A model generated the notes under the pieces. It was not told the origin of the DNA. It did not search any database and saw nothing but the letters and a program-made list of their open reading frames with translations. Shown here in pieces: positions 1 through 64,000 of a stretch of DNA of 64,000 bases (the stretch's first letter is position 1; each line of letters opens with the position of its first letter). The stretch is from NCBI RefSeq assembly GCF_014138265.1, contig NZ_JACGXL010000004.1, positions 248,001 to 312,000 of the forward strand, written 5' to 3'. The translations under genes were made by a program, and so were the position numbers. The DNA is from Dokdonella fugitiva. Lineage in GTDB: Bacteria; Pseudomonadota; Gammaproteobacteria; Xanthomonadales; Rhodanobacteraceae.

Positions 1-204
1 ATGACGTCGCCGGTGATCACGGTGAACCCGACCGACACGGTCGACACCTGCATGCGCCTGTGCACCGACAGCCGCGTGCGCCACCTGCCCGTCGTCGAAG
101 GCGCGAAAGTCGTCGGCGTCGTCTCGATCGGCGACCTCGTCAAGGCCGTGATCAGCGAACAGGGCGAGCAGATCGAGCAGTTGCAGCGCTACATCGCGGG
201 CTGA
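1..204 (+). CDS. CBS-domain protein, C-terminal fragment (gene starts before the window)
   Basis: The first 67 codons visible read as the second half of a CBS-domain protein. The stretch TSPVITVNPTDTVDTCMRL followed by RHLPVVEG and VVGVVSIGDLVKAVI is a standard CBS repeat, and the Q-IEQLQRYI tail is the usual end of the small two-CBS proteins of about 140 residues found in proteobacteria. The Met at base 1 is almost certainly internal and the real start lies upstream of the window. CBS pairs bind adenosyl ligands and act as regulatory sensors; the ligand cannot be told here. Confidence 0.85.
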   Translation: MTSPVITVNPTDTVDTCMRLCTDSRVRHLPVVEGAKVVGVVSIGDLVKAVISEQGEQIEQLQRYIAG

Positions 205-229
205 CGACGCCCGGCACGCTCGCCGCGCG

Positions 230-898
230 CTAGGTTGCGCCCGGCTGGCTCTCCGGCCGCGCCGCATCGAATTCCGGCAGCGCCATGCAGCGCTCGTTGA
301 TCGCGGCGATCGTCGGGAACGGCGCGAGGTCGACGCCGAATCGCTTCGCGTTGTAGACCTGCGGAACGAGGCAGGCGTCGGCGAGGCCCGGTGTGTCGCC
401 GTGACAGAACTCGCCGGTGGCGACGTCGCCGACCAGGATCGCCTCGAAGGCGCGGAAGCCAAGTTCGATCCAGTGCCGCGTCCAGCGCTCGCGCGCGCCC
501 GCGTCGACGCCGAGTTCGCGCTCGAGGTACTGCATCACGCGCAGGTTGTTGAGCGGATGCACGTCGCACGCGATCACCTGCGCGAGGCCGCGCACGTGGG
601 CGCGGTCGCGCGGCAGCGTCGGCAGCAGCGGGCGGTCCTGGTTCACGTCGTCGAGGTACTCGATGATCGCCATCGACTGGCGGATCACGCGTTGGCCGTC
701 GACGAGTACGGGCACGGCTTCCAGCGGATTGAGCTCGCGGTGCGCCGGCGCATGCTGTTCGCCGCCGTTGTCGAGCAGGTGCACCGGCTTGATCGCGTAC
801 GCGAGCCCCTTGAGGTTCAGCGCGATGCGCACGCGGTAGCACGCGCTCGAACGCCAGTAGTCGTACAGCGTGAGATCCGTGTGGTTCGACATGTCCAC
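230..898 (-). CDS. maiA: Maleylacetoacetate isomerase (zeta-class glutathione transferase)
   Basis: This 222-residue protein isomerises 4-maleylacetoacetate to 4-fumarylacetoacetate with glutathione, in the cytosol, between homogentisate dioxygenase and fumarylacetoacetase. Near the N-terminus, SSACYRVRIALNLKGL matches the zeta GST signature (SSCSWRVRIAL in relatives), and the thioredoxin-like half continues with NPLEAVPVLVDG and QSMAIIEYLDD. The all-helical C-terminal half follows (HPLNNLRVMQYLE, TPGLADACLVPQVYNAKRFGVDL). Length is normal for the family. It is the last gene of the tyrosine-degradation run, 27 bases after fahA, so it is probably cotranscribed. The alternative of a generic GST is unlikely given the context. 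Confidence 0.93.
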   Translation of the reverse strand: MDMSNHTDLTLYDYWRSSACYRVRIALNLKGLAYAIKPVHLLDNGGEQHAPAHRELNPLEAVPVLVDGQRVIRQSMAIIEYLDDVNQDRPLLPTLPRDRAHVRGLAQVIACDVHPLNNLRVMQYLERELGVDAGARERWTRHWIELGFRAFEAILVGDVATGEFCHGDTPGLADACLVPQVYNAKRFGVDLAPFPTIAAINERCMALPEFDAARPESQPGAT

Positions 899-925
899 CC
901 TCCCCTGCAGCCGACCGCCCGTGCG

Positions 926-1918
926 TCAGCCGCGCGGCGCCTGCCGCGTGACCGTCTGCTCGATCGCGCCGAAGATGCTGCGACCCGCACCGTCGGTGAT
1001 CTCGATGCGTACCGTATCACCGAACTTGAGGAACGGCGTGCTCGGCTTGCCGTCGCGCAGGGTCTCCACCGTGCGCTGCTCGGCGAGGCAGGACGCGCCC
1101 TTGCCGGTGTCCTCGTTGGCGATCGTGCCCGAGCCGACGATCGTGCCCGCGCCGAGCGGGCGCGTCTTCGCCGCGTGCGCGACGAGGTCGGCGAAGCTGA
1201 ACTGCATGTCGACGCCGGTTTCGGCTTCGCCGAACCAGGCGCCATTGATCCACGTGCGCATCGGCAGGTGCAGCTTCTCGCCGCGCCAGGCATCGCCGAG
1301 TTCGTCCGGCGTCACCAGCACCGGCGACAGCGTCGAGCGCGGCTTGGACTGCAGGAAGCCGAAGCCTTTGGCGAGTTCGGCCGGGATCAGCCCGCGCAGC
1401 GAAACGTCGTTGACGAGTCCGACGAGCTGGATGTGCGAGGCCGCGGTCGCGGACGACGCCCCCATCGGCACGTCGTCGGTGACGACGACGACCTCGGCTT
1501 CTAGGTCGATGCCCCAGTCCTCGCTCGAGGCGAGGATCGGGTCGCGCGGGCCGTAGAAGCCGGCGCTCGTCGCCTGGTACATGAGCGGATCGACGTAGAA
1601 GCTCTCCGGCACGTCGGCGCCGCGCGCACGGCGCACGCGTTCGACGTGCGGCAGGTAGGCCGAACCGTCGACGAACTCGTACGCGCGCGGCAACGGCGCG
1701 GCGAGCGCGGCCGTGTCGAGCGCGAACGCGCCCGAGGCCGTGCCGGCGTCGAGTTCCGCGGCGAGTGCGTTCAGACGCGGCGCCGCGTTCGACCAGTCGT
1801 CGAGTGCCGCCTGCAGCGTCGCTGCGATCGCGCTCGCGCGTACCGCGCGCGACAGGTCGCGACTGACGACGACGAGCGTGCCGTCGCGGCCGCCTTCCTT
1901 GAGGGATCCGAGTTTCAT
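926..1918 (-). CDS. fahA: Fumarylacetoacetase (FAA hydrolase family)
   Basis: Predicted to cleave fumarylacetoacetate to fumarate and acetoacetate, the last step of tyrosine degradation. The 330-residue product begins [22 protein letters not shown], typical of the N-terminal cap of bacterial FAA hydrolases. The catalytic FAA fold follows, with YEFVDGSAYLPHVERVRRARG, the acidic metal-site stretch DLEAEVVVVTDDVP, LVNDVSLR and LGAGTIVGSGTIANED. The start was placed at 1918 because an in-frame extension upstream has no family similarity and lies inside the preceding gene. The ATG overlaps the stop of the upstream membrane-protein gene (ATGA), implying translational coupling in the hmgA-fahA-maiA run. 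Confidence 0.92.
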   Translation of the reverse strand: MKLGSLKEGGRDGTLVVVSRDLSRAVRASAIAATLQAALDDWSNAAPRLNALAAELDAGTASGAFALDTAALAAPLPRAYEFVDGSAYLPHVERVRRARGADVPESFYVDPLMYQATSAGFYGPRDPILASSEDWGIDLEAEVVVVTDDVPMGASSATAASHIQLVGLVNDVSLRGLIPAELAKGFGFLQSKPRSTLSPVLVTPDELGDAWRGEKLHLPMRTWINGAWFGEAETGVDMQFSFADLVAHAAKTRPLGAGTIVGSGTIANEDTGKGASCLAEQRTVETLRDGKPSTPFLKFGDTVRIEITDGAGRSIFGAIEQTVTRQAPRG

Positions 1919-2475
1919 GGTTCTGTCCGTTCTGGTTTGACGGGGACTGCGGCGCCGGACGCGTCGCCCGCGCGCGCGTCGGCGTAAGTATTCCACGCCC
2001 AGCCGACGAGCCGGGCGCCGGTATGCACGTGGAACAGCGCCGATGCGGGCGCGAGCAGCAGCACGAGGCCGCAGCGCAGGCGCAGGCACCCGCCGCCGAT
2101 CACGCGCGTGCGCTGCCAGACGCGCGCGTCGGCGGGCGGCCAGCGCCCCGCGCGCAGCGCCACCAGCATCGCCCACACGCAGGTCGCGACGGCGAACAGC
2201 ACCGCCGTGCCGGCACCGACGCTGACGAGCATGGCGCCGCGGCACACGGCGTCGAGGTGATCGGTGTGCGCGAGCGCGTCGATGGCCGCGCGCTCGGAGC
2301 GCAGCCACGCGCCCCAGCCCCACAACACAAGCAACGCGGCGACGAGCCATGGCAACAGGCGGACCGGGCGGCGCCGGTGCTCGGTGGCATCGATCGGCTC
2401 GATGTCGCCGTGTCTGCGGCACGAAGGGGTCAGCTCGCGCGTCCAGATCGACGCGCGACGATCCGGCCCGCTCAT
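1915..2475 (-). CDS. Small membrane protein of unknown function inside the tyrosine-catabolism operon
   Basis: I do not recognise a family. The 186-residue product has a charged N-terminal tail followed by three hydrophobic segments: about residues 40-55 ([19 protein letters not shown]), about 82-102 ([21 protein letters not shown]), and about 124-145 ([14 protein letters not shown]). It is therefore probably an inner-membrane protein. Its ATG at 2475 overlaps the hmgA stop as ATGA, and its own stop overlaps the fahA start in the same way. It must therefore be translated with the pathway. A role in uptake or maintenance of the pathway is possible but nothing in the sequence shows it. Confidence 0.7.
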
Positions 2476-3770
2476 CGCGCCGCGAAATGCTTCTGCAGGC
2501 CGCTCCAGCACGCCTGGTAGTCGCGCTGCCGGTGCGCGGCGGCGAGCGCCTGCGCGGTCGGCCGGATCACCGCGCGCGCCTCGAACATGAAGGCCATCGT
2601 GTCCTTGACGTAGTCGGGCCGGGACGTGTCGGCCGCACTCGCCTTCTCGAACGTCGCCGCGTCCGGGCCGTGGCCGGTGAAGCTGTTGTGCAGCGAGCAG
2701 CCGCCCGGCGCGAACCCTTCCGCCTTCGCGTCGTAAGCGCCGTGGATCAATCCCATGAACTCGCTCGCGACGTTGCGGTGGAACCAGGGCGGACGGAACG
2801 TGTCCTGCGCGGCGAGGATGCGCGGCGGGAAGATCACGAAGTCCATGTTGCTGACGCCTTCATGCTCGCCCGGAGAATGCAGCACGAGGAAGATCGACGG
2901 ATCCGGATGGTCGTAGCTGATCGAACCGATCGTGTTGTGGCGGCGCAGGTCGTACTTGTAAGGCGCGTAGTTGCCGTGCCAGCCGACTACGTCGATCGGC
3001 GAATGACCGATCGGCGCGCGCCAGAGATGGCCCTGGAACTTCGCGACGAGTTCGAAATCGCCTTCGAGGTCCTCGTAGGCGGCCTGCGGCGCGAGGAAAT
3101 CGCGCGGGTTGGCGAGGCCGTTGCTGCCGATCGGGCCGAGGTCGGGGAGCTTGAGCAGCGCAGCGAAGTTCTCGCAGACGTAGCCGCGCGCGGCACCGTC
3201 CGGCAATGCGACGCGGAAGCGCACGCCGCGCGGGACCACGAGGATCTCGTGCGGCACGACGTCGAGCACGCCGAACTCGGTCTCGACGTGCAGCCCTCCC
3301 TGCTGCGGCACGATCAGCAGTTCGCCGTCGGCGTCGTAGAACCAGCGTCCCTGCATGTCGCGGCTGGCCGCGTACAGGTGGATGCCGATGCCGTGCTGCG
3401 CGGCGGGCGAACCGTTGCCCGCCATCGTGTACAGGCCCTCGACGAAGTCGACCGGCTGCTGCGGCAGCGGCAACGGGCTCCAGCGCAACTGGTCCGGCGT
3501 GACCGCACCGCTGCCGAAGTCATTGTGGAATGCCGGCTGCTCGAACGGCGCGAACGTGCCGTGCATCGCCGCGGGCCGGATACGATAGAGCCAGCTGCGC
3601 CGGTTCGCGTGGCGCGGCGCGGTGAACGCGGTGCCCGACAGCTGTTCGGCGTACAGGCCGTGCGCGACGCGCTGCGGCGAATTGCGCCCGACCGGCAAGG
3701 TGCCGGCGACCGCTTCGCTCGCGAACTCGTTGCCGAAACCGGATTGGTAGCCGTTGCTTGCGATCGTCAT
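2472..3770 (-). CDS. hmgA: Homogentisate 1,2-dioxygenase
   Basis: This cytosolic non-haem iron enzyme opens the ring of homogentisate to maleylacetoacetate. The 432-residue length is normal. It opens with [19 protein letters not shown] and has [17 protein letters not shown], both diagnostic. The iron-site region toward the C-terminus reads [18 protein letters not shown], then [15 protein letters not shown], giving the His-Glu-His ligands and neighbouring histidines of the family. It lies 168 bases downstream of hppD on the same strand, with an intergenic palindromic repeat between them, and it overlaps the next gene by ATGA. Loss of this gene in other bacteria causes brown pyomelanin pigment. 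Confidence 0.97.
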
Positions 3771-3836
3771 GATTCAGGCTCCGAAATTTCGATTCCACCC
3801 GGAAAGTCGCCGCGCCCCCTGCTTCACGCCATCGTC

Positions 3837-3856
3837 ATTCCCGCGCAAGCGGGAAT
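3837..3856. repeat. Interspersed palindromic repeat between hppD and hmgA
   Basis: ATTCCCGC (3837-3844) pairs perfectly with GCGGGAAT (3849-3856) around a GCAA loop, inside the longer context CGTCATTCCCGCGCAAGCGG. This is the common proteobacterial intergenic element of the 'GTCATTCCCGCG...GCGGGAATCC' type. A degraded second arm seems to follow to about 3905 (TCCGTTTTCGCGGGGCATGC). It sits within the predicted hppD-hmgA transcript and could stabilise the upstream part of the message or attenuate read-through. Confidence 0.7.
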
Positions 3857-3938
3857 CCATTCTCCGCCCCGGCAAGCGACGATGGACGTCCGTTTTCGCG
3901 GGGCATGCCGCGCGGACTCGTGGCGACCCCGCCGAGCG

Positions 3939-5024
3939 TTACAGCACGCCGCGCTTCATCTGGTCGCGCTCGATCGACTCGAACAGCGCCTGGAAGTTGC
4001 CTTCGCCGAAGCCCTCGTTGCCCTTGCGCTGGATGATCTCGAAGAAGATCGGGCCGATCGCGTTCTGCGTGAAGATCTGCAGCAGCTTGCGCTGCTTGGT
4101 CTCCGGGTCGGCGTCGATGAGGATCTTGTTCTTCGCCAGGCGTGGCACGTCCTCGCCGTGGTTGGGGATGCGGATGTCGATGACGTCGAAATACGTGGTC
4201 GGCGTGTCGAGGAATTCGACGCCGGCCGCGCGCATGCGCTCGACCGTCGAATAGATGTCGTCGGTGAAGCAGGCGATGTGCTGGATGCCTTCGCCGTGAT
4301 AGGCGTCGAGGTATTCGTTGATCTGCGACTTCGGATCGCTCGATTCGTTCAGCGGGATGCGCACGATGCCGTCCGGCGCGGTCATCGCCTTCGACACGAG
4401 GCCGGTCTTCACGCCCTTGATGTCGAAGTAGCGGATCTCGCGGAAGTTGAACAGGCGCTCGTAGTAGTCCGACCACTTCTGCATGTTGCCGAAGTAGAGG
4501 TTGTGCGTGAGGTGGTCGATGAAGGTGAGACCGAACCCGACCGGGTCCTGCGCGACGCCTTCGATCGCGACGAAGTCGCTGGCGTAGGCGTCGCCCGTGC
4601 GCGGCACGAGGTAGAGCATGCAGTCGCCGATGCCCTTGACCACGGGCACGTCGATCGCGCGCGACGCCGCCTTGTGCGCGATGCGTTCGCCGCCGTTGGC
4701 GATCACCGCCTGTTCGATCTCGGCGACCGGCTTGGTGAAGCGGATCGCGAAGCCGCACGCGCACGGCCCGTGTTGCGCGGCGAAGTCGGCGGCGAACGAG
4801 TCGGGATCCTCGTTGACGAGGAAGTTGACGCCGTTCTGCCGATACACGGTGATCGCGCGCGAACGGTGCTTCAGCACCGCGCTGAAACCCATGCGCTTGA
4901 ACAGCGAGTGCAGCTCGTCGGCGCGACCGGCCGGTGCGGCGAACTCGACGAACTCGAAGCCGTCGATACCCATCGGGTTGTCGAACGTCGTGACCTGCAT
5001 GCCGAGGTTGGGTTGGGCGTTCAT
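3939..5024 (-). CDS. hppD: 4-hydroxyphenylpyruvate dioxygenase
   Basis: This Fe(II) enzyme converts 4-hydroxyphenylpyruvate to homogentisate, the entry step of this pathway. The 361-residue product has two VOC half-domains. The N-terminal half begins MGIDGFEFVEFAAP. The C-terminal half carries the iron ligands: His in LTFIDHLTHNLYFGNM, His in GIQHIACFTDDIYST, and Glu in GPIFFEIIQRKGNEGFGEGNF at the end. Length and motifs are complete. The gene is transcribed divergently from a MarR regulator 69 bases away, with a 16-bp inverted repeat between them that is a likely operator. hmgA follows downstream on the same strand. Confidence 0.97.
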   Translation of the reverse strand: MNAQPNLGMQVTTFDNPMGIDGFEFVEFAAPAGRADELHSLFKRMGFSAVLKHRSRAITVYRQNGVNFLVNEDPDSFAADFAAQHGPCACGFAIRFTKPVAEIEQAVIANGGERIAHKAASRAIDVPVVKGIGDCMLYLVPRTGDAYASDFVAIEGVAQDPVGFGLTFIDHLTHNLYFGNMQKWSDYYERLFNFREIRYFDIKGVKTGLVSKAMTAPDGIVRIPLNESSDPKSQINEYLDAYHGEGIQHIACFTDDIYSTVERMRAAGVEFLDTPTTYFDVIDIRIPNHGEDVPRLAKNKILIDADPETKQRKLLQIFTQNAIGPIFFEIIQRKGNEGFGEGNFQALFESIERDQMKRGVL

Positions 5025-5056
5025 CGCGGTCTCCGGTACCAGAAGCGTGCTACGAT

Positions 5057-5072
5057 AGTTTCATCTGAAACT
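5057..5072. promoter_or_regulatory. Inverted repeat in the hppD-marR divergent promoter region; likely MarR operator
   Basis: AGTTTCA (5057-5063) and TGAAACT (5066-5072) form a perfect 7-bp inverted repeat separated by TC. It lies in the only 69 bases separating hppD and the MarR-family gene. MarR dimers bind palindromes of about this size and usually control themselves and a divergent neighbour. That this protein binds here is inference. Confidence 0.6.
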
Positions 5073-5093
5073 TAATTCAAGCGGCACCGCCAC

Positions 5094-5534
5094 ATGGTCG
5101 ATCACGCTCCGCTCGAGCTCGAGCGCTTCCTGCCGTACCGCCTGTCGATCCTGTCGAACCGGGTCAGCCAGGCGATCGCGCGCGAGTATCAGGACCGCTT
5201 CGACCTTTCGATGACGGAATGGCGCGTGATGGCCGTGCTCGCGCGCTACGACGGCCACGGCCTGTCGGCGAGTGAAGTCGCCGCGCGCACGGAGATGGAC
5301 AAGGTCGCGGTCAGCCGCGCGTTGACCCGGCTGGTCGCGGCCAAGCGCGTGTCGCGGCGCGCGCACGACGGCGACAAGCGGCGCTCGGTGCTGCGCCTGA
5401 GCGCAGCGGGCTGGAAGGTGCACGACGCGGTCGCGCCGCTCGCGCGCACGCACGAACGCACGATGCTCGCCCAGCTGAGCGCCGACGAGCAGCGCGCGCT
5501 GCTGGCGATCCTCGACAAGCTCGCGCCGGTCTGA
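5094..5534 (+). CDS. MarR-family transcriptional regulator, probable regulator of tyrosine degradation
   Basis: A 146-residue winged-helix regulator. After an N-terminal helix (LPYRLSILSNRVSQAIAREYQDRF) comes MTEWRVMAVLARY, then the DNA-recognition region LSASEVAARTEMDKVAVSRALTRLVAAKRVSRR and the wing HDGDKRRSVLRLSAAG. The C-terminal helix (LSADEQRALLAILDKL) serves dimerisation. It is divergent from hppD with a palindrome between, and faces the transporter gene convergently. By family behaviour it is expected to repress hppD until an aromatic ligand binds. The ligand is not evident from sequence, and other HppD-linked MarR or IclR regulators exist. Confidence 0.85.
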   Translation: MVDHAPLELERFLPYRLSILSNRVSQAIAREYQDRFDLSMTEWRVMAVLARYDGHGLSASEVAARTEMDKVAVSRALTRLVAAKRVSRRAHDGDKRRSVLRLSAAGWKVHDAVAPLARTHERTMLAQLSADEQRALLAILDKLAPV

Positions 5535-5588
5535 ACGACCGGCGCGCGGATGGCGACGCGAGCGGCGTCGCCGCGAAACGGTGGCGCC

Positions 5589-7094
5589 TCAGCGCACGCC
5601 GTGCATGAGTTTCTGGATCAGCGGCGCGATCAGGAACAACACGACGCCGGCGCCGGCGAGCGCCCAGAAGCCGAGCGTGTAGCCGCTCAGCGCGGAGCCC
5701 GTGGTCATGCCGGTCTCACCGCTGACCCACGCGGCGAAAACGCCGGACATGTTGTTGCCGTTGGCGATCGAGAGGAACCAGCCGCCCATCGCGAAGCCGA
5801 CGTAGCGCGGCGGTGCGAGCTTGGTCACCATCGACAGGCCGACCGGCGACAGGCAGAGTTCGCCGACCGACTGGATCACGTAGACCATGAACAGGGTCCA
5901 GAACGGGATCTTGCTGTGCGCGTCGACGAGGTAGGTCAACGCGTACATGAGCAGCAGGAACGCGAGGCCGTTGCCGACGAGGCCGAGGCCGAACTTGCGC
6001 GGGATCGACGGCTCGACGTTGCGCTTGCCCATCCAGATCCAGATGGCGGCGATGATCGGCGCGAGGCCGATGATCGCGAGCGAATTGACCGACTGGAACC
6101 AGGCGACCGGGAATTCCCAGCTGCCGAACATGCGGTCGACGATGTTCTGCGCGAGGAAGTTGAATGAACTGCCGGCCTGCTCGAAGAACATCCAGAACAG
6201 CGCGTTGAACACGAAGATGATCAGCATCGCGACGACCTTGTCGCGCGCGACCGCACCCTCGCGGATGCCTTCGACGAGCAGCATGACGGCAAGGCCGATG
6301 AACAGCACGCCGAGGATCACGATCAGCGCGGTCGCGCCGAGCTTGGAGAGCAGGAAGTAGACCAGCGGCACGCCGATCGCCGCGCAGCCGAGCACGATGC
6401 CGATGCCGCGCGCCTGCGGCACCTCGGCCGGCGGGCGGCCGATGCCGTGAAGCTGGCGCCGGCCGAACCAGAACCAGAGGAAACTGAGGATCATGCCGAC
6501 GCCGGAGGCGAGGAACACGACCTTGTAGTTCTGCTGCAGCGGCGTGTCGGTGATGACGCTCGCGAGCCAGCCGGTCACCAGCGGCGAGAGGAATCCGCCG
6601 AGGTTGATGCCCATGTAGAAGATCGTGAAACCGGCGTCGCGGCGGCGGTCTTCCTGGCTGTAGAGCTGGCCGACCATGGTCGAGATGTTCGGCTTGAACA
6701 GACCGTTGCCGACGATCACGAGCGCGAGGCCGAACAGGAAGATCTCCTGGTTCGGGATCATGATCACGAACAGGCCCGAGGCCATGATCACCGCGCCGAT
6801 GAGAATCGAGCGCTGGTAGCCGATCAGCTGGTCGGCGACGTAGCCGCCGAACAGTGAGGCCGCGTAGATCAGCGCGAGATAGGCGCCGTAGACGTCGTTC
6901 GCGGGCGCCTCGCCCGTGCCGGAACCGCCGTAGAACTGCGCGACGATGTACAGCGTCAGAGCCCAGCGCATGCCGTAGAAGGCGAAGCGCTCCCAGTATT
7001 CGGTCATGAACAGCATCCACAGCGGCGCCGGATGGCCGAGGCGCTGCGGGAAGCTCGGGGGCGCGGCGGGCGCGCCGGGGCTGGCGGTGGACAT
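5589..7094 (-). CDS. Proton-dependent oligopeptide transporter (POT/PTR2 family)
   Basis: A 501-residue major-facilitator protein with about 14 hydrophobic segments, predicted to import di- and tripeptides with protons across the inner membrane. The family's E-x-x-E-R-F motif is present near the start of TM1 (TEYWERFAFYGMRWALTLYI, Glu32, Glu35, Arg36). GNGLFKPNISTMVGQLY and DAGFTIFYMGINLGGFLSPL are the two PTR2 signature regions. The gene lies downstream of tryptophan dioxygenase on the same strand, after a 164-base gap. Delivering peptides whose aromatic residues are then degraded is a reasonable contextual role, but is inference. Confidence 0.93.
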   Translation of the reverse strand: MSTASPGAPAAPPSFPQRLGHPAPLWMLFMTEYWERFAFYGMRWALTLYIVAQFYGGSGTGEAPANDVYGAYLALIYAASLFGGYVADQLIGYQRSILIGAVIMASGLFVIMIPNQEIFLFGLALVIVGNGLFKPNISTMVGQLYSQEDRRRDAGFTIFYMGINLGGFLSPLVTGWLASVITDTPLQQNYKVVFLASGVGMILSFLWFWFGRRQLHGIGRPPAEVPQARGIGIVLGCAAIGVPLVYFLLSKLGATALIVILGVLFIGLAVMLLVEGIREGAVARDKVVAMLIIFVFNALFWMFFEQAGSSFNFLAQNIVDRMFGSWEFPVAWFQSVNSLAIIGLAPIIAAIWIWMGKRNVEPSIPRKFGLGLVGNGLAFLLLMYALTYLVDAHSKIPFWTLFMVYVIQSVGELCLSPVGLSMVTKLAPPRYVGFAMGGWFLSIANGNNMSGVFAAWVSGETGMTTGSALSGYTLGFWALAGAGVVLFLIAPLIQKLMHGVR

Positions 7095-7258
7095 GGATTC
7101 CCCTCGAAGTGACGTATCGCGAACGTGTAACCGCTGGCGCCCGCCGCGTCAAACCGCAGCGCAGCGGGATTCGCCGGAGCGAGCGTGCTAGCAGCCGGCC
7201 GGCGGCATCGCGGCGTCCACGGGCCCGGCCCGACGCTCGCGCGGCCGCGCGGCGTGCC

Positions 7259-8116
7259 TCAGGGAGTGCCGATCTCGGTGCGCACGTCGACGAGTTCGGG
7301 GAAGAACGTGAGGTCGAGCGCCTTCTTGAGGAAGGCGACGCCGGACGACCCGCCCGTGCCACGGCGGAAGCCGATGATGCGTTCGACCGTCTTCATGTGG
7401 CGGAAGCGCCACAGCTGGAAGCTTTCCTCGATGTCGACGAGCTGCTCGCAGAGGTGGTACTCGGGCCAGAAGTCGCGCGCTCGCTCGTAGATGCGCTTGA
7501 ACACCGGCACGAGTTCCGGCGTGCGCTCGTGCGGCCGGCTGAAATCGCGCTCGAGGCACGCCGCCGGCACCGCGTGGCCACGCCGCGCGAGGAAGCGCAG
7601 CACTTCGTCGTACAGGCTCGGCTCGACCAGCGCGCGGCGCAGTTCGGACTGGGCCGCCGGATCGTGGTCGAACACCTTGAGCATGCCTGCGTTCTTGTTG
7701 CCGAGCAGGAACTCGATCGTGCGGTACTGCTGCGACTGGAAGCCGGAGGCCGGCCCGAGCACGTGGCGGAACTCGAGGTACTCCGACGGCGTCAGCGTCT
7801 CCAGCACGCCCCACTGCGCGAACAGCTGCTGCTGCACCTGCTTCACGCGCGCGAGCACCTTCAGCGTGGTGTCGACGTCGTCCGCGCGCAGGCGCGCGAT
7901 CGCCGCGCGCAGCTCGTGGATCATCAGCTTCATCCACAGCTCGGCGACCTGGTGCTGCACGATGAACAGCATCTCGTCGTGGTGCGGCGGGTCGCTGAGC
8001 GGCCTCTGCGCCGACAGCAGCACCGGCAGCTGCAGGTAGCCGCCGTACGTCGTGCGGTCGCGCAGGTCGAGTTCGATACCCTGCTCGAGCGGGCGCAGGT
8101 TGTGCGGTTCGTTCAT
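7259..8116 (-). CDS. kynA: Tryptophan 2,3-dioxygenase
   Basis: This haem enzyme oxidises L-tryptophan to N-formylkynurenine in the cytosol. The 285-residue product is all-helical in the family. Visible signatures are [53 protein letters not shown] and [20 protein letters not shown]. The last of these is the C-terminal helix with the haem-side histidine. The start at 8116 ([16 protein letters not shown]) was chosen over a very long upstream extension that is merely antisense to the E1 alpha gene. It is a likely first gene of a unit reading into the peptide transporter. No other kynurenine-pathway gene is in the window. Confidence 0.94.
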
Positions 8117-8299
8117 CGCGACGTCATGAGCGTGAGAGCTGGCCAGTGTAACCCGGCGTCGACGATGTTGCGCCGGGCCTTGCGGTCGCGCCGGCCTGTT
8201 GCTTACTGTTCCGCTCCCATCGCCGCGGCCGCGCGCCGGCCCATCCGGCACCGTATTCCGAGCGCACGTGCGCCGTGCGACACCGCAACGGAGGCTGTC

Positions 8300-9379
8300 T
8301 TGTCCATCGCCGCCACCTTCGAGATCGAATTCCTGCAATACCTCGACGCCGACGGCAAGCTCGTCCGCGACGACCTGCCCGCGATCGCGCGCGACATTCG
8401 CCAGCTGGTCGACCTGTACAAGCAGATGCTGTTCGTGCGCGTGTTCGACGGCAAGGCGGTCGCGCTGCAGCGTACCGGCAAGCTCGGCACCTACGCGTCC
8501 TGCCTCGGCCACGAGGCCGCGCACGTGGCGATCGGCAGCGCGATGCAGGAAGACGACGTGTTCGCGCCGATGTACCGCGAGTACGGCGCGCAGTTCCATC
8601 GCGGCGTGAAGCCGCGCGAGGTGCTGCTGTACTGGGGCGGCGACGAACGCGGCAGCAATTTCTCCGGTCCCGCGCACGACTTCGCCTGGTGCGTCCCGAT
8701 CGCCACGCAGTGCCTGCACGCGGCCGGTTCGGCGCTCGCGTTCAAGGTGCGCAAGGAACCACGCGTCGCGGTCACCGTGGTCGGCGACGGCGGCTCGTCG
8801 AAGGGCGACTTCTACGGCGCGATCAACGTCGCCGGCGCGATGCAGCTGCCGCTCGTCGCGGTCATCGTCAACAACCAGTGGGCGATCTCGGTGCCGCGCA
8901 CGATGCAGACCGGCGCGAAGACGCTCGCGCAGAAGGGCATTGCCGCCGGCCTCGAATGCCTGCAGGTCGACGGCAACGACCTCGTCGCGATGCGCGCGGC
9001 GATGGACCACGCGATCAAGCGCGCGCGGCACGGCCACGGCGGCATGGTGATCGAGGCGGTCACCTATCGTCTGTCCGACCACACGACCGCGGACGACGCG
9101 CGCCGCTACCGCCCCGACGACGAAGTGAAGGCGGCGTGGCAGCGCGAGCCGCTCAAGCGCATGAAGGCTTACCTCATGTCGCTCAACGCGTGGACCGAGA
9201 AGGAAGACGAGGACTGGAAGGCCGAGTGCGCGGCCAAGGTCGACATCGAGGTCAACGCGTACCTGGAGACCAAGTCGCAGCCGACCGCGGCGATGTTCGA
9301 CTACACCTGGGCCGAGCTGCCGTCCGATCTCGCCGCGCAGCGCGAGGCGGTCCTGCGCGAGGACACGCGCCATGCGTGA
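8300..9379 (+). CDS. pdhA: 2-oxo acid (pyruvate-type) dehydrogenase E1 component, alpha subunit
   Basis: The thiamine-diphosphate subunit of a two-subunit E1 that decarboxylates a 2-oxo acid and passes the acyl group to E2. The 359-residue product has the thiamine motif [20 protein letters not shown] ending at VNNQWAIS, and the substrate-side phosphorylation-loop equivalent [16 protein letters not shown]. The start is TTG at 8300, preceded by GGAGG at 8290-8294, which gives [16 protein letters not shown] as in relatives. The subunit could serve pyruvate or branched-chain 2-oxo acids; sequence alone does not decide. The downstream lipoprotein gene overlaps its end by 8 bases. Confidence 0.9.
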
Positions 9380-10052
9380 AGGCGGGTGCGCCGCGGCGAT
9401 CGCTCTGGCGCTCGCGTTGGGCGGTTGCGCGGGCCGCTCCGACGTCCGTTCCGCCCAATGCAGCGGCATCCCCGGCGAACTCGTCAACCCGAACGCCACC
9501 GCCTCGCCGGCGGCAACCCACGGACCGGGCGTCAGCGCGCCTGCGCCATTGCGGATCGCGGCCACTGGAGGAACACCGTTCCGGCATGCGCGCGTCCTTT
9601 CGTCGTTGCCGATGCTCTACGCGTACGACGATGCAGGTCGCTACGCGATGGACCTCGCGCACGTCGACGAGGCGATCCGCGAGCCGCTCCTCGAGCAGGC
9701 CGCCCAGCATGCGTTCTGGGGCGAGGTCTCGGACGGCAGCTACTATTCGATCCCCTGGTTCAGCACCTGCGACCAGCAGGAGCTGCTCGGTGGTGACTTC
9801 GTGTTCCGCGCACCGCCGCACGGCGTCCTGCTCGTGCAATACCGCCTGCACGACTGCGCCGCATGCGACCGCATCGACGCGGCCATCGAACGCGCCATCG
9901 TGGCGCATCCGGACGTCGCGTATCGCTGGATCCAGTTCGACCTCGGCAGCGCGCAGGCGACCTCCGCCTGGTGCTTCGACGATTTCAGTTTCAGCCTGCG
10001 CGAAAACTGGCAGGACACCCCGGTAACGGAAGGCTATACATGCCACAGATAA
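9372..10052 (+). CDS. Predicted lipoprotein with a CxxC motif, embedded between the E1 subunit genes
   Basis: I do not recognise a family. The 226-residue product starts with a lipoprotein signal: hydrophobic AAIALALAL, then lipobox LGGC with Cys19, followed by Ala-Gly-Arg-Ser, so an envelope lipoprotein is expected. The C-terminal half has strand-like [20 protein letters not shown] with a C-A-A-C pair (Cys162, Cys165), then a helix and a second strand (YRWIQFDLG). That order resembles a thioredoxin active site, although the usual Trp is absent. Further cysteines occur near 133, 202 and the C-terminus. The gene overlaps pdhA by 8 bases and pdhB by 13 bases, so it is locked into this operon. 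Confidence 0.7.
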
Positions 10053-11020
10053 CCCTCATCGAAGCCGTCACCCAGGCGCTCGCCCACGAGATGAAGAACG
10101 ACCCGAGCGTGGTCGTGCTCGGCGAGGACGTCGGCGTCAACGGCGGCGTGTTCCGCGCGACGGTCGGCCTGCAGGAGAAGTTCGGCGCCGAGCGCGTGAT
10201 CGACACGCCGCTCGACGAACTGACCATCGCCGGCCTCACCGTCGGCCTCGCCGCGCAGGGCATGAAACCGGTCGCCGAAGCGCAGTTCGAGGGCTTCATC
10301 TACCCGATGATGGAGCACATCGCCTGCCACGCGGCGCGCCTGCGCACGCGCACGCGCGGACGCATGAGCTGCCCGGCGGTGTTCCGCGCGCCGTGGGGTG
10401 GCGGCATCCGCGCGCCCGAGCACCATTCGGAAGCGAACGAACACCTGTTCACCAATATCCCCGGCCTGCGCGTGGTGCTGCCGTCGTCGCCGGGCCGCGC
10501 CTACGGCCTGCTGCTCGCTGCTATCCGCGATCCGGACCCGGTGATCTTCCTCGAACCCAAGCGCATCTACCGCCAGTACAAGGAAGAGGTCACCGACGAC
10601 GGCGAGGCACTGCCGCTCGACGTCTGCTTCGTCCTGCGCGACGGCAGCGACGTCACCCTCGTGACCTGGGGCGCACAGGTGAAGGAGACGCTCGAAGCCG
10701 CCGACGCGCTCGCTGGCGAAGGCATCAGCGCCGAAGTCATCGACGTCGCCACGCTCAAGCCGCTCGACTTCGACACGATCCACGAATCGGTGAGGAAGAC
10801 CGGCCGTTGCGTGATCGTGCACGAGGCCCCGCGCACCGCGGGCTTCGGCGCCGAGATCGCCGCGCGCCTCGCCGAGCACGCGATGTACGACCTCGTCGCG
10901 CCGGTCGAACGCGTGACCGGTTACGACACGCACATCCCGCTGTACCGCCTCGAGATGAAGTACCTGCCGAGCGTCGAGCGCATCGTCGCTGCGGTGAAGC
11001 GCACGCTCGCCGCGAGCTGA
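10040..11020 (+). CDS. pdhB: 2-oxo acid (pyruvate-type) dehydrogenase E1 component, beta subunit
   Basis: This 326-residue partner of the E1 alpha subunit completes the alpha2-beta2 thiamine enzyme. It begins [20 protein letters not shown], contains VVVLGEDVGVNGGVFRATVGL, FEGFIYPMMEHIACHAARLR and PAVFRAPWGGGIRAPEHHSE, and ends in the transketolase C-terminal domain (VTLVTWGAQVKETLEAAD, EVIDVATLKPLDFDTI). The ATG at 10040 lies inside the end of the preceding lipoprotein gene (13-base overlap), so translation is probably coupled. A DUF1304 gene follows after 19 bases and the E2 gene after that. Confidence 0.94.
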   Translation: MPQITLIEAVTQALAHEMKNDPSVVVLGEDVGVNGGVFRATVGLQEKFGAERVIDTPLDELTIAGLTVGLAAQGMKPVAEAQFEGFIYPMMEHIACHAARLRTRTRGRMSCPAVFRAPWGGGIRAPEHHSEANEHLFTNIPGLRVVLPSSPGRAYGLLLAAIRDPDPVIFLEPKRIYRQYKEEVTDDGEALPLDVCFVLRDGSDVTLVTWGAQVKETLEAADALAGEGISAEVIDVATLKPLDFDTIHESVRKTGRCVIVHEAPRTAGFGAEIAARLAEHAMYDLVAPVERVTGYDTHIPLYRLEMKYLPSVERIVAAVKRTLAAS

Positions 11021-11039
11021 AACGAACCGGAGCTCTCCG

Positions 11040-11396
11040 ATGACCACGATCGCGAACGTCCTCGTCGGCCTCGTCGCCGTGCTGCACTTGTACTTCCTCG
11101 TGCTCGAGATGTTCCTCTGGACCACGCCGACCGGCCGGCGCGTGTTCGCGACGACGGCCGAGTTCGCCCAGGCGTCGAAGACGCTCGCGGCGAACCAGGG
11201 GCTCTACAACGGCTTCCTCGCCGCCGGCCTCGTCTGGGGCCTCGCCGAAGGCGCGGAGGGCTTCCACGTCAAGCAGTTCTTCCTTTCCTGCGTGATCGTC
11301 GCGGGCCTGTACGGCGCGTGGACGGTCAGCCGCAAGATCCTCTACGTGCAGGCGTTGCCGGCGATCGCCGCGCTCGTGCTGCTGCATTTCCACTGA
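11040..11396 (+). CDS. DUF1304-family integral membrane protein
   Basis: A 118-residue protein with four hydrophobic segments, at about residues 5-28 (VLVGLVAVLHLYFLVLEMFLW), 55-70, 78-95 and 100-117. TPTGRRVF and ANQGLYNGFLAAGLVWGL are characteristic of the DUF1304 family. It is an inner-membrane protein without known function. It lies 19 bases after pdhB and 35 bases before the E2 gene on the same strand, so it is very probably in the same transcript. Whether it has anything to do with the dehydrogenase is unknown. Confidence 0.85.
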   Translation: MTTIANVLVGLVAVLHLYFLVLEMFLWTTPTGRRVFATTAEFAQASKTLAANQGLYNGFLAAGLVWGLAEGAEGFHVKQFFLSCVIVAGLYGAWTVSRKILYVQALPAIAALVLLHFH

Positions 11397-11431
11397 TGGC
11401 GCCGCGCGCGTCGCGCAAGGACGGATTCCCC

Positions 11432-12844
11432 ATGGCCGACATCAAAACCTTCTACCTCCCCGACCTCGGCGAAGGCCTGCCGGACGCGACGATCGTCGAA
11501 TGGCTCGTGAAGGTCGGCGGCACGGTGCGGCTCGACGAACCGATGGTGTCGATGGAAACCGCGAAGGCGGTGGTCGAGGTGCCCTCGCCGTTCTCGGGCA
11601 AGCTCGTCAAGGTGCACGGCGACAGCGGCGACGTGATCGCGACCGGCGCCGCGCTCGCCGAATTCGAACTCGACCCGAAGATGCCGCAACGCGCGGAAGC
11701 CGAGTCGACCGGACACCATCACGGGCCGCCGAAGGCGGCCGCAGCCGCGCCCGCGAAGGGCGCCGGCGCCGAGGCGCCGGACCACCAGGGCGTGGTCGCG
11801 TCCGACGAGGGCGGCGAGATCGCGAGCGGCGGCAAGGCGCCGCGCGCCGACGAAGGCACCGTGGTCGGCGCGATGCAGTCGAGTGATCGCGTGCACGCCG
11901 AACAGGCGACGAGCGTCGGCGGCGTGAAGGCCGTGCCCGCGGTGCGCGCGCTCGCGAAGAAGCTCGGCGTCGACCTCGCGCGCGTGTCGCCGAGCGGCGC
12001 CGGCGGCGTGGTCACGCTGCAGGACGTGAAGTCCGCGGCCGCGGCGGGCACTGCGAGGATCGGCGCCGCGCCGGCTGCCGCAGCCGCACCCACGCGCGCC
12101 GCGTCAGGCGCGTCGCCCGCTCCCGTCGCAACCGCGGCAGCGCAACGCACGACGCTGTCCGCCGCCGGCAAGCCGATGCGCACGACGCCGCCGACGGTCG
12201 CCGCGACCGGCCAGCCCGAACAGCTCAAGGGCGTGCGCCGCAACATGGCGCGCGTGATGGCGGCCGCACACGCCGCGGTCGTGCCGACCACGCTCAGCGA
12301 CGACGCCGACATCCACGCCTGGCTGCCCGGCAACGACATCACCGGGCGCCTCGTGCGCGCGATCGTGCGCGCGGCGAAGGCGGTGCCCGCGCTCAACGCA
12401 TGGTTCGACGGCGACAACCTCGCGCGCACCCTGCATCCGCACGTCGACATCGGCATCGCGGTCGACACCGACGACGGCCTGTTCGTGCCGGCGCTGCGCA
12501 ACGCCGACATGCTCGATGCGGCCGGCGTGCGAGCGGCGGTGAACCGCCTGCGCGCGCAGGTGGAAGATCGCAGCATTCCGCCGTCGGAACTGTCCGGCTA
12601 CACGATTTCGCTGTCGAACTTCGGCGTGTTCGCCGGCCGCTACGCGACGCCGGTGGTGGTGCCGCCGTGCGTCGCGATCGTCGCCGCCGGCAAGGGCCGC
12701 CACCAGATGACGCCGGTCATGGGCGGCTTCGAATCGCATCGCGTGATCCCGCTGTCGCTCACCTTCGACCACCGCGCCGCGACCGGCGGCGAGGCGGCGC
12801 GGTTCCTCAAGGCGATGCTCGACGACCTCGCGCTCGCGCATTGA
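11432..12844 (+). CDS. 2-oxo acid dehydrogenase E2 (dihydrolipoamide acyltransferase)
   Basis: The 470-residue core subunit of the complex carries, in order, three parts. One lipoyl domain spans residues 1-80, with the lipoyl lysine at Lys45 in METAKAVVEV. After an Ala/Pro-rich linker comes an E1/E3-binding domain at about residues 163-200 (VKAVPAVRALAKKLGVDLAR). After a second Ala-rich linker the acyltransferase domain runs from about residue 265 to the end. The ATG at 11432 follows an AAGGA-like ribosome site. An oddity: the catalytic signature is DHRAATGG (His447), whereas most E2s have H-R-x-x-D-G, so the expected Asp is Thr451. No E3 gene is adjacent. Cytidine deaminase starts 4 bases later. 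Confidence 0.92.
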   Translation: MADIKTFYLPDLGEGLPDATIVEWLVKVGGTVRLDEPMVSMETAKAVVEVPSPFSGKLVKVHGDSGDVIATGAALAEFELDPKMPQRAEAESTGHHHGPPKAAAAAPAKGAGAEAPDHQGVVASDEGGEIASGGKAPRADEGTVVGAMQSSDRVHAEQATSVGGVKAVPAVRALAKKLGVDLARVSPSGAGGVVTLQDVKSAAAAGTARIGAAPAAAAAPTRAASGASPAPVATAAAQRTTLSAAGKPMRTTPPTVAATGQPEQLKGVRRNMARVMAAAHAAVVPTTLSDDADIHAWLPGNDITGRLVRAIVRAAKAVPALNAWFDGDNLARTLHPHVDIGIAVDTDDGLFVPALRNADMLDAAGVRAAVNRLRAQVEDRSIPPSELSGYTISLSNFGVFAGRYATPVVVPPCVAIVAAGKGRHQMTPVMGGFESHRVIPLSLTFDHRAATGGEAARFLKAMLDDLALAH

Positions 12845-12848
12845 CCGC

Positions 12849-13316
12849 ATGAACGCGAACACGACGCGCGTGGCGGTCGAGCAGGCCTATCCGGGCCTGG
12901 TCGCGGCCGCGGAAGCGGCGATGTCCCGCGCACACGCACCGCACTCGCAGTTCCGCGTCGGCGCGGCGCTGCTGTTCGACGACGGTCGCGGTGATCGTTT
13001 CGTGCCCGGCTGCAACGTCGAATCGGACGTCTATGGCCTCACCATCTGCGCCGAACGCAATGCCGTGTTCGCAGCGGTCGCGCAGGGACGCGGCCATCCG
13101 CTCGCGATCGCGGTGATCGCCGACACGGACGAACCGGTCGCGCCGTGCGGCGCCTGCCGCCAATGGCTGCACGAATGCGACGTCGAACGGCGCCTGCGCG
13201 TGTTCCTGCTGACGCGTCGCAGCGACGCCGTGCGCGAATGCGGCACCGACGAGCTGCTGCCGGAAGCATTCGCGCTCGACGCGCAGGCGCGCGCCGCGCG
13301 CAATCCCTGGCGTTGA
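12849..13316 (+). CDS. cdd: Cytidine deaminase
   Basis: Predicted to deaminate cytidine and deoxycytidine to uridine forms in pyrimidine salvage. The 155-residue protein is of the small tetrameric type with one zinc per subunit. The zinc and proton-shuttle motifs are complete: CAERNAVFAAV (Cys, Glu), and PCGACRQWLHE with two further Cys ligands. HAPHSQFRVGAALL and CNVESDVYGLTI are the usual substrate-site segments. It begins 4 bases after the E2 stop, so it is likely cotranscribed, with no obvious metabolic link. Confidence 0.94.
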   Translation: MNANTTRVAVEQAYPGLVAAAEAAMSRAHAPHSQFRVGAALLFDDGRGDRFVPGCNVESDVYGLTICAERNAVFAAVAQGRGHPLAIAVIADTDEPVAPCGACRQWLHECDVERRLRVFLLTRRSDAVRECGTDELLPEAFALDAQARAARNPWR

Positions 13317-13355
13317 CGCCCGCCCCTGCTCGGCCACGAGCCCTGGAGTCCTCCC

Positions 13356-13736
13356 ATGCACCACAGCCGCCTCAGCAATATCGTGATCGACTGCGAAGTC
13401 GACGATCTCGCGGCCGCGGCCGAGTTCTGGAGCCGCGCGCTCGGCAAGCCGATCGCCAGCGCCGACCAGGACGGCGACGGCAAGTACGCCGAGCTCGCGA
13501 CCGCCGCGGACGAGCCGCTGATCCTGCTGCAGAAGGTCGACCACCCCTCGCGCGTCCACCTCGACATCGAAACCGACGACCTCGAGGCCGAGGCGACCCG
13601 GCTTGAGGCCCTCGGCGCCCGCCGGATCGCGTTCCGCGAGCGCTGGTGGGTCATGGAGGCTCCGACCGGGCACCGTTTCTGCGTCGTCCAGCGCCAGCGC
13701 GAGGCGTTCGGGACCCGCCTCAACGCATGGGCATAA
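13356..13736 (+). CDS. VOC-superfamily (glyoxalase-like) protein
   Basis: A 126-residue protein with the paired beta-alpha-beta-beta-beta pattern of the vicinal oxygen chelate fold. It starts with LSNIVIDCEVDDLAAAAEFWSRALGKPI, then has YAELATAADEPLILLQKVD, HLDIETDDLEAEATRLEALGA, and finally the conserved end VMEAPTGHRFCVVQRQR. The substrate is unknown. It follows cytidine deaminase after 39 bases and precedes metK, which appears to have its own promoter. Confidence 0.8.
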   Translation: MHHSRLSNIVIDCEVDDLAAAAEFWSRALGKPIASADQDGDGKYAELATAADEPLILLQKVDHPSRVHLDIETDDLEAEATRLEALGARRIAFRERWWVMEAPTGHRFCVVQRQREAFGTRLNAWA

Positions 13737-13809
13737 CGATGTGACACCGGTCATTCAGCGCGCATACTGCAATCGCAACCTGCGCCATGTATGATGCGCG
13801 CCCTTGTTT

Positions 13810-13835
13810 TATCCATGCATCCGTATAGAGGGATA
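13810..13835. promoter_or_regulatory. 26-bp palindromic methyl-cycle operator at metK (copy 1 of 3)
   Basis: TATCCAT (13810-13816), TCCGTA (13820-13825) and AGGGATA (13829-13835), with 3-base spacers, reproduce the architecture seen at ahcY and metF (TATCTCT-N3-TCCGGA-N3-AGAGATA). The outer arms match as an inverted repeat at 6 of 7 positions. It ends 9 bases before the metK ATG and overlaps a -10-like TATTTG (13834-13839). That places transcription initiation at or next to the start codon, so the mRNA may be leaderless. Confidence 0.65.
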
Positions 13836-13844
13836 TTTGCCGCG

Positions 13845-15044
13845 ATGAGCAACTACCTGTTCACTTCCGAATCGGTCTCCGAAGGCCATCCGGACAAGGT
13901 CGCCGACCAGATCTCCGACGCCGTCCTCGACGCGATCCTCGCGCAGGATCAGCGCGCGCGCGTCGCCTGCGAGACGATGGTCAAGACCGGCGTCGCGATC
14001 GTCGCCGGCGAGATCACGACCAGCGCGTGGATCGACCTCGAAGCGCTCACGCGCAAGGTCATCCTCGACATCGGCTACGACTCGAGCGACGTCGGCTTCG
14101 ACGGCGCCACCTGCGGCGTGCTGAACCTCATCGGCAAGCAGTCGCCCGACATCAACCAGGGCGTCGACCGCAAGAACCCGGAAGACCAGGGCGCGGGCGA
14201 CCAGGGCCTGATGTTCGGCTACGCGACCAACGAGACCGACAGCTTCATGCCGGCCGCGATCCATCTCTCGCACCGCCTCGTCGAACAGCAGGCGAAGGTG
14301 CGCAAGAAGAAGAATTCGCCGCTGCCGTGGCTGCGCCCGGACGCGAAGTCGCAGGTCACGCTGCGCTACGAGAACGGCAAGGCCGTCGCGATCGACGCCG
14401 TCGTGCTGTCGACGCAGCACGACCCGTCGGTCAAGCAGAAGGACCTCGTCGAAGCGGTGCGCACGCACATCATCGACCCGGTGCTGCCGAAGAAGTGGAT
14501 CCACAAGGGCACCAAGTTCCACATCAATCCGACCGGCAAGTTCGTCATCGGCGGTCCGGTGGGCGACTGCGGTCTGACCGGCCGCAAGATCATCGTCGAC
14601 ACCTACGGCGGCTGGGCGCGCCATGGTGGCGGCGCGTTCTCGGGCAAGGATCCGTCGAAGGTCGACCGCTCGGCCGCGTACGCGGCGCGCTACGTCGCCA
14701 AGAACATCGTCGCGGCCGGTATCGCCGACCGCTGCGAGGTGCAGGTTTCGTACGCGATCGGCGTCGCCCACCCGACCTCGATCTCGGTGACGACGTTCGG
14801 CACCGGCAGGATTCCGGACGAGAAGATCGAGAAGCTCATCCGCAACCACTTCGACCTGCGTCCGTACGGGATCATCAAGATGCTCGACCTCGTGCATCCG
14901 ATGTACCAGGCGACCGCGAGCTACGGCCACTTCGGCCGCACGCCGTACGAGGTCAAGCACGCGAACGGCACCAAGTTCACCGCGTTCTCGTGGGAAAAGA
15001 CCGACAAGGCGGCCGAGCTGCGCAAGGCTGCGGGCATCAAGTGA
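13845..15044 (+). CDS. metK: S-adenosylmethionine synthetase
   Basis: Makes S-adenosylmethionine from methionine and ATP in the cytosol. The 399-residue length is typical. The N-terminal methionine/ATP motif reads [20 protein letters not shown], the loop [18 protein letters not shown] is intact, and the P-loop-like [19 protein letters not shown] and the later [18 protein letters not shown] are present. The start at 13845 ([10 protein letters not shown]) is the family start; an upstream in-frame ATG would cross the operator. A shared palindrome lies directly upstream, and a 9-bp-stem terminator follows at 15091. Confidence 0.97.
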
Positions 15045-15051
15045 GCCGCCG

Positions 15052-15073
15052 GCCTTTCCCCGCGGGGAAAGGC
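15052..15073. repeat. 22-bp perfect palindrome after metK
   Basis: GCCTTTCCCCG followed by CGGGGAAAGGC is a perfect palindrome that starts 8 bases after the metK stop codon. It lies between that stop and the intrinsic terminator at 15091. It may form a 3'-end protecting hairpin, though with no loop bases the RNA stem would lose its central pairs. Confidence 0.5.
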
Positions 15074-15090
15074 ATGGACGGGCACGAGCG

Positions 15091-15121
15091 ACGGGCCGCG
15101 CGAGCGGCCCGTGGTTTTTTT
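15091..15121 (+). terminator. Intrinsic terminator of metK
   Basis: ACGGGCCGC (15091-15099) pairs with GCGGCCCGT (15104-15112) around a GCGA loop, followed by GG and seven T residues. It lies 46 bases after the metK stop. Confidence 0.9.
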
Positions 15122-15263
15122 GAGCGCCGATACGCCGTGCTGCCACACGGTCGCGGCGCCGCCGATGCCGAGAATCCCGACGGGCGAAGGAGTCGGACGC
15201 CGCGATGATCCCTGCGTGACCGGTTTCACGTACGTGCAGTCATCCCCCTGCGGAGCGACCTGC

Positions 15264-16682
15264 ATGCGCGTCCTCGTTCTCCTCCTCGCGACCCTGTCCG
15301 CCCTCGTCGCGGCGACCCCCGCGGTCGCCGCCGACGGCGACCTCGAACCCAACTACGGCACCGACGCCGAGTTCCCCGGCTTCGGCTTCTACGCCAACCC
15401 GAACGGCAGCCCGACGTTCACGCTGGACACCGCCGATGCGCTGCTGCCGCGACCGGACGGCAAGATGTGGCTGGTCGGCCGCATGCGCGGCCCCTCCAGC
15501 GTCTACCGCATCAGCCTGTACCGGATCGGCGCGAACGGCTATCCGGACACCGATTTCGGCGATCTCGGCCTGCGCAGTGTCGTCGGCCCGTGCGACGACT
15601 TCCACATCGGCGACGCCGCCCTCGACAGCCAGGGTCGCATCCTCGTCGCGACGCAGAATTGCACCGACTTCAAGGTCTACCGCTTCCTCGACAACGGCGA
15701 CCTCGACTTCAGCTTCGGCGGCACCGGCGTCGTGAGCATCGCGTTCGACCTCGGCGCAAGCAACGAGGATCATGCGCAGAAGATCGTCGTCACCGAGGAC
15801 GACGGCTTCGTCGTCGCCGGTGTCGCCGACGCCGTCGGCGGCGATCATCTCGCGCTGGCGCGCTACACCGCCGCCGGCGAGCCCGTGGCGGAGTTCGGCA
15901 CGGGCGGCAAGCTCGACATCGGCTTCGAATGGCAGGTGTCGCCGGTCAGCGGCCTCGGCGGGCTGCACCGCATGGACGACGGCCGCATCGTCGCCACCGG
16001 GCAGATCAGCGAGAGCGACCAGGCCGTTTCCGACAAGAAGCAGTTCGTCGTGCGCCTGCTCGCCCAGGGTGCGTTCGATCCGTCGTTCGGCAACGTGTCG
16101 CCGGGCATCTCCAAGGTGAACCTGAAGGCGCCGCTCGGCCTCGCGCGGTCGCCGTGGGTCAGCCGCTCGCTGCTCGAACGCGACGGCTCGGTGATCCAGG
16201 TCGGCTCGCTGCTTTCCAACGACCCGATCTCGAGCAACGACATCTTCCTGTTGCGCTGGCGCGCCGACGGCCAGCTCGACACCAGCATCGGCGCGCACGG
16301 CGTGCGCTCGTACGCGCTCGACTTCGCCGGCGCCAATCCGCCGCAGCCCAGTTCGAATTCGGACATGGCCGACGCGATCGTGCGCCAGGGCGACGGCAAG
16401 TACGTGATCCTCGCCACCGGATACGCGGGCGATTTCTACGCGACGACCGTGATGCGACTGCGCCGCGACTTCAGCCTCGACCCCGCCTTCGGCGACGGCG
16501 GAGCCGTGCAGCACCTGGCCATGGTGGCGACCAACGGCGACCACGGCACGCTGGCCGGTAGCGCACTCGTGCTGCCCGGTCGCATCATCGCGGCCGGCAC
16601 GTCGTTCACCGGCATCAACGGGCGCATCCAGACGACGTTCGCGATGAGCAACGACCTGTTGTTCGCCGACGGCTTCGAATGA
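15264..16682 (+). CDS. Secreted delta-60/DUF5122 repeat beta-propeller protein with FADGFE tail
   Basis: This 472-residue protein has a signal peptide (VLVLLLATLSALVAATPAVAA) and then repeated blades of the delta-60 type. The 'G-x-LDxSFG' signature recurs as DNGDLDFSFGGTG, AAGEPVAEFGTGG, AQGAFDPSFG, ADGQLDTSIGAHG and RDFSLDPAFGDGG. Such proteins are exported; their role is unknown. The ATG at 15264 is preceded by CGGAG at 15251-15255. The very end reads LLFADGFE, a tail shared by other secreted proteins in this window. A GC-rich hairpin separates it from the convergent next gene. Confidence 0.85.
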   Translation: MRVLVLLLATLSALVAATPAVAADGDLEPNYGTDAEFPGFGFYANPNGSPTFTLDTADALLPRPDGKMWLVGRMRGPSSVYRISLYRIGANGYPDTDFGDLGLRSVVGPCDDFHIGDAALDSQGRILVATQNCTDFKVYRFLDNGDLDFSFGGTGVVSIAFDLGASNEDHAQKIVVTEDDGFVVAGVADAVGGDHLALARYTAAGEPVAEFGTGGKLDIGFEWQVSPVSGLGGLHRMDDGRIVATGQISESDQAVSDKKQFVVRLLAQGAFDPSFGNVSPGISKVNLKAPLGLARSPWVSRSLLERDGSVIQVGSLLSNDPISSNDIFLLRWRADGQLDTSIGAHGVRSYALDFAGANPPQPSSNSDMADAIVRQGDGKYVILATGYAGDFYATTVMRLRRDFSLDPAFGDGGAVQHLAMVATNGDHGTLAGSALVLPGRIIAAGTSFTGINGRIQTTFAMSNDLLFADGFE

Positions 16683-16683
16683 A

Positions 16684-16721
16684 CCGCGGCGGCCGGGCAC
16701 CGACGTGCCCGGCCGCCGCGG
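16684..16721. terminator. 17-bp perfect hairpin between convergent genes
   Basis: The inverted repeat CCGCGGCGGCCGGGCAC (16684-16700) and its exact complement (16705-16721) surround a CGAC loop. It lies between two convergent stop codons. No T-run follows on either side, so it may act as a bidirectional barrier or with a termination factor and not as a classic intrinsic terminator. Confidence 0.6.
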
Positions 16722-16724
16722 ACG

Positions 16725-18077
16725 TCAGTTCTCGAAGCCGTACGCGAAGATCACGTCCGACAGCACCGACTCGTCGACGAGCACGAAAATATCCGACACG
16801 CCGTTGCCGTCGTCGGGATCGATGTTGCTCGCGCTCGACTCCCACGCCATCGACAGACCCGAGGCGTTCACGCCGATCGAGTAGCCGGCCGCGCTGTTGC
16901 CGGGCTGGCCGCCCGTCGTCCCGCTGATCATCTCCGGCGAACCCGCGCCCGGCACGAACAGGAACACCTGCGGATACGAACCCGGCCCGACCCACGCGTA
17001 GTTGCAATGGAACACTACGCTGCCGACGTCGGAAACAGCCGACACGGCACAGCTGTCGTAGGAACCGGCGGGAAGGACGGGAGGCCGCGGGATCGCCGTC
17101 GTGACGCCGGTCTGGCGGTCGCGCAGGTAGACGCCGCTGTTGCTCGTCTCGCTCGCGCCATCGGCGTAACCGAGCCCACCGTAGCTGCGGTTCTGGAAGC
17201 TGACGAAACGACCGCCCGGCGAGATCGCCGGGCGATACGCGAACGCGCTCGATCCGCTCGCGGCTGCAGCGCTACGGCTGATCAGTTCGGTCGTGTTCGA
17301 CTGCAGGTCGCGCACGTAGGCTTGCCCGCTCGTCGCACCGGCCACCATCGCGTCGCTGCAGAGCATCGCGAGGTAACGTCCGCTCGCCGACAGCGCGTGC
17401 GGCTGCAGCGAGCAGTTGCTGCCCGACGCGCTGCCGTTGGCCAGCACCGACGCCATCTTCACCTGCCCGGTCGCCATGTCCTTGACGTAGATTTCCCCGG
17501 AGCTGCCGGCGGGAGCGGAACTGCCGTCCGGACGGCCCGCGATGCCGGTCATGGCTGCAACGGCCTGGAACGCGACGTAGCGACCATCGGCCGAGATCGA
17601 GACCGTGTTGTCCTCGGTGCCGCTGCTGGCGGGCTGGCCGGTGGCCGTGGCGCTGGCCAACTCCAGCGCGCCGGTCTGGCGATCCTTGCGCAGCACCTGC
17701 CAGTTCGGCCCGTACGAAGGATTGATGGTGAGGAAGGCGACGTAGCGCCCGTCGCCGGACACGACCGGCGAAATGCCGCGGAACACGCTGCCGCCGAGCG
17801 CGGACACCGCTTCGACCACGCCCGTGTCGAGGTCGACGGCGACCGCACGCGTGCCGTTGTAGGTATCACCGACCCAGTTGTTCGCGTCACTGGCGAACAC
17901 CACGGTCCGACCGTCCGAGGAGACGTCGACGCTCGTGGACGCGCCGTTGGCCTCGACGCCGGCTCCCGGCACGAGGCGGGCATAGATGAAGTCGGCGCGT
18001 GCGGGACAGGCCACCATGGCCATCCCCCACGCGATGAGCGCGCAGGCGGACATGCGCAGCGGCGATGAGGCATTCAT
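16725..18077 (-). CDS. Secreted TolB/PD40-like beta-propeller protein with FAYGFEN tail
   Basis: A 450-residue exported protein. The signal peptide reads ALIAWGMAMVACPARA. Repeated 'S-x-DGRYVAF' blades follow: SVDVSSDGRTVVFASDANN, VVSGDGRYVAFLT, SISADGRYVAFQA, ALSASGRYLAML, AISPGGRFVSFQ. These are of the WD40-like/PD40 class found in TolB and secreted peptidases. No catalytic domain is visible. The C-terminus reads SDVIFAYGFEN, matching the tail on neighbouring secreted proteins. The ATG at 18077 is preceded by GGGAG. It is divergent from the next gene and convergent with the delta-60 gene. Confidence 0.8.
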   Translation of the reverse strand: MNASSPLRMSACALIAWGMAMVACPARADFIYARLVPGAGVEANGASTSVDVSSDGRTVVFASDANNWVGDTYNGTRAVAVDLDTGVVEAVSALGGSVFRGISPVVSGDGRYVAFLTINPSYGPNWQVLRKDRQTGALELASATATGQPASSGTEDNTVSISADGRYVAFQAVAAMTGIAGRPDGSSAPAGSSGEIYVKDMATGQVKMASVLANGSASGSNCSLQPHALSASGRYLAMLCSDAMVAGATSGQAYVRDLQSNTTELISRSAAAASGSSAFAYRPAISPGGRFVSFQNRSYGGLGYADGASETSNSGVYLRDRQTGVTTAIPRPPVLPAGSYDSCAVSAVSDVGSVVFHCNYAWVGPGSYPQVFLFVPGAGSPEMISGTTGGQPGNSAAGYSIGVNASGLSMAWESSASNIDPDDGNGVSDIFVLVDESVLSDVIFAYGFEN

Positions 18078-18245
18078 GTTCGGAACTCCCGGATTGGTGG
18101 TACGCAATCCAGTACGCGGTTCCGCGGCCGATCCCCGAACCGGCGCGCGGACGCGCCTTCACGCACCGGGGAGAGTCCGGTAGCCTCTCGGGTCCGCCTG
18201 ATTTCGGCGCGCAGCCCTACTTCCCCGTACCGAGCACGATCCATC

Positions 18246-19283
18246 ATGCCGCCCAGCCATCGTCCGCGCGCACTGTGCGCCACCCTCCTGCTCGCCCTCG
18301 CCGCTGCCCTGCCGATCGTGCACGCCGGGCGCGTCGAGCCTCCGGTCGAACTCCTCTACGCACCCGGCAACCTGCTCGTCGCCGGCAAGGTGATCGAAGT
18401 CGACGAACGCGGCGGCCGCCTCGTCTTCGAGCGCAAGGACGTGCTCGGCAAGGGTCGCCCGCCCGAACAGGTCGACGTGCGCGCATCCGCCGCCGCGCTC
18501 GCGCGCGTCAAGTCCGGCCAGCGCTACATCTTCGGCTACTCGCTCGCGCGCGCCGACGCCCGCGACCCGCTGCGCACGGTCGCCGATCCGCGCGGCGCCA
18601 CGCTGCTGTCCAGCATCGGCCTCGACCCTGCCCTGTTCGACGACACGCCGCTCGCACGCTCGATCCTCAAGGCCGGGCGCAGCGAACACGGCCGCGAGTC
18701 GAGGCGCTTCTTCGACCTGCTCCTGCGAGGCCTCGAGAGCCAGGACGCGTCGCTGCAATACCTCGCGGCGGGCGAGATCGCGCTCGAACCCGAAATCAGC
18801 GAGCGCTTCGAGGACGAACGCGCGCGCGCGCGCGTCGAGAAAGTCGCGCGCGACCAACATACGCCGCCGCATGTTCGCGCCTCGCTGCTGCAGTCAGCCG
18901 CGTCACGCCCCGGCGAACTCGGCGACTGGTGGCGATCGGTCGCGATGGACGTAGTGACAACTACGCCTTCAGGCGGATATTCTCGGGAATCCTCGGAGTC
19001 CGCGGAACTCATCCTGCTGGCCCTCGAGGAGCTCGATCAACACGCCGTTCCGGTCGCCGCCGATGCGCTCTCGCGTTGGGTGCGAAGCCCGAGTCCGCCC
19101 GTGGTGGAGCGAGCCTGTCTGATGCTGCGCAAGTTGTCCGCCCCGGCCGAACGCGATGCAATCCGCGACGCGCTGGCCGAGCCGGGCCTGCCGGAGCAGA
19201 CACGCAAATTTCTGAACGATCATCTGCGCCGCCTCGACGTGATGGATGCGAAGTTGAAGGCGCGGAAAGGCGGAGCCGACTGA
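18246..19283 (+). CDS. Secreted protein of unknown function with HEAT-like helical repeats
   Basis: I do not recognise a family. The 345-residue product has a signal peptide (LCATLLLALAAALPIVHA, cleavage near residue 27). A short beta-rich part follows (ELLYAPGNLLVAGKVIEVDER). From about residue 150 it is a series of Leu/Ala-rich helices (SLQYLAAGEIALEPE, VRASLLQSAASRPGELGDWW, VVERACLMLRKLSAPAER) that look like degenerate HEAT-type repeats. It is divergent from the PD40 gene across 168 bases and is followed after 79 bases by a large secreted protein. A periplasmic location is expected. Confidence 0.65.
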   Translation: MPPSHRPRALCATLLLALAAALPIVHAGRVEPPVELLYAPGNLLVAGKVIEVDERGGRLVFERKDVLGKGRPPEQVDVRASAAALARVKSGQRYIFGYSLARADARDPLRTVADPRGATLLSSIGLDPALFDDTPLARSILKAGRSEHGRESRRFFDLLLRGLESQDASLQYLAAGEIALEPEISERFEDERARARVEKVARDQHTPPHVRASLLQSAASRPGELGDWWRSVAMDVVTTTPSGGYSRESSESAELILLALEELDQHAVPVAADALSRWVRSPSPPVVERACLMLRKLSAPAERDAIRDALAEPGLPEQTRKFLNDHLRRLDVMDAKLKARKGGAD

Positions 19284-19362
19284 TCGTCATTCCGGGGCAG
19301 GTGTCGGCCGCCTGCCGCAGCGGAGAAGCAAGCGCCGCCAAGTCTTTCGGGGAGTTGCACCC

Positions 19363-22299
19363 ATGGTTCTATCGCGTTTCCTGCCTGCCGCGCTGGGCGC
19401 GGCCGTCTGCGCCGCCTTCGGCGCGTCGGCCGCACCGGTGACGGTGACCAAGCCGACCGCCAGCGCACCGGAAATCCTTCCGACCGTCATGCACGCTGCG
19501 CGCGCGGACATTTCCGCACCGTTGCGCGACATCCTGCGCACGATGCCGCCGGCCTCGCCGATGGGCACCGAGCAGGAGCCGTTCGAAGTCCCGAACGTCC
19601 TGCTCAAGCCGACCGCGCGCACGAGTTCGTTCGTGCCCGACTATTCGCGCATGCAGACGCGCGGCAGCGGCGTGCCCGCGCCGACGATCGACCTCACGTT
19701 CGAGGCGATCAGCTCGACCACCTCGGGCTGCGGTTGCCTTCCGCCCGACACCAACGGCGACGTCAGCGACACGCACTTCATCCAGTGGGTCAACTCGTCG
19801 TGGCAGGCCTTCGACAAGGTCACCGGCGTGCCGGATCCGAATACGCTGACCCCGCGCCCGGGCAACTCGTTCTTCACCGGCTTCGGCGGCAAATGCGAAA
19901 CGACCAACTCGGGCGATCCGCTCGCGATCTGGGATCCGCGCGCGCAGCGCTGGGTCATGAGCCAGTTCGTGACGAGCTCGCCGTTCGCGCAGTGCGTCGC
20001 GGTGTCGACCACATCCGATCCGTTCGGCACGTACGCCCGCTACGAGTTCAACTGGCCGAACTTCGGCGACTACCCGCACATGGGCATCTGGACCGACGGC
20101 GCGGGCCAGGACGCGTACGTACTGACGACGCACGAGTTCAACGCGTCGAACGCGTTCCAGGGCGCGTCGCTGATCGCGCTCGAGCGCGACAAGATGCTCG
20201 CCGGCGACCCGACCGCGGCGATGGTGCGCTTCCCGGGCTTCGACGCGTACGGCGTCGAGCCGGTCAACCTCACCGGGTCGCTCAACGCGCCGACCAACGC
20301 GTGCCCGAGCTTCGTGCACTTCGACTCGGTCTCGAGCGAGTACCTGTTCTGGGACCTCTGCCTCAACTGGACGACCCCGGCCAGCTCGACCATCTCGTCG
20401 ACGCCGACGCGCGTCCAGGGCGCGCCGTTCGTGCCGTTCTTCGACGAAGTGCCGCAGCAGGGCAGCGGTGCCGGCCTCGATCCGTTCGGCACGCACATCA
20501 TGTATCGCGCCAACGCGCGCGCCTTCCCCGCCGACGCGCCGACGCGCATCTCGCTCGTCGTCAATCACGTCGTGCAGGGCAACGTGCAGCAGGGCGGCAT
20601 CAACTGGGTGCATTTCGACCTCGACGACCACGGCGCCAATCCGCCGACGCCGACGCCGCTCGATCGCCACATCGTCGACGAGGGCGTGTACGCGCCGGAC
20701 AGCAACACGCGCTGGATGGGCGGCATCTCCATCGATGGCAGCGGCAACATCGGCGTCGGTTTCTCGAAGTCGAGTTCGGCGATCCATCCGCAGATCGAGA
20801 TCAGCGGTCGCACGCTCGACGATCCGGCCGGCACGCTGCGTGACGAGACGAACTGCACCGACACGATCGCCAACGGTTCGCAGACGAGCACGAGCAACCG
20901 CTGGGGCGACTACTCGGCGATGACCGTCGACCCGGTCGACCAGTGCACGTTCTATTTCACGACCGAGTACTACCCGCTCACCGCAGGCGCGAGCTGGCAC
21001 ACGCGCGTGTGCTCGTTCAAGTTCGACAACTGCGGCGACCCGAACTACGCGCTCGTCGCCGAGACGCCCAAGCGCGTCGAGATGTGCGAGGCGACGACCA
21101 CGGGCGATCCGACCTACGGCCTGCGCGTCGGCGTGCTCAATGGCTTCAACAGCGCCGTCACGCTCGCCGGCAACGGCCTGCCCGCGGGCGCGACCGCGCA
21201 GTTCTCGGCCAATCCGGTGACCGCGCCGGGCTCGAGCACGCTGACCCTCGTCGGCGGTTCGACCCTGCCGTCCGGCGAATACGTGTTCGGCGTCGATGCC
21301 ACGAGCGGCTCGCTGACGCGCAGCATCGCGCTCGAACTCGGTGTCTCGGCGAATGCGCCGACGCCGGTCACGCTGATCCTGCCGACCGACACCGCCAGCG
21401 GCGTGAAGGTGCGTCCGCTGCTCAGCTGGGGCACGATCGATTCGACCGACCGCATCTTCGCCGACGGCCTCGACGGCGTCGCGCCGCCGCCGGTCGTGGT
21501 GCCGAGCGACGCACTCGAGTACCTCGTCGAAGTCGCGACCGACTCGGCGTTCTCGAACATCGTCGCCAGCGCGACCGTGACGGGTACGACTTGGACCGTC
21601 GACACGACGCTCAACAGCACCACGACGTACTACTGGCGCGTCACGCCGAGCAACTACTGCGGCCCGAGCGCGCCGTCGGCGACGTTCTCGTTCACCACCG
21701 GCACGCCGGGCACCTGCCCGGGCGGCACGACGTCCACGACGGTGTACCAGGAGAACTTCGACGCGGGCGCCGGCGGCTGGACCGCGGCCGGCACCGGCGG
21801 CACGGGCTGGACGCAGGGCGCGGCTCCGGCCGGCACCGGCTTCACCACGCCGGTCTGGAAGGTGCCGGACAACACCGTGAGCAGCGACCGCACGTTGACG
21901 TCGCCGTCGATCGTGCTGCCGGCCGGTGCGCAGGCGATCATCCTGTCGTACGACGCGTACCACAAGTCGGAACAGGATCCGCCGGGCGGCTGCTGGGACA
22001 GCTCCTCGCTCGAGGCGAGCACGAACGGCACGACGTTCGACTATCTCGATGCGAGCCGCATGTTCACCGACCCGTACAATGGCGTCGCCTCGGCCGGTGC
22101 TCCGCTCGCGGGCCGTCAGGGCTGGTGCTATCCGGGTCCGGCCGGCACGGCCGCACCGTCGCACGCGATCGTCGACCTCGACAGCTTCGCCGGTCAGTCG
22201 GTCAACCTGCGCTTCCGCATGGTGTCCGACTCGAACACCGCCGCCGGAGCGCCGAATGGCCTCGCGATCGACAACGTGAAGGTCGAAGCGTGCCAGTAA
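19363..22299 (+). CDS. Large secreted multidomain protein with Fn3-like and MAM/jelly-roll-like C-terminal domains
   Basis: The 978-residue product has a signal peptide (FLPAALGAAVCAAFGASA), then a long domain to about residue 570 rich in aromatic and Gly/Asp residues (GCGCLPPDTNGDVSDTHFIQ, NRWGDYSAMTVDPVDQCTFY) that I cannot name. A beta-sandwich follows at about 570-660. An Fn3-like domain spans about 665-785 (VRPLLSW, YLVEVATDSAFSNIVASATV, TYYWRVTPSNYCG). The C-terminal part from about 798 (YQENFDAGAGGWTAAGTG to LRFRMVSDSNTA, GLAIDNVKVEAC) resembles 'choice-of-anchor' jelly-roll modules. Within the Fn3-like domain, residues 692-715 carry an insertion with DRIFADGLDG, like the C-terminal tails of neighbours. 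GGGGAG precedes the ATG. Confidence 0.8.
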   Translation: MVLSRFLPAALGAAVCAAFGASAAPVTVTKPTASAPEILPTVMHAARADISAPLRDILRTMPPASPMGTEQEPFEVPNVLLKPTARTSSFVPDYSRMQTRGSGVPAPTIDLTFEAISSTTSGCGCLPPDTNGDVSDTHFIQWVNSSWQAFDKVTGVPDPNTLTPRPGNSFFTGFGGKCETTNSGDPLAIWDPRAQRWVMSQFVTSSPFAQCVAVSTTSDPFGTYARYEFNWPNFGDYPHMGIWTDGAGQDAYVLTTHEFNASNAFQGASLIALERDKMLAGDPTAAMVRFPGFDAYGVEPVNLTGSLNAPTNACPSFVHFDSVSSEYLFWDLCLNWTTPASSTISSTPTRVQGAPFVPFFDEVPQQGSGAGLDPFGTHIMYRANARAFPADAPTRISLVVNHVVQGNVQQGGINWVHFDLDDHGANPPTPTPLDRHIVDEGVYAPDSNTRWMGGISIDGSGNIGVGFSKSSSAIHPQIEISGRTLDDPAGTLRDETNCTDTIANGSQTSTSNRWGDYSAMTVDPVDQCTFYFTTEYYPLTAGASWHTRVCSFKFDNCGDPNYALVAETPKRVEMCEATTTGDPTYGLRVGVLNGFNSAVTLAGNGLPAGATAQFSANPVTAPGSSTLTLVGGSTLPSGEYVFGVDATSGSLTRSIALELGVSANAPTPVTLILPTDTASGVKVRPLLSWGTIDSTDRIFADGLDGVAPPPVVVPSDALEYLVEVATDSAFSNIVASATVTGTTWTVDTTLNSTTTYYWRVTPSNYCGPSAPSATFSFTTGTPGTCPGGTTSTTVYQENFDAGAGGWTAAGTGGTGWTQGAAPAGTGFTTPVWKVPDNTVSSDRTLTSPSIVLPAGAQAIILSYDAYHKSEQDPPGGCWDSSSLEASTNGTTFDYLDASRMFTDPYNGVASAGAPLAGRQGWCYPGPAGTAAPSHAIVDLDSFAGQSVNLRFRMVSDSNTAAGAPNGLAIDNVKVEACQ

Positions 22300-22324
22300 C
22301 CGGCATCGCCTGACCTGCTTCGAA

Positions 22325-22357
22325 GAAACGGGCCGCCTCGCGCGGCCCGTTTCTTTT
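22325..22357 (+). terminator. Intrinsic terminator after the large secreted protein
   Basis: GAAACGGGCCGC (22325-22336) pairs perfectly with GCGGCCCGTTTC (22342-22353) around CTCGC, followed by TTTT. It starts 25 bases after the stop codon. Confidence 0.88.
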
Positions 22358-22511
22358 CGGGCGGCGATTCTTCCTGGCGCGACGCAAGTCCGTCGCGCGC
22401 ACGCTTCGTCGCGCTCGACCCGCGCTTCGGCGCAGTCCATGCCGCGCCTGCGATCGCAATCGCCACGCCCGTCCGTGTTCGGGAATCGACTCCCCCGCAC
22501 AGGACCTCGCG

Positions 22512-22860
22512 ATGTTCCGAATCCTCCCGCACGCCGCGTTGTCGGCGCTGCTCGCGACGTGCGCCGTGCCGCTCGCGCACGCGCAACTCGCCGACGCGCG
22601 GCAACTTCTTCGGCAGCGCGCCGCAGGCCTACGCGAACCTCATGCGCGTGTCGACGAGCGGTGCCGGCGCTCGCGACACCGGCTGGCTGCCTAACCCCGA
22701 CGCGCGCGTGCTCGCACTGCACGAGGACGGCGTGCGCAAGCGGCTCTACCTCGGCGGCGAGTACGCGAAGGTCGGCGCGGGCAGCCGCAGCGGGCTCGCG
22801 CGCATCGGCCAGGTGGCCGACCCCGACGTGATCTTCTTCTACGGCCACGACATCGAGTAG
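22512..22860 (+). pseudogene. Frameshifted remnant of a secreted delta-60-like protein
   Basis: A start with signal peptide (LPHAALSALLATCAVPLAHAQ) opens at 22512, but the frame turns to nonsense after about codon 29 and stops near 22694. Dropping one base in the GCGC at 22596-22599 restores GNFFGSAPQAYANLMRV and, downstream, RLYLGGEYAKVGAGSRSGLA. That is a single propeller blade of the DUF5122/delta-60 type, running to a stop at 22860. The restored product would be only about 116 residues: signal peptide, one blade, and an end [11 protein letters not shown] reminiscent of the F-x-D-G-F-E tail. So it seems both frameshifted and internally deleted. A sequencing error could explain the frameshift but not the missing blades. 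Confidence 0.55.
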
Positions 22861-22893
22861 GCGCAGGCGCGCCTGCGGCCCGGCCGGGCCAAG

Positions 22894-22919
22894 TATCTCT
22901 TTATCCGGAACAAGCGATA
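22894..22919. promoter_or_regulatory. 26-bp palindromic methyl-cycle operator at ahcY (copy 2 of 3)
   Basis: TATCTCT (22894-22900), the self-complementary core TCCGGA (22904-22909) and AGCGATA (22913-22919) with 3-base spacers form an inverted repeat matching at 6 of 7 outer positions. It overlaps a perfect -10 hexamer TATAAT at 22918-22923, so a bound protein would block the polymerase. The same site occurs at metK and metF. Confidence 0.75.
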
Positions 22920-22923
22920 TAAT
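22918..22923 (+). promoter_or_regulatory. ahcY promoter, -10 hexamer
   Basis: TATAAT is an exact sigma-70 -10 match. Transcription would begin around 22930, just before the riboswitch P1 stem at 22938. There is no good -35 hexamer; the palindromic operator occupies that space. Confidence 0.7.
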
Positions 22924-22937
22924 CCCGCCCCTGCCTT

Positions 22938-23012
22938 CCGCCGAGGGGCGCTGCAGCGGGTTTCCCGCGACGCTCGGCGGGCATGCATCCCATTGCAAGG
23001 GCGCCCCGGGTT
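22938..23012 (+). promoter_or_regulatory. S-adenosylhomocysteine (SAH) riboswitch of ahcY
   Basis: The segment CCGAGGGGCGCTGCAGCG is a near-exact match to the conserved 5' part of SAH riboswitches, and it sits in front of ahcY as expected. P1 is 8 perfect pairs: CCGCCGAG (22938-22945) with CTCGGCGG (22973-22980). An inner hairpin is GCGGG (22956-22960) with CCCGC (22964-22968). The pseudoknot pairs GGGCGC (22946-22951) with GCGCCC (23001-23006). The adjoining CCGGGTT (23006-23012) can pair with AACCCGG (23065-23071), which contains part of the ribosome site. That pairing competes with the pseudoknot, so SAH binding should turn translation on. Confidence 0.88.
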
Positions 23013-23069
23013 CGCCGCATGCGAATCCTTCGCGGGCAGCGCGTCATGCGCGACCCCGCGAAAAAACCC

Positions 23070-23073
23070 GGAG
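23070..23073 (+). promoter_or_regulatory. ahcY ribosome-binding site, target of riboswitch sequestration
   Basis: GGAG ends 7 bases before the ATG at 23081. Its first two bases are part of AACCCGG (23065-23071), complementary to CCGGGTT at 23006-23012. This site favours ATG 23081 ([15 protein letters not shown]) over the TTG two codons upstream. Confidence 0.7.
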
Positions 23074-23080
23074 ATTGACC

Positions 23081-24511
23081 ATGAACGCTGTCGCCAAGAA
23101 CCCGTCCGCACACGACTACAAGGTGCGCGACCTCGCCCTCGCCGAATGGGGCCGCAAGGAAATCGACATCGCCGAGCAGGAGATGCCCGGCTTGATGTCG
23201 ATCCGCAAGAAGTACGCCGCCGCCCAGCCGCTCGCCGGCGTGCGCGTGACCGGCTCGCTGCACATGACGATCCAGACCGCGGTGCTGATCGAGACGCTCA
23301 AGGACCTCGGCGCCGACGTGCGCTGGGCCTCGTGCAACATCTTCTCGACGCAGGACCACGCCGCCGCCGCGATCGCCGCGTCGGGCACGCCGGTGTTCGC
23401 GTGGAAGGGCGAGACGCTCGAAGAGTATTGGGACTGCACGCTCGACGCGCTCTCGTTTCCCGGCGGCAAGGGCCCGCAGCTCGTCGTCGACGACGGCGGC
23501 GACGTGACCCTGCTCATCCACAAGGGCTACGAGCTGGAAAAGGGCGATGAGAGCTGGGTCAACAGCGCTTCCGGCAGCCACGAAGAGCAGGTCATCAAGA
23601 ACCTGCTGAAGCGCGTCGCGAAGGAGCGCCCCGGCTACTGGACGAAGGTCGTCGCCGACTGGAAGGGTGTCTCCGAAGAGACCACCACCGGCGTGCATCG
23701 CCTCTACCAGCTCGCCGAAGCCGGCAAGCTGCTCGTGCCGGCGATCAACGTCAACGACTCGGTCACCAAGTCGAAGTTCGACAACCTGTACGGCTGCCGC
23801 GAGTCGCTCGCCGACGGCCTCAAGCGCGCGATGGACGTCATGCTCGCGGGCAAGGTGGCTGTCGTGTGCGGCTACGGCGACGTCGGCAAGGGTTCGGCGC
23901 ACAGCCTGCGCGCGTACGGCGCGCGCGTCGTCGTCACCGAAATCGATCCGATCAACGCGCTGCAGGCCGCGATGGAAGGCTTCGAGGTCAACACGGTCGA
24001 GTCGACGCTCGGCCGCGGCGACATCTACGTCACGACCACCGGCAACAAGGACGTGCTCACGCTCGAGCACATGCAGGCGATGAAGGACCAGGCGATCGTC
24101 TGCAACATCGGCCACTTCGACAACGAGATCCAGGTCGACCGCCTCAACGCGTCGGGCGCGACCCGCCTCAACATCAAGCCGCAGGTCGACAAGTACACGT
24201 TCAAGGGCGGCAACGCGATCTTCCTGCTCGCCGAAGGTCGCCTCGTCAACCTCGGTTGCGCGACCGGCCACCCGAGCTTCGTGATGTCGAACTCGTTCTC
24301 GAACCAGACGCTCGCGCAGATCGACCTGTGGGCGAACAAGGACGCCTACGAGGCGAAGGTCTACATCCTGCCGAAGAAGCTCGACGAGGAAGTCGCGCGC
24401 CTGCACCTCGAGAAGATCGGCGTGAAGCTGACCACGCTCACCGCCGACCAGGCCGCCTACCTCGGCGTCGCGATCGAAGGTCCGTACAAGCCGGACCACT
24501 ACCGCTACTGA
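23081..24511 (+). CDS. ahcY: Adenosylhomocysteinase (S-adenosyl-L-homocysteine hydrolase)
   Basis: Hydrolyses S-adenosylhomocysteine to homocysteine and adenosine, removing the product inhibitor of methyltransferases. The 476-residue product is full length and includes the roughly 40-residue insertion typical of proteobacterial enzymes. The NAD site reads [20 protein letters not shown], substrate and catalytic segments include [31 protein letters not shown] and [12 protein letters not shown], and the C-terminus PYKPDHYRY is the family ending that reaches into the neighbouring subunit. The gene is controlled by an upstream palindrome plus SAH riboswitch and is closed by a terminator, so it seems monocistronic. 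Confidence 0.98.
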
Positions 24512-24541
24512 TCGCCGGCGCTCAACGGCCGCGAAACGAAG

Positions 24542-24571
24542 ACGGGCGCCTCGCGGCGCCCGTTTTCTTTT
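24542..24571 (+). terminator. Intrinsic terminator of ahcY
   Basis: ACGGGCGCC (24542-24550) pairs with GGCGCCCGT (24555-24563) around TCGC, followed by TTTCTTTT. It starts 31 bases after the ahcY stop and faces the convergent hydrolase gene. Confidence 0.9.
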
Positions 24572-24592
24572 GTGTCGCCGCGCCGGCGCGCG

Positions 24593-25552
24593 TCACCGTG
24601 CCGGTGGCAGCATGCCGATCGCGCGCAGCCATGTTTCCACCAGCGCGGGCCAGTGCGTGATCGGCTGCGCGGTCGGGCGCATGCCGAACGCATGGCCGCC
24701 GTGCGCGTACAGGTGCAATTCCACCGGCGCCTGCGCCTTCAACAGCGCGAGGTAGTAGACGATCGATTCGTGCACGTCGTCGACGGGGTCGTCCTGCGCC
24801 TGCAGGATGAAGGTCGGCGGTGTCGCTGCGCCGACCGGCGCGAGGTTCGTGACCTGTTCCAGATGCCGGCCGTCCCATAGGTGGCCCGGATAGAGCACGA
24901 GCGAGAAATCCGGGCGGACGCGCTGCGCATCCGCCCCATCGACCGGCACGTAGCGACGCGTCGGCTCGTTGCTCACCGCCGCCGACAGGTGGCCGCCGGC
25001 AGAGAACCCGATCACGCCGACCTTGTGCGGATCGATGCCCCACTCGCCCGCACGCGAACGCAGCACGCTGATCGCGCGTTGCGCATCCTGCAGCGCCATC
25101 GGCTCGCGCGGCTTGCGGCGACAGTTGCAGTGCTTGTCCCAATGCTCGCCCGAGCCTGGCACGCGGTACTTCAGCACCGCGCAGGTGATGCCGAGCGGGG
25201 TGAACCCGTCGCAGACTTCGGTGCCTTCGAGGTCGATCGCGAGCACGTTGTAGCCGCCGCCCGGGAACACGACGATCGCAACGCCGGTGTTGGCGCCTTT
25301 AGCGGGGAACACCGACAACGTCGGTCGCACGACATCCTCGACCGCGGTCCATGGCTGGCCGGCGACGAGCGATGCCTGCTCGACGGCACGTTCCTCGCCC
25401 CTCACCTCGGGCCGCGCGATCGCTGCTGTGTCGGGCCACAACGCGATCTGCTCGATGCCCGACGGCGGCTGCCATTGCGCCGCATGCACGATCGATGCAT
25501 CCGTCATGGCTGCGCCCGTGACGACACCGAGCAACGCGAGCGTGCGGATCAA
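24593..25552 (-). CDS. Secreted alpha/beta-hydrolase (BD-FAE/acetyl-esterase-like)
   Basis: A 319-residue exported esterase-like protein with a signal peptide (MIRTLALLGVVTGAAMTDAS to VHAA). The oxyanion segment AIVVFPGGGYNVLAIDLEG and nucleophile elbow IGFSAGGHLSAAV (Ser) are clear. The acid lies in LQAQDDPVDDVHES and the catalytic His in HLYAHGGHAFGM. The architecture matches small polysaccharide or xylan acetyl-esterases and carboxylesterases; the natural substrate is not evident. An inserted Cys/basic loop, HCNCRRKPREP, near residue 145 is shared by some secreted members. It is convergent with ahcY; the next gene on the same strand ends 55 bases upstream. Confidence 0.85.
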   Translation of the reverse strand: MIRTLALLGVVTGAAMTDASIVHAAQWQPPSGIEQIALWPDTAAIARPEVRGEERAVEQASLVAGQPWTAVEDVVRPTLSVFPAKGANTGVAIVVFPGGGYNVLAIDLEGTEVCDGFTPLGITCAVLKYRVPGSGEHWDKHCNCRRKPREPMALQDAQRAISVLRSRAGEWGIDPHKVGVIGFSAGGHLSAAVSNEPTRRYVPVDGADAQRVRPDFSLVLYPGHLWDGRHLEQVTNLAPVGAATPPTFILQAQDDPVDDVHESIVYYLALLKAQAPVELHLYAHGGHAFGMRPTAQPITHWPALVETWLRAIGMLPPAR

Positions 25553-25607
25553 GACGGCCTCCGTAGTGCGCCGTACACGAAGCGCGATTGGAGCACGAGC
25601 GGAGATC

Positions 25608-26165
25608 CTACGGCCGCCAGTTCGCGTTGCGTTCCCAGAACTCGACGCTGCGCCGGTAGGCCTCGCGGTCGATCGGCACGCCCGAGCCGCCCTCCTCGAC
25701 GCCGAGTGCGTTGCGCATCATCGTGATCGGCGCCATCGGGATTTCCTCGGGCTCCAATGTGTAGAGGCAGCCGACGACGCCCCAGTCGGCCTCGATCGGC
25801 GCGCCTTCCTTCGCGAGCTGCGCGCGGTCGTAGAGGATCACGACGAGCCAGTTCGCGACGGGCGGCTCGACCCCTTCGAACCAGCGCACGAGCACGGGCA
25901 GTTCCTCGCTGGAGCGCGCCTCGTAGGCGGAGCGCAGGCGATCGCGGTTCGCGTCGGTGACCGGCACAGTGAGGCAACGCGTCGAGGTCCAGTTGCGGTG
26001 CACGTGCAGCTTGCAGAACGGCGCGTAGCCGTCGAGCACGCGATGCGGCGCTTCGTCGTTGAGGCGCCGCTCGAACGCGTCCGGCGTGCAGTCGAGGATC
26101 GTGTTGCCGCGCGGCTGGCGCGGGAACAGGCGCGTGCGTGCGAACGGCGTGAGGACGATCGACAC
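25608..26165 (-). CDS. DUF3228 family protein
   Basis: A 185-residue protein that matches the uncharacterised DUF3228 family: FPRQPRGNTILDCTPDAFERRL near the N-terminus, PFCKLHVHRNWTSTRCLTVPVT, and EADWGVVGCLYTLEPEEIPMAPITMMRN toward the end. The start is GTG at 26165. Its ribosome site GAGG overlaps the stop codon of the upstream metalloprotease gene, so translation is probably coupled. No signal peptide is seen, so it is cytosolic. Function unknown. Confidence 0.8.
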   Translation of the reverse strand: MSIVLTPFARTRLFPRQPRGNTILDCTPDAFERRLNDEAPHRVLDGYAPFCKLHVHRNWTSTRCLTVPVTDANRDRLRSAYEARSSEELPVLVRWFEGVEPPVANWLVVILYDRAQLAKEGAPIEADWGVVGCLYTLEPEEIPMAPITMMRNALGVEEGGSGVPIDREAYRRSVEFWERNANWRP

Positions 26166-26173
26166 GGTGCGCC

Positions 26174-28636
26174 TCAGATCGGCGCGCCCGGCGGAATCGC
26201 CGGCAGCGGTCGCAGCTTCACCGACTTCGGGTCGGCCAGATATTTGCGGATCGTCTCGGCGGCGAGCGCACGACTCGCTCCGGCCGCGTCGCCGCCACCT
26301 TGCTTGCCGAGCCAGCCCTGCCATTGCTGCAGCGACGTGCGCACCTCGGCGTCGACCTGCGCATGCAGGCCACCGTCGTCGAGCACATGCAGCAACGCAT
26401 CGAGTACGACCCAGTTCGCGGCATCCTGCACCGCCGCCGCGGCCGGCGCTTCGCCGCCGCGCGGGTCCCGCTGCCAGCTGCCGCGGAACGCCGCCGCGAG
26501 CACGTCGGCGACGCCCGGCTGCTGCGCGTCGCGCGCGTGCTGCCAGGCGAGGCGGTTGAGGCGTTCGGGCGCGAACAGGAACAGCGTCGTCTGCGCCGCC
26601 GCGGCCTCGACCGCGGCGAGCGGGTCGAACACCGGCCCGGCCTTCGTCGCGAAGTACTCGCGATTGCGCGCGTACTCGTTGCCGGGCGGCGTGACCAGGT
26701 CGAGCACGTTCGCGGGCAACGCGAGCTCGCTCGCACCGAGGTTGCCGACGAGGCGCGCGAGCGCGGCGCGCTGCGTCGCCGCCGGCACCGGCGTCGTGCC
26801 GGCAGCGCGGTCGCCGGCTTGCGCATACGCGTAGCTCGCACCCGCGAGCAGGCGCGCGACGGCCTCGGTCTGGTAGCGATGCAGCAGGTACACCGGCACG
26901 AGGCGTGCCTCGAGTTCTCCGACCTGGCGCTCGGGCGGAAGCACGCCGATCGAGAAGTGCGCGAGCGCGTTGCGGCGCGCGGCGAGCAGTGCGTCGAACG
27001 TCTGCAGCGTGTCCGCGCCGGAATCCCACAGCAGGCCGTCCGGCTCCGCGTCGCCGGGGCTGCGCGCGTCCTGGTCGCTCACGTAGCGGAAGCCTGCCTT
27101 GGCGATGTCGGCGCGCAGTTTCGCGAGCGCGGCGTCCTCGCTGCCCGCGGCGAACTGCGCGTACGCATGCGCGACGATGAAGTCGTCCCACGCACCGACA
27201 CCGATGCCGTAGGCGCCGTCGAGCGAGAGCGCGCCGTCGGCACCGAGCTTCAGCAGCGGATGCGGATAATCCATCACGGAGCCGTTGCCGCCACGGCTCG
27301 CCGCGAAGTTGTGCGCGAAGCCGAGCGCATGGCCGACCTCGTGCGCGGCGAGCTGGCGCAGGCGCGCGAGCGCCATGCGTTCCGCCTCGGCCTTCAGTTC
27401 CGGCGCGTCCTTCTTGTCGTAAGGCGCGAGCAGGCTTTCCGCGATGAGGATGTCCTGGCGCACGCGCTGCGAACCGAGCGTGACGTTGCCGCGGATGATC
27501 TCGCCGGTGCGCGGATCGACGATCGGCTGCCCGTACGACCAGCCGCGCGTGTGTCGATGCGCCCAGGTGATGAGGCTGTAGCGCACGTCCATCGGATCGA
27601 CGCCTTCGGGCAGCAGCTCGACCCGGTAGGCATCCTTGAAGCCGGCCTTCTCGAACGCGCTCTTCCACCAGCTCGCGCCTTCGAGCAGCGCCGAGCGCAC
27701 CGGCTCGGGCGTGCCGCGGTCGAGGTAGAACACGATCGGCTTCTTCACCGCACTCGTCGCCGCGGCGGGATCGGTCTTCTCGAGCCGGAAGCGTGGCTGC
27801 ACACGCCGATCGAGCGACGAGGCGAGCGGCTGCGCGTAGTCGTACCAGCCGACGCTGAGCCCGCCCGACGCGGGATGGTACGCGCGCGGCACGTAGCCCG
27901 GCGCCGGCAGGCGCACGAAGCTCAGGTGCTGGCGCAGCGTGAGGCTGCGCGGATCCATCGCGACGTCCTTGACGAACGCGCCCTCGGCGGGGCCACGCAA
28001 CGTGAGCAGGCCTTCGAGTTCGGTGTTGTCCGGGAAACTCTTCGCGTCGGCGAGCGACGGCGCGCTGCGCTTTTCGTCGACTTCGTACTTGCCTTGCTTC
28101 GCCTGCTCGAGCCGCTCGGCGATGCCGTGGCGATCCGACACGAGCAGCGCGCTCACGTCGACGAGCACCTCCGCATCGGCGCCCTTGCGCTCGGCGACGA
28201 TGTCGCCGGCCCAGAGCACCGATTCGGCGAACGCCTGGCGCACGCTGAGCACTTCATCGGCGTTGTTCGACGCCGCGCGGAACTTCGTGTTGTCCTCGAC
28301 CAGCAGCACGCGCGCACCGACGCGCCGCCATTCGACCAGGTGCGACTCGCTGCTCTGCCCGCGATCGAGCCCGACGTCGTTCGAACCGAGCGCCCACGGC
28401 AGCGAACTAGTCATGAGGAACGGCTGGCCGAACGCGCGCACGCCGAGCAGCACGCGTCCCTTCGCCTCGTCGCGATAGACGTCGAAGAAGCCCGGCACCG
28501 ATACCAGCCCGCGCGTCGCGGCCGCGAAATCGGCGATCGCGCCCCCGGCCTTGTCCGGTGGCGCCGGCGCGGCTTGCACCGCGACGACGAACAGCCCCGC
28601 CAACACCCCACCCGCCATCCGCACGCTCGGCCGCAT
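26174..28636 (-). CDS. Secreted zinc metalloprotease of the DUF5117/DUF4953 type
   Basis: An 820-residue exported protein with signal peptide (MAGGVLAGLFVVAVQAAPA). The N-terminal DUF5117-like region (GLVSVPGFFDVYRDEAKGRVLL) precedes a DUF4953-like catalytic part. The latter has the metzincin zinc motif HEVGHALGFAHN (H-E-x-x-H-x-x-G-x-x-H) and a Met-turn-like GSVMDYPHP about 20 residues on. The rest is helical. Such proteins are common in Xanthomonadales and Bacteroidetes and are thought to degrade peptides outside the inner membrane. The ATG at 28636 (MRPSVRMAGG) follows GGGGGA. Its end is coupled to the DUF3228 gene, and it diverges from metF. Confidence 0.87.
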   Translation of the reverse strand: MRPSVRMAGGVLAGLFVVAVQAAPAPPDKAGGAIADFAAATRGLVSVPGFFDVYRDEAKGRVLLGVRAFGQPFLMTSSLPWALGSNDVGLDRGQSSESHLVEWRRVGARVLLVEDNTKFRAASNNADEVLSVRQAFAESVLWAGDIVAERKGADAEVLVDVSALLVSDRHGIAERLEQAKQGKYEVDEKRSAPSLADAKSFPDNTELEGLLTLRGPAEGAFVKDVAMDPRSLTLRQHLSFVRLPAPGYVPRAYHPASGGLSVGWYDYAQPLASSLDRRVQPRFRLEKTDPAAATSAVKKPIVFYLDRGTPEPVRSALLEGASWWKSAFEKAGFKDAYRVELLPEGVDPMDVRYSLITWAHRHTRGWSYGQPIVDPRTGEIIRGNVTLGSQRVRQDILIAESLLAPYDKKDAPELKAEAERMALARLRQLAAHEVGHALGFAHNFAASRGGNGSVMDYPHPLLKLGADGALSLDGAYGIGVGAWDDFIVAHAYAQFAAGSEDAALAKLRADIAKAGFRYVSDQDARSPGDAEPDGLLWDSGADTLQTFDALLAARRNALAHFSIGVLPPERQVGELEARLVPVYLLHRYQTEAVARLLAGASYAYAQAGDRAAGTTPVPAATQRAALARLVGNLGASELALPANVLDLVTPPGNEYARNREYFATKAGPVFDPLAAVEAAAAQTTLFLFAPERLNRLAWQHARDAQQPGVADVLAAAFRGSWQRDPRGGEAPAAAAVQDAANWVVLDALLHVLDDGGLHAQVDAEVRTSLQQWQGWLGKQGGGDAAGASRALAAETIRKYLADPKSVKLRPLPAIPPGAPI

Positions 28637-28738
28637 CGTCGATCCCCCGCCGCGAAAGCCCCCATTCTGCCCGCTGCCGCACGCAGCGCGCGTAGGCCGG
28701 AGATCACGGACCGGCAGGCGGCACCTCGTCCAGCCATC

Positions 28739-28764
28739 TATCTCTCCATCCGGACAAAGAGATA
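28739..28764. promoter_or_regulatory. 26-bp palindromic methyl-cycle operator at metF (copy 3 of 3)
   Basis: TATCTCT (28739-28745), TCCGGA (28749-28754) and AGAGATA (28758-28764) give a perfect inverted repeat in both outer arms and core. It overlaps a -10-like TATAGT at 28763-28768 in exactly the geometry seen at ahcY. It is the best of the three copies and lies 33 bases before the metF ATG. Confidence 0.78.
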
Positions 28765-28797
28765 TAGTTACGTATCCGCCGTCGCCCCCTCGAGCCC

Positions 28798-29634
28798 ATG
28801 GCCTCCGTACCGATTTCCTTCGAGTTCTTCCCGCCCAAGACCGACGAGCAGCGCGCGACGCTCGAGGCCGCACTGCCCAAGCTCAAGGCGATCGCGCCGG
28901 AGTACGTAAGCTGCACGTTCGGCGCGGGCGGTTCGACCCTGAGCTACACGCCGGAAACGATCCGCCATCTGCGCGAGGAACACGCACTCGACGCCGCGCC
29001 GCACCTCTCGTGCATGGGCGGCACGCGCGCGGAGATCCGCACCCTGCTCGATCGCTACGCCGAGATGGGTTGCCGGCGCATCGTCGCGCTGCGCGGCGAC
29101 CTGCCGTCGGGCATGGCGAGCTACGGCGACTTCCGCTACGCGAGCGACCTCGTCGAGTTCATCCGCAAGGAGCGCGACGGCCGCTTCCACATCGAGGTCG
29201 CGTGCTACCCGGAAGTGCACCCGCAGTCGGACGACGCGCACGCGGACCTGCGCCATTTCAAGGCCAAGGTCGATGCCGGCGCCAACGGCGCGATCACGCA
29301 GTACTTCTACAACCCGGACGCGTATTTCCGCTTCATCGACGCGGCACGCCGCGGCGGCATCGCGATTCCGATCGTGCCCGGCATCATGCCGATCGCGAAC
29401 TTCACGCAGCTCAAGCGCTTCTCCGACCTCTGCGGAGCCGAAATCCCGCGCTGGCTGAGCAAGCGCCTGCACGCGTACGGCGACGACGTCGACTCGATCC
29501 GCGAATTCGCCGCCGACGTCGTCGCGGAGCTGTGCGACCGCCTCGTCGCCGGCGGCGCGCCCGGCCTGCACTTCTACACGCTCAACCGCGCACGCGCGAC
29601 GCTCGCGGTGATCGAGCGCATGCACCGTCGCTAG
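28798..29634 (+). CDS. metF: 5,10-methylenetetrahydrofolate reductase
   Basis: This flavoenzyme reduces methylenetetrahydrofolate to 5-methyltetrahydrofolate, the methyl donor for homocysteine. The 278-residue TIM-barrel protein begins with ISFEFFPPKTDEQRATLEAA and has FGAGGSTLSYTPET, RRIVALRGDLPSG (FAD contacts), VACYPEVHPQS and AITQYFYNPDAYFRFIDAA, followed by IPIVPGIMPIANFTQLKRF. All are diagnostic. The palindrome upstream links its regulation to metK and ahcY. A hairpin follows the stop. Confidence 0.97.
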   Translation: MASVPISFEFFPPKTDEQRATLEAALPKLKAIAPEYVSCTFGAGGSTLSYTPETIRHLREEHALDAAPHLSCMGGTRAEIRTLLDRYAEMGCRRIVALRGDLPSGMASYGDFRYASDLVEFIRKERDGRFHIEVACYPEVHPQSDDAHADLRHFKAKVDAGANGAITQYFYNPDAYFRFIDAARRGGIAIPIVPGIMPIANFTQLKRFSDLCGAEIPRWLSKRLHAYGDDVDSIREFAADVVAELCDRLVAGGAPGLHFYTLNRARATLAVIERMHRR

Positions 29635-29667
29635 CGAAGCGGCGCGGCCTCGACCGCGCGCTTCGCG
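29635..29667. terminator. Hairpin after metF, between convergent genes
   Basis: GCGAAGCG and CGCGG just after the metF stop pair with CCGCG and CGCTTCGC ending near 29667, with one bulged G. There is no T-run; the position between convergent metF and asnB suggests a termination or message-protecting role. Confidence 0.45.
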
Positions 29668-29744
29668 CTGGCCAGCGTCGCGTCGTCGCGGCCGAGCTGC
29701 CGCCGCGCCCGTTCGCACGGGCCGGCGTCGCGTCGACGGCGCAC

Positions 29745-31442
29745 TCAGGCGATCACGGCCGCCTCGTGCACGCCCGCGACGGAACGACCCGACGGATCGG
29801 CCGCCTTCGCGAACGCAGGGTCCCAGGCGAGCGCGGCCGGCGACGAACACGCGATCGACTTGCCGCCGGGCACGGTCGCCGCGCACGCCTCGCCCGGGAA
29901 CCAGCGCTCGAAGATGCGCCGGTACAGGTATGCCTCCTTCGTCGCCGGCGTGTTGAGCGGCCATCGCGAAGCGGCCGCAGCGAACTCGCGATCGCCCACC
30001 GCCTGTTCCGCGTGCGCCTTGAGGCCGTCGATCCAGCCGTAGCCGACGCCGTCGCTGAACTGTTCCTTCTGCCGCCAGAGGATCGCCTCCGGCAGCGCGC
30101 CCGCGAAGGCTTCACGCAGCACCGCTTTCTCGATGCGGCGGCTGCCGTCGGCGTTCGAGCCGGCCATCTTCTCGCGCGCGTCCATCGCCATCGCGACATC
30201 GAGGAATTCGAGGTCGAGGAACGGCACGCGCGCCTCGACTCCCCACGCCATCATCGCCTTGTTCGCGCGCAGGCAGTCGTAGCTGTGCAGCGCATCGAGC
30301 TTGCGCACGGTTTCCTCGTGGAACGCCTGCGCCGAAGGCGCCTTGTGGAAGTAGAGGTAGCCGCCGAAGATCTCGTCGGAACCCTCGCCCGACAGCACCA
30401 TCTTCACGCCCATCGCCTTGATGCGCCGCGCGAGCAGGTACATCGGCGTCGACGCACGCACGGTCGTGACGTCGTAGCTCTCGATGTGGCGAATCACCTC
30501 GGGCAACGCATCGAGCCCTTCCCAGAACGAATAGACGAAGCCGTGGTGGACCGTGCCGAGCGCGTCGGCGGCGATCTTCGCCGCGACGAGGTCGGGCGAG
30601 CCGTCGAGGCCGATCGCGAACGAATGCAGGCGCGGCCACCATGCCTCGCTGCGATCGCCGTCCTCGATGCGCGCACGCGCGTAGCGCGCCGCGCAGGCGG
30701 CGACGAGCGAGGAATCGAGCCCGCCGGAGAGCAGCACGCCGTACGGCACGTCGGTCATGAGCTGGCGATGCACCGCCTGTTCGAACGCGTCGCGCAACGC
30801 GGCCGGCTCGACGCGACGGCCGCTCGTGTGCGCATGCTCGCGCCACGGCTTGTCGTACCAGCGGCGCAGCGTGCCGTCGGCGCTGTCGTAGACGTGCCCG
30901 GGCGGGAACGCGGCGATGTCGGCGCACAGGCCGACCAGCGCCTTCATTTCCGACGCCACGCACAGGCGCCCTTCCGCGTCATGGCCCCAGTACAGCGGGC
31001 AGACGCCGAGCGGATCGCGTGCGATGACGTAGCGCTGCGCCGCCGCGTCCCACAACGCGAACGCGAAGATGCCGTTGAGCCGCCCGAGCCAACTCGCCGG
31101 CGATTGCGCGCCGGCGGCGCGGTGCAATGCGTTGATCACTTCGCAGTCGGAGCCACTCGTATAGTCGTACGCATGCTCCGCGCGCAGCTCGCGGTGGTTG
31201 TAGATCTCGCCGTTGACCGCGAGCGCCAGCGTGTCGTCGCGCGAGCGCAGCGGCTGCGCACCGCTCGCCGGATCGACGATCGCGAGCCGCTCATGCACGA
31301 GGATGACGCCGGTATCGACGTAGACGCCGCTCCAGTCCGGGCCGCGATGGCGTTGCCGCTGCGAGAGTTCGAGCGCGCGCGCGCGCAGGCCGGCGAGGTC
31401 GTCGCCGGGTTGCAGGTCGAACATGCCGAGAATCGAACACAT
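29745..31442 (-). CDS. asnB: Asparagine synthetase (glutamine-hydrolysing)
   Basis: Makes asparagine from aspartate, ATP and glutamine in the cytosol. The 565-residue product starts MCSILGMFDL, with Cys2 as the glutaminase nucleophile. The glutaminase domain has RQRHRGPDWSGVY, ERLAIVDPASGAQPL and AVNGEIYNHRELR. The synthetase domain has the PP-loop VLLSGGLDSSLVA, TPMYLLARRIKAMGVKMVLS and GEGSDEIFGGYLYFHKAP. Length and motifs match AsnB of proteobacteria. AAGGAG (31449-31454 on the minus strand) precedes the ATG. A 362-base leader region upstream holds a strong hairpin and a candidate Asn-rich leader peptide. Confidence 0.96.
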   Translation of the reverse strand: MCSILGMFDLQPGDDLAGLRARALELSQRQRHRGPDWSGVYVDTGVILVHERLAIVDPASGAQPLRSRDDTLALAVNGEIYNHRELRAEHAYDYTSGSDCEVINALHRAAGAQSPASWLGRLNGIFAFALWDAAAQRYVIARDPLGVCPLYWGHDAEGRLCVASEMKALVGLCADIAAFPPGHVYDSADGTLRRWYDKPWREHAHTSGRRVEPAALRDAFEQAVHRQLMTDVPYGVLLSGGLDSSLVAACAARYARARIEDGDRSEAWWPRLHSFAIGLDGSPDLVAAKIAADALGTVHHGFVYSFWEGLDALPEVIRHIESYDVTTVRASTPMYLLARRIKAMGVKMVLSGEGSDEIFGGYLYFHKAPSAQAFHEETVRKLDALHSYDCLRANKAMMAWGVEARVPFLDLEFLDVAMAMDAREKMAGSNADGSRRIEKAVLREAFAGALPEAILWRQKEQFSDGVGYGWIDGLKAHAEQAVGDREFAAAASRWPLNTPATKEAYLYRRIFERWFPGEACAATVPGGKSIACSSPAALAWDPAFAKAADPSGRSVAGVHEAAVIA

Positions 31443-31549
31443 GACGGATCTCCTTGCGATCGTCCCTGCTCGCGGTGGTCGAATGAGCGGGCCTCCGTGC
31501 CCGCGCTTCGTGGCAGCTGCGAACCTCACGGATCGGCGGCCCTGAAACG

Positions 31550-31578
31550 ACGAAGGCCCGCACTGGGCGGGCCTTCGT
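31550..31578 (-). promoter_or_regulatory. Strong hairpin in the asnB leader, possible attenuator stem
   Basis: ACGAAGGCCCGC (31550-31561) and its exact complement (31567-31578) form a 12-bp stem with a 5-base loop, 107 bases before the asnB ATG. On the minus strand it is followed only by CGTTTC, a poor U-run. So it could be a weak terminator (attenuator) or simply a structural element. Confidence 0.55.
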
Positions 31579-31605
31579 ATCGTGTCGGTGGTGTTGCAAA
31601 CGTAC

Positions 31606-31722
31606 CTACACGCCGGCCCTCCTGTGCGAGCGGGCGTTATTATTCAGCGCGACGGTGCACGGCACGGCGCACGCGCAGGGCGCGGGGCAGACGTGCTGGA
31701 GACGGGCGGCGCGGATCGACAT
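31606..31722 (-). CDS. Candidate leader peptide of asnB with three consecutive Asn codons
   Basis: A 38-codon frame begins with ATG at 31722, contains AAT-AAT-AAC (Asn27-29, bases 31636-31644), and stops 27 bases before the hairpin at 31550-31578. No ribosome site precedes the ATG. However, a promoter-like TTGCGG-N17-TGTAGT ends 6 bases before it, so the transcript could be leaderless. Downstream of the Asn codons, GCCC can pair with GGGC in the leader, and that GGGCC can instead pair with GGCCC of the hairpin. Those are the mutually exclusive stems an attenuator needs. An alternative reading is that the AT-rich Asn codons are a -10 box. No homologue was recalled. Confidence 0.3.
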   Translation of the reverse strand: MSIRAARLQHVCPAPCACAVPCTVALNNNARSHRRAGV

Positions 31723-31804
31723 GGCCGCACTACAGCATGCCGCGGACGCAGCCGCAAGGGGGCGCAGCGTGCGCCGGTTCACGAACGGGTGATAGCCTGC
31801 CGGC

Positions 31805-32302
31805 ATGGTTCGCCTGCGCCCACGGTTCATCGGCCCGCTCGCTGTCGCGTTCATCACGGCGGCCGCGTTCGCGCAGGACGGCGACGAGGGCCAGCGCGTG
31901 CACCGCTGCGTCGGCCTGCACGGGGAGGTCGTGTTCTCCGGATTCTCGTGCCGCGCGAACGAGCAGGCCGGCGTCAGCGCCGGCGCGCTCGCCGATCCCA
32001 GCGCGCCGCCGCCGGCCGATGCGTGCCCCGCGTCGCCGCAGGACCTGCGCGAGCGCCTCGCGGGTGCGATCGCACGCCATGACGCAAACACGATCGCCGG
32101 CATGGTGCGTTGGCGCGGTGTCGGCGGCGCCGCGGCGAACGAGCGCCTACGCGAATTGCGCGAACTCGTGCGCGAACCGCTGCTCTCGCTCGAACAGGGC
32201 GACGGCCTGCTCGTGCGCACCGGCAGCAACACGACCGGCGGCGTGCGCGAGCATGCCTTCGGCATCGAGGCCGAGGCCGGCTGCTGGTGGCTGAGCTGGT
32301 AA
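31805..32302 (+). CDS. Secreted protein with DUF4124-like N-terminus
   Basis: A 165-residue exported protein with signal peptide (FIGPLAVAFITAAAFA, cleavage before QDGD). The mature start VHRCVGLHGEVVFSGFSC resembles the DUF4124 pattern 'YKCxDxxGxxxysdxpC' of small envelope proteins. The remainder is helical and ends in EAEAGCWWLSW. Function unknown. It is divergent from asnB, with ilvE following on the same strand after 56 bases. Confidence 0.65.
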   Translation: MVRLRPRFIGPLAVAFITAAAFAQDGDEGQRVHRCVGLHGEVVFSGFSCRANEQAGVSAGALADPSAPPPADACPASPQDLRERLAGAIARHDANTIAGMVRWRGVGGAAANERLRELRELVREPLLSLEQGDGLLVRTGSNTTGGVREHAFGIEAEAGCWWLSW

Positions 32303-32321
32303 GGGGACACGTACGCGGCGC

Positions 32322-32330
32322 TGGTATCAT
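32322..32330 (+). promoter_or_regulatory. Extended -10 promoter element upstream of ilvE
   Basis: TGGTATCAT contains the extended TG and a TATCAT -10 hexamer, giving a start of transcription near 32337, about 20 bases before the ilvE ATG. No good -35 is seen, which is acceptable for an extended -10 promoter. Confidence 0.45.
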
Positions 32331-32358
32331 GCGCGTTTCCAGCGTGGAACCGGACGCC

Positions 32359-33276
32359 ATGGCGCAGACCTACCCCGATCAGATCTGGCACAACGGACGC
32401 ATCAAGCCGTGGGCCGAAGCCACCGTGCACGTGATGGCGCACGCCCTGCACTACGGCTCGTCGGTGTTCGAGGGTATCCGCAGCTACGACACGCCGAACG
32501 GCGCGGTGATCTTCCGCCTGACCGAGCACAACAAGCGCCTGTTCAATTCGGCGAAGATCTACGACATCCAGATCCCGTACACGCTCGACGAGATCAACGC
32601 GGCCTGCCGCGCCGTGATCAAGGCGAACGGCCTGTCCAAGGCGTACCTGCGTCCGGTCGCATATCGCGGCCTCGGTGGGTTCGGACTCTCCGCGGAGACG
32701 CCGACGGACGTGGCCGTCGCCGCCTGGCAGATGGGCCCCTACCTCGGCGCCGGCGTGCTCGAACAGGGCATCGACGCCTGCGTGTCGAGCTGGCAGCGCT
32801 TCGCACCGAACACGATTCCCGCGGGCGCGAAAGCCGGCGGCAACTACCTCTCGGGCCAGCTCGTCGCGCGCGAGGCGCGCCGGCTCGGCTTCGGTGAAGG
32901 CATCGCGCTCGCCTCGACCGGCCTGCTCAGCGAAGGCGCCGGCGAGAACCTGTTCCTCGTCTTCGACGGCGCGCTGCACACGACGCCGGTGAGCGCCGCG
33001 CTGCTCAACGGCATCACGCGCAACACGCTCATCACGCTCGCGCGCGCGAACGGCATCGAGGTGGTCGAGCGCGACATCCCGCGCGAATACCTCTACCTCT
33101 GCGACGAGCTGTTCATGTGCGGCACCGCCGCCGAGATCACGCCGATCCGCTCGGTCGACGGCAAGCCCGTCGGTGCCGGCAAGCCGGGGCCGGTGACCCA
33201 GCGCATGCAGGAACTGTTCTTCGGCCTGTTCAGCGGCAAGACCAAGGATCAGTGGGGCTGGCTGGAACCGGTTTGA
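32359..33276 (+). CDS. ilvE: Branched-chain amino acid aminotransferase
   Basis: This PLP enzyme of fold type IV transfers amino groups between glutamate and the 2-oxo acids of Ile, Leu and Val. The 305-residue length is normal. Signatures are IWHNGRIKPWAEATVHVMAH, YGSSVFEGIRSY, the PLP-lysine region PAGAKAGGNYLSGQLVAREA, GAGENLFLVFDGALHT, and CDELFMCGTAAEITPI near the end. ATG 32359 (MAQTYPDQIW) was preferred over an upstream in-frame ATG that overlaps the promoter element. It is probably monocistronic. Confidence 0.95.
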   Translation: MAQTYPDQIWHNGRIKPWAEATVHVMAHALHYGSSVFEGIRSYDTPNGAVIFRLTEHNKRLFNSAKIYDIQIPYTLDEINAACRAVIKANGLSKAYLRPVAYRGLGGFGLSAETPTDVAVAAWQMGPYLGAGVLEQGIDACVSSWQRFAPNTIPAGAKAGGNYLSGQLVAREARRLGFGEGIALASTGLLSEGAGENLFLVFDGALHTTPVSAALLNGITRNTLITLARANGIEVVERDIPREYLYLCDELFMCGTAAEITPIRSVDGKPVGAGKPGPVTQRMQELFFGLFSGKTKDQWGWLEPV

Positions 33277-33300
33277 TCGCATCGCCGTCGCAGCGAAGGC

Positions 33301-33360
33301 CGGGATTCCTCCGGCCTCCGCTTGCCGGAGACCGGAACGGATTCCGGGCTTCCCCGAAAC
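33301..33360. repeat. GC-rich inverted-repeat element after ilvE
   Basis: The stretch holding GGGATTCCTCCGGCC, TTGCCGGAGACCGG and GGATTCCGGGC contains nested inverted repeats (TCCGG with CCGGA). It looks like a degraded relative of the genome's interspersed palindromic elements. It lies between the convergent ilvE and beta-helix genes and may assist termination. Confidence 0.4.
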
Positions 33361-33378
33361 GGCGACGCGTGCGGATGG

Positions 33379-34872
33379 CTATCCGCCCGGGCACGTCGGT
33401 GGCAGCTCGAGCTCGAATCCATCGCTGAAGACGAAATCGCCCTGTTGCACTTCGTACGCGCCGATGTCGGCCGCGGCGCCCGACACGCGCGCCTGCCCGC
33501 GCTGGTCGAAGATGCCGATCCCCGCAGCGAGGGTATTGCCCGCGTCGATGGCGGGGCTGCCTGCGAACAAGGCATGCGTCTGCGTGGGACCGCCGTTGTC
33601 GCGCAAGGGTTGGAGCTGCGGGCACACGCCTCTCGTCAGCGTGTTCGGCAGGCCGATGATCGTCGTCGCGAACGCGAGGTTGTTCGAGCCGTTGGTCGGG
33701 GTGGAGTTGACGCTGCCCGAGGTGAACTTGGCCACGCCGATGTCGTCGGCCGTCGCCATCGGGTTGCTGTAGGTGTTGTTCGAGAATATCGAGCTTTGCA
33801 GGGTCACCGCCTTGAACGTCGTCGTGCCGTCGGCGCCGGAGTCGGAGATGGTCAGACCCGGTGCGTAGTGGCGCGAGCCCGAGCCGGTCGCCGACCCTGC
33901 CGTGTTGAAGGCGACGGTGGCGTTGTAGACGTGGATGGTTCCGGCATTCGTCTGGACGCCGCCGACGCGCAGGGTGCCGAGATTGCCGGACACGGTGCTG
34001 TTCAACAGGGTGAAGGTGTCGGACGCGCTGCTGAGGTTGTCCTGCATGTACACGCCGCCGCCGAAGACCGCGGTGTTGCCGGAAATCGTCGATGCGATGA
34101 CCGACACGCTGTGGAACGCGCGCAGGCCGCCGCCCATGCCGGTCGACGCCGAATTGCCGCTGAGCGTGCTGCTGGCGAGGATGACCTGGCTGTTGGGATC
34201 GTTGGGCCCGATCGGGCCGGCCAGGCCCGCCGTGTAGATCCCGCCGCCACCGCCCAGCCCACCGCCCGTGTGGGTCGCGACATTGCCCGTGATGTCGCTG
34301 TACTTCGCAAAGATATCGCTCAAGGCGTAGATGCCGCCGCCGCGCGCCGCCGCGCCGACCGCGCTCGCGCGGCACGAGCGAACGGCGGCGTGGCTCAGGT
34401 AGACCTTTCCGTTCGAACGGATGCAGCCGCCATCGGCCGAGATTCCAGCGGACGGATGCAGATACCCGTTGGCCACGGTGAGGTTCTTCACGGCCAGCGT
34501 GCCGCCGAGGCCGTCGTGCCGAAAGACGCGATCGCTGCCATTCTCGATGGTCAGAGCATCCTTGCCCGGACCGATCAGGGTGATGTCGGCCTGTGGAAGC
34601 ACGATGGTTCCACCACCGCCAGTGGTCAGCGAGATCGTGCTGCACGCCAGCGCCGACATGTCGATGGTGTCGCCGCTGGCCGCGTTCGCGGCTGCATGGC
34701 GCAGGCTGCCGGTGGTGCCGCTGCCGGTATCGGCATCGTCGCAGGTGTCGACCGTCCAGGTCGTCGCCGCCGCAGCGGTCGCCGACGCGGTCAGGCAAAG
34801 GATCGCCGCAAGGCAGGCCGCGAGCGGGGTGCGGCGCACCGGCGCGCACGGCGATGGGATCGAATCGAACAT
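33379..34872 (-). CDS. Secreted right-handed beta-helix protein with choice-of-anchor Q-like region and FSDGFE tail
   Basis: A 497-residue exported protein with signal peptide (AACLAAILCLTASATAAAA). It begins TTWTVDTCDDADTGSGTTGSLRHAAANA, typical of polymorphic-outer-membrane-type repeats. Many short strands with 'S-T-x-S-G-N-x-A' turns follow (SSTLSGNSAS, ASTISGNTAVFGGGVY, NSTVSGNLG), building a beta-helix. Near the end, GSPAIDAGNTL, FDQRGQARVSG and DIGAYE form the 'choice-of-anchor Q' signature. The last 20 residues read FVFSDGFELELPPTCPGG, the shared tail plus a short Pro/Cys extension. The ATG at 34872 is preceded by GGGAGAG. Confidence 0.86.
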   Translation of the reverse strand: MFDSIPSPCAPVRRTPLAACLAAILCLTASATAAAATTWTVDTCDDADTGSGTTGSLRHAAANAASGDTIDMSALACSTISLTTGGGGTIVLPQADITLIGPGKDALTIENGSDRVFRHDGLGGTLAVKNLTVANGYLHPSAGISADGGCIRSNGKVYLSHAAVRSCRASAVGAAARGGGIYALSDIFAKYSDITGNVATHTGGGLGGGGGIYTAGLAGPIGPNDPNSQVILASSTLSGNSASTGMGGGLRAFHSVSVIASTISGNTAVFGGGVYMQDNLSSASDTFTLLNSTVSGNLGTLRVGGVQTNAGTIHVYNATVAFNTAGSATGSGSRHYAPGLTISDSGADGTTTFKAVTLQSSIFSNNTYSNPMATADDIGVAKFTSGSVNSTPTNGSNNLAFATTIIGLPNTLTRGVCPQLQPLRDNGGPTQTHALFAGSPAIDAGNTLAAGIGIFDQRGQARVSGAAADIGAYEVQQGDFVFSDGFELELPPTCPGG

Positions 34873-34958
34873 GGCGCTCTCCCGGCGTCGTGTCGGCGGA
34901 ATGCTCCGCGGCCGATACCGCGCAGTCCTGCCTGATACGCGAAAGAGCGCCGCAAAGC

Positions 34959-36251
34959 CTAACGCGGGGAGTTGAACTCGAGCGTGGCCGTCGCACCGCC
35001 CTGCGGGCGTGGCGCGAGCGAAACCCGCCAACCGTACAGTTCGCACAGGCGCCGCACGATCGCGAGACCGAGGCCGCCGCCCTTGCCGACGGTCGTGCCG
35101 CGCACGCCGCGCTCGAACAGCTTGTCGGCGTCCTCGGGCTTGATGCCGGGGCCGGTGTCCTCGACCGTGACGCGGCCGTGGCCGACCGTGACGATGACCT
35201 CGCCCGCCTGCGTGTACTTGAACGCATTGCCGATGAGGTTGCTCAGCGCGACCGCGACGACCGACGACGGCGCCACCGCGGCGAGCGGCTGCTCGATCTC
35301 GACGCGCACCTCGACCGGCTTGTTCGCGACGTGCGGACGTTGCGCGTCGACGACCTGCTCGACGACGCGCGCGACGTCGGTCGTTTCGCCGTCGGTCGGC
35401 GCCTGCCGTTCGCGGCGCGACAGCAGCAGCAGCGCGTCGATGAGTTCGCTCGACTGGCGCACCGCGCGCTCGATGCGCCGCAGGCGTTCGCGCAGCTTGT
35501 CGGTGAGGTCGGGCGAACCTTGCAGCAGCTCGGTCGTGCTCGCGATGACCGCGAGCGGCGTGCGCAATTCATGGCTGACGTCCGCGTTGAACTCGCGGTC
35601 GCGCTCGACCATCTCGGTCAGGCGCGTCGAATAGTCGTCGAGCGCGGCGGCGAGCTGGCCGACTTCGTCGTCGGCGAAATGCCCCTTGAGCAGTTCCGGA
35701 CGACCCGAGCGGCTCATCGCGCGCACGCGGTGGGCGAGTTCGATGACCGGGCTCATCACGCGTGCCGAGAGCCAGAAGCCGATCAGCAGCGAGAGCACGG
35801 CGAACGCGAGCACCGAGGCCGCGAGCACGGTCAGCAGCTGGCGCTCGCCGAGCTTCTGCGTGCTGACGTCGAAGCGCAGGTAGGCCCAGAAGTCGGCGTC
35901 CTTGTACACCGCGAGCTTGTACGGTCGCGTCTTGCCCTCGCGACCGATGTCCTCGATGTCGTAGACGCCGGCTTCGAAGCTCTGCCAGGCGAGCGGCACC
36001 GTCGCCGTGCGCCCGGGGCGCACGATCTGCAGCTGGATCAGCGACATCGGGAACTGCGCGTCGGGCGAAAGGTTTTCGCGCTTGAAGTCGACGAAATGGC
36101 GCAGCTCGCGCTCGAGCGTCGTGTTCACGAGCTGGTCTTCCAGGCGCGTGCGCATGTACACCGTCGCGGCGGCGAACAGCGCGGTCAGGCCGAGCCCGAA
36201 CAGCGCGAATGAAATGATGATGCGTGAGCGGAGCCTACGCCGGTAGCGCAT
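34959..36251 (-). CDS. Sensor histidine kinase (HAMP-HisKA-HATPase)
   Basis: A 430-residue inner-membrane sensor. TM1 is at about residues 11-33 and TM2 at about 138-162, enclosing a periplasmic domain of roughly 105 residues with an acidic patch (KDADFWAYLRFDVS). A HAMP-like linker leads to the H-box FNADVSHELRTPLAVI with phospho-acceptor His227. The N-box NLIGNAFKYT, G1 box DTGPGIKPED and G2 box GKGGGLGLAIV form the ATPase. The gene overlaps the end of the response regulator by 17 bases, so they are a cognate pair. The stimulus is unknown; the layout resembles PhoQ- and QseC-like sensors. Confidence 0.92.
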   Translation of the reverse strand: MRYRRRLRSRIIISFALFGLGLTALFAAATVYMRTRLEDQLVNTTLERELRHFVDFKRENLSPDAQFPMSLIQLQIVRPGRTATVPLAWQSFEAGVYDIEDIGREGKTRPYKLAVYKDADFWAYLRFDVSTQKLGERQLLTVLAASVLAFAVLSLLIGFWLSARVMSPVIELAHRVRAMSRSGRPELLKGHFADDEVGQLAAALDDYSTRLTEMVERDREFNADVSHELRTPLAVIASTTELLQGSPDLTDKLRERLRRIERAVRQSSELIDALLLLSRRERQAPTDGETTDVARVVEQVVDAQRPHVANKPVEVRVEIEQPLAAVAPSSVVAVALSNLIGNAFKYTQAGEVIVTVGHGRVTVEDTGPGIKPEDADKLFERGVRGTTVGKGGGLGLAIVRRLCELYGWRVSLAPRPQGGATATLEFNSPR

Positions 36252-36921
36252 CCGGATCGACCATGCGGTAGCCGATGCCGTGGCGGGTCTGGATCAGCGC
36301 CTTGTCGAACGGCTTGTCGATCTGGGCACGCAGCCCGTGGATGTGTACGCGCAGCGAATCGCTGTCGGGCAGTTCCTCGCCCCACACGCGCGTCTCGAGT
36401 TCCTGGCGCGTGACCACCGACGGCGCCGCCTCCATCAGCGACTGCAGCAGCTTCAGGCCGATCGGGTTGAGCGTGATCTGTTTGCCGGCGCGGTTGATCG
36501 TCAACGTGTCGAGGTTGTAGGTGAGGTCGGCGAGCTGCAGCACGCGGCTCTTGCCGCCCTTGCCGCGACGACCGAGCACCTCCAGGCGCGCGGCGAGCTC
36601 CTGCAGCGCGAACGGCTTGACCATGTAGTCGTCGGCGCCGGATTCGAATCCGGTGAGCTTGTTGTCGAGCGAGTCGCGCGCGGTGAGCATGAGCACCGGC
36701 GTCTGCCGCTTCGCTTCCTGGCGCAGCTTGCGGCACACCTCGAGGCCGTCCATCCCGGGCAGGCCGAGGTCGAGCACGATCACGTCGAAGTCGTTGACGA
36801 CCGCGAGGTGCAGGCCGGTCACGCCGTCGCCGGCGAAGTCGACCACGTGGCCCTTGTCGGCGAGGAAATCACCGATGTTCGCTGCGATGTCGCTGTTGTC
36901 TTCGATAACCAGAATACGCAT
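36235..36921 (-). CDS. OmpR-family response regulator
   Basis: A 228-residue transcription factor. The receiver domain begins MRILVIEDNSDIAANIGDFL, with acidic residues Glu7 and Asp8, phospho-acceptor Asp51 in VIVLDLGLPGMDG, and the conserved Lys in GADDYMVKPFAL. After a basic linker (GRRGKGGKSR) the winged-helix DNA-binding domain follows (LTPIGLKLLQSL-like NPIGLKLLQSL, VVTRQELETRVWGE, SLRVHIHGLRAQID, IQTRHGIGYRMVD). The gene overlaps the kinase gene. Upstream, GTTAAAG-like words occur at 36930 and again near 37322; they could be binding sites, but this is only a suggestion. Confidence 0.93.
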   Translation of the reverse strand: MRILVIEDNSDIAANIGDFLADKGHVVDFAGDGVTGLHLAVVNDFDVIVLDLGLPGMDGLEVCRKLRQEAKRQTPVLMLTARDSLDNKLTGFESGADDYMVKPFALQELAARLEVLGRRGKGGKSRVLQLADLTYNLDTLTINRAGKQITLNPIGLKLLQSLMEAAPSVVTRQELETRVWGEELPDSDSLRVHIHGLRAQIDKPFDKALIQTRHGIGYRMVDPDALPA

Positions 36922-37157
36922 GGGTGTCTACTTTAACGCCTGAACCCGCCGATGCGGAGCACAACGGCGCGGAGTAAGTTCCGTGGGAATTGGGGCGACT
37001 CCGGGAAAGCCCAGCGGGCGCCGCGCGGGCGGAGCGTGCTGTTGTTGGAGAGTGCGGCCATGGATGGCCGCTTCTGGATTCCAACGAAGGCCGTGACTTC
37101 AATCCGGTGCCGGTTTCCAGGGTCCTGCGATCCCGGACGAATCGCACGGTTACACCC
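36922..37157. other. Intergenic region upstream of the response regulator
   Basis: The minus strand carries TTAAAGTAGACACCC directly before the response-regulator ATG (36921), with TAAAGT as a possible -10 element. The remaining bases up to the terminator at 37158 show no credible coding frame, repeat or structured element that I can name. Confidence 0.4.
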
Positions 37158-37211
37158 AAAAGAAAATGGCCCAAGGAGGTGTCATTGGGGGAACACACCT
37201 CGCTTGGGCCA
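37158..37211 (-). terminator. Strong intrinsic terminator, minus strand
   Basis: On the minus strand TGGCCCAAG (37211-37203) pairs with CTTGGGCCA (37075 side: 37175-37167), and after one bulged base GAGGTGT pairs with ACACCTC. The total is 16 pairs with a 12-base loop, followed by TTTTCTTTT. It ends a minus-strand transcript coming either from the BlaI/M56 genes, whose last stop is at 37345, or from a small RNA in between. Confidence 0.85.
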
Positions 37212-37290
37212 AAAAAGCTACTGCCCCGATTACCGTACTCTGCCAGTCACCAGACCTGACTTAGGAGTGTCGAGCAGAACTACAGTGGCA
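37158..37290 (-). ncRNA. Candidate small RNA (or structured 3' UTR) upstream of the terminator
   Basis: Between the M56 stop (37345) and the terminator, the minus strand shows no coding frame. It does fold: TCTGC with GCAGA enclose AGTCA with TGACT (about 37276-37238), followed by an unpaired GTACGGTAATCGGGGCAGTAGC segment, a T6 run and the 16-bp terminator. A -10-like TATAGT lies at about 37301-37296 but there is no convincing -35. It does not match tmRNA, 6S, 4.5S or RNase P RNA as I know them. A processed 3' UTR of the upstream operon is the main alternative. Confidence 0.3.
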
Positions 37291-37344
37291 TCGACTATAG
37301 GCAGGCATTGATTAAACGATCGTTAAAGCCCTCTGAGGCTTGCG

Positions 37345-39123
37345 TTAACCGCCGGACTTCGGTGGCCACGCGTTGACGTTCGACACCTGCGCCGGGCGAC
37401 CGTCGGCAGGATCGCGGCAGATCAGCGAGCCGGTCGACTGCACGCACTCCTCGTGCGCGTTGCCGCGGCCCTTCGGCGCGAAGACGAAGGCCTGCGTGTA
37501 GCGCATCGGGTGATCCGGCAACGTCGCCGGATCGAAACGCCACTGGCGCAGCGCGCGCTCGGCGGCGCGCTCGAACGCGCCGTCCTTGCTGCCGCGGAAC
37601 TCGATGTCCTTGACCGTGCCGTCCGCCGAGATCGCGAACGTCGCCTCGACGCGGCCGGTCTGCGACGAATAGTAGTTCGGGAAGCTCGGCGCGACGACGT
37701 AGGTCGCGACCGGCGGCTTGGCCGCCGCAGGCGCCGCAACGGGTTCGACCGGTGCAGCCGCCAGATCCGTCGATGGTTTCGCGACCGCCGGCATGATCGC
37801 CGACGCCGGCGCGCCGCGTTCGACGGCAGGGGTCGCCGGTGCGGGCACGCTCGCGAGCGGCTCCTGTTTCGGCGCAACGGTCGTCGCGACCGCGGGTGCG
37901 GGTACGGTCTCGCGCAACACGCTGTCGGCAGCGGCGGCGCCCGCCACGGCTGCCGGGACCGACGGCGCGGTCGTCGCGACCGGTTCGGATTCCGGCGGGG
38001 TCACGGGAGCGAGCCGCAGGTGCGGCCGCTCGTACGGCAACGACAACGCCGCGAACGGCAGCGTGCGCACGTCGGCCGAGCGGATCCAGTCGATCGACAA
38101 CGCCTGCGGGCTGAACACGCGGTTCGCGCGCTCGATCCGCTGCGCGACGAGGAGCGCACCGATGAATGCCGCACCGATCAGCAGCCAGCGCCCCGGATGG
38201 CGCGCATGCGTGGCGGCGCGCGGGGCGGGCAGGCCGACGATGCGGCGCACGCGCTCGATCAGCTGGCCGCCGCTCGCCGCGAGCACGACCGGTGCCGCGG
38301 TCTGGCGCAATTCCTCCAGCGCGGCGAGCGTGCGCGCGTACTCGCGCGGTTCGCCGCGCACGAGGCGCAGCACGAGCGCGTCGCAACACAGCTCGCGCTC
38401 GTTGCGCACCTCGCGCGAGATCCAGTGCACGACCGGGTGGTAGAACAGCAGCGTCTCGAGCACCGCCTGGGCGAGATTGACCAGATGGTCGTAACGGCGC
38501 AGGTGACCGAGTTCGTGAGCGAGAATCAGTTCCACTTGCTGGCGTGGAAAACCGAGCGCAACCGCCGTCGGCAGCAGTACCACCGGGCGCAGCCAGCCGA
38601 GCAGCATCGGCGTATCGATGCGCTCGGACACCAGCACGCGCACGCGACGCATGAAGCCGAAGCGGCGCGTCAGCGCGACGAGCATCGCGTCGAGCTCGGG
38701 GCTCGACTCGGCCCAGCGGCGCGCGATGCGCGAGAAGCGGCGCCACTGCTGCAGCGCCCGGCCGGCGACACCGAACACGCCGACCAGCCACACCAGCACG
38801 AGCCACGGCAGCACGCGATCGATGCTCGCGGCGAGATCGAACACCTCGGCCTGTGCGATCACCGCCGCGCCACCGGCGGCCACCGCGGGCGCGCCGAACG
38901 CGACCTCGACCGCGCCTTGCGGGCGCAACGCGAAGAGCGTGGCGAGCGGCCACAACGCGAGCAGCGCGAGCGCGACGAGGCCGGTCGCGTAGCGCGCGTT
39001 GCAATGGGATTTCGGCAGCAGCGCGCGCGCGGCGGCGTAACCTGCGCCGATCACCAGTCCCTGCCAGAGAAAATGCAGCAGGGTCCAACCCAGCGCATGA
39101 ATCCACGGCAGTCCGGCGTTCAT
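37345..39123 (-). CDS. BlaR1-like M56 membrane metallopeptidase fused to a TonB C-terminal domain
   Basis: A 592-residue inner-membrane protein. The first part has several TM segments (LGWTLLHFLWQGLVIGAGYA, LVALALLALWPLATLFAL, VLPWLVLVWLVGVFGVAG). It then has the cytoplasmic zinc motif LILAHELGHLRRYDHLVNL (H-E-x-x-H) with downstream Glu in RNERELCCDALVL, diagnostic of M56/BlaR1 peptidases. A further TM (WLLIGAAFIGALLVA) leads to a Pro/Ala-rich periplasmic stretch and a TonB-like end (SQTGRVEATFAISADG, ERALRQWRFDPATL). In BlaR1 systems this protease cleaves the partner repressor BlaI, whose gene overlaps by ATGA. There is no penicillin-binding sensor domain, so the signal differs. Confidence 0.92.
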   Translation of the reverse strand: MNAGLPWIHALGWTLLHFLWQGLVIGAGYAAARALLPKSHCNARYATGLVALALLALWPLATLFALRPQGAVEVAFGAPAVAAGGAAVIAQAEVFDLAASIDRVLPWLVLVWLVGVFGVAGRALQQWRRFSRIARRWAESSPELDAMLVALTRRFGFMRRVRVLVSERIDTPMLLGWLRPVVLLPTAVALGFPRQQVELILAHELGHLRRYDHLVNLAQAVLETLLFYHPVVHWISREVRNERELCCDALVLRLVRGEPREYARTLAALEELRQTAAPVVLAASGGQLIERVRRIVGLPAPRAATHARHPGRWLLIGAAFIGALLVAQRIERANRVFSPQALSIDWIRSADVRTLPFAALSLPYERPHLRLAPVTPPESEPVATTAPSVPAAVAGAAAADSVLRETVPAPAVATTVAPKQEPLASVPAPATPAVERGAPASAIMPAVAKPSTDLAAAPVEPVAAPAAAKPPVATYVVAPSFPNYYSSQTGRVEATFAISADGTVKDIEFRGSKDGAFERAAERALRQWRFDPATLPDHPMRYTQAFVFAPKGRGNAHEECVQSTGSLICRDPADGRPAQVSNVNAWPPKSGG

Positions 39124-39524
39124 GCCTGCGTGCCTTCGAGTTTGTCGAGCAGCGCGCGGATCTCGTCGAGCTCTTCGCGCGTCGCCTTCGGCCTGCCGCC
39201 GAGCGCCTGCAGCACGAGCTGCGACGGCGAACCGTCGAACACGCGCTGCACCATGTCGACGACGAAGCGCTTCTGCGTGCGCTCCTTGCTGATCGCGGGC
39301 CGGAACACGTGCGCGCGTTCGGAATCGTCGCGCAGCACCAGGCCCTTGCCGTGCATGATCTGCAGCAGCTTCAGCGCCGTCGTGTAGCCGGCGCCTTCGT
39401 CGCGATAGAGCGTTTCGTGGACGTCGCGCACCGTGCTCGGTCCGCGCTCCCACAGCACGTTGAGGATGCCGAGTTCGGCCTCGGTGGGCTTCGGCAGGTT
39501 TTCGGTCTTGGACACGGTGCTCAC
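39120..39524 (-). CDS. BlaI/MecI-family repressor
   Basis: A 134-residue winged-helix repressor: LPKPTEAELGILNVLWERGPSTVRDV opens the DNA-binding domain, then YTTALKLLQIMHGKGLVLRDDSERAHVFRPA (wing), and a C-terminal dimer helix pair (QRVFDGSPSQLVLQAL, DEIRALLDKLEG). The start is GTG at 39524. Its stop overlaps the start of the M56 protease gene, the classic regulator-protease pair. The pair probably represses itself through the palindrome just upstream. Other targets are unknown; no beta-lactamase gene is in the window. Confidence 0.92.
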   Translation of the reverse strand: MSTVSKTENLPKPTEAELGILNVLWERGPSTVRDVHETLYRDEGAGYTTALKLLQIMHGKGLVLRDDSERAHVFRPAISKERTQKRFVVDMVQRVFDGSPSQLVLQALGGRPKATREELDEIRALLDKLEGTQA

Positions 39525-39532
39525 CTAGTCGC

Positions 39533-39554
39533 AGTCCCTTCGTACGAGAAGACT
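39533..39554. promoter_or_regulatory. Palindrome upstream of blaI, candidate autorepressor site
   Basis: AGTC-N3-TCGTACGA-N3-GACT is a 22-base dyad with 16 of 22 positions symmetric, 8 bases upstream of the GTG start of the BlaI gene. BlaI proteins bind dyads of comparable size at their own promoter. The sequence does not match the staphylococcal TACA-TGTA consensus. Confidence 0.45.
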
Positions 39555-39582
39555 ACACGATCCCGGTTCGAATGCCAGACCG

Positions 39583-39613
39583 CCCGCCCCCGGCCGGGAC
39601 CGGGGCGGGCGGG
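39583..39613. terminator. GC-rich hairpin between the small secreted-protein gene and blaI
   Basis: CCCGCCCCCGG and CCGGGGCGGG around CCGGGA form a long GC stem just past the stop of the minus-strand gene at 39622. No T-run follows. Confidence 0.4.
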
Positions 39614-39621
39614 CAGGCGGA

Positions 39622-40101
39622 TCAACCGCCCGAACGCAGCTGCGGCGTGTTCTGGTTGCGCTGCAGGTACTGCGAATCGTTGCGGCGGCGCGCCTCGAGT
39701 TCGCCCGCGGTCTGGCAGGTCTTGACCGGGATGTTCGAGCCGATCGGCTTCTCGTTCTTGCAGATCAGGCGCTCGTTGTCGCGCTTGGCGAGGATCGCGT
39801 TGACCTCTTCCTGCTTGTTGAACATCGCCGTCTTGTCGGCATCGCTCATCTGCGACACCTCGGTCTTGTCGCCGAACATGCGCTCCATCTCGTCGAGGCG
39901 CGTGTTCACCTTGCTGCGCTCGTCCGGGGTCACGTAGGAGTAGCGGCCGCCCGCGTCCATCTGCTTGCGTACCCAGGTGGAAACCGTCTCGAACGCATCC
40001 TTGCTGCTGGCGTTGACGGCGGGATCGACCTTTTCCTTGGCCGCGAGCGGCAGCGACACGAGGAAGGCGACGGCGAAGGCGAACGAAAGAACGGGCTTCA
40101 T
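39622..40101 (-). CDS. Small secreted protein of unknown function, paralogue A
   Basis: I do not recognise a family. The 159-residue product has a signal peptide (VLSFAFAVAFLVSLPLAAK). The mature part is charged and helical, with two Cys in LICKNEKPIGSNIPVKTCQT that could form a disulphide. It aligns along its length with the next gene: GGRYSYVTPDER against GGRYASLTPTDR, NKQEEVNAILAKRD against NTQEEINALLATHD, and ERLICKNEKPIGSNI against DRVICERRTKLGSHI. So they are tandem duplicates. ATG 40101 was taken, although GTG one codon earlier is equally placed relative to GGAG. Confidence 0.7.
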   Translation of the reverse strand: MKPVLSFAFAVAFLVSLPLAAKEKVDPAVNASSKDAFETVSTWVRKQMDAGGRYSYVTPDERSKVNTRLDEMERMFGDKTEVSQMSDADKTAMFNKQEEVNAILAKRDNERLICKNEKPIGSNIPVKTCQTAGELEARRRNDSQYLQRNQNTPQLRSGG

Positions 40102-40181
40102 CACAACTGGATCTCCGAATCGGAACGGCTGGGTGGTGCGACGGCGGTCCGACGTGCGGACACGACGCCGATGGAATCACG

Positions 40182-40205
40182 GCCCGCGCGCCGTGGCGCG
40201 CGGGC
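40182..40205. terminator. 11-bp GC hairpin between the tandem paralogues
   Basis: GCCCGCGCGCC (40182-40192) pairs perfectly with GGCGCGCGGGC (40195-40205) around GT, 12 bases past the stop of the minus-strand paralogue B. It lacks a T-run. Confidence 0.4.
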
Positions 40206-40217
40206 GTCGGCGGCGGG

Positions 40218-40847
40218 CTAGCGCCCGCCGGCGTTGAGCATTTGCGCCGCCGTGCGCATGTGCGGCAGGCCGCACCCGCCCTCGCCCCGCTCCGGCGTAC
40301 TGCCGGCGCATTGCGAATGGGCCCAGGTGTCCATCTGGCGCTGGGTGTCGCGACGGGCATCCTTCGCCTGCGCGTAGGTATGGCAGTACGTTTCCATGAT
40401 GTGCGAGCCGAGCTTGGTGCGGCGTTCGCAGATCACGCGATCGTTCTCGCGGCCGATGCGCGCCGCGGCGGGCATCGCGCCGGCGGTTTCGGCCGATCCG
40501 CGCTCGGCGATGGCGCTGTCGTGCGTCGCCAGCAGCGCATTGATCTCTTCCTGCGTGTTGTACAGCTCGACCTTGTCCTCCGCGCGCATGCGGTCGAGCG
40601 AACCGTTCTTGTCGAACAGGTCCTGCATCTGCGCGAACTTCATGTCGACGACGGTGCGATCGGTCGGCGTCAGCGACGCATAGCGCCCGCCCGTCTTCAT
40701 TTCGTCGTGGACCCATGTGACGAGCTGCTGGAAGGTGTCCGCGCTGTTCGCGTTGACGTTCTGGTGATAACTCGATTCTTTCGCATGGATCGTGGCTGCG
40801 CAGCATGCGAGCATGCCTGCGTACAACAGCGTGGCCATCGCTTTCAT
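40218..40847 (-). CDS. Small secreted protein of unknown function, paralogue B
   Basis: A 209-residue relative of the preceding gene product, with a signal peptide (ATLLYAGMLACCAATIHAK) and the shared core described there. It differs by an insertion (about residues 112-130, ending ETAGAMPAAARIG) before the Cys-containing motif, and by a C-terminal extension with extra cysteines (AHSQCAG, GGCGLPHM). Divergence after duplication is evident. The gene order suggests B then A in one direction, with a hairpin between. No catalytic motif is visible. Confidence 0.7.
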   Translation of the reverse strand: MKAMATLLYAGMLACCAATIHAKESSYHQNVNANSADTFQQLVTWVHDEMKTGGRYASLTPTDRTVVDMKFAQMQDLFDKNGSLDRMRAEDKVELYNTQEEINALLATHDSAIAERGSAETAGAMPAAARIGRENDRVICERRTKLGSHIMETYCHTYAQAKDARRDTQRQMDTWAHSQCAGSTPERGEGGCGLPHMRTAAQMLNAGGR

Positions 40848-40958
40848 CTGGGCTGCTCCCCTAGTTTCATGACGCGGAACGCTCGCGGCGCCGGTCGGCG
40901 GGGGAGCGCGGAGCTATCCTAGGAATGTCCCGCGCCCGTGTCAACGATTGGCCTCGTA

Positions 40959-41873
40959 CTATTTTTTTCGTGCTGAACGCCGGGGCGCCCCCGCCGCCGG
41001 CGCGCACGACCGCTCCAGGTAGCCGACGACCGCCCCCGCGACGTCCACCCCGCTCGCGCCTTCGATGCCTTCGAGGCCGGGCGAGGAGTTCACTTCGAGC
41101 ACGAGCGGACCGCGTGCCGAGCGCAACAGGTCGACGCCGGCCACGCCGAGCCCCATGACGCGGGCCGCGCGCACCGCGGTTTCGCGTTCGGCGGCCGACA
41201 GCGTCACCGCGCTCGCGCTGCCGCCGCGATGGATGTTCGCGCGGAAGTCGCCCTCGGGCGCCTGGCGGCGCATCGCCGCGACCACTTCGTTGCCGACCAC
41301 GAAACAGCGCAGGTCGGCGCCGTCCGCCTCGCGGATGAACTCCTGCACGAGGAAGTTCGCGTACAGGCTGCGGAACGCCTCGATCATGCCGAGCGCGGCG
41401 CCGCGCTTCTCGGCGAGCATCACGCCCTGCCCTTGCGCGCCTTCGTTGAGCTTGATCACGTGCGGCGGCTCGCCGAGCATCGTCAGCAGGTCGCGCGTGT
41501 CGTCGGGGTTGTCGCCGAACACGGTCACCGGAAGTTCGATGCCTTCGCGCGCGAGCAGCTGCAGCGAGCGCAGCTTGTCGCGCGCGCGCAGGATCGCGTC
41601 GGAGGAATTGGGCGTGTACACGCCCATCATCTCGAACTGGCGCACGACCGCGGTGCCGTAGAACGTGATCGACGCGCCGATGCGCGGAATCACCGCGTCG
41701 AAGCCGCGCAGCGCGCGTCCCTTGCAGTGGATCTCGAAGCCGCCGGCGGCGATGCGCATGTAGCAGCGCAGCGGATCGAGCACGCGCACGCTGTGGCCGC
41801 GGGCGCGCGCCGCCTCGACCAGGCGGAGGGTGGAATACAGGCGCGCGTTGCGCGACAGGATGGCGATCTTCAT
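40959..41873 (-). CDS. rimK: RimK-family ATP-grasp ligase
   Basis: A 304-residue ATP-grasp enzyme that in relatives adds glutamate residues to the C-terminus of ribosomal protein S6. It begins [29 protein letters not shown]. It has [22 protein letters not shown] and the ATP-grasp segments [39 protein letters not shown] and [30 protein letters not shown] (metal-binding Glu and Asn). The start at 41873 overlaps the stop of the upstream retropepsin-like gene as ATGA. That pair is a known conserved arrangement. Confidence 0.93.
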
Positions 41874-42373
41874 GCGCGGATCGGCGAGTGACCGGTCGGG
41901 GCCCGCGCCGGGCGCGGGCAGGTATAGGAAAGGGCCGGATCGATGCGAAACCGCCCGGCGATCGTCGAACGCCCGAGCAGCAGCGGGAACAGCATCGCGC
42001 CGCGATCTGTCAGGTTCATTTCCGTGGCGAAACGGCGGCCGGCGAGCTCGAGTTCGGTCGCGATGAACCAGCGCTCGCTGCGATGGCCGCCCGAATCGGT
42101 GACCCGGCGCCGGTCGAGCACCGGGGCGGTGCACAGCGCGTAGCGCTCCAGCTTGCGCCGCAGGCGCACGCGGAAGCGCACCTGCAGCACGCCGCCCTCA
42201 TGGAACGTCTCGATCGCCTCGACGTGCAGCGACGACGAACGCGCGCCGCTGTCGAGCTTGGCCTTGATCGAACCGATGCCGAGCCCGGGCACGCCGACCC
42301 ACTCGCGCCAGCCGAGGCTGATGCGGTCGGCGGCCGGCGACGCGGCGATGGGCGAGGCGTCTTTGCGGGGCAC
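41870..42373 (-). CDS. RimK-associated retropepsin-like protease ('ATP-dependent zinc protease' family, PF05618 type)
   Basis: A 167-residue protein of the family commonly annotated as putative ATP-dependent zinc protease, which has an aspartic-protease-like core. [25 protein letters not shown] carries the D-S-G-A version of the active-site D-T/S-G, and [25 protein letters not shown] is the second family block. Relatives next to rimK trim or control glutamylated S6, so a role in S6 modification is likely but inferred from context. The C-terminal 25 residues ([14 protein letters not shown] end) are low-complexity. ATGA overlap with rimK. Confidence 0.85.
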
Positions 42374-42469
42374 GTGGACCTCGGACGGCGCACGTCGATG
42401 CCGGCGGCAGCCGGATCGCGGCGATGGAACCTGCGTGACGGCGCAGCCACGGCGCCACTCGCGATCGGA

Positions 42470-42543
42470 TGGAGCGGGTGAAGGGAATCGAACCCTCGTC
42501 AGTAGCTTGGGAAGCTACAGCTCTACCATTGAGCTACACCCGC
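42470..42543 (-). tRNA. tRNA-Gly (anticodon CCC)
   Basis: The minus strand folds into a full 74-base cloverleaf with encoded CCA. The acceptor stem GCGGGTG pairs with CACCCGC, the D arm is GCTCAATGGTAGAGC, the anticodon stem GTAGC/GCTAC holds loop TTCCCAA (anticodon CCC), and the T arm is GAGGGTTCGATTCCCTT. It closely resembles E. coli Gly-CCC tRNA. Confidence 0.97.
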
Positions 42544-42817
42544 GGATGCCGGCGCGGCGAGCGCCCCGGCGTCGGCGAAGCGTAGCGGCGGCGTCGCGCG
42601 CCGACAAGCCGCGCGCGAAGCACCGCCCGCGACGCGACAGCTGAATCGGCGCTCAGTGACGCGCGTCATGAAAACGTATGCATGGCGTGCGGAAAGTCGG
42701 CATTCAGCGTCGTTACGCTGATACTGTGCCCAGCCTGTCGACCTCGGGCGGCCGATGTACTGGGGGAAGAAGGTCCCACCGCGACCGGGGTCGGCGTAGG
42801 CACCATGGAGATCATCG
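42544..42817. other. Region between tRNA-Gly and the DUF6600 gene
   Basis: These 274 bases hold the promoters of two divergent transcripts. On the plus strand, TTACGCTGATACTGTG around 42711-42726 includes a GATACT -10-like word about 90 bases before the ATG. No coding frame with family similarity, repeat or hairpin of note was seen. Confidence 0.35.
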
Positions 42818-45172
42818 ATGTACACGAAGCGTTTCTTTCCACGTGCGTGGTGCGCCGCCGCACTGGCAACCGTGCTCGGCGCGTTTGCGAGCGCGGCGCT
42901 GGCGGACCCGCCCGAGCGTGTCGCGCGCGTCGGGTTTCTGCGCGGTGAAGTGAGCTTCCAGCCGGCCGGCGACGATCGCTGGGTCGAGGCGTCGCTGAAC
43001 CGCCCGCTCGGCACCGGCGACAAGATCTACACCGATCGCGACTCGCGCGCCGAGTTCGAGATCGGCGCCGCCGTCATGCGCGTGGACGAGCGCACGACGT
43101 TCAACCTGCTCAACCTCGACGACGAGATCGCCCAGGTCGAACTCACGGAAGGCGTGCTGAACCTGCGCGTGCGCCGCCTCGACCGTGGCCAGAGCTACGA
43201 GGTCGACACGCCGACGCTCGCGTTCGTCGTCAGTGAACCGGGCGAATACCGCATCGACATCGCCCCGCAGGGCGACTCGACGATGATCACCGTGTTCGAC
43301 GGCGGCGGCGACGTGTACGGCGAGAACAATGCGAGCTACAGCGTGCGCGCCGGCAACTCGTACCGCTTCAACGACTCCGCATTGCGCGACTACGAAGTGC
43401 TCGACCTGCCGCGCGCCGACGATTTCGACAACTGGGTCGCGTCGCGCAACCAGCGCTACCAGCGCTCGGTTTCGAGCCGCTACGTCGCCGACGACATGAT
43501 CGGCTACGCCGACCTCGACGACGCCGGTTCTTGGAGCGACGACCGCGAGTACGGCAGCATCTGGTACCCGACCTCGGTGTCGGTCGGCTGGGCGCCGTAC
43601 CGCGACGGCCACTGGTCGTGGGTCGATCCGTGGGGCTGGACCTGGGTCGACAATGCGTCGTGGGGCTTCGCGCCGTTCCACTACGGCCGCTGGGTCTACG
43701 CGCGCGACCGCTGGGGCTGGTGCCCGGGTCCGCGCCACGTGCGCGCCGTTTACGCGCCGGCGCTGGTCGCCTTCGTGGGTGGCGGCGGCTGGGGCGCGAA
43801 CATCTCCATCGGCGGCGGTGGCCCGATCGGCTGGTTCCCGCTCGGCCCGCGCGACGTCTACGTTCCGTGGTACCGCGCTTCGCGCGGCTATTTCAACAAC
43901 GTCAACGTGCGCAACACGACCGTGATCAACAACACCTACATCACGAACGTGTACAACAACTATTCCACTGGCCGGCCGATCGTGAATGCGGAATACGCCT
44001 ACCGCAACAACGTGCAGGCGGTGACCGCGGTGTCGCGCGAGACGTTCGTCGGCGCGCGCGCGGTCAACGAGGCGCGCGTGCAGGTCAACCCGGCGCAGCT
44101 GCGCAATGCCCAGGTCGCCAGCCGTCTCACGATCGCGCCGACCCAGGCGAGCTTCGTCGCCGCGAACGCGCAGCGCGCGCGTGCGACGCCGCAGGCGGCC
44201 GCGATCGACCGCCGCGTGATCGCGCGCACCGCGCCGCCACCGCAGCCGGTCGCCACCGCGGCGCGCGTGCAGGCGATCCAGCGCAACAACGCGCAGCCGC
44301 TCGCCCGCGACGAGCAACGCCAGCTCGCCGCGCGCCGTCCGGCCGAAGCCGCCGCCCCCAGCCGCGTGCAGGTCGTCGGCCAGGGTCGCGGTGCGAATCC
44401 GCCGCAGCCGCTGCCGACGCGTGGCGCCGCCACGGCGCGCCAGCCTGCGTCCGAGCGGTCGGGCCCAGTGAACGCGCGCGGGCCGGTGAATGCGCCGGGC
44501 AACACGCCGAGCCTCGCACCGCGCGGTGAAAACGCACGTGCGCCGCAGCAGGAACGCGGCCTGCCGTCGTCGCGCTTCGCCCCGCGTGGCGAGCGCAGCA
44601 CGCCAGCGATGCAGAACCGTGGCAATGCGGAGCAGCCGCAACGCCAGTCCCTGCCGCAACGCGAAACGCGCGAAGCGCCGCAGGTGCGCCAGGCCCCGCC
44701 GCAGCGCGAAACGCGCGAGGCGCCGCAGGTGCGCCAGGCCCCGCCGCAGCGCGAAACGCGCGAGGCGCCGCAGGTGCGCCAGGCCCCGCCGCAGCGCGAA
44801 ACGCGCGAAGCCCCGCAGGTGCGCCAGGCCCCGCCGCAGCGCGAAACGCGCGAAGCCCCGCAGGTGCGCCAGGCCCCGCCGCAGCGCGAATCGCGCGAGG
44901 CCCCGCAGATGCGCCAGGCGCCGCCGCAGCGCGAGGTGCGCGAGGCCCCGCAGATGCGCCAGGCGCCGCCGCAACGCGAGGTGCGCGAGGCCCCGCAGAT
45001 GCGCCAGGCCCCGCCGCAGCGCGAGGTGCGCGAAGCTCCGCAGCGCCAGGCCCCGCCGCAGCGCGAAGTGCGCGAGGCACCGCAACGCCAGGCCCCGCAG
45101 CCGCAGCAGCGCTCTCAGCCGGCGGAGCGACGCCAGAACGACAAGAAGGACGACGACGACCGTCGCCGTTGA
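42818..45172 (+). CDS. Secreted FecR-like/DUF6600 protein with Trp-rich domain and C-terminal tandem repeats
   Basis: A 784-residue exported protein with signal peptide (WCAAALATVLGAFASAALA). Residues about 35-175 form a FecR-like beta domain (VGFLRGEVSFQPAGDDRW, GDKIYTDRDSRAEFEIG, YEVDTPTLAFVVSEPGEY). At about 235-350 lies a Trp/Gly-rich DUF6600 segment (VGWAPYRDGHWSWVDPWGW, NASWGFAPFHYGRWVY, WGWCPGPR), then an Asn-rich strand region. The last 330 residues are Arg/Gln/Pro/Ala-rich and disordered-looking, including ten tandem repeats of about 15 residues. No TM anchor is visible; a cell-envelope or extracellular scaffold is plausible. A terminator follows at 45193. Confidence 0.85.
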   Translation: MYTKRFFPRAWCAAALATVLGAFASAALADPPERVARVGFLRGEVSFQPAGDDRWVEASLNRPLGTGDKIYTDRDSRAEFEIGAAVMRVDERTTFNLLNLDDEIAQVELTEGVLNLRVRRLDRGQSYEVDTPTLAFVVSEPGEYRIDIAPQGDSTMITVFDGGGDVYGENNASYSVRAGNSYRFNDSALRDYEVLDLPRADDFDNWVASRNQRYQRSVSSRYVADDMIGYADLDDAGSWSDDREYGSIWYPTSVSVGWAPYRDGHWSWVDPWGWTWVDNASWGFAPFHYGRWVYARDRWGWCPGPRHVRAVYAPALVAFVGGGGWGANISIGGGGPIGWFPLGPRDVYVPWYRASRGYFNNVNVRNTTVINNTYITNVYNNYSTGRPIVNAEYAYRNNVQAVTAVSRETFVGARAVNEARVQVNPAQLRNAQVASRLTIAPTQASFVAANAQRARATPQAAAIDRRVIARTAPPPQPVATAARVQAIQRNNAQPLARDEQRQLAARRPAEAAAPSRVQVVGQGRGANPPQPLPTRGAATARQPASERSGPVNARGPVNAPGNTPSLAPRGENARAPQQERGLPSSRFAPRGERSTPAMQNRGNAEQPQRQSLPQRETREAPQVRQAPPQRETREAPQVRQAPPQRETREAPQVRQAPPQRETREAPQVRQAPPQRETREAPQVRQAPPQRESREAPQMRQAPPQREVREAPQMRQAPPQREVREAPQMRQAPPQREVREAPQRQAPPQREVREAPQRQAPQPQQRSQPAERRQNDKKDDDDRRR
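44663..45112 (+). repeat. Tandem 45-bp coding repeat (10 units)
   Basis: Eight 45-base units and two shorter ones encode E-x-R-E-A-P-Q-x-R-Q-A-P-P-Q-R. The variable positions change in blocks: units 1-5 have ETR and V, unit 6 has ESR and M, units 7-8 have EVR and M, and units 9-10 have EVR with the M/V codon missing. All length changes are multiples of three, so the frame is kept. Confidence 0.95.
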
Positions 45173-45192
45173 TCGCGTCATGAAGCACGACG

Positions 45193-45224
45193 AGACGCCG
45201 CGCCCCGTGCGCGGCGTCTTTTTT
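45193..45224 (+). terminator. Intrinsic terminator of the DUF6600 gene
   Basis: GACGCCGCGC (45194-45203) pairs with GCGCGGCGTC (45209-45218) around CCCGT, followed by six T residues. It starts 22 bases after the stop codon. Confidence 0.92.
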
Positions 45225-45253
45225 CGCGCATGCGCGGCGCCTCGACATGCCGA

Positions 45254-45259
45254 TACAAT
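45254..45259 (+). promoter_or_regulatory. thiS promoter, -10 hexamer giving a leaderless mRNA
   Basis: TACAAT is a 5-of-6 match to the -10 consensus and ends 6 bases before the thiS ATG at 45266, so transcription should start at the ATG itself. There is no ribosome site. Leaderless starts are frequent in Xanthomonadales relatives. Confidence 0.55.
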
Positions 45260-45265
45260 CGGCGC

Positions 45266-45466
45266 ATGAACGTCCTTCTCAACGGCGAAACACGCGAGGT
45301 CGCCGGCACCTGCACGCTCGCCGAACTGCTCGCGTCCTCCGGCTACGCCGAACGACGCATCGCGGTCGAGGTGAACCGCGAGATCGTTCCGCGCAGCCGC
45401 CATGGCGAACACCGGCTCGCGGACGGCGACCGCATCGAGATCGTGCATGCGATCGGCGGCGGCTGA
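45266..45466 (+). CDS. thiS: Sulfur carrier protein ThiS
   Basis: A 66-residue ubiquitin-fold protein that carries sulfur as a C-terminal thiocarboxylate for making the thiazole of thiamine. It starts [13 protein letters not shown], has [12 protein letters not shown] and [14 protein letters not shown], and ends in the required Gly-Gly (VHAIGGG). An upstream in-frame extension was rejected because a -10 box lies within it. thiG follows after 87 bases. Confidence 0.95.
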
Positions 45467-45553
45467 ACCCGTGCCGCTCCGTTCGCCGGCCGGCGCGCAT
45501 GCGTGCTCCGAATCGGCGAAAATGGCGCGTTCGACCCTGCCGATCCTGCCGCC

Positions 45554-46357
45554 ATGACCGCCCTCGCCGCATCGCCCCTCGCCACCGACACGCTCGTCAT
45601 CGCGGGCAAGCCGTACCGCTCGCGCCTGCTGACCGGCACCGGCAAGTTCAAGGATCTCGACGAGACGCGCCGCGCGACCGACGCCGCCGGCGCCGAGATC
45701 GTCACGGTCGCGATCCGCCGCACCAACATCGGCCAAGACCGCGACGCGCCGAACCTGCTCGACGTGCTGCCGCCGGACCGCTACACGATCCTGCCGAACA
45801 CCGCGGGGTGCTACAGCGCCGACGAAGCCGTGCGCACCTGTCGCCTCGCGCGCGAACTCCTCGACGGCCACACGCTGGTCAAGCTCGAGGTGCTCGGCGA
45901 CCAGAAGACGCTGTTCCCCGACGTCGTGCAGACGCTCGCGGCGGCCGAGACGCTCGTGCGCGACGGCTTCGACGTGATGGTCTACACGAGCGACGATCCG
46001 ATCCTCGCGCGTCGCCTCGAAGAGATCGGCTGCGTCGCGGTGATGCCGCTCGCGGCACCGATCGGCTCCGGCCTCGGCGTGCAGAACCGCTGGAACCTGC
46101 TCGAGATCGTCGACAACGCGAAGGTACCGATCATCGTCGACGCCGGCGTCGGCACCGCGTCCGACGCGGCGATCGCGATGGAGCTTGGCTGCGACGGCGT
46201 GCTCATGAACACCGCGATCGCCGGCGCGAAGGATCCCGTGCTCATGGCGCATGCGATGAAACTCGCGGTCGAAGCGGGTCGCGCCGCGTTCCGCGCGGGG
46301 CGCATTCCACGCAAGCGCTTCGCGTCCGCGTCGAGCCCGATCGAAGGCGTGATCTAG
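45554..46357 (+). CDS. thiG: Thiazole synthase
   Basis: This 267-residue TIM-barrel enzyme condenses 1-deoxyxylulose 5-phosphate, dehydroglycine and ThiS-bound sulfur into thiazole phosphate. Motifs: [52 protein letters not shown], the Schiff-base lysine in [30 protein letters not shown] and [22 protein letters not shown] 45554 gives the usual start; a further in-frame ATG at 45503 is possible but has no family support. trmB begins 5 bases after its stop. Confidence 0.95.
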
Positions 46358-46362
46358 TCCAC

Positions 46363-47064
46363 ATGGATGAATCGGCCGTCCGCGAGCGCCGCATCCGCAG
46401 TTTCGTGCTGCGCCAGGGGCGCTTCACGCCGGCGCAGCAGCGCGCGTTCGACGAGCACTGGGCACGTTACGGCATCGACTTCGACGTCGCGCGCGGCCAC
46501 GCGCCACGCGATCTCGACGCGACGTTCGGCCGCCGCACCGCGCGCGTGCTCGAGATCGGCTTCGGCAACGGCGAACAGCTGCTTTATTCCGCGCAGGCCG
46601 AACCCGCGCGCGATTTCATCGGCGTCGAAGTGCACCGCCCCGGCGTCGGCCGGCTCATGAACGCACTCGCCGATGCCGGTGTCGACAACGTGCGCCTGTA
46701 CAACCACGATGCGGTCGAGGTGCTCGAGCACGAGATCGCGCCCGGCTCTCTCGCTGAAGTGCGCATCTACTTCCCCGATCCCTGGCACAAGAAGCGCCAC
46801 CACAAGCGGCGCCTGGTGCAGCCGGATTTCCTCGCGCTGCTCGCGGGCCGCGTGGCGCCCGGCGGTCGCTTGCATTTGGCGACCGACTGGGCCGACTATG
46901 CCGAGCACATGCGGGACGTGCTCGCGGCCGCGCCGGACTGGCGCGTCGACGCGGGCCATGCCGATCCGGCCGTCCGCCCGCCGTGGCGCATCGAGACGCA
47001 TTTCGAACGCCGCGGCCTGCGGCTCGGCCATGGCGTATGGGATTTCGTCCATGAACGAACCTGA
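46363..47064 (+). CDS. trmB: tRNA (guanine-N7)-methyltransferase
   Basis: Methylates G46 of tRNAs using S-adenosylmethionine. The 233-residue product begins with [21 protein letters not shown] and has the SAM site [30 protein letters not shown] and the diagnostic catalytic/tRNA block [23 protein letters not shown]. The C-terminal strand segment [21 protein letters not shown] is also family-typical. It follows thiG closely (5 bases) and is likely cotranscribed; trmB downstream of thiG is a common order in this group. Confidence 0.96.
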
Positions 47065-47223
47065 GCGTGATTGAGCGGCAACGGACAACGGCGGGTGCCG
47101 CCGACGGCGTGGACGCGCGAGCGGTCGTGACGGCGAGCGTGGCGCGGCGAATCCGCGGCCGTTCGTGCACGAACCGCGGCAGGATGCGCGGTCCCTCGGA
47201 CAACGAGTGATTTGCAGCCCCGA

Positions 47224-49074
47224 ATGGATGCCGGCCTGACCCTCACCACCAACATGGCGCTCGTGTTCGCGCTACTCGCGTTCACGGTGCTCATGCTGGT
47301 GCTCGAGTGGATCCGCGCCGACCTCGTCGCGCTGCTGGTGATCGTGGTGATCGGCATCACGCGCCTGCTGCCGGTCGACCAGCTGTTCGACGGCTTCGCC
47401 GGCAACGCGGTCATCTCGCTGATCGCCGTCATGATCATGGGTGCGGGGCTCGACCGCACCGGCGTGCTGAACAAGGCGGCGTCGTTCATCCTGCGCCTCG
47501 CCGGCGGCGTCGAATCGCGCGTGTCGTTGCTCGTCAACGCGATGGTCGGCGCGATGTCGTCGGTGATCCAGAGCCAGGCGCTCTCGGCGCTGTTCCTGCC
47601 CGTGGTCAGCCGCGTCAGCGCGCGCACCGGCCTGCCGCTGAAGCGGCTGCTGCTGCCGATGGCGTGCATGATCCTGTGCGGCACGAACACGACGATGATC
47701 TCCAATTCGCCGCTGATCCTGCTCAACGACCTCATCGTGAGCGCGAACCGCAACCTGCCGCCGGGCGCGCAGACGATCCAGACCTTCACCTTGTTCGCGA
47801 TCGCGCCGGTCGGCGTGCCGCTGCTGCTCGGCGGCCTCGCCTACTTCGCGCTGTTCACGCGCCGCCTGCTGCCCGGCGACGAGGAACGCCAGAAGGTCAC
47901 GCCGGGACGCACCGAGACCTACTTCGCCGAGACCTACGGCATCGACGGCGAGGTGTTCGAACTCACCGTGACGACCGACAGCCCGCTGGTCGGCATGAGC
48001 GTCGCCGAGGTCGAGCAGTTGCGCGGCGCGCCGCTCATCCTCGCGCTGAAGACCGGCAGCGAGGCGCGCCTCGCGCCGCCGGCGGACCAGATGATCTGGG
48101 TCGGCAGCGTGCTCGGCGTGCTCGGCAAGCGCGAGGCGGTCAACGATTTCGCCAACGTGCAGCTGTGCCATGTGCAGTCGCGCCTTCGCAATTTCGCCGA
48201 CCTGTTCAATCCCGCGCGCGCGGGCATTTCCGAAGTCGTGATCCCGCCCAACTCGACCTGGATCAAGAAGACCGTCGGCGAACTGCGCCTGCGCAAGACC
48301 TACGCGATCTCCGTGCTCGCGGTGAACCGCGGCGAGCAGGTGTTCCGCGAGGACGTGCGCCAGGTCGCCCTGCGCCCGGGCGACACGCTCGTGCTGCACA
48401 GCTTCTGGCGCGACCTCGCGCAGACGGCCGAGTCGCGCGACTTCGTCGTCGTCACGGACTACCCGAAGGAAGAGCACCGGCCGAGCAAGATCTGGCACGC
48501 GGCGATGTTCTTCGCGATCGCGATGGGGCTCGGCCTGTTCACCGACCTTCGCCTGTCGGTGGCGATGCTGGTCGGCGCGGTCGGCATGCTGTTGACCGGC
48601 GTGCTCGACATGGACGAGGCGTACGGCGCGATCAACTGGAAGACGATCTTCACGCTCGCCTGCCTGATCCCGCTCGGCGCCGCGATGGATTCGACCGGCG
48701 CCGCGGCGTGGATCGCCCAGGAAGTGCTGAAGTACCTCGGGGAATGGCCGCAGTGGGGCCTGCAGGCGGTCATCGCCGTGCTCACCCTGCTCGTCGCGCA
48801 GGTCGTGTCGAACGTCGGTGCGACGGTGATGATGGTGCCGATGGCGATCAACGTCGCGCTCGCGTCCGGCGGCAACCCGGCGCTGTACGCACTCGTCGTC
48901 GCGGTGTCGACCTCGAACGCGTTCATCCTGCCGAGCGCCAACCCGGTCATCACGATCGTCAGCGGCCCCGGTGGCTACCGCTCGCGCGACTTCCTGCGCG
49001 TCGGCGTGCCGCTGACCGTGCTCATGCTGGTGATCCTGCTCGTCAGCGTCAACCTCTGGTTCGGCCGCACCTGA
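47224..49074 (+). CDS. SLC13/DASS-type permease with two RCK C-terminal (TrkA-C) domains
   Basis: A 616-residue inner-membrane transporter. The N-terminal half has several TMs (MALVFALLAFTVLMLVLEWI, LLVIVVIGITRLLPVDQLFDG) and the conserved GTNTTMISNSPLILLNDL. Between about residues 235 and 415 lie two TrkA-C-like cytoplasmic domains (FELTVTTDSPLVGMSVAEVE, VVIPPNSTWIKKTVGELRLR, LRPGDTLVLHSFW). The C-terminal half mirrors the first, with VSNVGATVMMVPMAINVAL and SNAFILPSANPV. Relatives move sulfate, dicarboxylates or similar anions; the substrate here is not determinable. The 159 bases upstream show no feature. Confidence 0.87.
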   Translation: MDAGLTLTTNMALVFALLAFTVLMLVLEWIRADLVALLVIVVIGITRLLPVDQLFDGFAGNAVISLIAVMIMGAGLDRTGVLNKAASFILRLAGGVESRVSLLVNAMVGAMSSVIQSQALSALFLPVVSRVSARTGLPLKRLLLPMACMILCGTNTTMISNSPLILLNDLIVSANRNLPPGAQTIQTFTLFAIAPVGVPLLLGGLAYFALFTRRLLPGDEERQKVTPGRTETYFAETYGIDGEVFELTVTTDSPLVGMSVAEVEQLRGAPLILALKTGSEARLAPPADQMIWVGSVLGVLGKREAVNDFANVQLCHVQSRLRNFADLFNPARAGISEVVIPPNSTWIKKTVGELRLRKTYAISVLAVNRGEQVFREDVRQVALRPGDTLVLHSFWRDLAQTAESRDFVVVTDYPKEEHRPSKIWHAAMFFAIAMGLGLFTDLRLSVAMLVGAVGMLLTGVLDMDEAYGAINWKTIFTLACLIPLGAAMDSTGAAAWIAQEVLKYLGEWPQWGLQAVIAVLTLLVAQVVSNVGATVMMVPMAINVALASGGNPALYALVVAVSTSNAFILPSANPVITIVSGPGGYRSRDFLRVGVPLTVLMLVILLVSVNLWFGRT

Positions 49075-49175
49075 GCCGCGCGTCGGTTCGCGCAATACCG
49101 GCAACCCGCAGTCGGCGTAAGATCCGGTTCGGAGATCACGCCCGCACGGACGCGCCCCACACTGGAGGTGCTGCC

Positions 49176-49544
49176 ATGAACCGATTCGCTCTGGTTGTGC
49201 TCCTCGCTGCGCCCGCGATGAGCGGCATGGCGCTCGCCGACGGTTGCCGCGTGACCGGCACGGTCTACGATGCCGACGGACGCCCCCTGCGTTCGGCCGT
49301 ATTGCGCCTGGTCGACATCGAGACGCGCCAGTCGGCGTTCAGCGCCGCCGACACGAAGGCCGGCTTCAGCTTCGACGCGGTCGCGCCGGCCGACATCGGC
49401 CGCTACCGCATCGACGTGCTCAGCGCACCGACGACCGTCACCGGCTCGCGCATCCCGACCCGCTCGATCCTCGGCACGACGCCGACGTTCGCGTGCGGCT
49501 CGGGCCAGCTCGCGCGCCAGGACGTGCGCGTACAGGCCGACTGA
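49176..49544 (+). CDS. Small secreted protein with carboxypeptidase-regulatory-like fold
   Basis: A 122-residue exported protein with signal peptide (LVVLLAAPAMSGMALA) and a mature part starting DGCRVTGTVYDADGRPLRSAVLRLVD. This is the typical opening of a beta-sandwich regulatory/transthyretin-like domain, and it continues with KAGFSFDAVAPADIGRYRIDV. Two cysteines (in GCRV and FACGSG) may pair. GGAGG precedes the ATG. It is convergent with the Rieske gene four bases on. Function unknown. Confidence 0.75.
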   Translation: MNRFALVVLLAAPAMSGMALADGCRVTGTVYDADGRPLRSAVLRLVDIETRQSAFSAADTKAGFSFDAVAPADIGRYRIDVLSAPTTVTGSRIPTRSILGTTPTFACGSGQLARQDVRVQAD

Positions 49545-49548
49545 AGGG

Positions 49549-49878
49549 TCAGCGCAAGCGGACCGCGCCGTCGACGACCTCGACCGGCAGGCCGGCGAGG
49601 CCGTTGCTGCACGGCCCGCCGAGGCAGGCGCCGTCGACGACGCGGAACGTCGCGCCGTGCGCGGCGCAGACGAGGCGACCGTCGCTGACGAGGAATCGTC
49701 CGGGCGCGTAATCGAGGCGACGACCCGCGTGCGGGCATTCGTTGTGGTAGGCGAACGCGCGCGCGCCCTGGCGCAGGACGATCAGCTCGAAACCGCCGGT
49801 CGAGCTGTCCACGTGCACCGCGATCGCGCCGCCGTCGTCGATGTCTTCGAGCCGGCACAGCGGCGCGGAGGAATCCAT
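49549..49878 (-). CDS. Rieske [2Fe-2S] domain protein
   Basis: A 109-residue stand-alone Rieske ferredoxin-like protein. Both cluster motifs are complete: C-P-H with Cys48 and His50 in HNECPHAG, and C-A-A-H with Cys71 and His74 in RLVCAAHGATF. The rest (FELIVLRQGARAFAYHNE, GLPVEVVDGAVRLR) is the usual beta fold. Such proteins donate electrons to oxygenases or act as small redox carriers; no oxygenase partner is next to it. The start at 49878 (MDSSAPLCRLEDI) has only a weak ribosome site. Confidence 0.9.
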   Translation of the reverse strand: MDSSAPLCRLEDIDDGGAIAVHVDSSTGGFELIVLRQGARAFAYHNECPHAGRRLDYAPGRFLVSDGRLVCAAHGATFRVVDGACLGGPCSNGLAGLPVEVVDGAVRLR

Positions 49879-50108
49879 GGCATCCAGCACTTGTCGTGCC
49901 GGGCCGCCACCCCATATGTTTCGGGAGACTGCGTGCCCAGCGGGGCGCGCATTCTGGCATACGAACCGCCGCCCGCGTCCGGCGGCCCACGCCGGGACGG
50001 CGATGGAACGTTCGATGCCCGATGTCGTCGCGCCGGCCGTGCCGGTGCGGCGGCTCGGACGGGGTCCCGGAGGGACGCGTCCGGATCCTCGCCTACGGAG
50101 TCGTACCC

Positions 50109-50396
50109 ATGTTCCATGCCGGCCTGCGCCTCGTGAAATCCCGCCACCCTCTCGCGCGCCTGGCTGGCGCACTGATCGCGGTTGTGCTCGTAGCCGCGCT
50201 GGTCGCGGTCGGCGTGTTCGCGTTCGCGGTGCTCGTCGTCGGTGGCGCTTTGTTCGCGCTCGTGCGTGCGGTGCGCACGCCGTCGCGACCGGCCGCAGCC
50301 GCCCCGCGCGCCGCGGCACCGGCAGGCGTCATCGAGGGCGAGTTCACCGTCGTCGACGACGGCCCTGCGCGCAAGCGCGCGCCGAGCGGCGCCTGA
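50109..50396 (+). CDS. Small membrane protein, unknown function
   Basis: A 95-residue protein with one long hydrophobic stretch of about 35 residues (LAGALIAVVLVAALVAVGVF continuing AFAVLVVGGALFALV) that probably spans the membrane as a hairpin. An Ala/Pro linker and a soluble end, GVIEGEFTVVDDGP, follow; this end recalls the 'IEGEYxVV' tails of small Xanthomonadales membrane proteins. GGAG precedes the ATG at proper distance. Family not identified. A 7-bp GC hairpin (GCGGGCC/GGCCCGC, 50430-50457) follows. Confidence 0.6.
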   Translation: MFHAGLRLVKSRHPLARLAGALIAVVLVAALVAVGVFAFAVLVVGGALFALVRAVRTPSRPAAAAPRAAAPAGVIEGEFTVVDDGPARKRAPSGA

Positions 50397-50597
50397 CGCA
50401 CCGCGATGGCTCCATGAAATAGCCACACGGCGGGCCTCGCTGCGGCATCGGGCCCGCGGTATACCTACACTCCCGATCGGCTCCTCGCAGCCCTCTCCGC
50501 GCGGCGCCGCGCGATGCTGGCGGGACACGCGCTCCGGCATGCGCGTTGCCCGAAAGCGTTCCACGCCGCAACCCGTTCTCCCTGAAGACTGTTCGCC

Positions 50598-51515
50598 ATG
50601 AACGATCTGTCCCGCAGCGGTCGCCTCGACGCATCCGCCCCGACGCTGCTCGGTCCGCGCCTGCTCGTGCCGATCGCATTGCTGTCGCTGTACTTCGTCT
50701 GGGGATCCACCTACCTCGCGATCCGCGTCGCGGTGGCGAGCTGGCCGCCGTTCCTGATGGCGGCCGTGCGCTTCCTCTGCGCGGGGGGCGCGCTGTACGC
50801 GTTCCTGCGCTGGCGCGGCATGGCCGCGCCGACACGCCGCCAGTGGCTCAATTCGGCGGCGACCGGCGTCATGCTGCTCGGCTTCGGCAACGGCCTTGTC
50901 TGCTACGCGGAACAGAGCGTCGCCTCCGGCCTCGCCGCGGTCGCGGTCGCGAGCATGCCGCTGTTCGCGGCGGTGTTCGGCGGTTTCTACGGCCATTGGC
51001 CGCGCCGGCTCGAATGGCTCGGCTTGGGCGTCGGCTTCGCCGGCGTGATCCTGCTCAACCTCGGCGGCAGCATGGCCGGTTCGCCGGTCGGTGCGATCGC
51101 GCTCGTCGTCGCCGCCGGCTCGTGGGCGTTCGGCTCGGTCTGGAGCAAGCGCCGCGACATGCCGCCTGCGGCGATGAACACCGCGGCGCAGATGCTCACC
51201 GGCGGCGCCGTGCTGCTCGTGTTCGCGCTGCTCATCGGCGAACGCCTGCCGGTTTCGCCGCCGTTGTCGGCGAACCTCGCCCTCGTCTACCTCGCGATCG
51301 CCGGCTCGCTGATCGGCTTCAGTGCCTACCTCTACCTGCTCAACACGGTGCGCCCTGCGCTCGCGACGAGCTACGCCTACGTGAACCCGCCGGTCGCCGT
51401 GCTCGTCGGCGCATTGTTCGGCGGCGAAGCCGTGCACGGCTTCGACATCGTGGCGATGGCGGTGATTCTCGGCGGCGTGGGATTGATCGCGCTGGCGCGC
51501 GAGCGCGCTGCGTAG
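50598..51515 (+). CDS. EamA/DMT-superfamily transporter
   Basis: A 305-residue inner-membrane protein with ten predicted TM segments in two EamA repeats. The first starts LLVPIALLSLYFVWGSTYLAIRVAV and contains SWPPFLMAAVRFLCAGGALY and ALAAVAVASMPLFAAVFGGF-type helices. The second repeat spans VGAIALVVAAGSWAFGSVWSK to ALATSYAYVNPPVAVLVGAL. These are drug/metabolite exporters, often of amino acids or their analogues; the substrate is unknown. The C-terminus IVAMAVILGGVGLIALARER is typical. It is convergent with the ABC operon across an interspersed palindrome. Confidence 0.88.
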   Translation: MNDLSRSGRLDASAPTLLGPRLLVPIALLSLYFVWGSTYLAIRVAVASWPPFLMAAVRFLCAGGALYAFLRWRGMAAPTRRQWLNSAATGVMLLGFGNGLVCYAEQSVASGLAAVAVASMPLFAAVFGGFYGHWPRRLEWLGLGVGFAGVILLNLGGSMAGSPVGAIALVVAAGSWAFGSVWSKRRDMPPAAMNTAAQMLTGGAVLLVFALLIGERLPVSPPLSANLALVYLAIAGSLIGFSAYLYLLNTVRPALATSYAYVNPPVAVLVGALFGGEAVHGFDIVAMAVILGGVGLIALARERAA

Positions 51516-51617
51516 CGTTCGTCGCTCGCTCCGTTTCCATCCGCTCGCAGGACTGCGAGTCGGTCGTCGCGAAAGAGCTTGCCGTGCCGTTCAAGGGCAA
51601 CGACGAACGGCGTACCG

Positions 51618-51643
51618 CCCCTCTCCCGCAAGCGGGAGAGGGG
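51618..51643. repeat. Interspersed palindrome between convergent genes, possible bidirectional terminator
   Basis: CCCCTCTCCCGC (51618-51629) and GCGGGAGAGGGG (51632-51643) are perfect complements around AA. The CCCTCTCCCGC-AA-GCGGGAGAGGG element is a common intergenic repeat of proteobacteria. It is placed between the EamA gene and the end of the ABC operon. Confidence 0.7.
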
Positions 51644-51724
51644 AAAGCGAGCAACGCGCGCTACCGACACTGCGAACCACCCGGCGACTCGCTCCGAAGA
51701 AGAGCGAACCGCCCGGTTCGAACC

Positions 51725-53050
51725 TCAGAGTTCCCGCAACGCGGTCGTCACCGGCAATCGCGCCGCCCGCAGCGCCGGATACAAGCCGCCGATGAAACCG
51801 ATCGCGAGCGCCCACTTGAGGCCGGTCCACAACACGGGCGGTGCGACGCTGAACTCGAACGTGAGCTGGCCGGTCGTGCCCGCGGCGAGTGTCGATGCCG
51901 TGTAGCCGTTGAAGACGAGCCAGGCGATGAGGCCTCCGAGCACGCCTCCGACGAGCGCGAGCAGCATCGTCTCGAGCATGATCGCGACGACGACCGGCAG
52001 GCCACGGAAGCCGATCGCGCGCAGGGTCGCGATCTCCCGCGCACGCGTCGCGACCGCGGCGAACATCGTGTTGAGCGCACCGAACACCGCACCGATCGCC
52101 ATGATCGCGCCGACCACCATGCCGATCACGGTGATCACCTTCGACGTGCCTTCGGACTGCTTGCTGAAGTAGCTGACCGTCGTGTCGACGTCGACCTGCA
52201 GGCGCGGGTCGGAGACGAGCGCGGCCTTGAACGGCTCGAACGCTTCGGGACTGGTCAGGCGCGCGAACACCGAGGTCGAGCTGTTGGCGCCGTTCGGGCG
52301 GTAGGTCGGGCCGACCACGTCGGCGTCGCCCCACAGTTCCGACTCCATCGCGTCCTTCGACTCGAAGATGCCGACGACCTTCCAGGTCTGGTTGCCGAGC
52401 TTGATCTCGTGATCGACCTCGAGTCCGTCGAACTGGCGCTGCGCGCCCTTGCCGGCGACGAGTTCGCGCAGGCCCGGGGTGAACTTGCGGCCGGCGATGA
52501 TCTTCGCGTTCGTGCGCAGCTTCCACGCCATCTCGCCGATGCCGCGCAACTGCACGCTGCCGAAGTCCTCTTCGGGGTTGCCGCCTTTCATCGGCAGGTT
52601 CGCCGCGACGACGAGTTCGGGCGAAGCGATCGGCTTGCCCTGCTCGTCCTTGGCGATGCCCGGCGCCTGCGCGATGACGACCGCGGCGTCGTGGCCGAGC
52701 ACCGACGAGACCTCGGACGCGGATGCACCGCGCAGCACGATCGCCATGTCGTCGCCGCCGGTGCGGCGCAATGTCTCGCGGTAGCCGTTCGCCATCGCGA
52801 GCATCGCCACGAGCACGGCGACGACGCCGGCGATGCCGACGACGATGACCGCGGACGAGCCGAGTCGCTGGCGCAGCGTGCCGACGCCGATCGCGGTGAC
52901 CGAGGCGGCCTGGCGACCGCGTCGGGTCAGCAGCATCCACAGCCCGAGCAGGACGACGATCAGCAGCAGGCCTTGCCACGGCAGCAGCAGGAAGGCGATC
53001 ACGCCGGCGATGACGACGACGAAGGTGAACAGTCCAATCAGGAATTTCAT
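51725..53050 (-). CDS. ABC transporter permease, FtsX/MacB type (second permease)
   Basis: A 441-residue permease. An initial membrane segment pair (FLIGLFTFVVVIAGVIAFLL, LLLIVVLLGLWMLL) is unusual for the family. Then come a TM (VIVVGIAGVVAVLVAMLAMA) and a large periplasmic MacB-PCD-like domain (about residues 95-300). The closing FtsX domain has three TMs (VITVIGMVVGAIMAIGAVFGA, ATRAREIATLRAIGFRGLPVVV, GLKWALAIGFIGGLYPALRAA). It is last in the operon, 11 bases after the other permease. A MacB-type heterodimer with that permease is expected. The extra N-terminal TM pair is an oddity. Confidence 0.88.
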   Translation of the reverse strand: MKFLIGLFTFVVVIAGVIAFLLLPWQGLLLIVVLLGLWMLLTRRGRQAASVTAIGVGTLRQRLGSSAVIVVGIAGVVAVLVAMLAMANGYRETLRRTGGDDMAIVLRGASASEVSSVLGHDAAVVIAQAPGIAKDEQGKPIASPELVVAANLPMKGGNPEEDFGSVQLRGIGEMAWKLRTNAKIIAGRKFTPGLRELVAGKGAQRQFDGLEVDHEIKLGNQTWKVVGIFESKDAMESELWGDADVVGPTYRPNGANSSTSVFARLTSPEAFEPFKAALVSDPRLQVDVDTTVSYFSKQSEGTSKVITVIGMVVGAIMAIGAVFGALNTMFAAVATRAREIATLRAIGFRGLPVVVAIMLETMLLALVGGVLGGLIAWLVFNGYTASTLAAGTTGQLTFEFSVAPPVLWTGLKWALAIGFIGGLYPALRAARLPVTTALREL

Positions 53051-53061
53051 GCGGTTCTCCT

Positions 53062-54222
53062 TCAGCGGCCGGCCAGTGCGTCGACGATGTTGAGGCGCAT
53101 CGCGCGGAGCGCCGGCACCGCGCCGACGACGAAGCCGATCGCGACCGCGAGGGCGATGCCGAGCCCCCAGCTCTTCGCGCCGACGTGCGCGCCGTTGATC
53201 ATGCCGCCGCTCATCGCCGGCAGCGCCGCGCCGATGATGCTGACGAGCGCGAGCCCGACGAGCCCGCCGAGCAGGAGCAGCATCACCGATTCGGCGAGCA
53301 CCATGCCGAGCACCTTCCGGCTGGAGAAGCCGATCGTCTTCAGCACTGCGAGCTCGTTCGTGCGCTCGCGCACGGCCTGCATCATCGTGTTGCCGGTCAG
53401 CAGCACGAGCGTGAAGAACACCGCGCCCATGATCGAGGTGACGATGAGGCCGATGTCGGCCATCTGCTTGATCCAGTTCTTCGTCGCGGCCTGCTCGGTC
53501 TGCGTCTTCGTTTCGTGGTCGGAATTGGCCGACAGCGCGTCGATCGCCTTGGCGACGCGATCGGACTGGTTGACGTCGCTCACGCGGCTCACGTACCAGC
53601 CCACCGCACCGCGGTTGTACGGCGTGGTCTCGTCGAAGGTCTTCCAGTGCAGCACGATCATCTGGCTCTGGAACGCCTTGTTGTCCTTCGACTTCATCGT
53701 GCCGACGATCTGGAAGCTCCAGTTCTTGCTGCCTTCCTTGTTCGGGAAGATCTGCGACTGCAACGGCAGGCGGTCACCGATCTTCCACTTGTACTTCTTC
53801 ATGAGGATGTCGCCGACGAGCACGCCGTCCGCGGTCGCGTCGAACGCCTTGCGGTCGTTCGCATCGACTTCGACTTCGGGATAGACGTCGAGGTAGTTGT
53901 CGCTGACCGCGAACGTGAAGATCTGGTTGTGCGGGTCCTGATAGGCACCGCCGAACCAGTTCGCGTGCGCGACGTCCTTGACGCCGGGTACCGCCGCGAT
54001 CTGCTGCTGCAGGCTCTTCGGCAACGGCTGGATGAACGACAGTTTGGCGCCGGTCTGCAGGCGCTCGGCGCCGTTCGCCGACTGGCCCGCCTCGGCGAAC
54101 GAGACGCGCACCGCGTCGAGCAGGCCGAACAGCAGGAACGCCATGATGATCGACAGCAGGGTGAGGATCGTGCGGGTCTTGCGCCGGAACAGCGCCGCCC
54201 AGATCAGGTGCAGGTATTTCAT
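53062..54222 (-). CDS. ABC transporter permease, FtsX/MacB type (first permease)
   Basis: A 386-residue permease with the standard MacB layout. TM1 (ILTLLSIIMAFLLFGLLDAV) follows the basic FRRKTRT, a periplasmic domain runs to about residue 255 (YLDVYPEVEVDANDRKAF, WYVSRVSDVNQSDRVAKAID), and an FtsX domain has three TMs (IGLIVTSIMGAVFFTLVLLT, ELAVLKTIGFSSRKVLGMVL, GLGIALAVAIGFVVGAVPALR). The start at 54222 lies 11 bases after the ATPase gene. Together with the second permease, ATPase and adaptor it forms a tripartite-type exporter or lipid/peptide transporter; the substrate is unknown. Confidence 0.9.
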   Translation of the reverse strand: MKYLHLIWAALFRRKTRTILTLLSIIMAFLLFGLLDAVRVSFAEAGQSANGAERLQTGAKLSFIQPLPKSLQQQIAAVPGVKDVAHANWFGGAYQDPHNQIFTFAVSDNYLDVYPEVEVDANDRKAFDATADGVLVGDILMKKYKWKIGDRLPLQSQIFPNKEGSKNWSFQIVGTMKSKDNKAFQSQMIVLHWKTFDETTPYNRGAVGWYVSRVSDVNQSDRVAKAIDALSANSDHETKTQTEQAATKNWIKQMADIGLIVTSIMGAVFFTLVLLTGNTMMQAVRERTNELAVLKTIGFSSRKVLGMVLAESVMLLLLGGLVGLALVSIIGAALPAMSGGMINGAHVGAKSWGLGIALAVAIGFVVGAVPALRAMRLNIVDALAGR

Positions 54223-54233
54223 CGCGGCCTCCG

Positions 54234-54923
54234 TCAGGCGTGCTGGGCCTGTTCGACGAGCGTGCCCTTGTCCAGATGCAGCGTGTGGCTCGCGTACTCG
54301 GCCGCCTTCGGATCGTGCGTGACCATGATGATGGTCTTGCCGTGCTGCCGGTTCAGCGTCTGCAGCAGGCCGAGCACGTCCTCGGCGGACTGGCGGTCGA
54401 GGTCGCCGGTCGGCTCGTCGCAGACGAGCAGGTCGGGGTCGGAGACGATCGCGCGCGCGATTGCGACGCGCTGCTGCTGGCCACCCGACAGCTCCGTCGG
54501 CTTGTGGCTCGCGCGCTCGGCGAGGCCGACGAGCTGCAGCGCGATGCTCGCGTTGTTCTTGCGCTGCGCCGCCGACAGGTTGGTCAGCAGCAGCGGCAGT
54601 TCGACGTTCTTCTGCGCCGACAGCATCGGCAGCAGGTTGTAGAACTGGAAGATGAAGCCGACGTGCTCGGAACGCCACTTCGCCAGCGCGCCTTCGCCGA
54701 GGCGGTCGATGCGCTCGCCGCCGACGCTGATGCTGCCGTCGGTGGGCGAATCGAGGCCGCCGATCAGGTTGAGCAGCGTGGTCTTGCCGGAACCGGACGG
54801 CCCCATCAGCGCGAGGAAGTCGCCCTTCGCGATGTCGAGTTCGATGTGGTGCAGCACCTCGACCTTCTGCTTGCCGCGCTCGTACACCTTGCTGACGTTG
54901 CGGATCTCGACCAGGTTTGCCAT
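54234..54923 (-). CDS. ABC transporter ATP-binding protein (MacB/LolD-type)
   Basis: A 229-residue nucleotide-binding protein. Walker A is GPSGSGKT (residues 41-48), Q-loop region FIFQFYNLLPMLSAQKNVELP, signature LSGGQQQR, Walker B LLVCDEPTGDLD, and H-loop IIMVTHDPKAAEYA. The FYNLLPxLSAxENV-like Q-loop and the DEPTGDLD Walker B place it in the MacB/LolD/FtsE group. It energises the two downstream permeases, with which it is cotranscribed (11-base gap). The HlyD-like adaptor gene is upstream, 149 bases away. Confidence 0.94.
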   Translation of the reverse strand: MANLVEIRNVSKVYERGKQKVEVLHHIELDIAKGDFLALMGPSGSGKTTLLNLIGGLDSPTDGSISVGGERIDRLGEGALAKWRSEHVGFIFQFYNLLPMLSAQKNVELPLLLTNLSAAQRKNNASIALQLVGLAERASHKPTELSGGQQQRVAIARAIVSDPDLLVCDEPTGDLDRQSAEDVLGLLQTLNRQHGKTIIMVTHDPKAAEYASHTLHLDKGTLVEQAQHA

Positions 54924-55072
54924 GACGGTTGTCCTCGGTTTTTGCAGTCGTTCGTGTTGGTCGCGCCGGCTGCCCGGCGCACGATCGCGGCATGCGGCCC
55001 GCGCTACCGGCGGGTCGTGCCCGCCCCTGCTCGTCGCGCGCCGCGACGGCGCGCCGTCCTGCTGCTTCGACG

Positions 55073-56308
55073 CTACTTCCTGACCGCGACGCGCGCGCCG
55101 TCGGCGAGTTCGGCCGTCGGCTCGCGCACGATGCGCGTGCCGACGCCGACGCCTTCGACGAGGCGCTGGTCGGCGTAGGTCTGGCCCGGCGTCACCGCGC
55201 GCATGCGCGCGCGGTCGCCGTCGAGCGCGAACACGACGCTCCTGCCATCGCGCTGCACGATGCTCGCGGACGGCACGAGCACACCCTTCGGCGCCTCCGC
55301 CGCGACGGCCTTCGGCTTGTTCGTGTCTTCGAGGAACGACACGCGCACGCCCATGTCGGGCACGATGCGTTCGTCCTTCTGTTCCATCGCGACGCGCACC
55401 TTCACGGTCGCCTTGCCGCGATCGGCGGTCGGGATGATCGCGATGACGTGGCCGGGGATCTTCCATTCCGGATACGCGTCGAGGACCGCCTCGACCGGCT
55501 GCTTCGCGGTGACGCGGTTGATGTAGGACTCGTTGACGTCGACCTCGACCTCGAGCGAATCCATGTCGACGATCGTGCCGACGCCGGTGCGCGTGAAGCC
55601 ACCGCCGGCCGACAGCGGCGAGACGATCTCGCCCGGCTGCGCCGCCTTCGCGATCACCACGCCGGCGAACGGCGCGCGGATCGTGCAGTAGTCGAGCTGC
55701 ACCTGCGCGCCGTCGACCGCGGCCTTGGCGACATCGACCTGGCGCCGCTGCGACTCGAACAGCGCCGCCTGCGAATCGACCTGCGTGCGCGCGAGCTCGA
55801 CCGCCTGCTTCGACACGAGCTTGCGGCCGACCAGTTCCTCCGCACGCGCGACGTCGCGCCTGCTCTGCGCGAGCTGGGTGCCCAGTTGCACGAGCTGCGC
55901 CTGCGCCGCGCGATAGCCGGCCTCGGCTTGCGCGAGCTGCGCCTTCTGCGCGGTGTTCTCCAGGTGCGCGAGCACCTGGCCCGCCTCGACGCGCTCGCCT
56001 TCCTCGATGAGCACGTCGGTGAGCGTGCCGGTGATCTGCGCCGACACGGTCGCCTGGCGCCGCGCGGTGACGTAGCCGGTCGCCTGCAGTACCGCGAGCG
56101 GGCCGGTGCCGGCGGCACTCGGCGCGTTCGCGGTCACCGCCTCGACCTCGATCGCCTTCGCGTCGTGCATGAACCACCAGCCGCCGCCGACGGCGAGGCC
56201 GAGCACGAGCACGCCGGCGACGGCGCCGATCCACGCGCCCGCGCCGCGACCGGCGCGCGGCGCGCTGCGATCGATGCGCAATTGTTGCAACAATTCCGAT
56301 TTCTCCAT
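55073..56308 (-). CDS. Periplasmic adaptor (HlyD/MacA-type) of the ABC exporter
   Basis: A 411-residue membrane-anchored adaptor. It has a cytoplasmic start (MEKSELLQQLRIDR) and one TM (AWIGAVAGVLVLGLAVGGGW). A barrel/lipoyl part follows (GYVTARRQATVSAQITGTLT, EGERVEAGQVLAHLENTAQ), with a coiled-coil hairpin at about residues 115-190 (KAQLAQAEAGYRAAQAQLVQ) and the returning lipoyl half YCTIRAPFAGVVIAKAAQPGE. Beta-barrel and membrane-proximal domains complete it. The arrangement matches MacA. ATG 56308 follows GGGAG. It is the first gene of the operon; an outer-membrane TolC-type partner would be elsewhere. Confidence 0.93.
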   Translation of the reverse strand: MEKSELLQQLRIDRSAPRAGRGAGAWIGAVAGVLVLGLAVGGGWWFMHDAKAIEVEAVTANAPSAAGTGPLAVLQATGYVTARRQATVSAQITGTLTDVLIEEGERVEAGQVLAHLENTAQKAQLAQAEAGYRAAQAQLVQLGTQLAQSRRDVARAEELVGRKLVSKQAVELARTQVDSQAALFESQRRQVDVAKAAVDGAQVQLDYCTIRAPFAGVVIAKAAQPGEIVSPLSAGGGFTRTGVGTIVDMDSLEVEVDVNESYINRVTAKQPVEAVLDAYPEWKIPGHVIAIIPTADRGKATVKVRVAMEQKDERIVPDMGVRVSFLEDTNKPKAVAAEAPKGVLVPSASIVQRDGRSVVFALDGDRARMRAVTPGQTYADQRLVEGVGVGTRIVREPTAELADGARVAVRK

Positions 56309-56411
56309 GCCACACCGCTCCCGCGTGGACGCACAGCTCTCAAGTCTGCCATAGACTGGTGCCTGCACCGCCGCGGAACAAGCCGCGGCGGTCACGCGAC
56401 GGAGATGACAG

Positions 56412-56849
56412 GTGTCACCAGCGTCGGCCGGCTATTCCGGCAAACCGGTCTGGCAAAAACTCGGCCTCGCGGCCGAGCTGCGCGTGCTCGTGCGCGACGC
56501 GCCGTCCGACTACGCGGCGCTCGTCGGCCGCGCGCCGGAACAGCTGCGCCTCGTCGGCGCTCGCGCGGCGTTCGACTTCGCGCACGTATTCGTCACGACG
56601 CGGGCGCGGCTCGCCGCGGAACTCGCCGCGCTCGACGCGCGCCTGCCCGACGAGGGGACGATCTGGGTGTCGTGGCCGAAGAAGGGTTCGAGCGTCGCCA
56701 GCGACGTGGTCGAGGGCACCGTGCGCGAGGTCGCGCTGCCGCTCGGCCTCGTCGACGTCAAGGTCTGCGCGGTCGACGCGACTTGGTCCGGACTCAAGCT
56801 CGTGCGACGGCGCGAGCGGCGCGGCACGCGTCGAGCGCTGCTATCCTGA
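56412..56849 (+). CDS. DUF3052 family protein
   Basis: A 145-residue cytosolic protein of the uncharacterised DUF3052 family. It opens SAGYSGKPVWQKLGLAAELRVLV, the family's glycine/lysine block, and later has GTIWVSWPKKGSSVASDVVEGTVREVALPLGLVDVKVCAVD, which is highly characteristic. The start is GTG at 56412, preceded by GGAGATGACAG. It diverges from the ABC adaptor gene and is followed by an FAA-hydrolase gene after 25 bases. Confidence 0.85.
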   Translation: MSPASAGYSGKPVWQKLGLAAELRVLVRDAPSDYAALVGRAPEQLRLVGARAAFDFAHVFVTTRARLAAELAALDARLPDEGTIWVSWPKKGSSVASDVVEGTVREVALPLGLVDVKVCAVDATWSGLKLVRRRERRGTRRALLS

Positions 56850-56874
56850 CGCGATCGCTGCCGCGGACCCCGTC

Positions 56875-57561
56875 ATGACCTTCGCCATCGCCGCACCATT
56901 CGTGCCGAGCCTGCCGGTCGCCGGCGACGACATGCGCTTCCCGATCCGGCGCATCTACTGCATCGGGCGCAACTACGCCGAGCACGCGAAGGAAATGGGT
57001 GCGAGCGTCGAACGCTCGCAGCCGATGTTCTTCATGAAACCGGCCGACGCAATCGTCGCCGACGGAGGCGACATCGCCTATCCATCGGCGACCGCCGACC
57101 TGCACCACGAAGTCGAGATGATCGTCGCGCTCGCGCGCGGCGGCCACGACATCCCGCGCGAGCACGCGCTTGACTGCGTGTTCGGCTACGGCGTCGGCCT
57201 CGACCTCACCCGACGCGACCTGCAGGCCGCGGCGAAGGCGAAGGGGCATCCGTGGGACGCGGCGAAGGGCTTCGACGCGTCGGCACCCGCGTCGGCGCTG
57301 CATCGCGTCGCCGACGTCGGCCATCCGCGCCGTGCGCGCCTCTCGCTCGAGGTCAACGGCGAGTTGCGCCAGCAGGCCGACATCGCCGACATGATCTTCG
57401 ACGTCGCCGCGATCATCCACGAGTTGTCGCGGTTGTGGACGCTCGCACCCGGCGACCTCCTCTACACGGGTACGCCGGCCGGTGTCGCCGCGTTGCGGCG
57501 CGGCGATCGCGTGGTCGCCGTGCTCGACGACATCGCGCGGCTCGAAGGCCGGATCGTGTGA
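56875..57561 (+). CDS. Fumarylacetoacetate hydrolase-family protein (acylpyruvase-like)
   Basis: A 228-residue cytosolic enzyme of the short FAA fold, distinct from the FahA at the other end of the window. It has RRIYCIGRNYAEHAKEMG, PMFFMKPADAIVADGG and the metal-binding acidic set (HHEVEMIVALARGG, YGVGLDLTRRDLQ), with the lysine segment KGFDASAP and GDLLYTGTPAGV. Length and motifs fit acylpyruvate hydrolase or oxaloacetate decarboxylase relatives (FAHD1-like). The exact substrate is unknown. Its stop overlaps the start of the next gene (TGATG-type). Confidence 0.88.
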   Translation: MTFAIAAPFVPSLPVAGDDMRFPIRRIYCIGRNYAEHAKEMGASVERSQPMFFMKPADAIVADGGDIAYPSATADLHHEVEMIVALARGGHDIPREHALDCVFGYGVGLDLTRRDLQAAAKAKGHPWDAAKGFDASAPASALHRVADVGHPRRARLSLEVNGELRQQADIADMIFDVAAIIHELSRLWTLAPGDLLYTGTPAGVAALRRGDRVVAVLDDIARLEGRIV

Positions 57562-58802
57562 TGGCCATGCCATCGCGCGCACGCGTCGGCGCGTCGGCGC
57601 TCGCGCTGCTGCTCGCGGGCCTCGCGATACCCGCGCAGGCACAGTCGATCCGCGATGCGAACATCGCCGCCGGGCGCATCCGCAGCGACCTGCCCGCCGG
57701 CGTCGGGGTGACGGGCCACTGGCTCGAGATCGCCTACGGCCAGCCCGGTGCCGAGGGCTGCCTGTGGGATTCGGCCGCGTCGTTCTCCGCCTGCCCGGCG
57801 CGCGCAGGGTGGCCGGATCGCCCCGACGGCACGCCGGTCTGGGCCGGCGGACAACAGCGCAGCGAGGCCTGCGGCGGCTCGACCACGCGCGTCGGCGACT
57901 CGTGGGTCGGTTGCCTCGCCTACGACCAGAACCCGTATTTCGCGCTCGGCAATCCCGCCAGCGCGTACTGGGTGCTGGTCGCCAACGACGAGCCGAGCTT
58001 CGACCAGTGCAACGAAGGTCCGCCCGGCTCGTCGCACCGCGTCGCCAGCGCGAGCGCGCAGCCGCGCACGATGTTCAAGCTCGACGTGCTGTCGAACGCG
58101 CCCGCGCCGGGCAAGCGCCTGCGCTTCGCGGTCGACCTCGGCGACAAGGACTTCTTCTGCGCGCGCACCGGTCGCTACGAATACAGCATCCCGTTCCTAT
58201 CCGTCGGTGCGCAAGACGGGCGAGGCAACAGCGGTCCGGTCGGCTACGTGAACCGGCGCGGCTCGCCGCGCGGAACGATCGTGTTCGACGCCGCGATCAG
58301 CAGCCACGCCGCGATCGCCTGCCGCAGCGGCACGCAATCGATCTGCTCGCCGTCCTCGCTCGGCGTCCACGCGGGCCTCTATGCGTACGCGACCTGGGGC
58401 GGCGTGCCGCGCCTCGTCTTCATCGACCTGTACGGCTCGGGCGCGCTCGACTATTCGGGCGGTCCGCCCGGCGAGTCGAAATGGAACTGGCCGGTGCGCG
58501 ACAGCTTCCAGTACCCCGGCGCGGAAGTGCTCTTCTTCGTCGCCGGCGAGTCGATGCTCACGTACTGCGGCATCGACGTCGCGCGCCTGCCGCTGCAGGG
58601 CACGCGCGTGCGCTACTCGATCGACCTCGGCAAGGTACTCGCCTGCGCCGATGCGCGTGGCCTGCCGACCCAACCGATGCCCGACGGCGACATCGCGCTC
58701 GACGGCGTGCACTGGTACATCGAAGGTTCGGGCACGCAGGGTTCGCTCGGCCTCGACGTGTCGGCGATCGAGACCGCCGTGTTCGTCGACGGCTTCGACT
58801 GA
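57561..58802 (+). CDS. Secreted protein of unknown function with FVDGFD tail
   Basis: I do not recognise a family. The 413-residue product has a signal peptide (ASALALLLAGLAIPAQAQ). The mature part is rich in Gly, Ser, aromatic residues and cysteines (GCLWDSAASFSACPARAGW, QRSEACGGSTTRVGDSWVGC, FCARTGRYEYSIPF). It looks like one large disulphide-bonded beta domain, with no catalytic motif. It ends AVFVDGFD, matching the tails of the other secreted proteins here. It overlaps the FAA-hydrolase stop by one base, so translation is coupled, an odd pairing of cytosolic enzyme and secreted protein. Confidence 0.72.
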   Translation: MAMPSRARVGASALALLLAGLAIPAQAQSIRDANIAAGRIRSDLPAGVGVTGHWLEIAYGQPGAEGCLWDSAASFSACPARAGWPDRPDGTPVWAGGQQRSEACGGSTTRVGDSWVGCLAYDQNPYFALGNPASAYWVLVANDEPSFDQCNEGPPGSSHRVASASAQPRTMFKLDVLSNAPAPGKRLRFAVDLGDKDFFCARTGRYEYSIPFLSVGAQDGRGNSGPVGYVNRRGSPRGTIVFDAAISSHAAIACRSGTQSICSPSSLGVHAGLYAYATWGGVPRLVFIDLYGSGALDYSGGPPGESKWNWPVRDSFQYPGAEVLFFVAGESMLTYCGIDVARLPLQGTRVRYSIDLGKVLACADARGLPTQPMPDGDIALDGVHWYIEGSGTQGSLGLDVSAIETAVFVDGFD

Positions 58803-58885
58803 TCCGGCACGGCGACCCAACGTCGACGCAGGCAAACATCTGTTGCGGCGCCACCAAGGCGGCCGTGCAATCGAGGTAAAGTGCG

Positions 58886-58905
58886 CGCGCCGACGTATCG
58901 GCGCG
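58886..58905 (+). promoter_or_regulatory. Hairpin in the mscL leader
   Basis: CGCGCCGA (58886-58893) pairs perfectly with TCGGCGCG (58898-58905) around CGTA. It lies just downstream of a -10-like TAAAGT (58877-58882) and before the GGAGG ribosome site, so it is probably near the 5' end of the mscL mRNA. Its role is unknown. Confidence 0.4.
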
Positions 58906-58930
58906 ACGTCCGACCCTGGAGGAAACCGCA

Positions 58931-59326
58931 ATGGGCATGCTTTCCGAGTTCAAGGCCTTCGCAATGCGCGGCAACGTGATGGATCTCGCCGTCGGCGTGG
59001 TCATCGGCGCCGCGTTCGGCAAGATCGTCACCTCGCTGGTCGACCAAGTCATCATGCCGCCGATCGGCATGCTCATCGGCGGCGTCGACTTCTCCGCCTA
59101 CAAATGGGTCCTCCACCCCGCCGGCGCCGACGGCAAAGGCGAGGTCGCGCTGCAGTACGGTGCGTTCCTCAACACGATCATCCAGTTCGTCATCGTCGCG
59201 CTCGCGATCTTCCTCGTCGTCAAGATCATGAACCGCATGATCAAGAAGGAAGAGGCCGCGCCGGCGGCGCCGTCCGCGGAAGTCGTGCTGCTGACCGAGA
59301 TCCGCGACCTGCTCAAGAAAGGCTGA
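58931..59326 (+). CDS. mscL: Large-conductance mechanosensitive channel
   Basis: A 131-residue inner-membrane channel that opens under membrane tension to release solutes in osmotic downshock. The N-terminal amphipathic helix [15 protein letters not shown], the pore-lining TM1 [24 protein letters not shown] with its Gly/Ala face, the loop [16 protein letters not shown]2 ([20 protein letters not shown]) and a charged C-terminal bundle ([10 protein letters not shown]) are all present. GGAGG precedes the ATG by the usual distance. Confidence 0.97.
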
Positions 59327-59331
59327 ACGCG

Positions 59332-59365
59332 TGCGCCGGCCGTCGCCGCGAGGGCGGCCGGCGCA
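59332..59365 (+). terminator. Hairpin after mscL
   Basis: TGCGCCGGCCG (59332-59342) pairs perfectly with CGGCCGGCGCA (59355-59365). It begins 6 bases after the mscL stop. No T-run follows, so it is a weak terminator or a message-stabilising stem. Confidence 0.5.
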
Positions 59366-59455
59366 AGCGGTTCCATCGTTTCCGTGACGTTTGGCCCGCT
59401 GCGCTCCACCGCGGGCGGCGCATACTCCGGGTTTGCCCTCGATCGGAGTATCGCC

Positions 59456-60880
59456 ATGCTTCGCCTGCGTCCGCTCGCCCTCGCCCTCCTGCTGCCATGC
59501 GCGCCCGTGTTGGCGGCGAACAAGCCGACCGCGATCGCCGCGGCGGACCTCGAAACGGCCGCGCACCTGCGCGACCAGGCGCTGCAGGACGACACCGCGT
59601 ACGACTTCGTCGCCGGCATCACCACCGAGATCGGCGCGCGCCTCGCCGGCGGGCCGAACGACGAGAAGGCACGCGAGTGGACGATCGCGAAGTTCCACGC
59701 GCTCGGCTTCGACAAGGTATGGACCGAGCCCGTGACGTATCCGAAGTGGGTGCGTCGCAGCGAGCACGGCGAGATCCTGGCGCCGTACGCGCAGCCGCTC
59801 GCGCTCGTCGCGCTCGGCTACTCCGCCGCGACGCCCGCCGGCGGCCTCGAAGCCGAGGTCGTCGGCTTTCCGACGCTCGACGCCCTCAAGGCGGCCGACC
59901 CGGCGACCCTGCAGGGCAAGATCGTGTTCGTCGGCGCGCGCATGCAGGCCTACCGCGACGGCCACGACTACGGCATCGGCTCCGCGGTGCGCACCGGCGG
60001 CCCCGCGATCGCCTCGCACAAGGGCGCCGCGGCGTTCCTGCTGCGCTCGGCCGGCACCGACAGCAATCGCCTGCCGCACACCGGCGTCACCAACTTCACC
60101 GGTGCGACGCCGATCCCCGCGGCCGCGCTGTCGGCGCCCGACGCCGACCTGCTCGAACGCATGCTCGCGTCCGGCAAGCCGGTGACGATCCGCCTCGCGC
60201 TCGACTGCGGCATCGAAGGCCAGTACACCGGCGCCAACGTGATCGCCGAGCTGCGCGGCTCGAAGAAGCCCGACGAGTACTTCGTGATGGGTGGCCACCT
60301 CGATTCGTGGGATCCGGGCACCGGCGCGATCGACGACGCCGCCGGCGTCGCGATCGCCACGGGCGCGGCGAAGGTCATCGCGGGCCTGCCCAAGCGCCCC
60401 GCGCGCAGCATCCGCGTGGTCGCGTTCGCGAACGAGGAATCGGGCCTGTTCGGCGGCAAGTCCTACGCCGAAACGCACAAGGCGACGATCGGCAAGGCCG
60501 TTCTCGGCAGCGAATCGGACGCCGGCGCGGACCGCATCTGGAAGATCACCGCGAGCGTGAAGCCGGCCGCGCGCGACGCGATCGCGCAGATCGCCGCGGT
60601 GCTGCAGCCACTGGGCATCGAGTACGACGCGAAGGAACCCGGCAACGGCGGATCGGACCTGTCGGCCGTCCACGCGGTCGGCATGGCCGCGGTGTCGTTG
60701 CACCAGGACGCGACGCGCTACTTCGACTGGCACCACACCGCCAACGACACGCTCGACAAGATCGATCCGCAGCAGCTGCGCCAGAACGTCGCCGCGTACG
60801 CGGTCACCGCGTATCTCGCCGCGCAGGCGGACGGCGACTTCGGCTCGAAGCCGGGCGCGTGGGCGAACGAGCACGAATGA
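59456..60880 (+). CDS. Secreted M28-family zinc peptidase
   Basis: A 474-residue exported metallopeptidase with signal peptide (LALALLLPCAPVLA). A PA-like insert lies at about residues 130-240. The di-zinc catalytic domain then has GGHLDSWDPGTGAIDDAAG (His281, Asp near 294), ANEESGLFGG (catalytic Glu pair), LGSESDAGADR (metal-binding Asp) and HHTANDTLDK (last His). This set is typical of M28 aminopeptidases and carboxypeptidase-Q-like enzymes common in Xanthomonadales. The ATG at 59456 is preceded by GGAG. It is convergent with the next gene; an 8-base palindrome pair (CGCCGGCG twice, 60888-60908) lies between. Confidence 0.92.
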   Translation: MLRLRPLALALLLPCAPVLAANKPTAIAAADLETAAHLRDQALQDDTAYDFVAGITTEIGARLAGGPNDEKAREWTIAKFHALGFDKVWTEPVTYPKWVRRSEHGEILAPYAQPLALVALGYSAATPAGGLEAEVVGFPTLDALKAADPATLQGKIVFVGARMQAYRDGHDYGIGSAVRTGGPAIASHKGAAAFLLRSAGTDSNRLPHTGVTNFTGATPIPAAALSAPDADLLERMLASGKPVTIRLALDCGIEGQYTGANVIAELRGSKKPDEYFVMGGHLDSWDPGTGAIDDAAGVAIATGAAKVIAGLPKRPARSIRVVAFANEESGLFGGKSYAETHKATIGKAVLGSESDAGADRIWKITASVKPAARDAIAQIAAVLQPLGIEYDAKEPGNGGSDLSAVHAVGMAAVSLHQDATRYFDWHHTANDTLDKIDPQQLRQNVAAYAVTAYLAAQADGDFGSKPGAWANEHE

Positions 60881-60895
60881 GGGCCACCGCCGGCG

Positions 60896-62095
60896 TCAGG
60901 CGCCGGCGAACGTCATCTTCAGCGCGAACGCGGCCGACATGAGCGCGAGCAACGCGGTCGACACCGCGAACCAGCCGCGCTCGACGCTGCGGTTCGCGGT
61001 CGCGTCGGCGAGCACGAGCGCGAGCGGGAACAGGCCGAACAGGTAACGCGCGAGCGACATCAGCGTGCCGGTCGCGAGCGGCGCGAGCAGGCCGAGCGCG
61101 AGGAACAGCGCGAGCGAAGGCTCGCGCCGGCGCCACAGCGCGACGCACGCGGCGATCCCGCCGAGCGCCGCGGCGAGGTTGAGGTAGCGGAAATTCCAGT
61201 CCTCGATCGCGAGGCGGGGCTGCTGCAGCACGTCGACGAACGGCATCAGCGGCCAGGTCGGATGGCGTCCCCACGCGTGCTGGATGCCGCTGAACGCGAG
61301 CGCGTTGCCGGTCGCTGCATGCAGTTCGGCCATGAACGCGAGCAGGCCGAGCGGCGCGCAGGCGAGTGCGAGCCACGCCTCGCGTGGCAGCATGCGCCGG
61401 CGCGGCCACATCCAGAGCGCGAGCGCCGGCAGCAGGAAGAGACCGGCGAGGCGCGTCGCGCTCGCCAGCGCGAGCAGCACGGCGACCCAGCCCCAGCGCC
61501 CGCGCAGCGCGGCGAGGAACGCGCCGGCCGAGACGAGCAGGAACAGTGCCTCGCTCCACGGCAGCGCGCCGAAGTAGCTGACCGGGAACAACGCGAGCGC
61601 GAGCACCGCGCGTTCGGCCGCGGGCGGCTCGCGCCCGAGCGCGAGCGCGAGCCGGTGCAGCACGACGAGCGCGGCGAGGAACGCGAGGTTGGCGAGCAGC
61701 ATGCCCGCTACGCGCACGTCGCCGATCACGTCGGCGAGCGCGCGCCAGAGCAGCGGATGCAACGGGAAGAACGCCCAGTTCGCCGGGCGCGTGGTGTCGA
61801 ACGCGCGCTCCTCGTAGCCGTGCTCGACGATCGTCGCGTACCAGCCGCCGTCGTTGTAGAGCGCGAAGTCGCGCAGGGTGTGCGCGAGCTCGTGCGCACC
61901 GACCTGCGCGCTCGGCATCGCCAGCTGCTCGCGGCCGGGCGGATAGCCGAGCTGCAGCTGCGTGGCGAGCAGCCACACCGCGAAGATCACGCCGCGCGAC
62001 AGCGCGAACGCGAACAGCGCAACGCGCAGCGAACGCAGCCAGCCGGCTTCGCCGAGGCTGCGCGCGTACGGCAGGGGCATCGCGAGCGCATTCAT
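60896..62095 (-). CDS. PIG-V-like polyprenol-sugar glycosyltransferase (membrane)
   Basis: A 399-residue multi-pass membrane protein of the GT-C fold. After TM1 (ALFAFALSRGVIFAVWLLAT) comes a lumenal-type loop with DGGWYATIVEHGYEERAFDTT and the following WAFFPLHPLLWRAL, which is the signature of the PIG-V/mannosyltransferase-2-like family. About ten further hydrophobic segments follow. Bacterial members probably transfer sugars from polyprenyl phosphate outside the inner membrane; the acceptor is unknown. An arginine pair between helices (WMWPRRRMLPREAW) sets the topology. No other glycan gene is nearby. Confidence 0.83.
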   Translation of the reverse strand: MNALAMPLPYARSLGEAGWLRSLRVALFAFALSRGVIFAVWLLATQLQLGYPPGREQLAMPSAQVGAHELAHTLRDFALYNDGGWYATIVEHGYEERAFDTTRPANWAFFPLHPLLWRALADVIGDVRVAGMLLANLAFLAALVVLHRLALALGREPPAAERAVLALALFPVSYFGALPWSEALFLLVSAGAFLAALRGRWGWVAVLLALASATRLAGLFLLPALALWMWPRRRMLPREAWLALACAPLGLLAFMAELHAATGNALAFSGIQHAWGRHPTWPLMPFVDVLQQPRLAIEDWNFRYLNLAAALGGIAACVALWRRREPSLALFLALGLLAPLATGTLMSLARYLFGLFPLALVLADATANRSVERGWFAVSTALLALMSAAFALKMTFAGA

Positions 62096-62161
62096 GGGCA
62101 GGTTCCGTGCTCGAACGCACTAGCGTGCGAGCCCGGTGTTGCGGAACGATGACGGCGGCGA

Positions 62162-63142
62162 TCAGCCCGGGGGCGACTGGCGCCAGTATTCGCCGAGCAG
62201 CACGGCGACGCTCGCGGCGACGTTGAGGCTCTCGATCGCGCCGCTGCCCGGGATCGTCAGGCGCAGGTCGGCCGCGGCGATCATCGGCTCGCTCATGCCC
62301 TCGCCTTCCGCGCCGAGCACGAGCACGAGGCGCCGCGGCAACGTCGTCGCGTACAGCGGCGCGCCGTCGCGCGGCACGGTCGCGGCGAGCGCGTAGCCGC
62401 GTGCGTGCAGGTCGCGCAGCGCCTGCTGCGCGTCGTCGGCGTGAGCGAGCGGCACGACCTCCGCGGCGCCTTCGGCGACACGCGCGGCGGCACCGGACAC
62501 GTCGAGGCCCGCGCGCGCGGGCACGATCACGCCGCCGACGCCGAAATGCGCCGCGCTGCGCAGCAGCGCGCCGAGGTTGTGCGGGTTGCCGACGCCGTCG
62601 AGCCAGAGCAGCAGCGATGCCGTCGGCGCGGGCGGCTGAGCATCGAGCAGCGCCGACAGGGCGATCGGCTCGGGCCGCAGCAGGTCGAAGCAGACGCCTT
62701 CGTGGTGGCGCGACGCGGTCAGGCGATCGAGGTCGTCGGCCTCGACCACGCGATAGCCGATGCGCCGCTGCACGCACCACGCGAGCACCGTCTTGAGCGC
62801 ACCGATGCGCGCCTCGCTGAGGTAGACCTTGCGCAGCGCCTCGGGGCGCCGCGCGAACGCGGCGAGGCAGGCGTTGAGCCCGTACAGGCGCTGCTCGCGC
62901 GACGACGGCGCTTCGCGCGGGACCGACGGCGCGGCATCCGCGGCGGCAGGACGATGTCCGCCGCCGCGCGCAGGCGCGTCGCTGCGCGCGCCGCGCCGGT
63001 CGTCGCGCGCGGGCGACGGCGGCGGACGCTTGCCGGCCTCCGCCTGGCGCTCGCGCTCGCGCTCGCGCTCGCGTCGCGACGGGCGCTCCGTGCGCGGCTT
63101 CGCGCCCGCCCAGGGGGAATCCGGTCGTGTGTCCTTGGCCAT
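62162..63142 (-). CDS. SpoU/TrmH-family RNA 2'-O-methyltransferase (YfiF-like)
   Basis: A 326-residue methyltransferase. Residues 1-85 are low-complexity and very basic, with an RE repeat (about residues 24-32). A substrate-binding domain follows (EQRLYGLNACLAAFARRPEAL, HHEGVCFDLL). Then the trefoil-knot catalytic domain has motif 1 GVGNPHNLGALLRSAAHFGV, motif 2 LVLVLGAEGEGMS and motif 3 IPGSGAIESLNVAASVAVLL. The charged N-tail and the closing LLGEYWRQ resemble E. coli YfiF, whose RNA target is not firmly known. The start at 63142 (MAKDTRPDSPW) follows the GNAT gene by 10 bases. Confidence 0.9.
   Translation of the reverse strand: MAKDTRPDSPWAGAKPRTERPSRRERERERERQAEAGKRPPPSPARDDRRGARSDAPARGGGHRPAAADAAPSVPREAPSSREQRLYGLNACLAAFARRPEALRKVYLSEARIGALKTVLAWCVQRRIGYRVVEADDLDRLTASRHHEGVCFDLLRPEPIALSALLDAQPPAPTASLLLWLDGVGNPHNLGALLRSAAHFGVGGVIVPARAGLDVSGAAARVAEGAAEVVPLAHADDAQQALRDLHARGYALAATVPRDGAPLYATTLPRRLVLVLGAEGEGMSEPMIAAADLRLTIPGSGAIESLNVAASVAVLLGEYWRQSPPG
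63046..63075 (-). repeat. Hexanucleotide tandem repeat in the methyltransferase gene
   Basis: GCGCTC is repeated about four to five times in succession on the plus strand, encoding alternating Arg-Glu on the minus strand. Unit length is two codons, so slippage changes protein length without a frameshift. Confidence 0.85.
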
Positions 63143-63152
63143 CGTCGTCCGC

Positions 63153-63758
63153 TCAGCGCCCGGTTTCGGGCGTCGCCATTGTTGCAGATTCGCGCGCGCC
63201 TGCCGGCGCATCGAGCTCGCGCCGCACGCGCGCGTACATGACGATGTCGAGCAGTTCGCCGCGCTTGACCACGGCCGACTTGTGCACGCCTTCGCGCTCG
63301 AATCCGGCCTTCTCGAGCACGCGCATCGAGGCCGGATTGTTCGCGTAGACGGTCGCGTACAGCCGATGCAGCCGGAATGCGCCCATCGCGCGCGGCGCGA
63401 ACGCGCCGATGATCGCGCTCATGAGGCCGCGGCCCCAGTAGCGCCGGCCGAGCCAGTAGCCGAGTTCGGCCGAGTGCCGATGCACGTCGGTACCCGGATG
63501 CAGGCTGACGCCGCCGACCGCCGCGCCGTCGAGGTCGATCGCCCACGCGCGGTCGGACTCGTCGACCGCGCGCGCGAGCCAGGCGCGACCGTCGTCGCCG
63601 GTGTACGGATACGGGAAGCGGTCGCGCAATCCGCGCGAGACGTCGGCGTGGCTCGCGTTGGCGACGAGGCTGTCGAGGTCGTCGCTACGCCACGGTCGCA
63701 GCCGCGCGACACCGCATTCGAGGCGGGGCAACGGCAGCGTGTCGGGATCGGTGGCCAT
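63153..63758 (-). CDS. GNAT-family N-acetyltransferase (RimJ/RimL-like)
   Basis: A 201-residue acetyltransferase using acetyl-CoA. It opens LPRLECGVARLRPWRSDDLDSLVANASH, the typical RimJ/RimL start, and has AIDLDGAAVGGVSLHPGTDVH, then the acetyl-CoA segment ELGYWLGRRYWGRGLMSAIIGAF, and LYATVYANNPASMRVLEKAGFEREGVHKSAVVKRG. The target may be a ribosomal protein N-terminus or a small molecule; it is not determined. It is probably cotranscribed with the downstream methyltransferase gene (10-base gap). Confidence 0.9.
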   Translation of the reverse strand: MATDPDTLPLPRLECGVARLRPWRSDDLDSLVANASHADVSRGLRDRFPYPYTGDDGRAWLARAVDESDRAWAIDLDGAAVGGVSLHPGTDVHRHSAELGYWLGRRYWGRGLMSAIIGAFAPRAMGAFRLHRLYATVYANNPASMRVLEKAGFEREGVHKSAVVKRGELLDIVMYARVRRELDAPAGARESATMATPETGR

Positions 63759-63851
63759 GCGGCGATCGTACCGTCACCGCGCGCCGCCATGCAGCCCGGC
63801 AGACCGCGGGCCGGCCGGCGCAGCGTCGCACTCGCCGGCTGCGCGACGGGA

Positions 63852-64000
63852 TCAATGATCCGCGACGACCGCCGGAGCCGCGGCGCTGCGCACGGGCTTG
63901 AGCAGGAGCAGCAGCGGGATCGACACGACGGTCATGACCATCATGAGCCAGAAGTCGTCGAGGAACGCGATCGCGCTCGCCTGGCGCGTGACTTCGCCGT
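63852..64000 (-). CDS. EmrB/QacA (DHA2) family transporter, C-terminal fragment
   Basis: The last 49 codons of a gene that continues beyond the window on the right. The visible protein reads VTRQASAIAFLDDFWLMMVM then a hydrophobic TVVSIPLLLLLKP and a short Ala-rich tail ending ADH. This is the last TM and terminus of DHA2-type (EmrB) multidrug exporters ('Q-x-x-x-IAxLxDFxLMM'). The stop is at 63852-63854. Substrate unknown. Confidence 0.8.
   Translation of the reverse strand, partial: GEVTRQASAIAFLDDFWLMMVMTVVSIPLLLLLKPVRSAAAPAVVADH

Follow-up and report, generated by a model that had tools for sequence, protein, structure and literature searches.

A short C-terminal tail on unrelated signal-peptide proteins of Dokdonella fugitiva and its possible link with a second type II secretion system

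The window analyzed here, a stretch of 64,000 nucleotides from Dokdonella fugitiva (contig NZ_JACGXL010000004.1, positions 248,001 to 312,000), raises the question of what a short tail does at the C-terminus of four proteins with different folds. The first is a delta-60 repeat protein of 472 amino acids, counted from the ATG used (15264..16682, + strand), in which the tail F-A-D-G-F-E (16662..16679) lies immediately 5' of the stop codon and the reading frame ends LLFADGFE* at 16682. On the - strand, a PD40 propeller protein of 450 amino acids (16725..18077) carries F-A-Y-G-F-E (16731..16748), followed by one N and the stop (VIFAYGFEN*, ending at 16725). A beta-helix protein with a choice-of-anchor Q domain (497 amino acids, 33379..34872, - strand) has F-S-D-G-F-E (33412..33429) and ten further residues before the stop (FVFSDGFE plus LELPPTCPGG*, ending at 33379). 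Finally, an exported protein of unknown fold, 411 amino acids from the ATG used (57567..58802, + strand), ends with F-V-D-G-F-D (58782..58799) directly at the stop (AVFVDGFD* at 58802).

All four tails are found where the earlier note on this DNA had placed them, and its statement that all four proteins possess a signal peptide holds by reading; a home-made scan detected three, namely those kept by its ORF picker, which skipped some genes including that of the beta-helix protein. The same note had listed a frameshifted remnant with the tail at 22860. An open reading frame does end there, but its F-F-Y-G-H is off-motif and the frame has no Pfam match; it was excluded from all counts. Not all exported proteins are tailed, since the large open reading frame at 19363-22299 contains a signal peptide and ends with KVEACQ.

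In the 4.77 Mb genome the pattern F-x-x-G-F-[DE]-stop has 34 matches versus 0 for the reversed pattern, and all 34 are in-frame ends of open reading frames. This confirms that the tail is real, genome-wide and beyond chance. The search patterns end in TRR and admit TGG besides the true stops; a true stop is present in all 34 home-genome matches, while the counts for 151 genomes given below contain some TGG endings. The consensus is D-x-[ILV]-F-x-[DN]-G-F-[ED], and the number of residues after it ranges from 0 to about 20. Among 97 tails, 82 end with the motif and 15 continue, and in four orthologues 18-21 residues follow. Where the motif is not exactly at the stop, it lies within 20 residues of it in 24 of 32 cases, a count that leaves out the exact-at-stop motifs, which were the reason most loci were fetched. 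The codons of the tail differ synonymously among the genome matches (GAC/GAT, AAC/AAT, GGC/GGT/GGG and GCC/GCG), and conservation is therefore at the protein level and not that of a DNA repeat. For the PD40 protein, D-x-I-F-A-x-G-F is invariant across six orthologues, and a structural model of modest quality places the tail beyond the last strand with a pLDDT below 50.

By eye, a signal peptide is present in 31 of the 34 tailed proteins of the home genome; L038, L041 and L045 are without one in the open frame. The home-made scan reported 29 of 34, two of them at implausible starts. The enrichment that the earlier note had proposed to look for is seen with this crude scan, in which 64 of 97 tailed ORFs are positive compared to 258 of 982 other ORFs. 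The tailed proteins are presumably exported. In a set of 36 tailed proteins many folds are represented, including beta-helix, FG-GAP, delta-60, GH44, S8 and GSDH, and choice-of-anchor domains (eight Q and one J) are located just before the tail. An alignment of these 36 revealed invariant residues in the tail alone, at its two F positions and its G.

Tails are abundant within one order of Gammaproteobacteria, that of the home genome, where 58 of 151 genomes have at least eight matches of the G pattern, a threshold for "tail-rich" that was chosen after the table had been seen. Among 226 genomes sampled outside the order, no genome exceeds nine matches, and reversed controls reach 12. Two matches on one contig of G181, from another order, were dismissed as chance since the ORFs have 9 and 35 codons. 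Within the order, family f10 displays a variant tail, F-x-D-R-F-E-x, with 84 matches (81 with a true stop) in 14 of 24 genomes versus 2 in the 127 others; this variant was first noticed in orthologues and searched for afterwards. The tail is shown to drift lineage by lineage.

The earlier note had asked for a co-occurring transport system, and such a system was identified. It is T2SS-B, a second type II secretion system with a PDZ domain at the C-terminal end of its GspC; PDZ matches were obtained in 10 of 10 T2SS-B GspC proteins scanned, six of them above a Pfam cut-off. A genome was called positive with a GspK match of E <1e-50, with split f10 genes (G051, G065, G109), or with a GspC match of E 3.8e-9 or better, the weak GspC matches of G047 and G081 being excluded. 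GspK-profile and GspC calls are concordant in 146 of 151 genomes. On this basis T2SS-B tracks tail abundance: it is present in 56 of the 58 tail-rich genomes and absent from the other two, and 63 of the 65 genomes lacking it are tail-poor, leaving 30 that are tail-poor with T2SS-B (counts that ignore the species tree). In the home family f1 the match between T2SS-B and tail is 5/5 versus 0/20. Furthermore, the sole tail-poor genome among 24 in f9, G019, has no GspG, GspK or GspC match. Signal-peptide enrichment, the C-terminal position, the unrelated folds and an abundance that follows a transport system together support the proposal of the earlier note that the tail is a sorting, secretion or processing signal.

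There are exceptions to this distribution. The largest is f10, the family with the variant tail, which accounts for 24 of the 30 tail-poor genomes with T2SS-B; a GspC loop difference specific to f10 was considered and dropped, as G117 breaks the pattern. In f8, G097 (98% complete) is without T2SS-B and has eight strict matches, of which the four that were read are true, and G056, G063 and G132 are likewise without T2SS-B and retain single tails. G082 and G127 (f8) and G061 (f2) contain T2SS-B or a relative and show one or two matches, and G059 (77% complete) is tail-rich with neither T2SS-B marker. Tail-less GSDH homologues also occur in genomes with T2SS-B (G008, G028, G117, G084, G029, G099). 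In f1 the GSDH gene is absent where T2SS-B is absent, and cargo loss and tail loss are therefore inseparable there. Adjacency of tail genes to the T2SS-B operon was considered and discarded, a tail being present at 2 of 20 loci.

Judged from sequence and distribution, there is roughly an even chance that the tail is a linear signal recruiting folded proteins to T2SS-B, perhaps via GspC. Here, the proteins would be exported by Sec and fold in the periplasm; the tail, placed after the folded domain as a short linear signal, would protrude and dock the cargo at T2SS-B, most plausibly at the PDZ domain of GspC, and the docked cargo would then be pushed outward through the secretin. These bacteria also have an Xps-type system, whose GspC is without PDZ domain and which would not read the tail. 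Somewhat short of even are the chances of the stronger claim, that this would be the first linear and portable T2SS export signal. It would consist of six loosely defined residues that have drifted as one unit in a single lineage (G to R), with a PDZ-type GspC as reader and, in each cell, dozens of folded cargos unrelated to one another. Counting against a role in T2SS-B recruitment, to our knowledge the T2SSs of other orders function without such a tail.

In another phylum, type IX secretion likewise uses a C-terminal address on unrelated cargos crossing the outer membrane; this address is a folded domain tens of residues long, compared to six residues here. Closer are the type II cases in which the EpsC PDZ domain is required for VesB and the PDZ domain of OutC binds a disordered PelI loop, both described in PMC12369372. 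Common to these and the tail system are a PDZ-bearing GspC, cargo that would fold in the periplasm, and a flexible cargo element that is able to contact the PDZ domain or, in the case of the tail, would do so. In contrast, the described elements comprise Ig or Fn3 folds and loops belonging to single cargos, whereas the tail is one short element on unrelated folds; according to the authors, no linear universal T2SS signal is known (PMC12369372). The presence of the tail follows the T2SS with the PDZ-type GspC, apart from f8 and the 30 tail-poor T2SS-B genomes. A classical PDZ ligand has a free carboxylate directly after its motif; since residues may follow the motif here, no free carboxylate would be needed at this place.

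In Vibrio, the GlyGly-CTERM proteins exported by the T2SS are substrates of rhombosortase. This leads to the main rival to recruitment by T2SS-B, in which the tail would be the recognition site of a processing, ligating or anchoring enzyme with a sortase-like role on cargo exported by T2SS-B, and the link with T2SS-B would be indirect. We regard this as rather unlikely. As in the GlyGly-CTERM/rhombosortase, PEP-CTERM/exosortase and LPXTG/sortase systems, a short C-terminal signal is placed on many unrelated signal-peptide proteins per genome and is co-distributed with one partner system; this pattern of many cargos for one partner, together with the choice-of-anchor domains that precede the tail, resembles sorting signals, and an enzyme would permit the tails of G097, G063 and G132. 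Moreover, genomes with GlyGly-CTERM generally bear a T2SS as well (PMC3237569). On the contrary, the three known signals consist of a motif, a TM helix and a basic cluster (PMC3237569), while the tail has six residues, an acidic end and no known processing enzyme; as the earlier note had said, neither TM helix nor basic end is present in the tails read, extensions included. The [DN]-G-F core is reminiscent of legumain-type sites, and peptidase C13 was considered as partner enzyme for this reason and rejected. It is present in 25 of 25 f1 genomes regardless of tails and is absent from the tail-rich f3 and from 23 of 24 f9 genomes, so that the co-occurring protease envisaged by the earlier note did not emerge from C13, the sole family covered. 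Clustering of the neighbours of tail genes in 12 genomes yielded no family in more than five genomes, and none stood out.

Improbable, though in keeping with the many surface-type proteins in the set (beta-helix, FG-GAP, delta-60), is a function at the end of the route, namely retention on the cell surface or within vesicles through an outer-membrane or surface partner; no such partner is known, and the set also comprises freely secreted enzyme types (GH44, S8, GSDH). Even less probable is that the tail shields C-termini from periplasmic proteases or aids folding and is merely common in these secretomes. Its location at or near the C-terminus would suit this, but a fixed F-x-[DN]-G-F-[ED] would be unneeded, long extensions after it would not be tolerated, and the tracking of T2SS-B would not be expected. 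Very improbable and rejected here are two readings by which the tail would be the final strand of a single homologous domain, which the earlier note had named as a refutation, or a repeated DNA element where genes end. Nothing speaks for them except the similarity itself, and against them stand the different folds, the restriction of invariance to the tail, the synonymous codons and the low-confidence tail past the propeller in the PD40 model.

In line with the earlier note, whose author knew of none, no published description of the tail was found in a literature search that left most subscription journals and bioRxiv preprints outside its scope. How T2SSs choose their folded cargo is an open question, and recent papers know of no conserved or linear signal (PMC11981180; PMC12369372). 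The tail may be the short export address so far missing for type II machines. If this is true, a deletion, a graft and a binding assay, one of each, would be enough to put cargo selection to the test, sequence would suffice to list the cargo of T2SS-B, and a location could be predicted for many surface proteins of the same order that are as yet unnamed.

Four exported proteins of the window had been proposed to share a short C-terminal tail, and all four tails were recovered at the positions claimed. They are carried by a delta-60 repeat protein (tail at 16662..16679, +), a PD40 propeller (tail at 16731..16748, -), a choice-of-anchor Q protein, which is a beta-helix by reading (tail at 33412..33429, -), and a protein of unknown fold (tail at 58782..58799, +). 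The PD40 protein shares 84% identity with a Dokdonella fugitiva protein, which places the window in Dokdonella or a very close relative. The earlier note had also called for a proteome-wide search and a test for signal peptides. Here, F-x-x-G-F-[DE]-stop gave 34 matches in the window's own assembly and none for the reversed pattern, and all 34, each of them read, end open frames of 80 to 1707 codons. A signal peptide was recognized by eye in 31 of these 34 proteins, and a crude scan of loci from several genomes revealed the enrichment as well (64 of 97 tailed ORFs in comparison to 258 of 982 other ORFs).

The ORF at 22300-22860 (+), which ends in [11 protein letters not shown] and resembles a propeller C-terminus there, gave no match in the Pfam scan and is possibly a decayed tail gene. 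It adjoins a large exported protein (19363-22299, +) that is tail-less and has weak Ig and MAM-type matches. An exported Met-zincin protein (DUF4953 with DUF5117; 26174-28636, -) is tail-less, too. The sole tRNA gene found in the window is a tRNA-Gly (CCC) at 42470-42543 (-).

The 36 tailed proteins of the genome scanned with Pfam and NCBIfam, the 34 exact ones and two window proteins with extensions, comprise GH44, S8, reprolysin, GSDH, FG-GAP, delta-60, BNR, DUF5666, beta-helix and Calx-beta types, with choice-of-anchor Q in eight and choice-of-anchor J in one. Their alignment is invariant solely in three tail columns, F, G and F. Of 97 tails, 51 have D at -3, 92 have I, L or V ahead of F, and 86 have D or N; the motif closes with E 67 times and with D 30 times, and 82 stop directly there (both F, the G or R between them and the closing D or E were prescribed by the search expression). 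Since most loci were fetched for exact terminal matches, placement was judged on the remaining instances, of which 24 of 32 lie within 20 residues of a stop (2.09 million residues, six-frame ORFs). D-x-I-F-A-x-G-F is invariant in six PD40 orthologues, including that of the window; one has Q where the others have E or D, and the motif is followed by one residue in two of them and by 18-21 in four. A modest AlphaFold2 model of the PD40 protein (six sequences, mean pLDDT 62.8) places the last strand at 429-435, and residues 438-450 have a pLDDT below 50.

Within the order, 151 genomes yielded 1899 forward and 241 reversed matches. The counts are bimodal, with at least 8 in 58 genomes (tail-rich) and 0-7 in 93 (tail-poor). 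True tails also occur at low counts (G005, six; G079, five; G114 and G056, one each), as found when 18 chosen genomes were searched with a stricter pattern and loci were read. In 226 genomes of the same class outside the order, the count peaks at 9, with reversed controls of the same table reaching 12; two matches in G181, a genome outside the order, were rejected as chance when the loci were read.

The order possesses two type II secretion systems, the Xps-type nearly everywhere and the PDZ-type T2SS-B, which is missing in 65 of 151 genomes. GspG matches of either type are present in 146 of the 151 and fall in two classes, the strong one tracking the tail within the home family f1. The strong-class operon, gspG-H-I-J-K-L-M-N, adjoins bioA and rsmE in several genomes; its genes were named by reading, GspG and GspC being backed by Pfam (type II secretion loci L124-L143; G000:C6:69487-72392; G000:C4:160051-160710; G000:C7:86875-87252). 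A GspK profile separates the two systems across the 151 genomes: T2SS-B scores 184-445 bits, or 104-117 for its three split genes, and the Xps-type at most 86. A second marker, GspC (PF11356), gives the same call as GspK in 146 of the 151 and reveals T2SS-B in three fragmentary tail-rich genomes without GspK. The earlier note had also called for a test of co-occurrence with a transport or protease gene. By both markers and ignoring the species tree, T2SS-B is present in 56 tail-rich genomes and absent from two, G059 (77% complete) and G097 (98%), and is present in 30 tail-poor genomes and absent from 63. At genus level, with R-tails included and the tree again ignored, these four classes count 26, 1, 8 and 29.

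Family f10 supplies 24 of the 30 tail-poor genomes having T2SS-B. Orthologues of GSDH, one of the tailed enzymes, end in FADRFEQ, FQDRFEDGAP, FEDRFEQ and FQDRFEQ in this family, and elsewhere in FADGFEGTIP, FIDGFES, FRDSFETLN, FGDRFEEGEE, FRDRFEPID and FEDRFEPPLPE. F-x-[DN]-R-F-E-x-stop matches 84 times across 14 of the 24 f10 genomes and twice in the other 127 (reversed controls, 8 overall). Of 30 such loci brought back (L188-L217), 29 have a true stop, and all end frames of at least 80 codons, the sole exception being a short frame on the edge of a contig. By these orthologue ends and this search, the f10 tail is largely the same, with R replacing G. Within the order, F-x-D-R-F-E-x tails are confined almost wholly to f10. 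Ten f10 genomes are without an R-match; six of them (G020, G119, G079, G051, G065, G072) harbor a GSDH homologue with a G- or S-type tail, some having L instead of the first F.

Several exceptions to the link lie in f8. Here, T2SS-B is absent from G097 with eight strict matches, four read as true tails, and from G056, G063 and G132, which kept single tails; G082 and G127 possess it with just 1-2 matches. In f2, G061 combines two matches with a divergent T2SS-B relative. Tail-less GSDH homologues are present in T2SS-B genomes (G008, G028, G117, G084, G029, G099), and f1 genomes without T2SS-B are also without the GSDH gene. This joint loss fits a T2SS-B cargo, but an export signal and a processing site would both be compatible with it. 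The main rival, that a processing or anchoring enzyme acts on the tail, is rather unlikely. Peptidase C13 was rejected as partner, as its distribution does not track the tail. A C13 (legumain-type) domain on a membrane protein (L063, G000:C1:663030-663431) is single-copy in each of 25 f1 genomes, and in f5, long frames contain 12 C13-like matches in G016 and 9 in G034. The comparison with GlyGly-CTERM was made solely through an excerpt of its published description, and a literature search for any description of the tail found none.

For export by T2SS-B, the tail would be read by the PDZ domain of its GspC. C-terminal PDZ matches are present in 10 of 10 T2SS-B GspC proteins scanned, six over a Pfam cut-off. 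The Xps-type protein at the GspC place gave no PDZ match in the scan of G063, and those of G063, G060 and G007 have charged or low-complexity ends by eye; this is consistent with Xanthomonas XpsC, described in an excerpt of PMC11981180 as a single helix without this domain. According to passages of PMC12369372, VesB requires the EpsC PDZ, and the OutC PDZ is bound by a disordered loop of PelI. Part of PMC7949064 proposes that flexible cargo loops become structured on contact with the T2SS. Strict carboxylate binding of the tail by the PDZ is ruled out, because residues follow the motif.

The tail is a real, protein-level C-terminal signal that in this analysis occurs in a single order, where it is linked to a T2SS of the PDZ type. 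Its best reading, given about an even chance, is that of a signal for export by T2SS-B.
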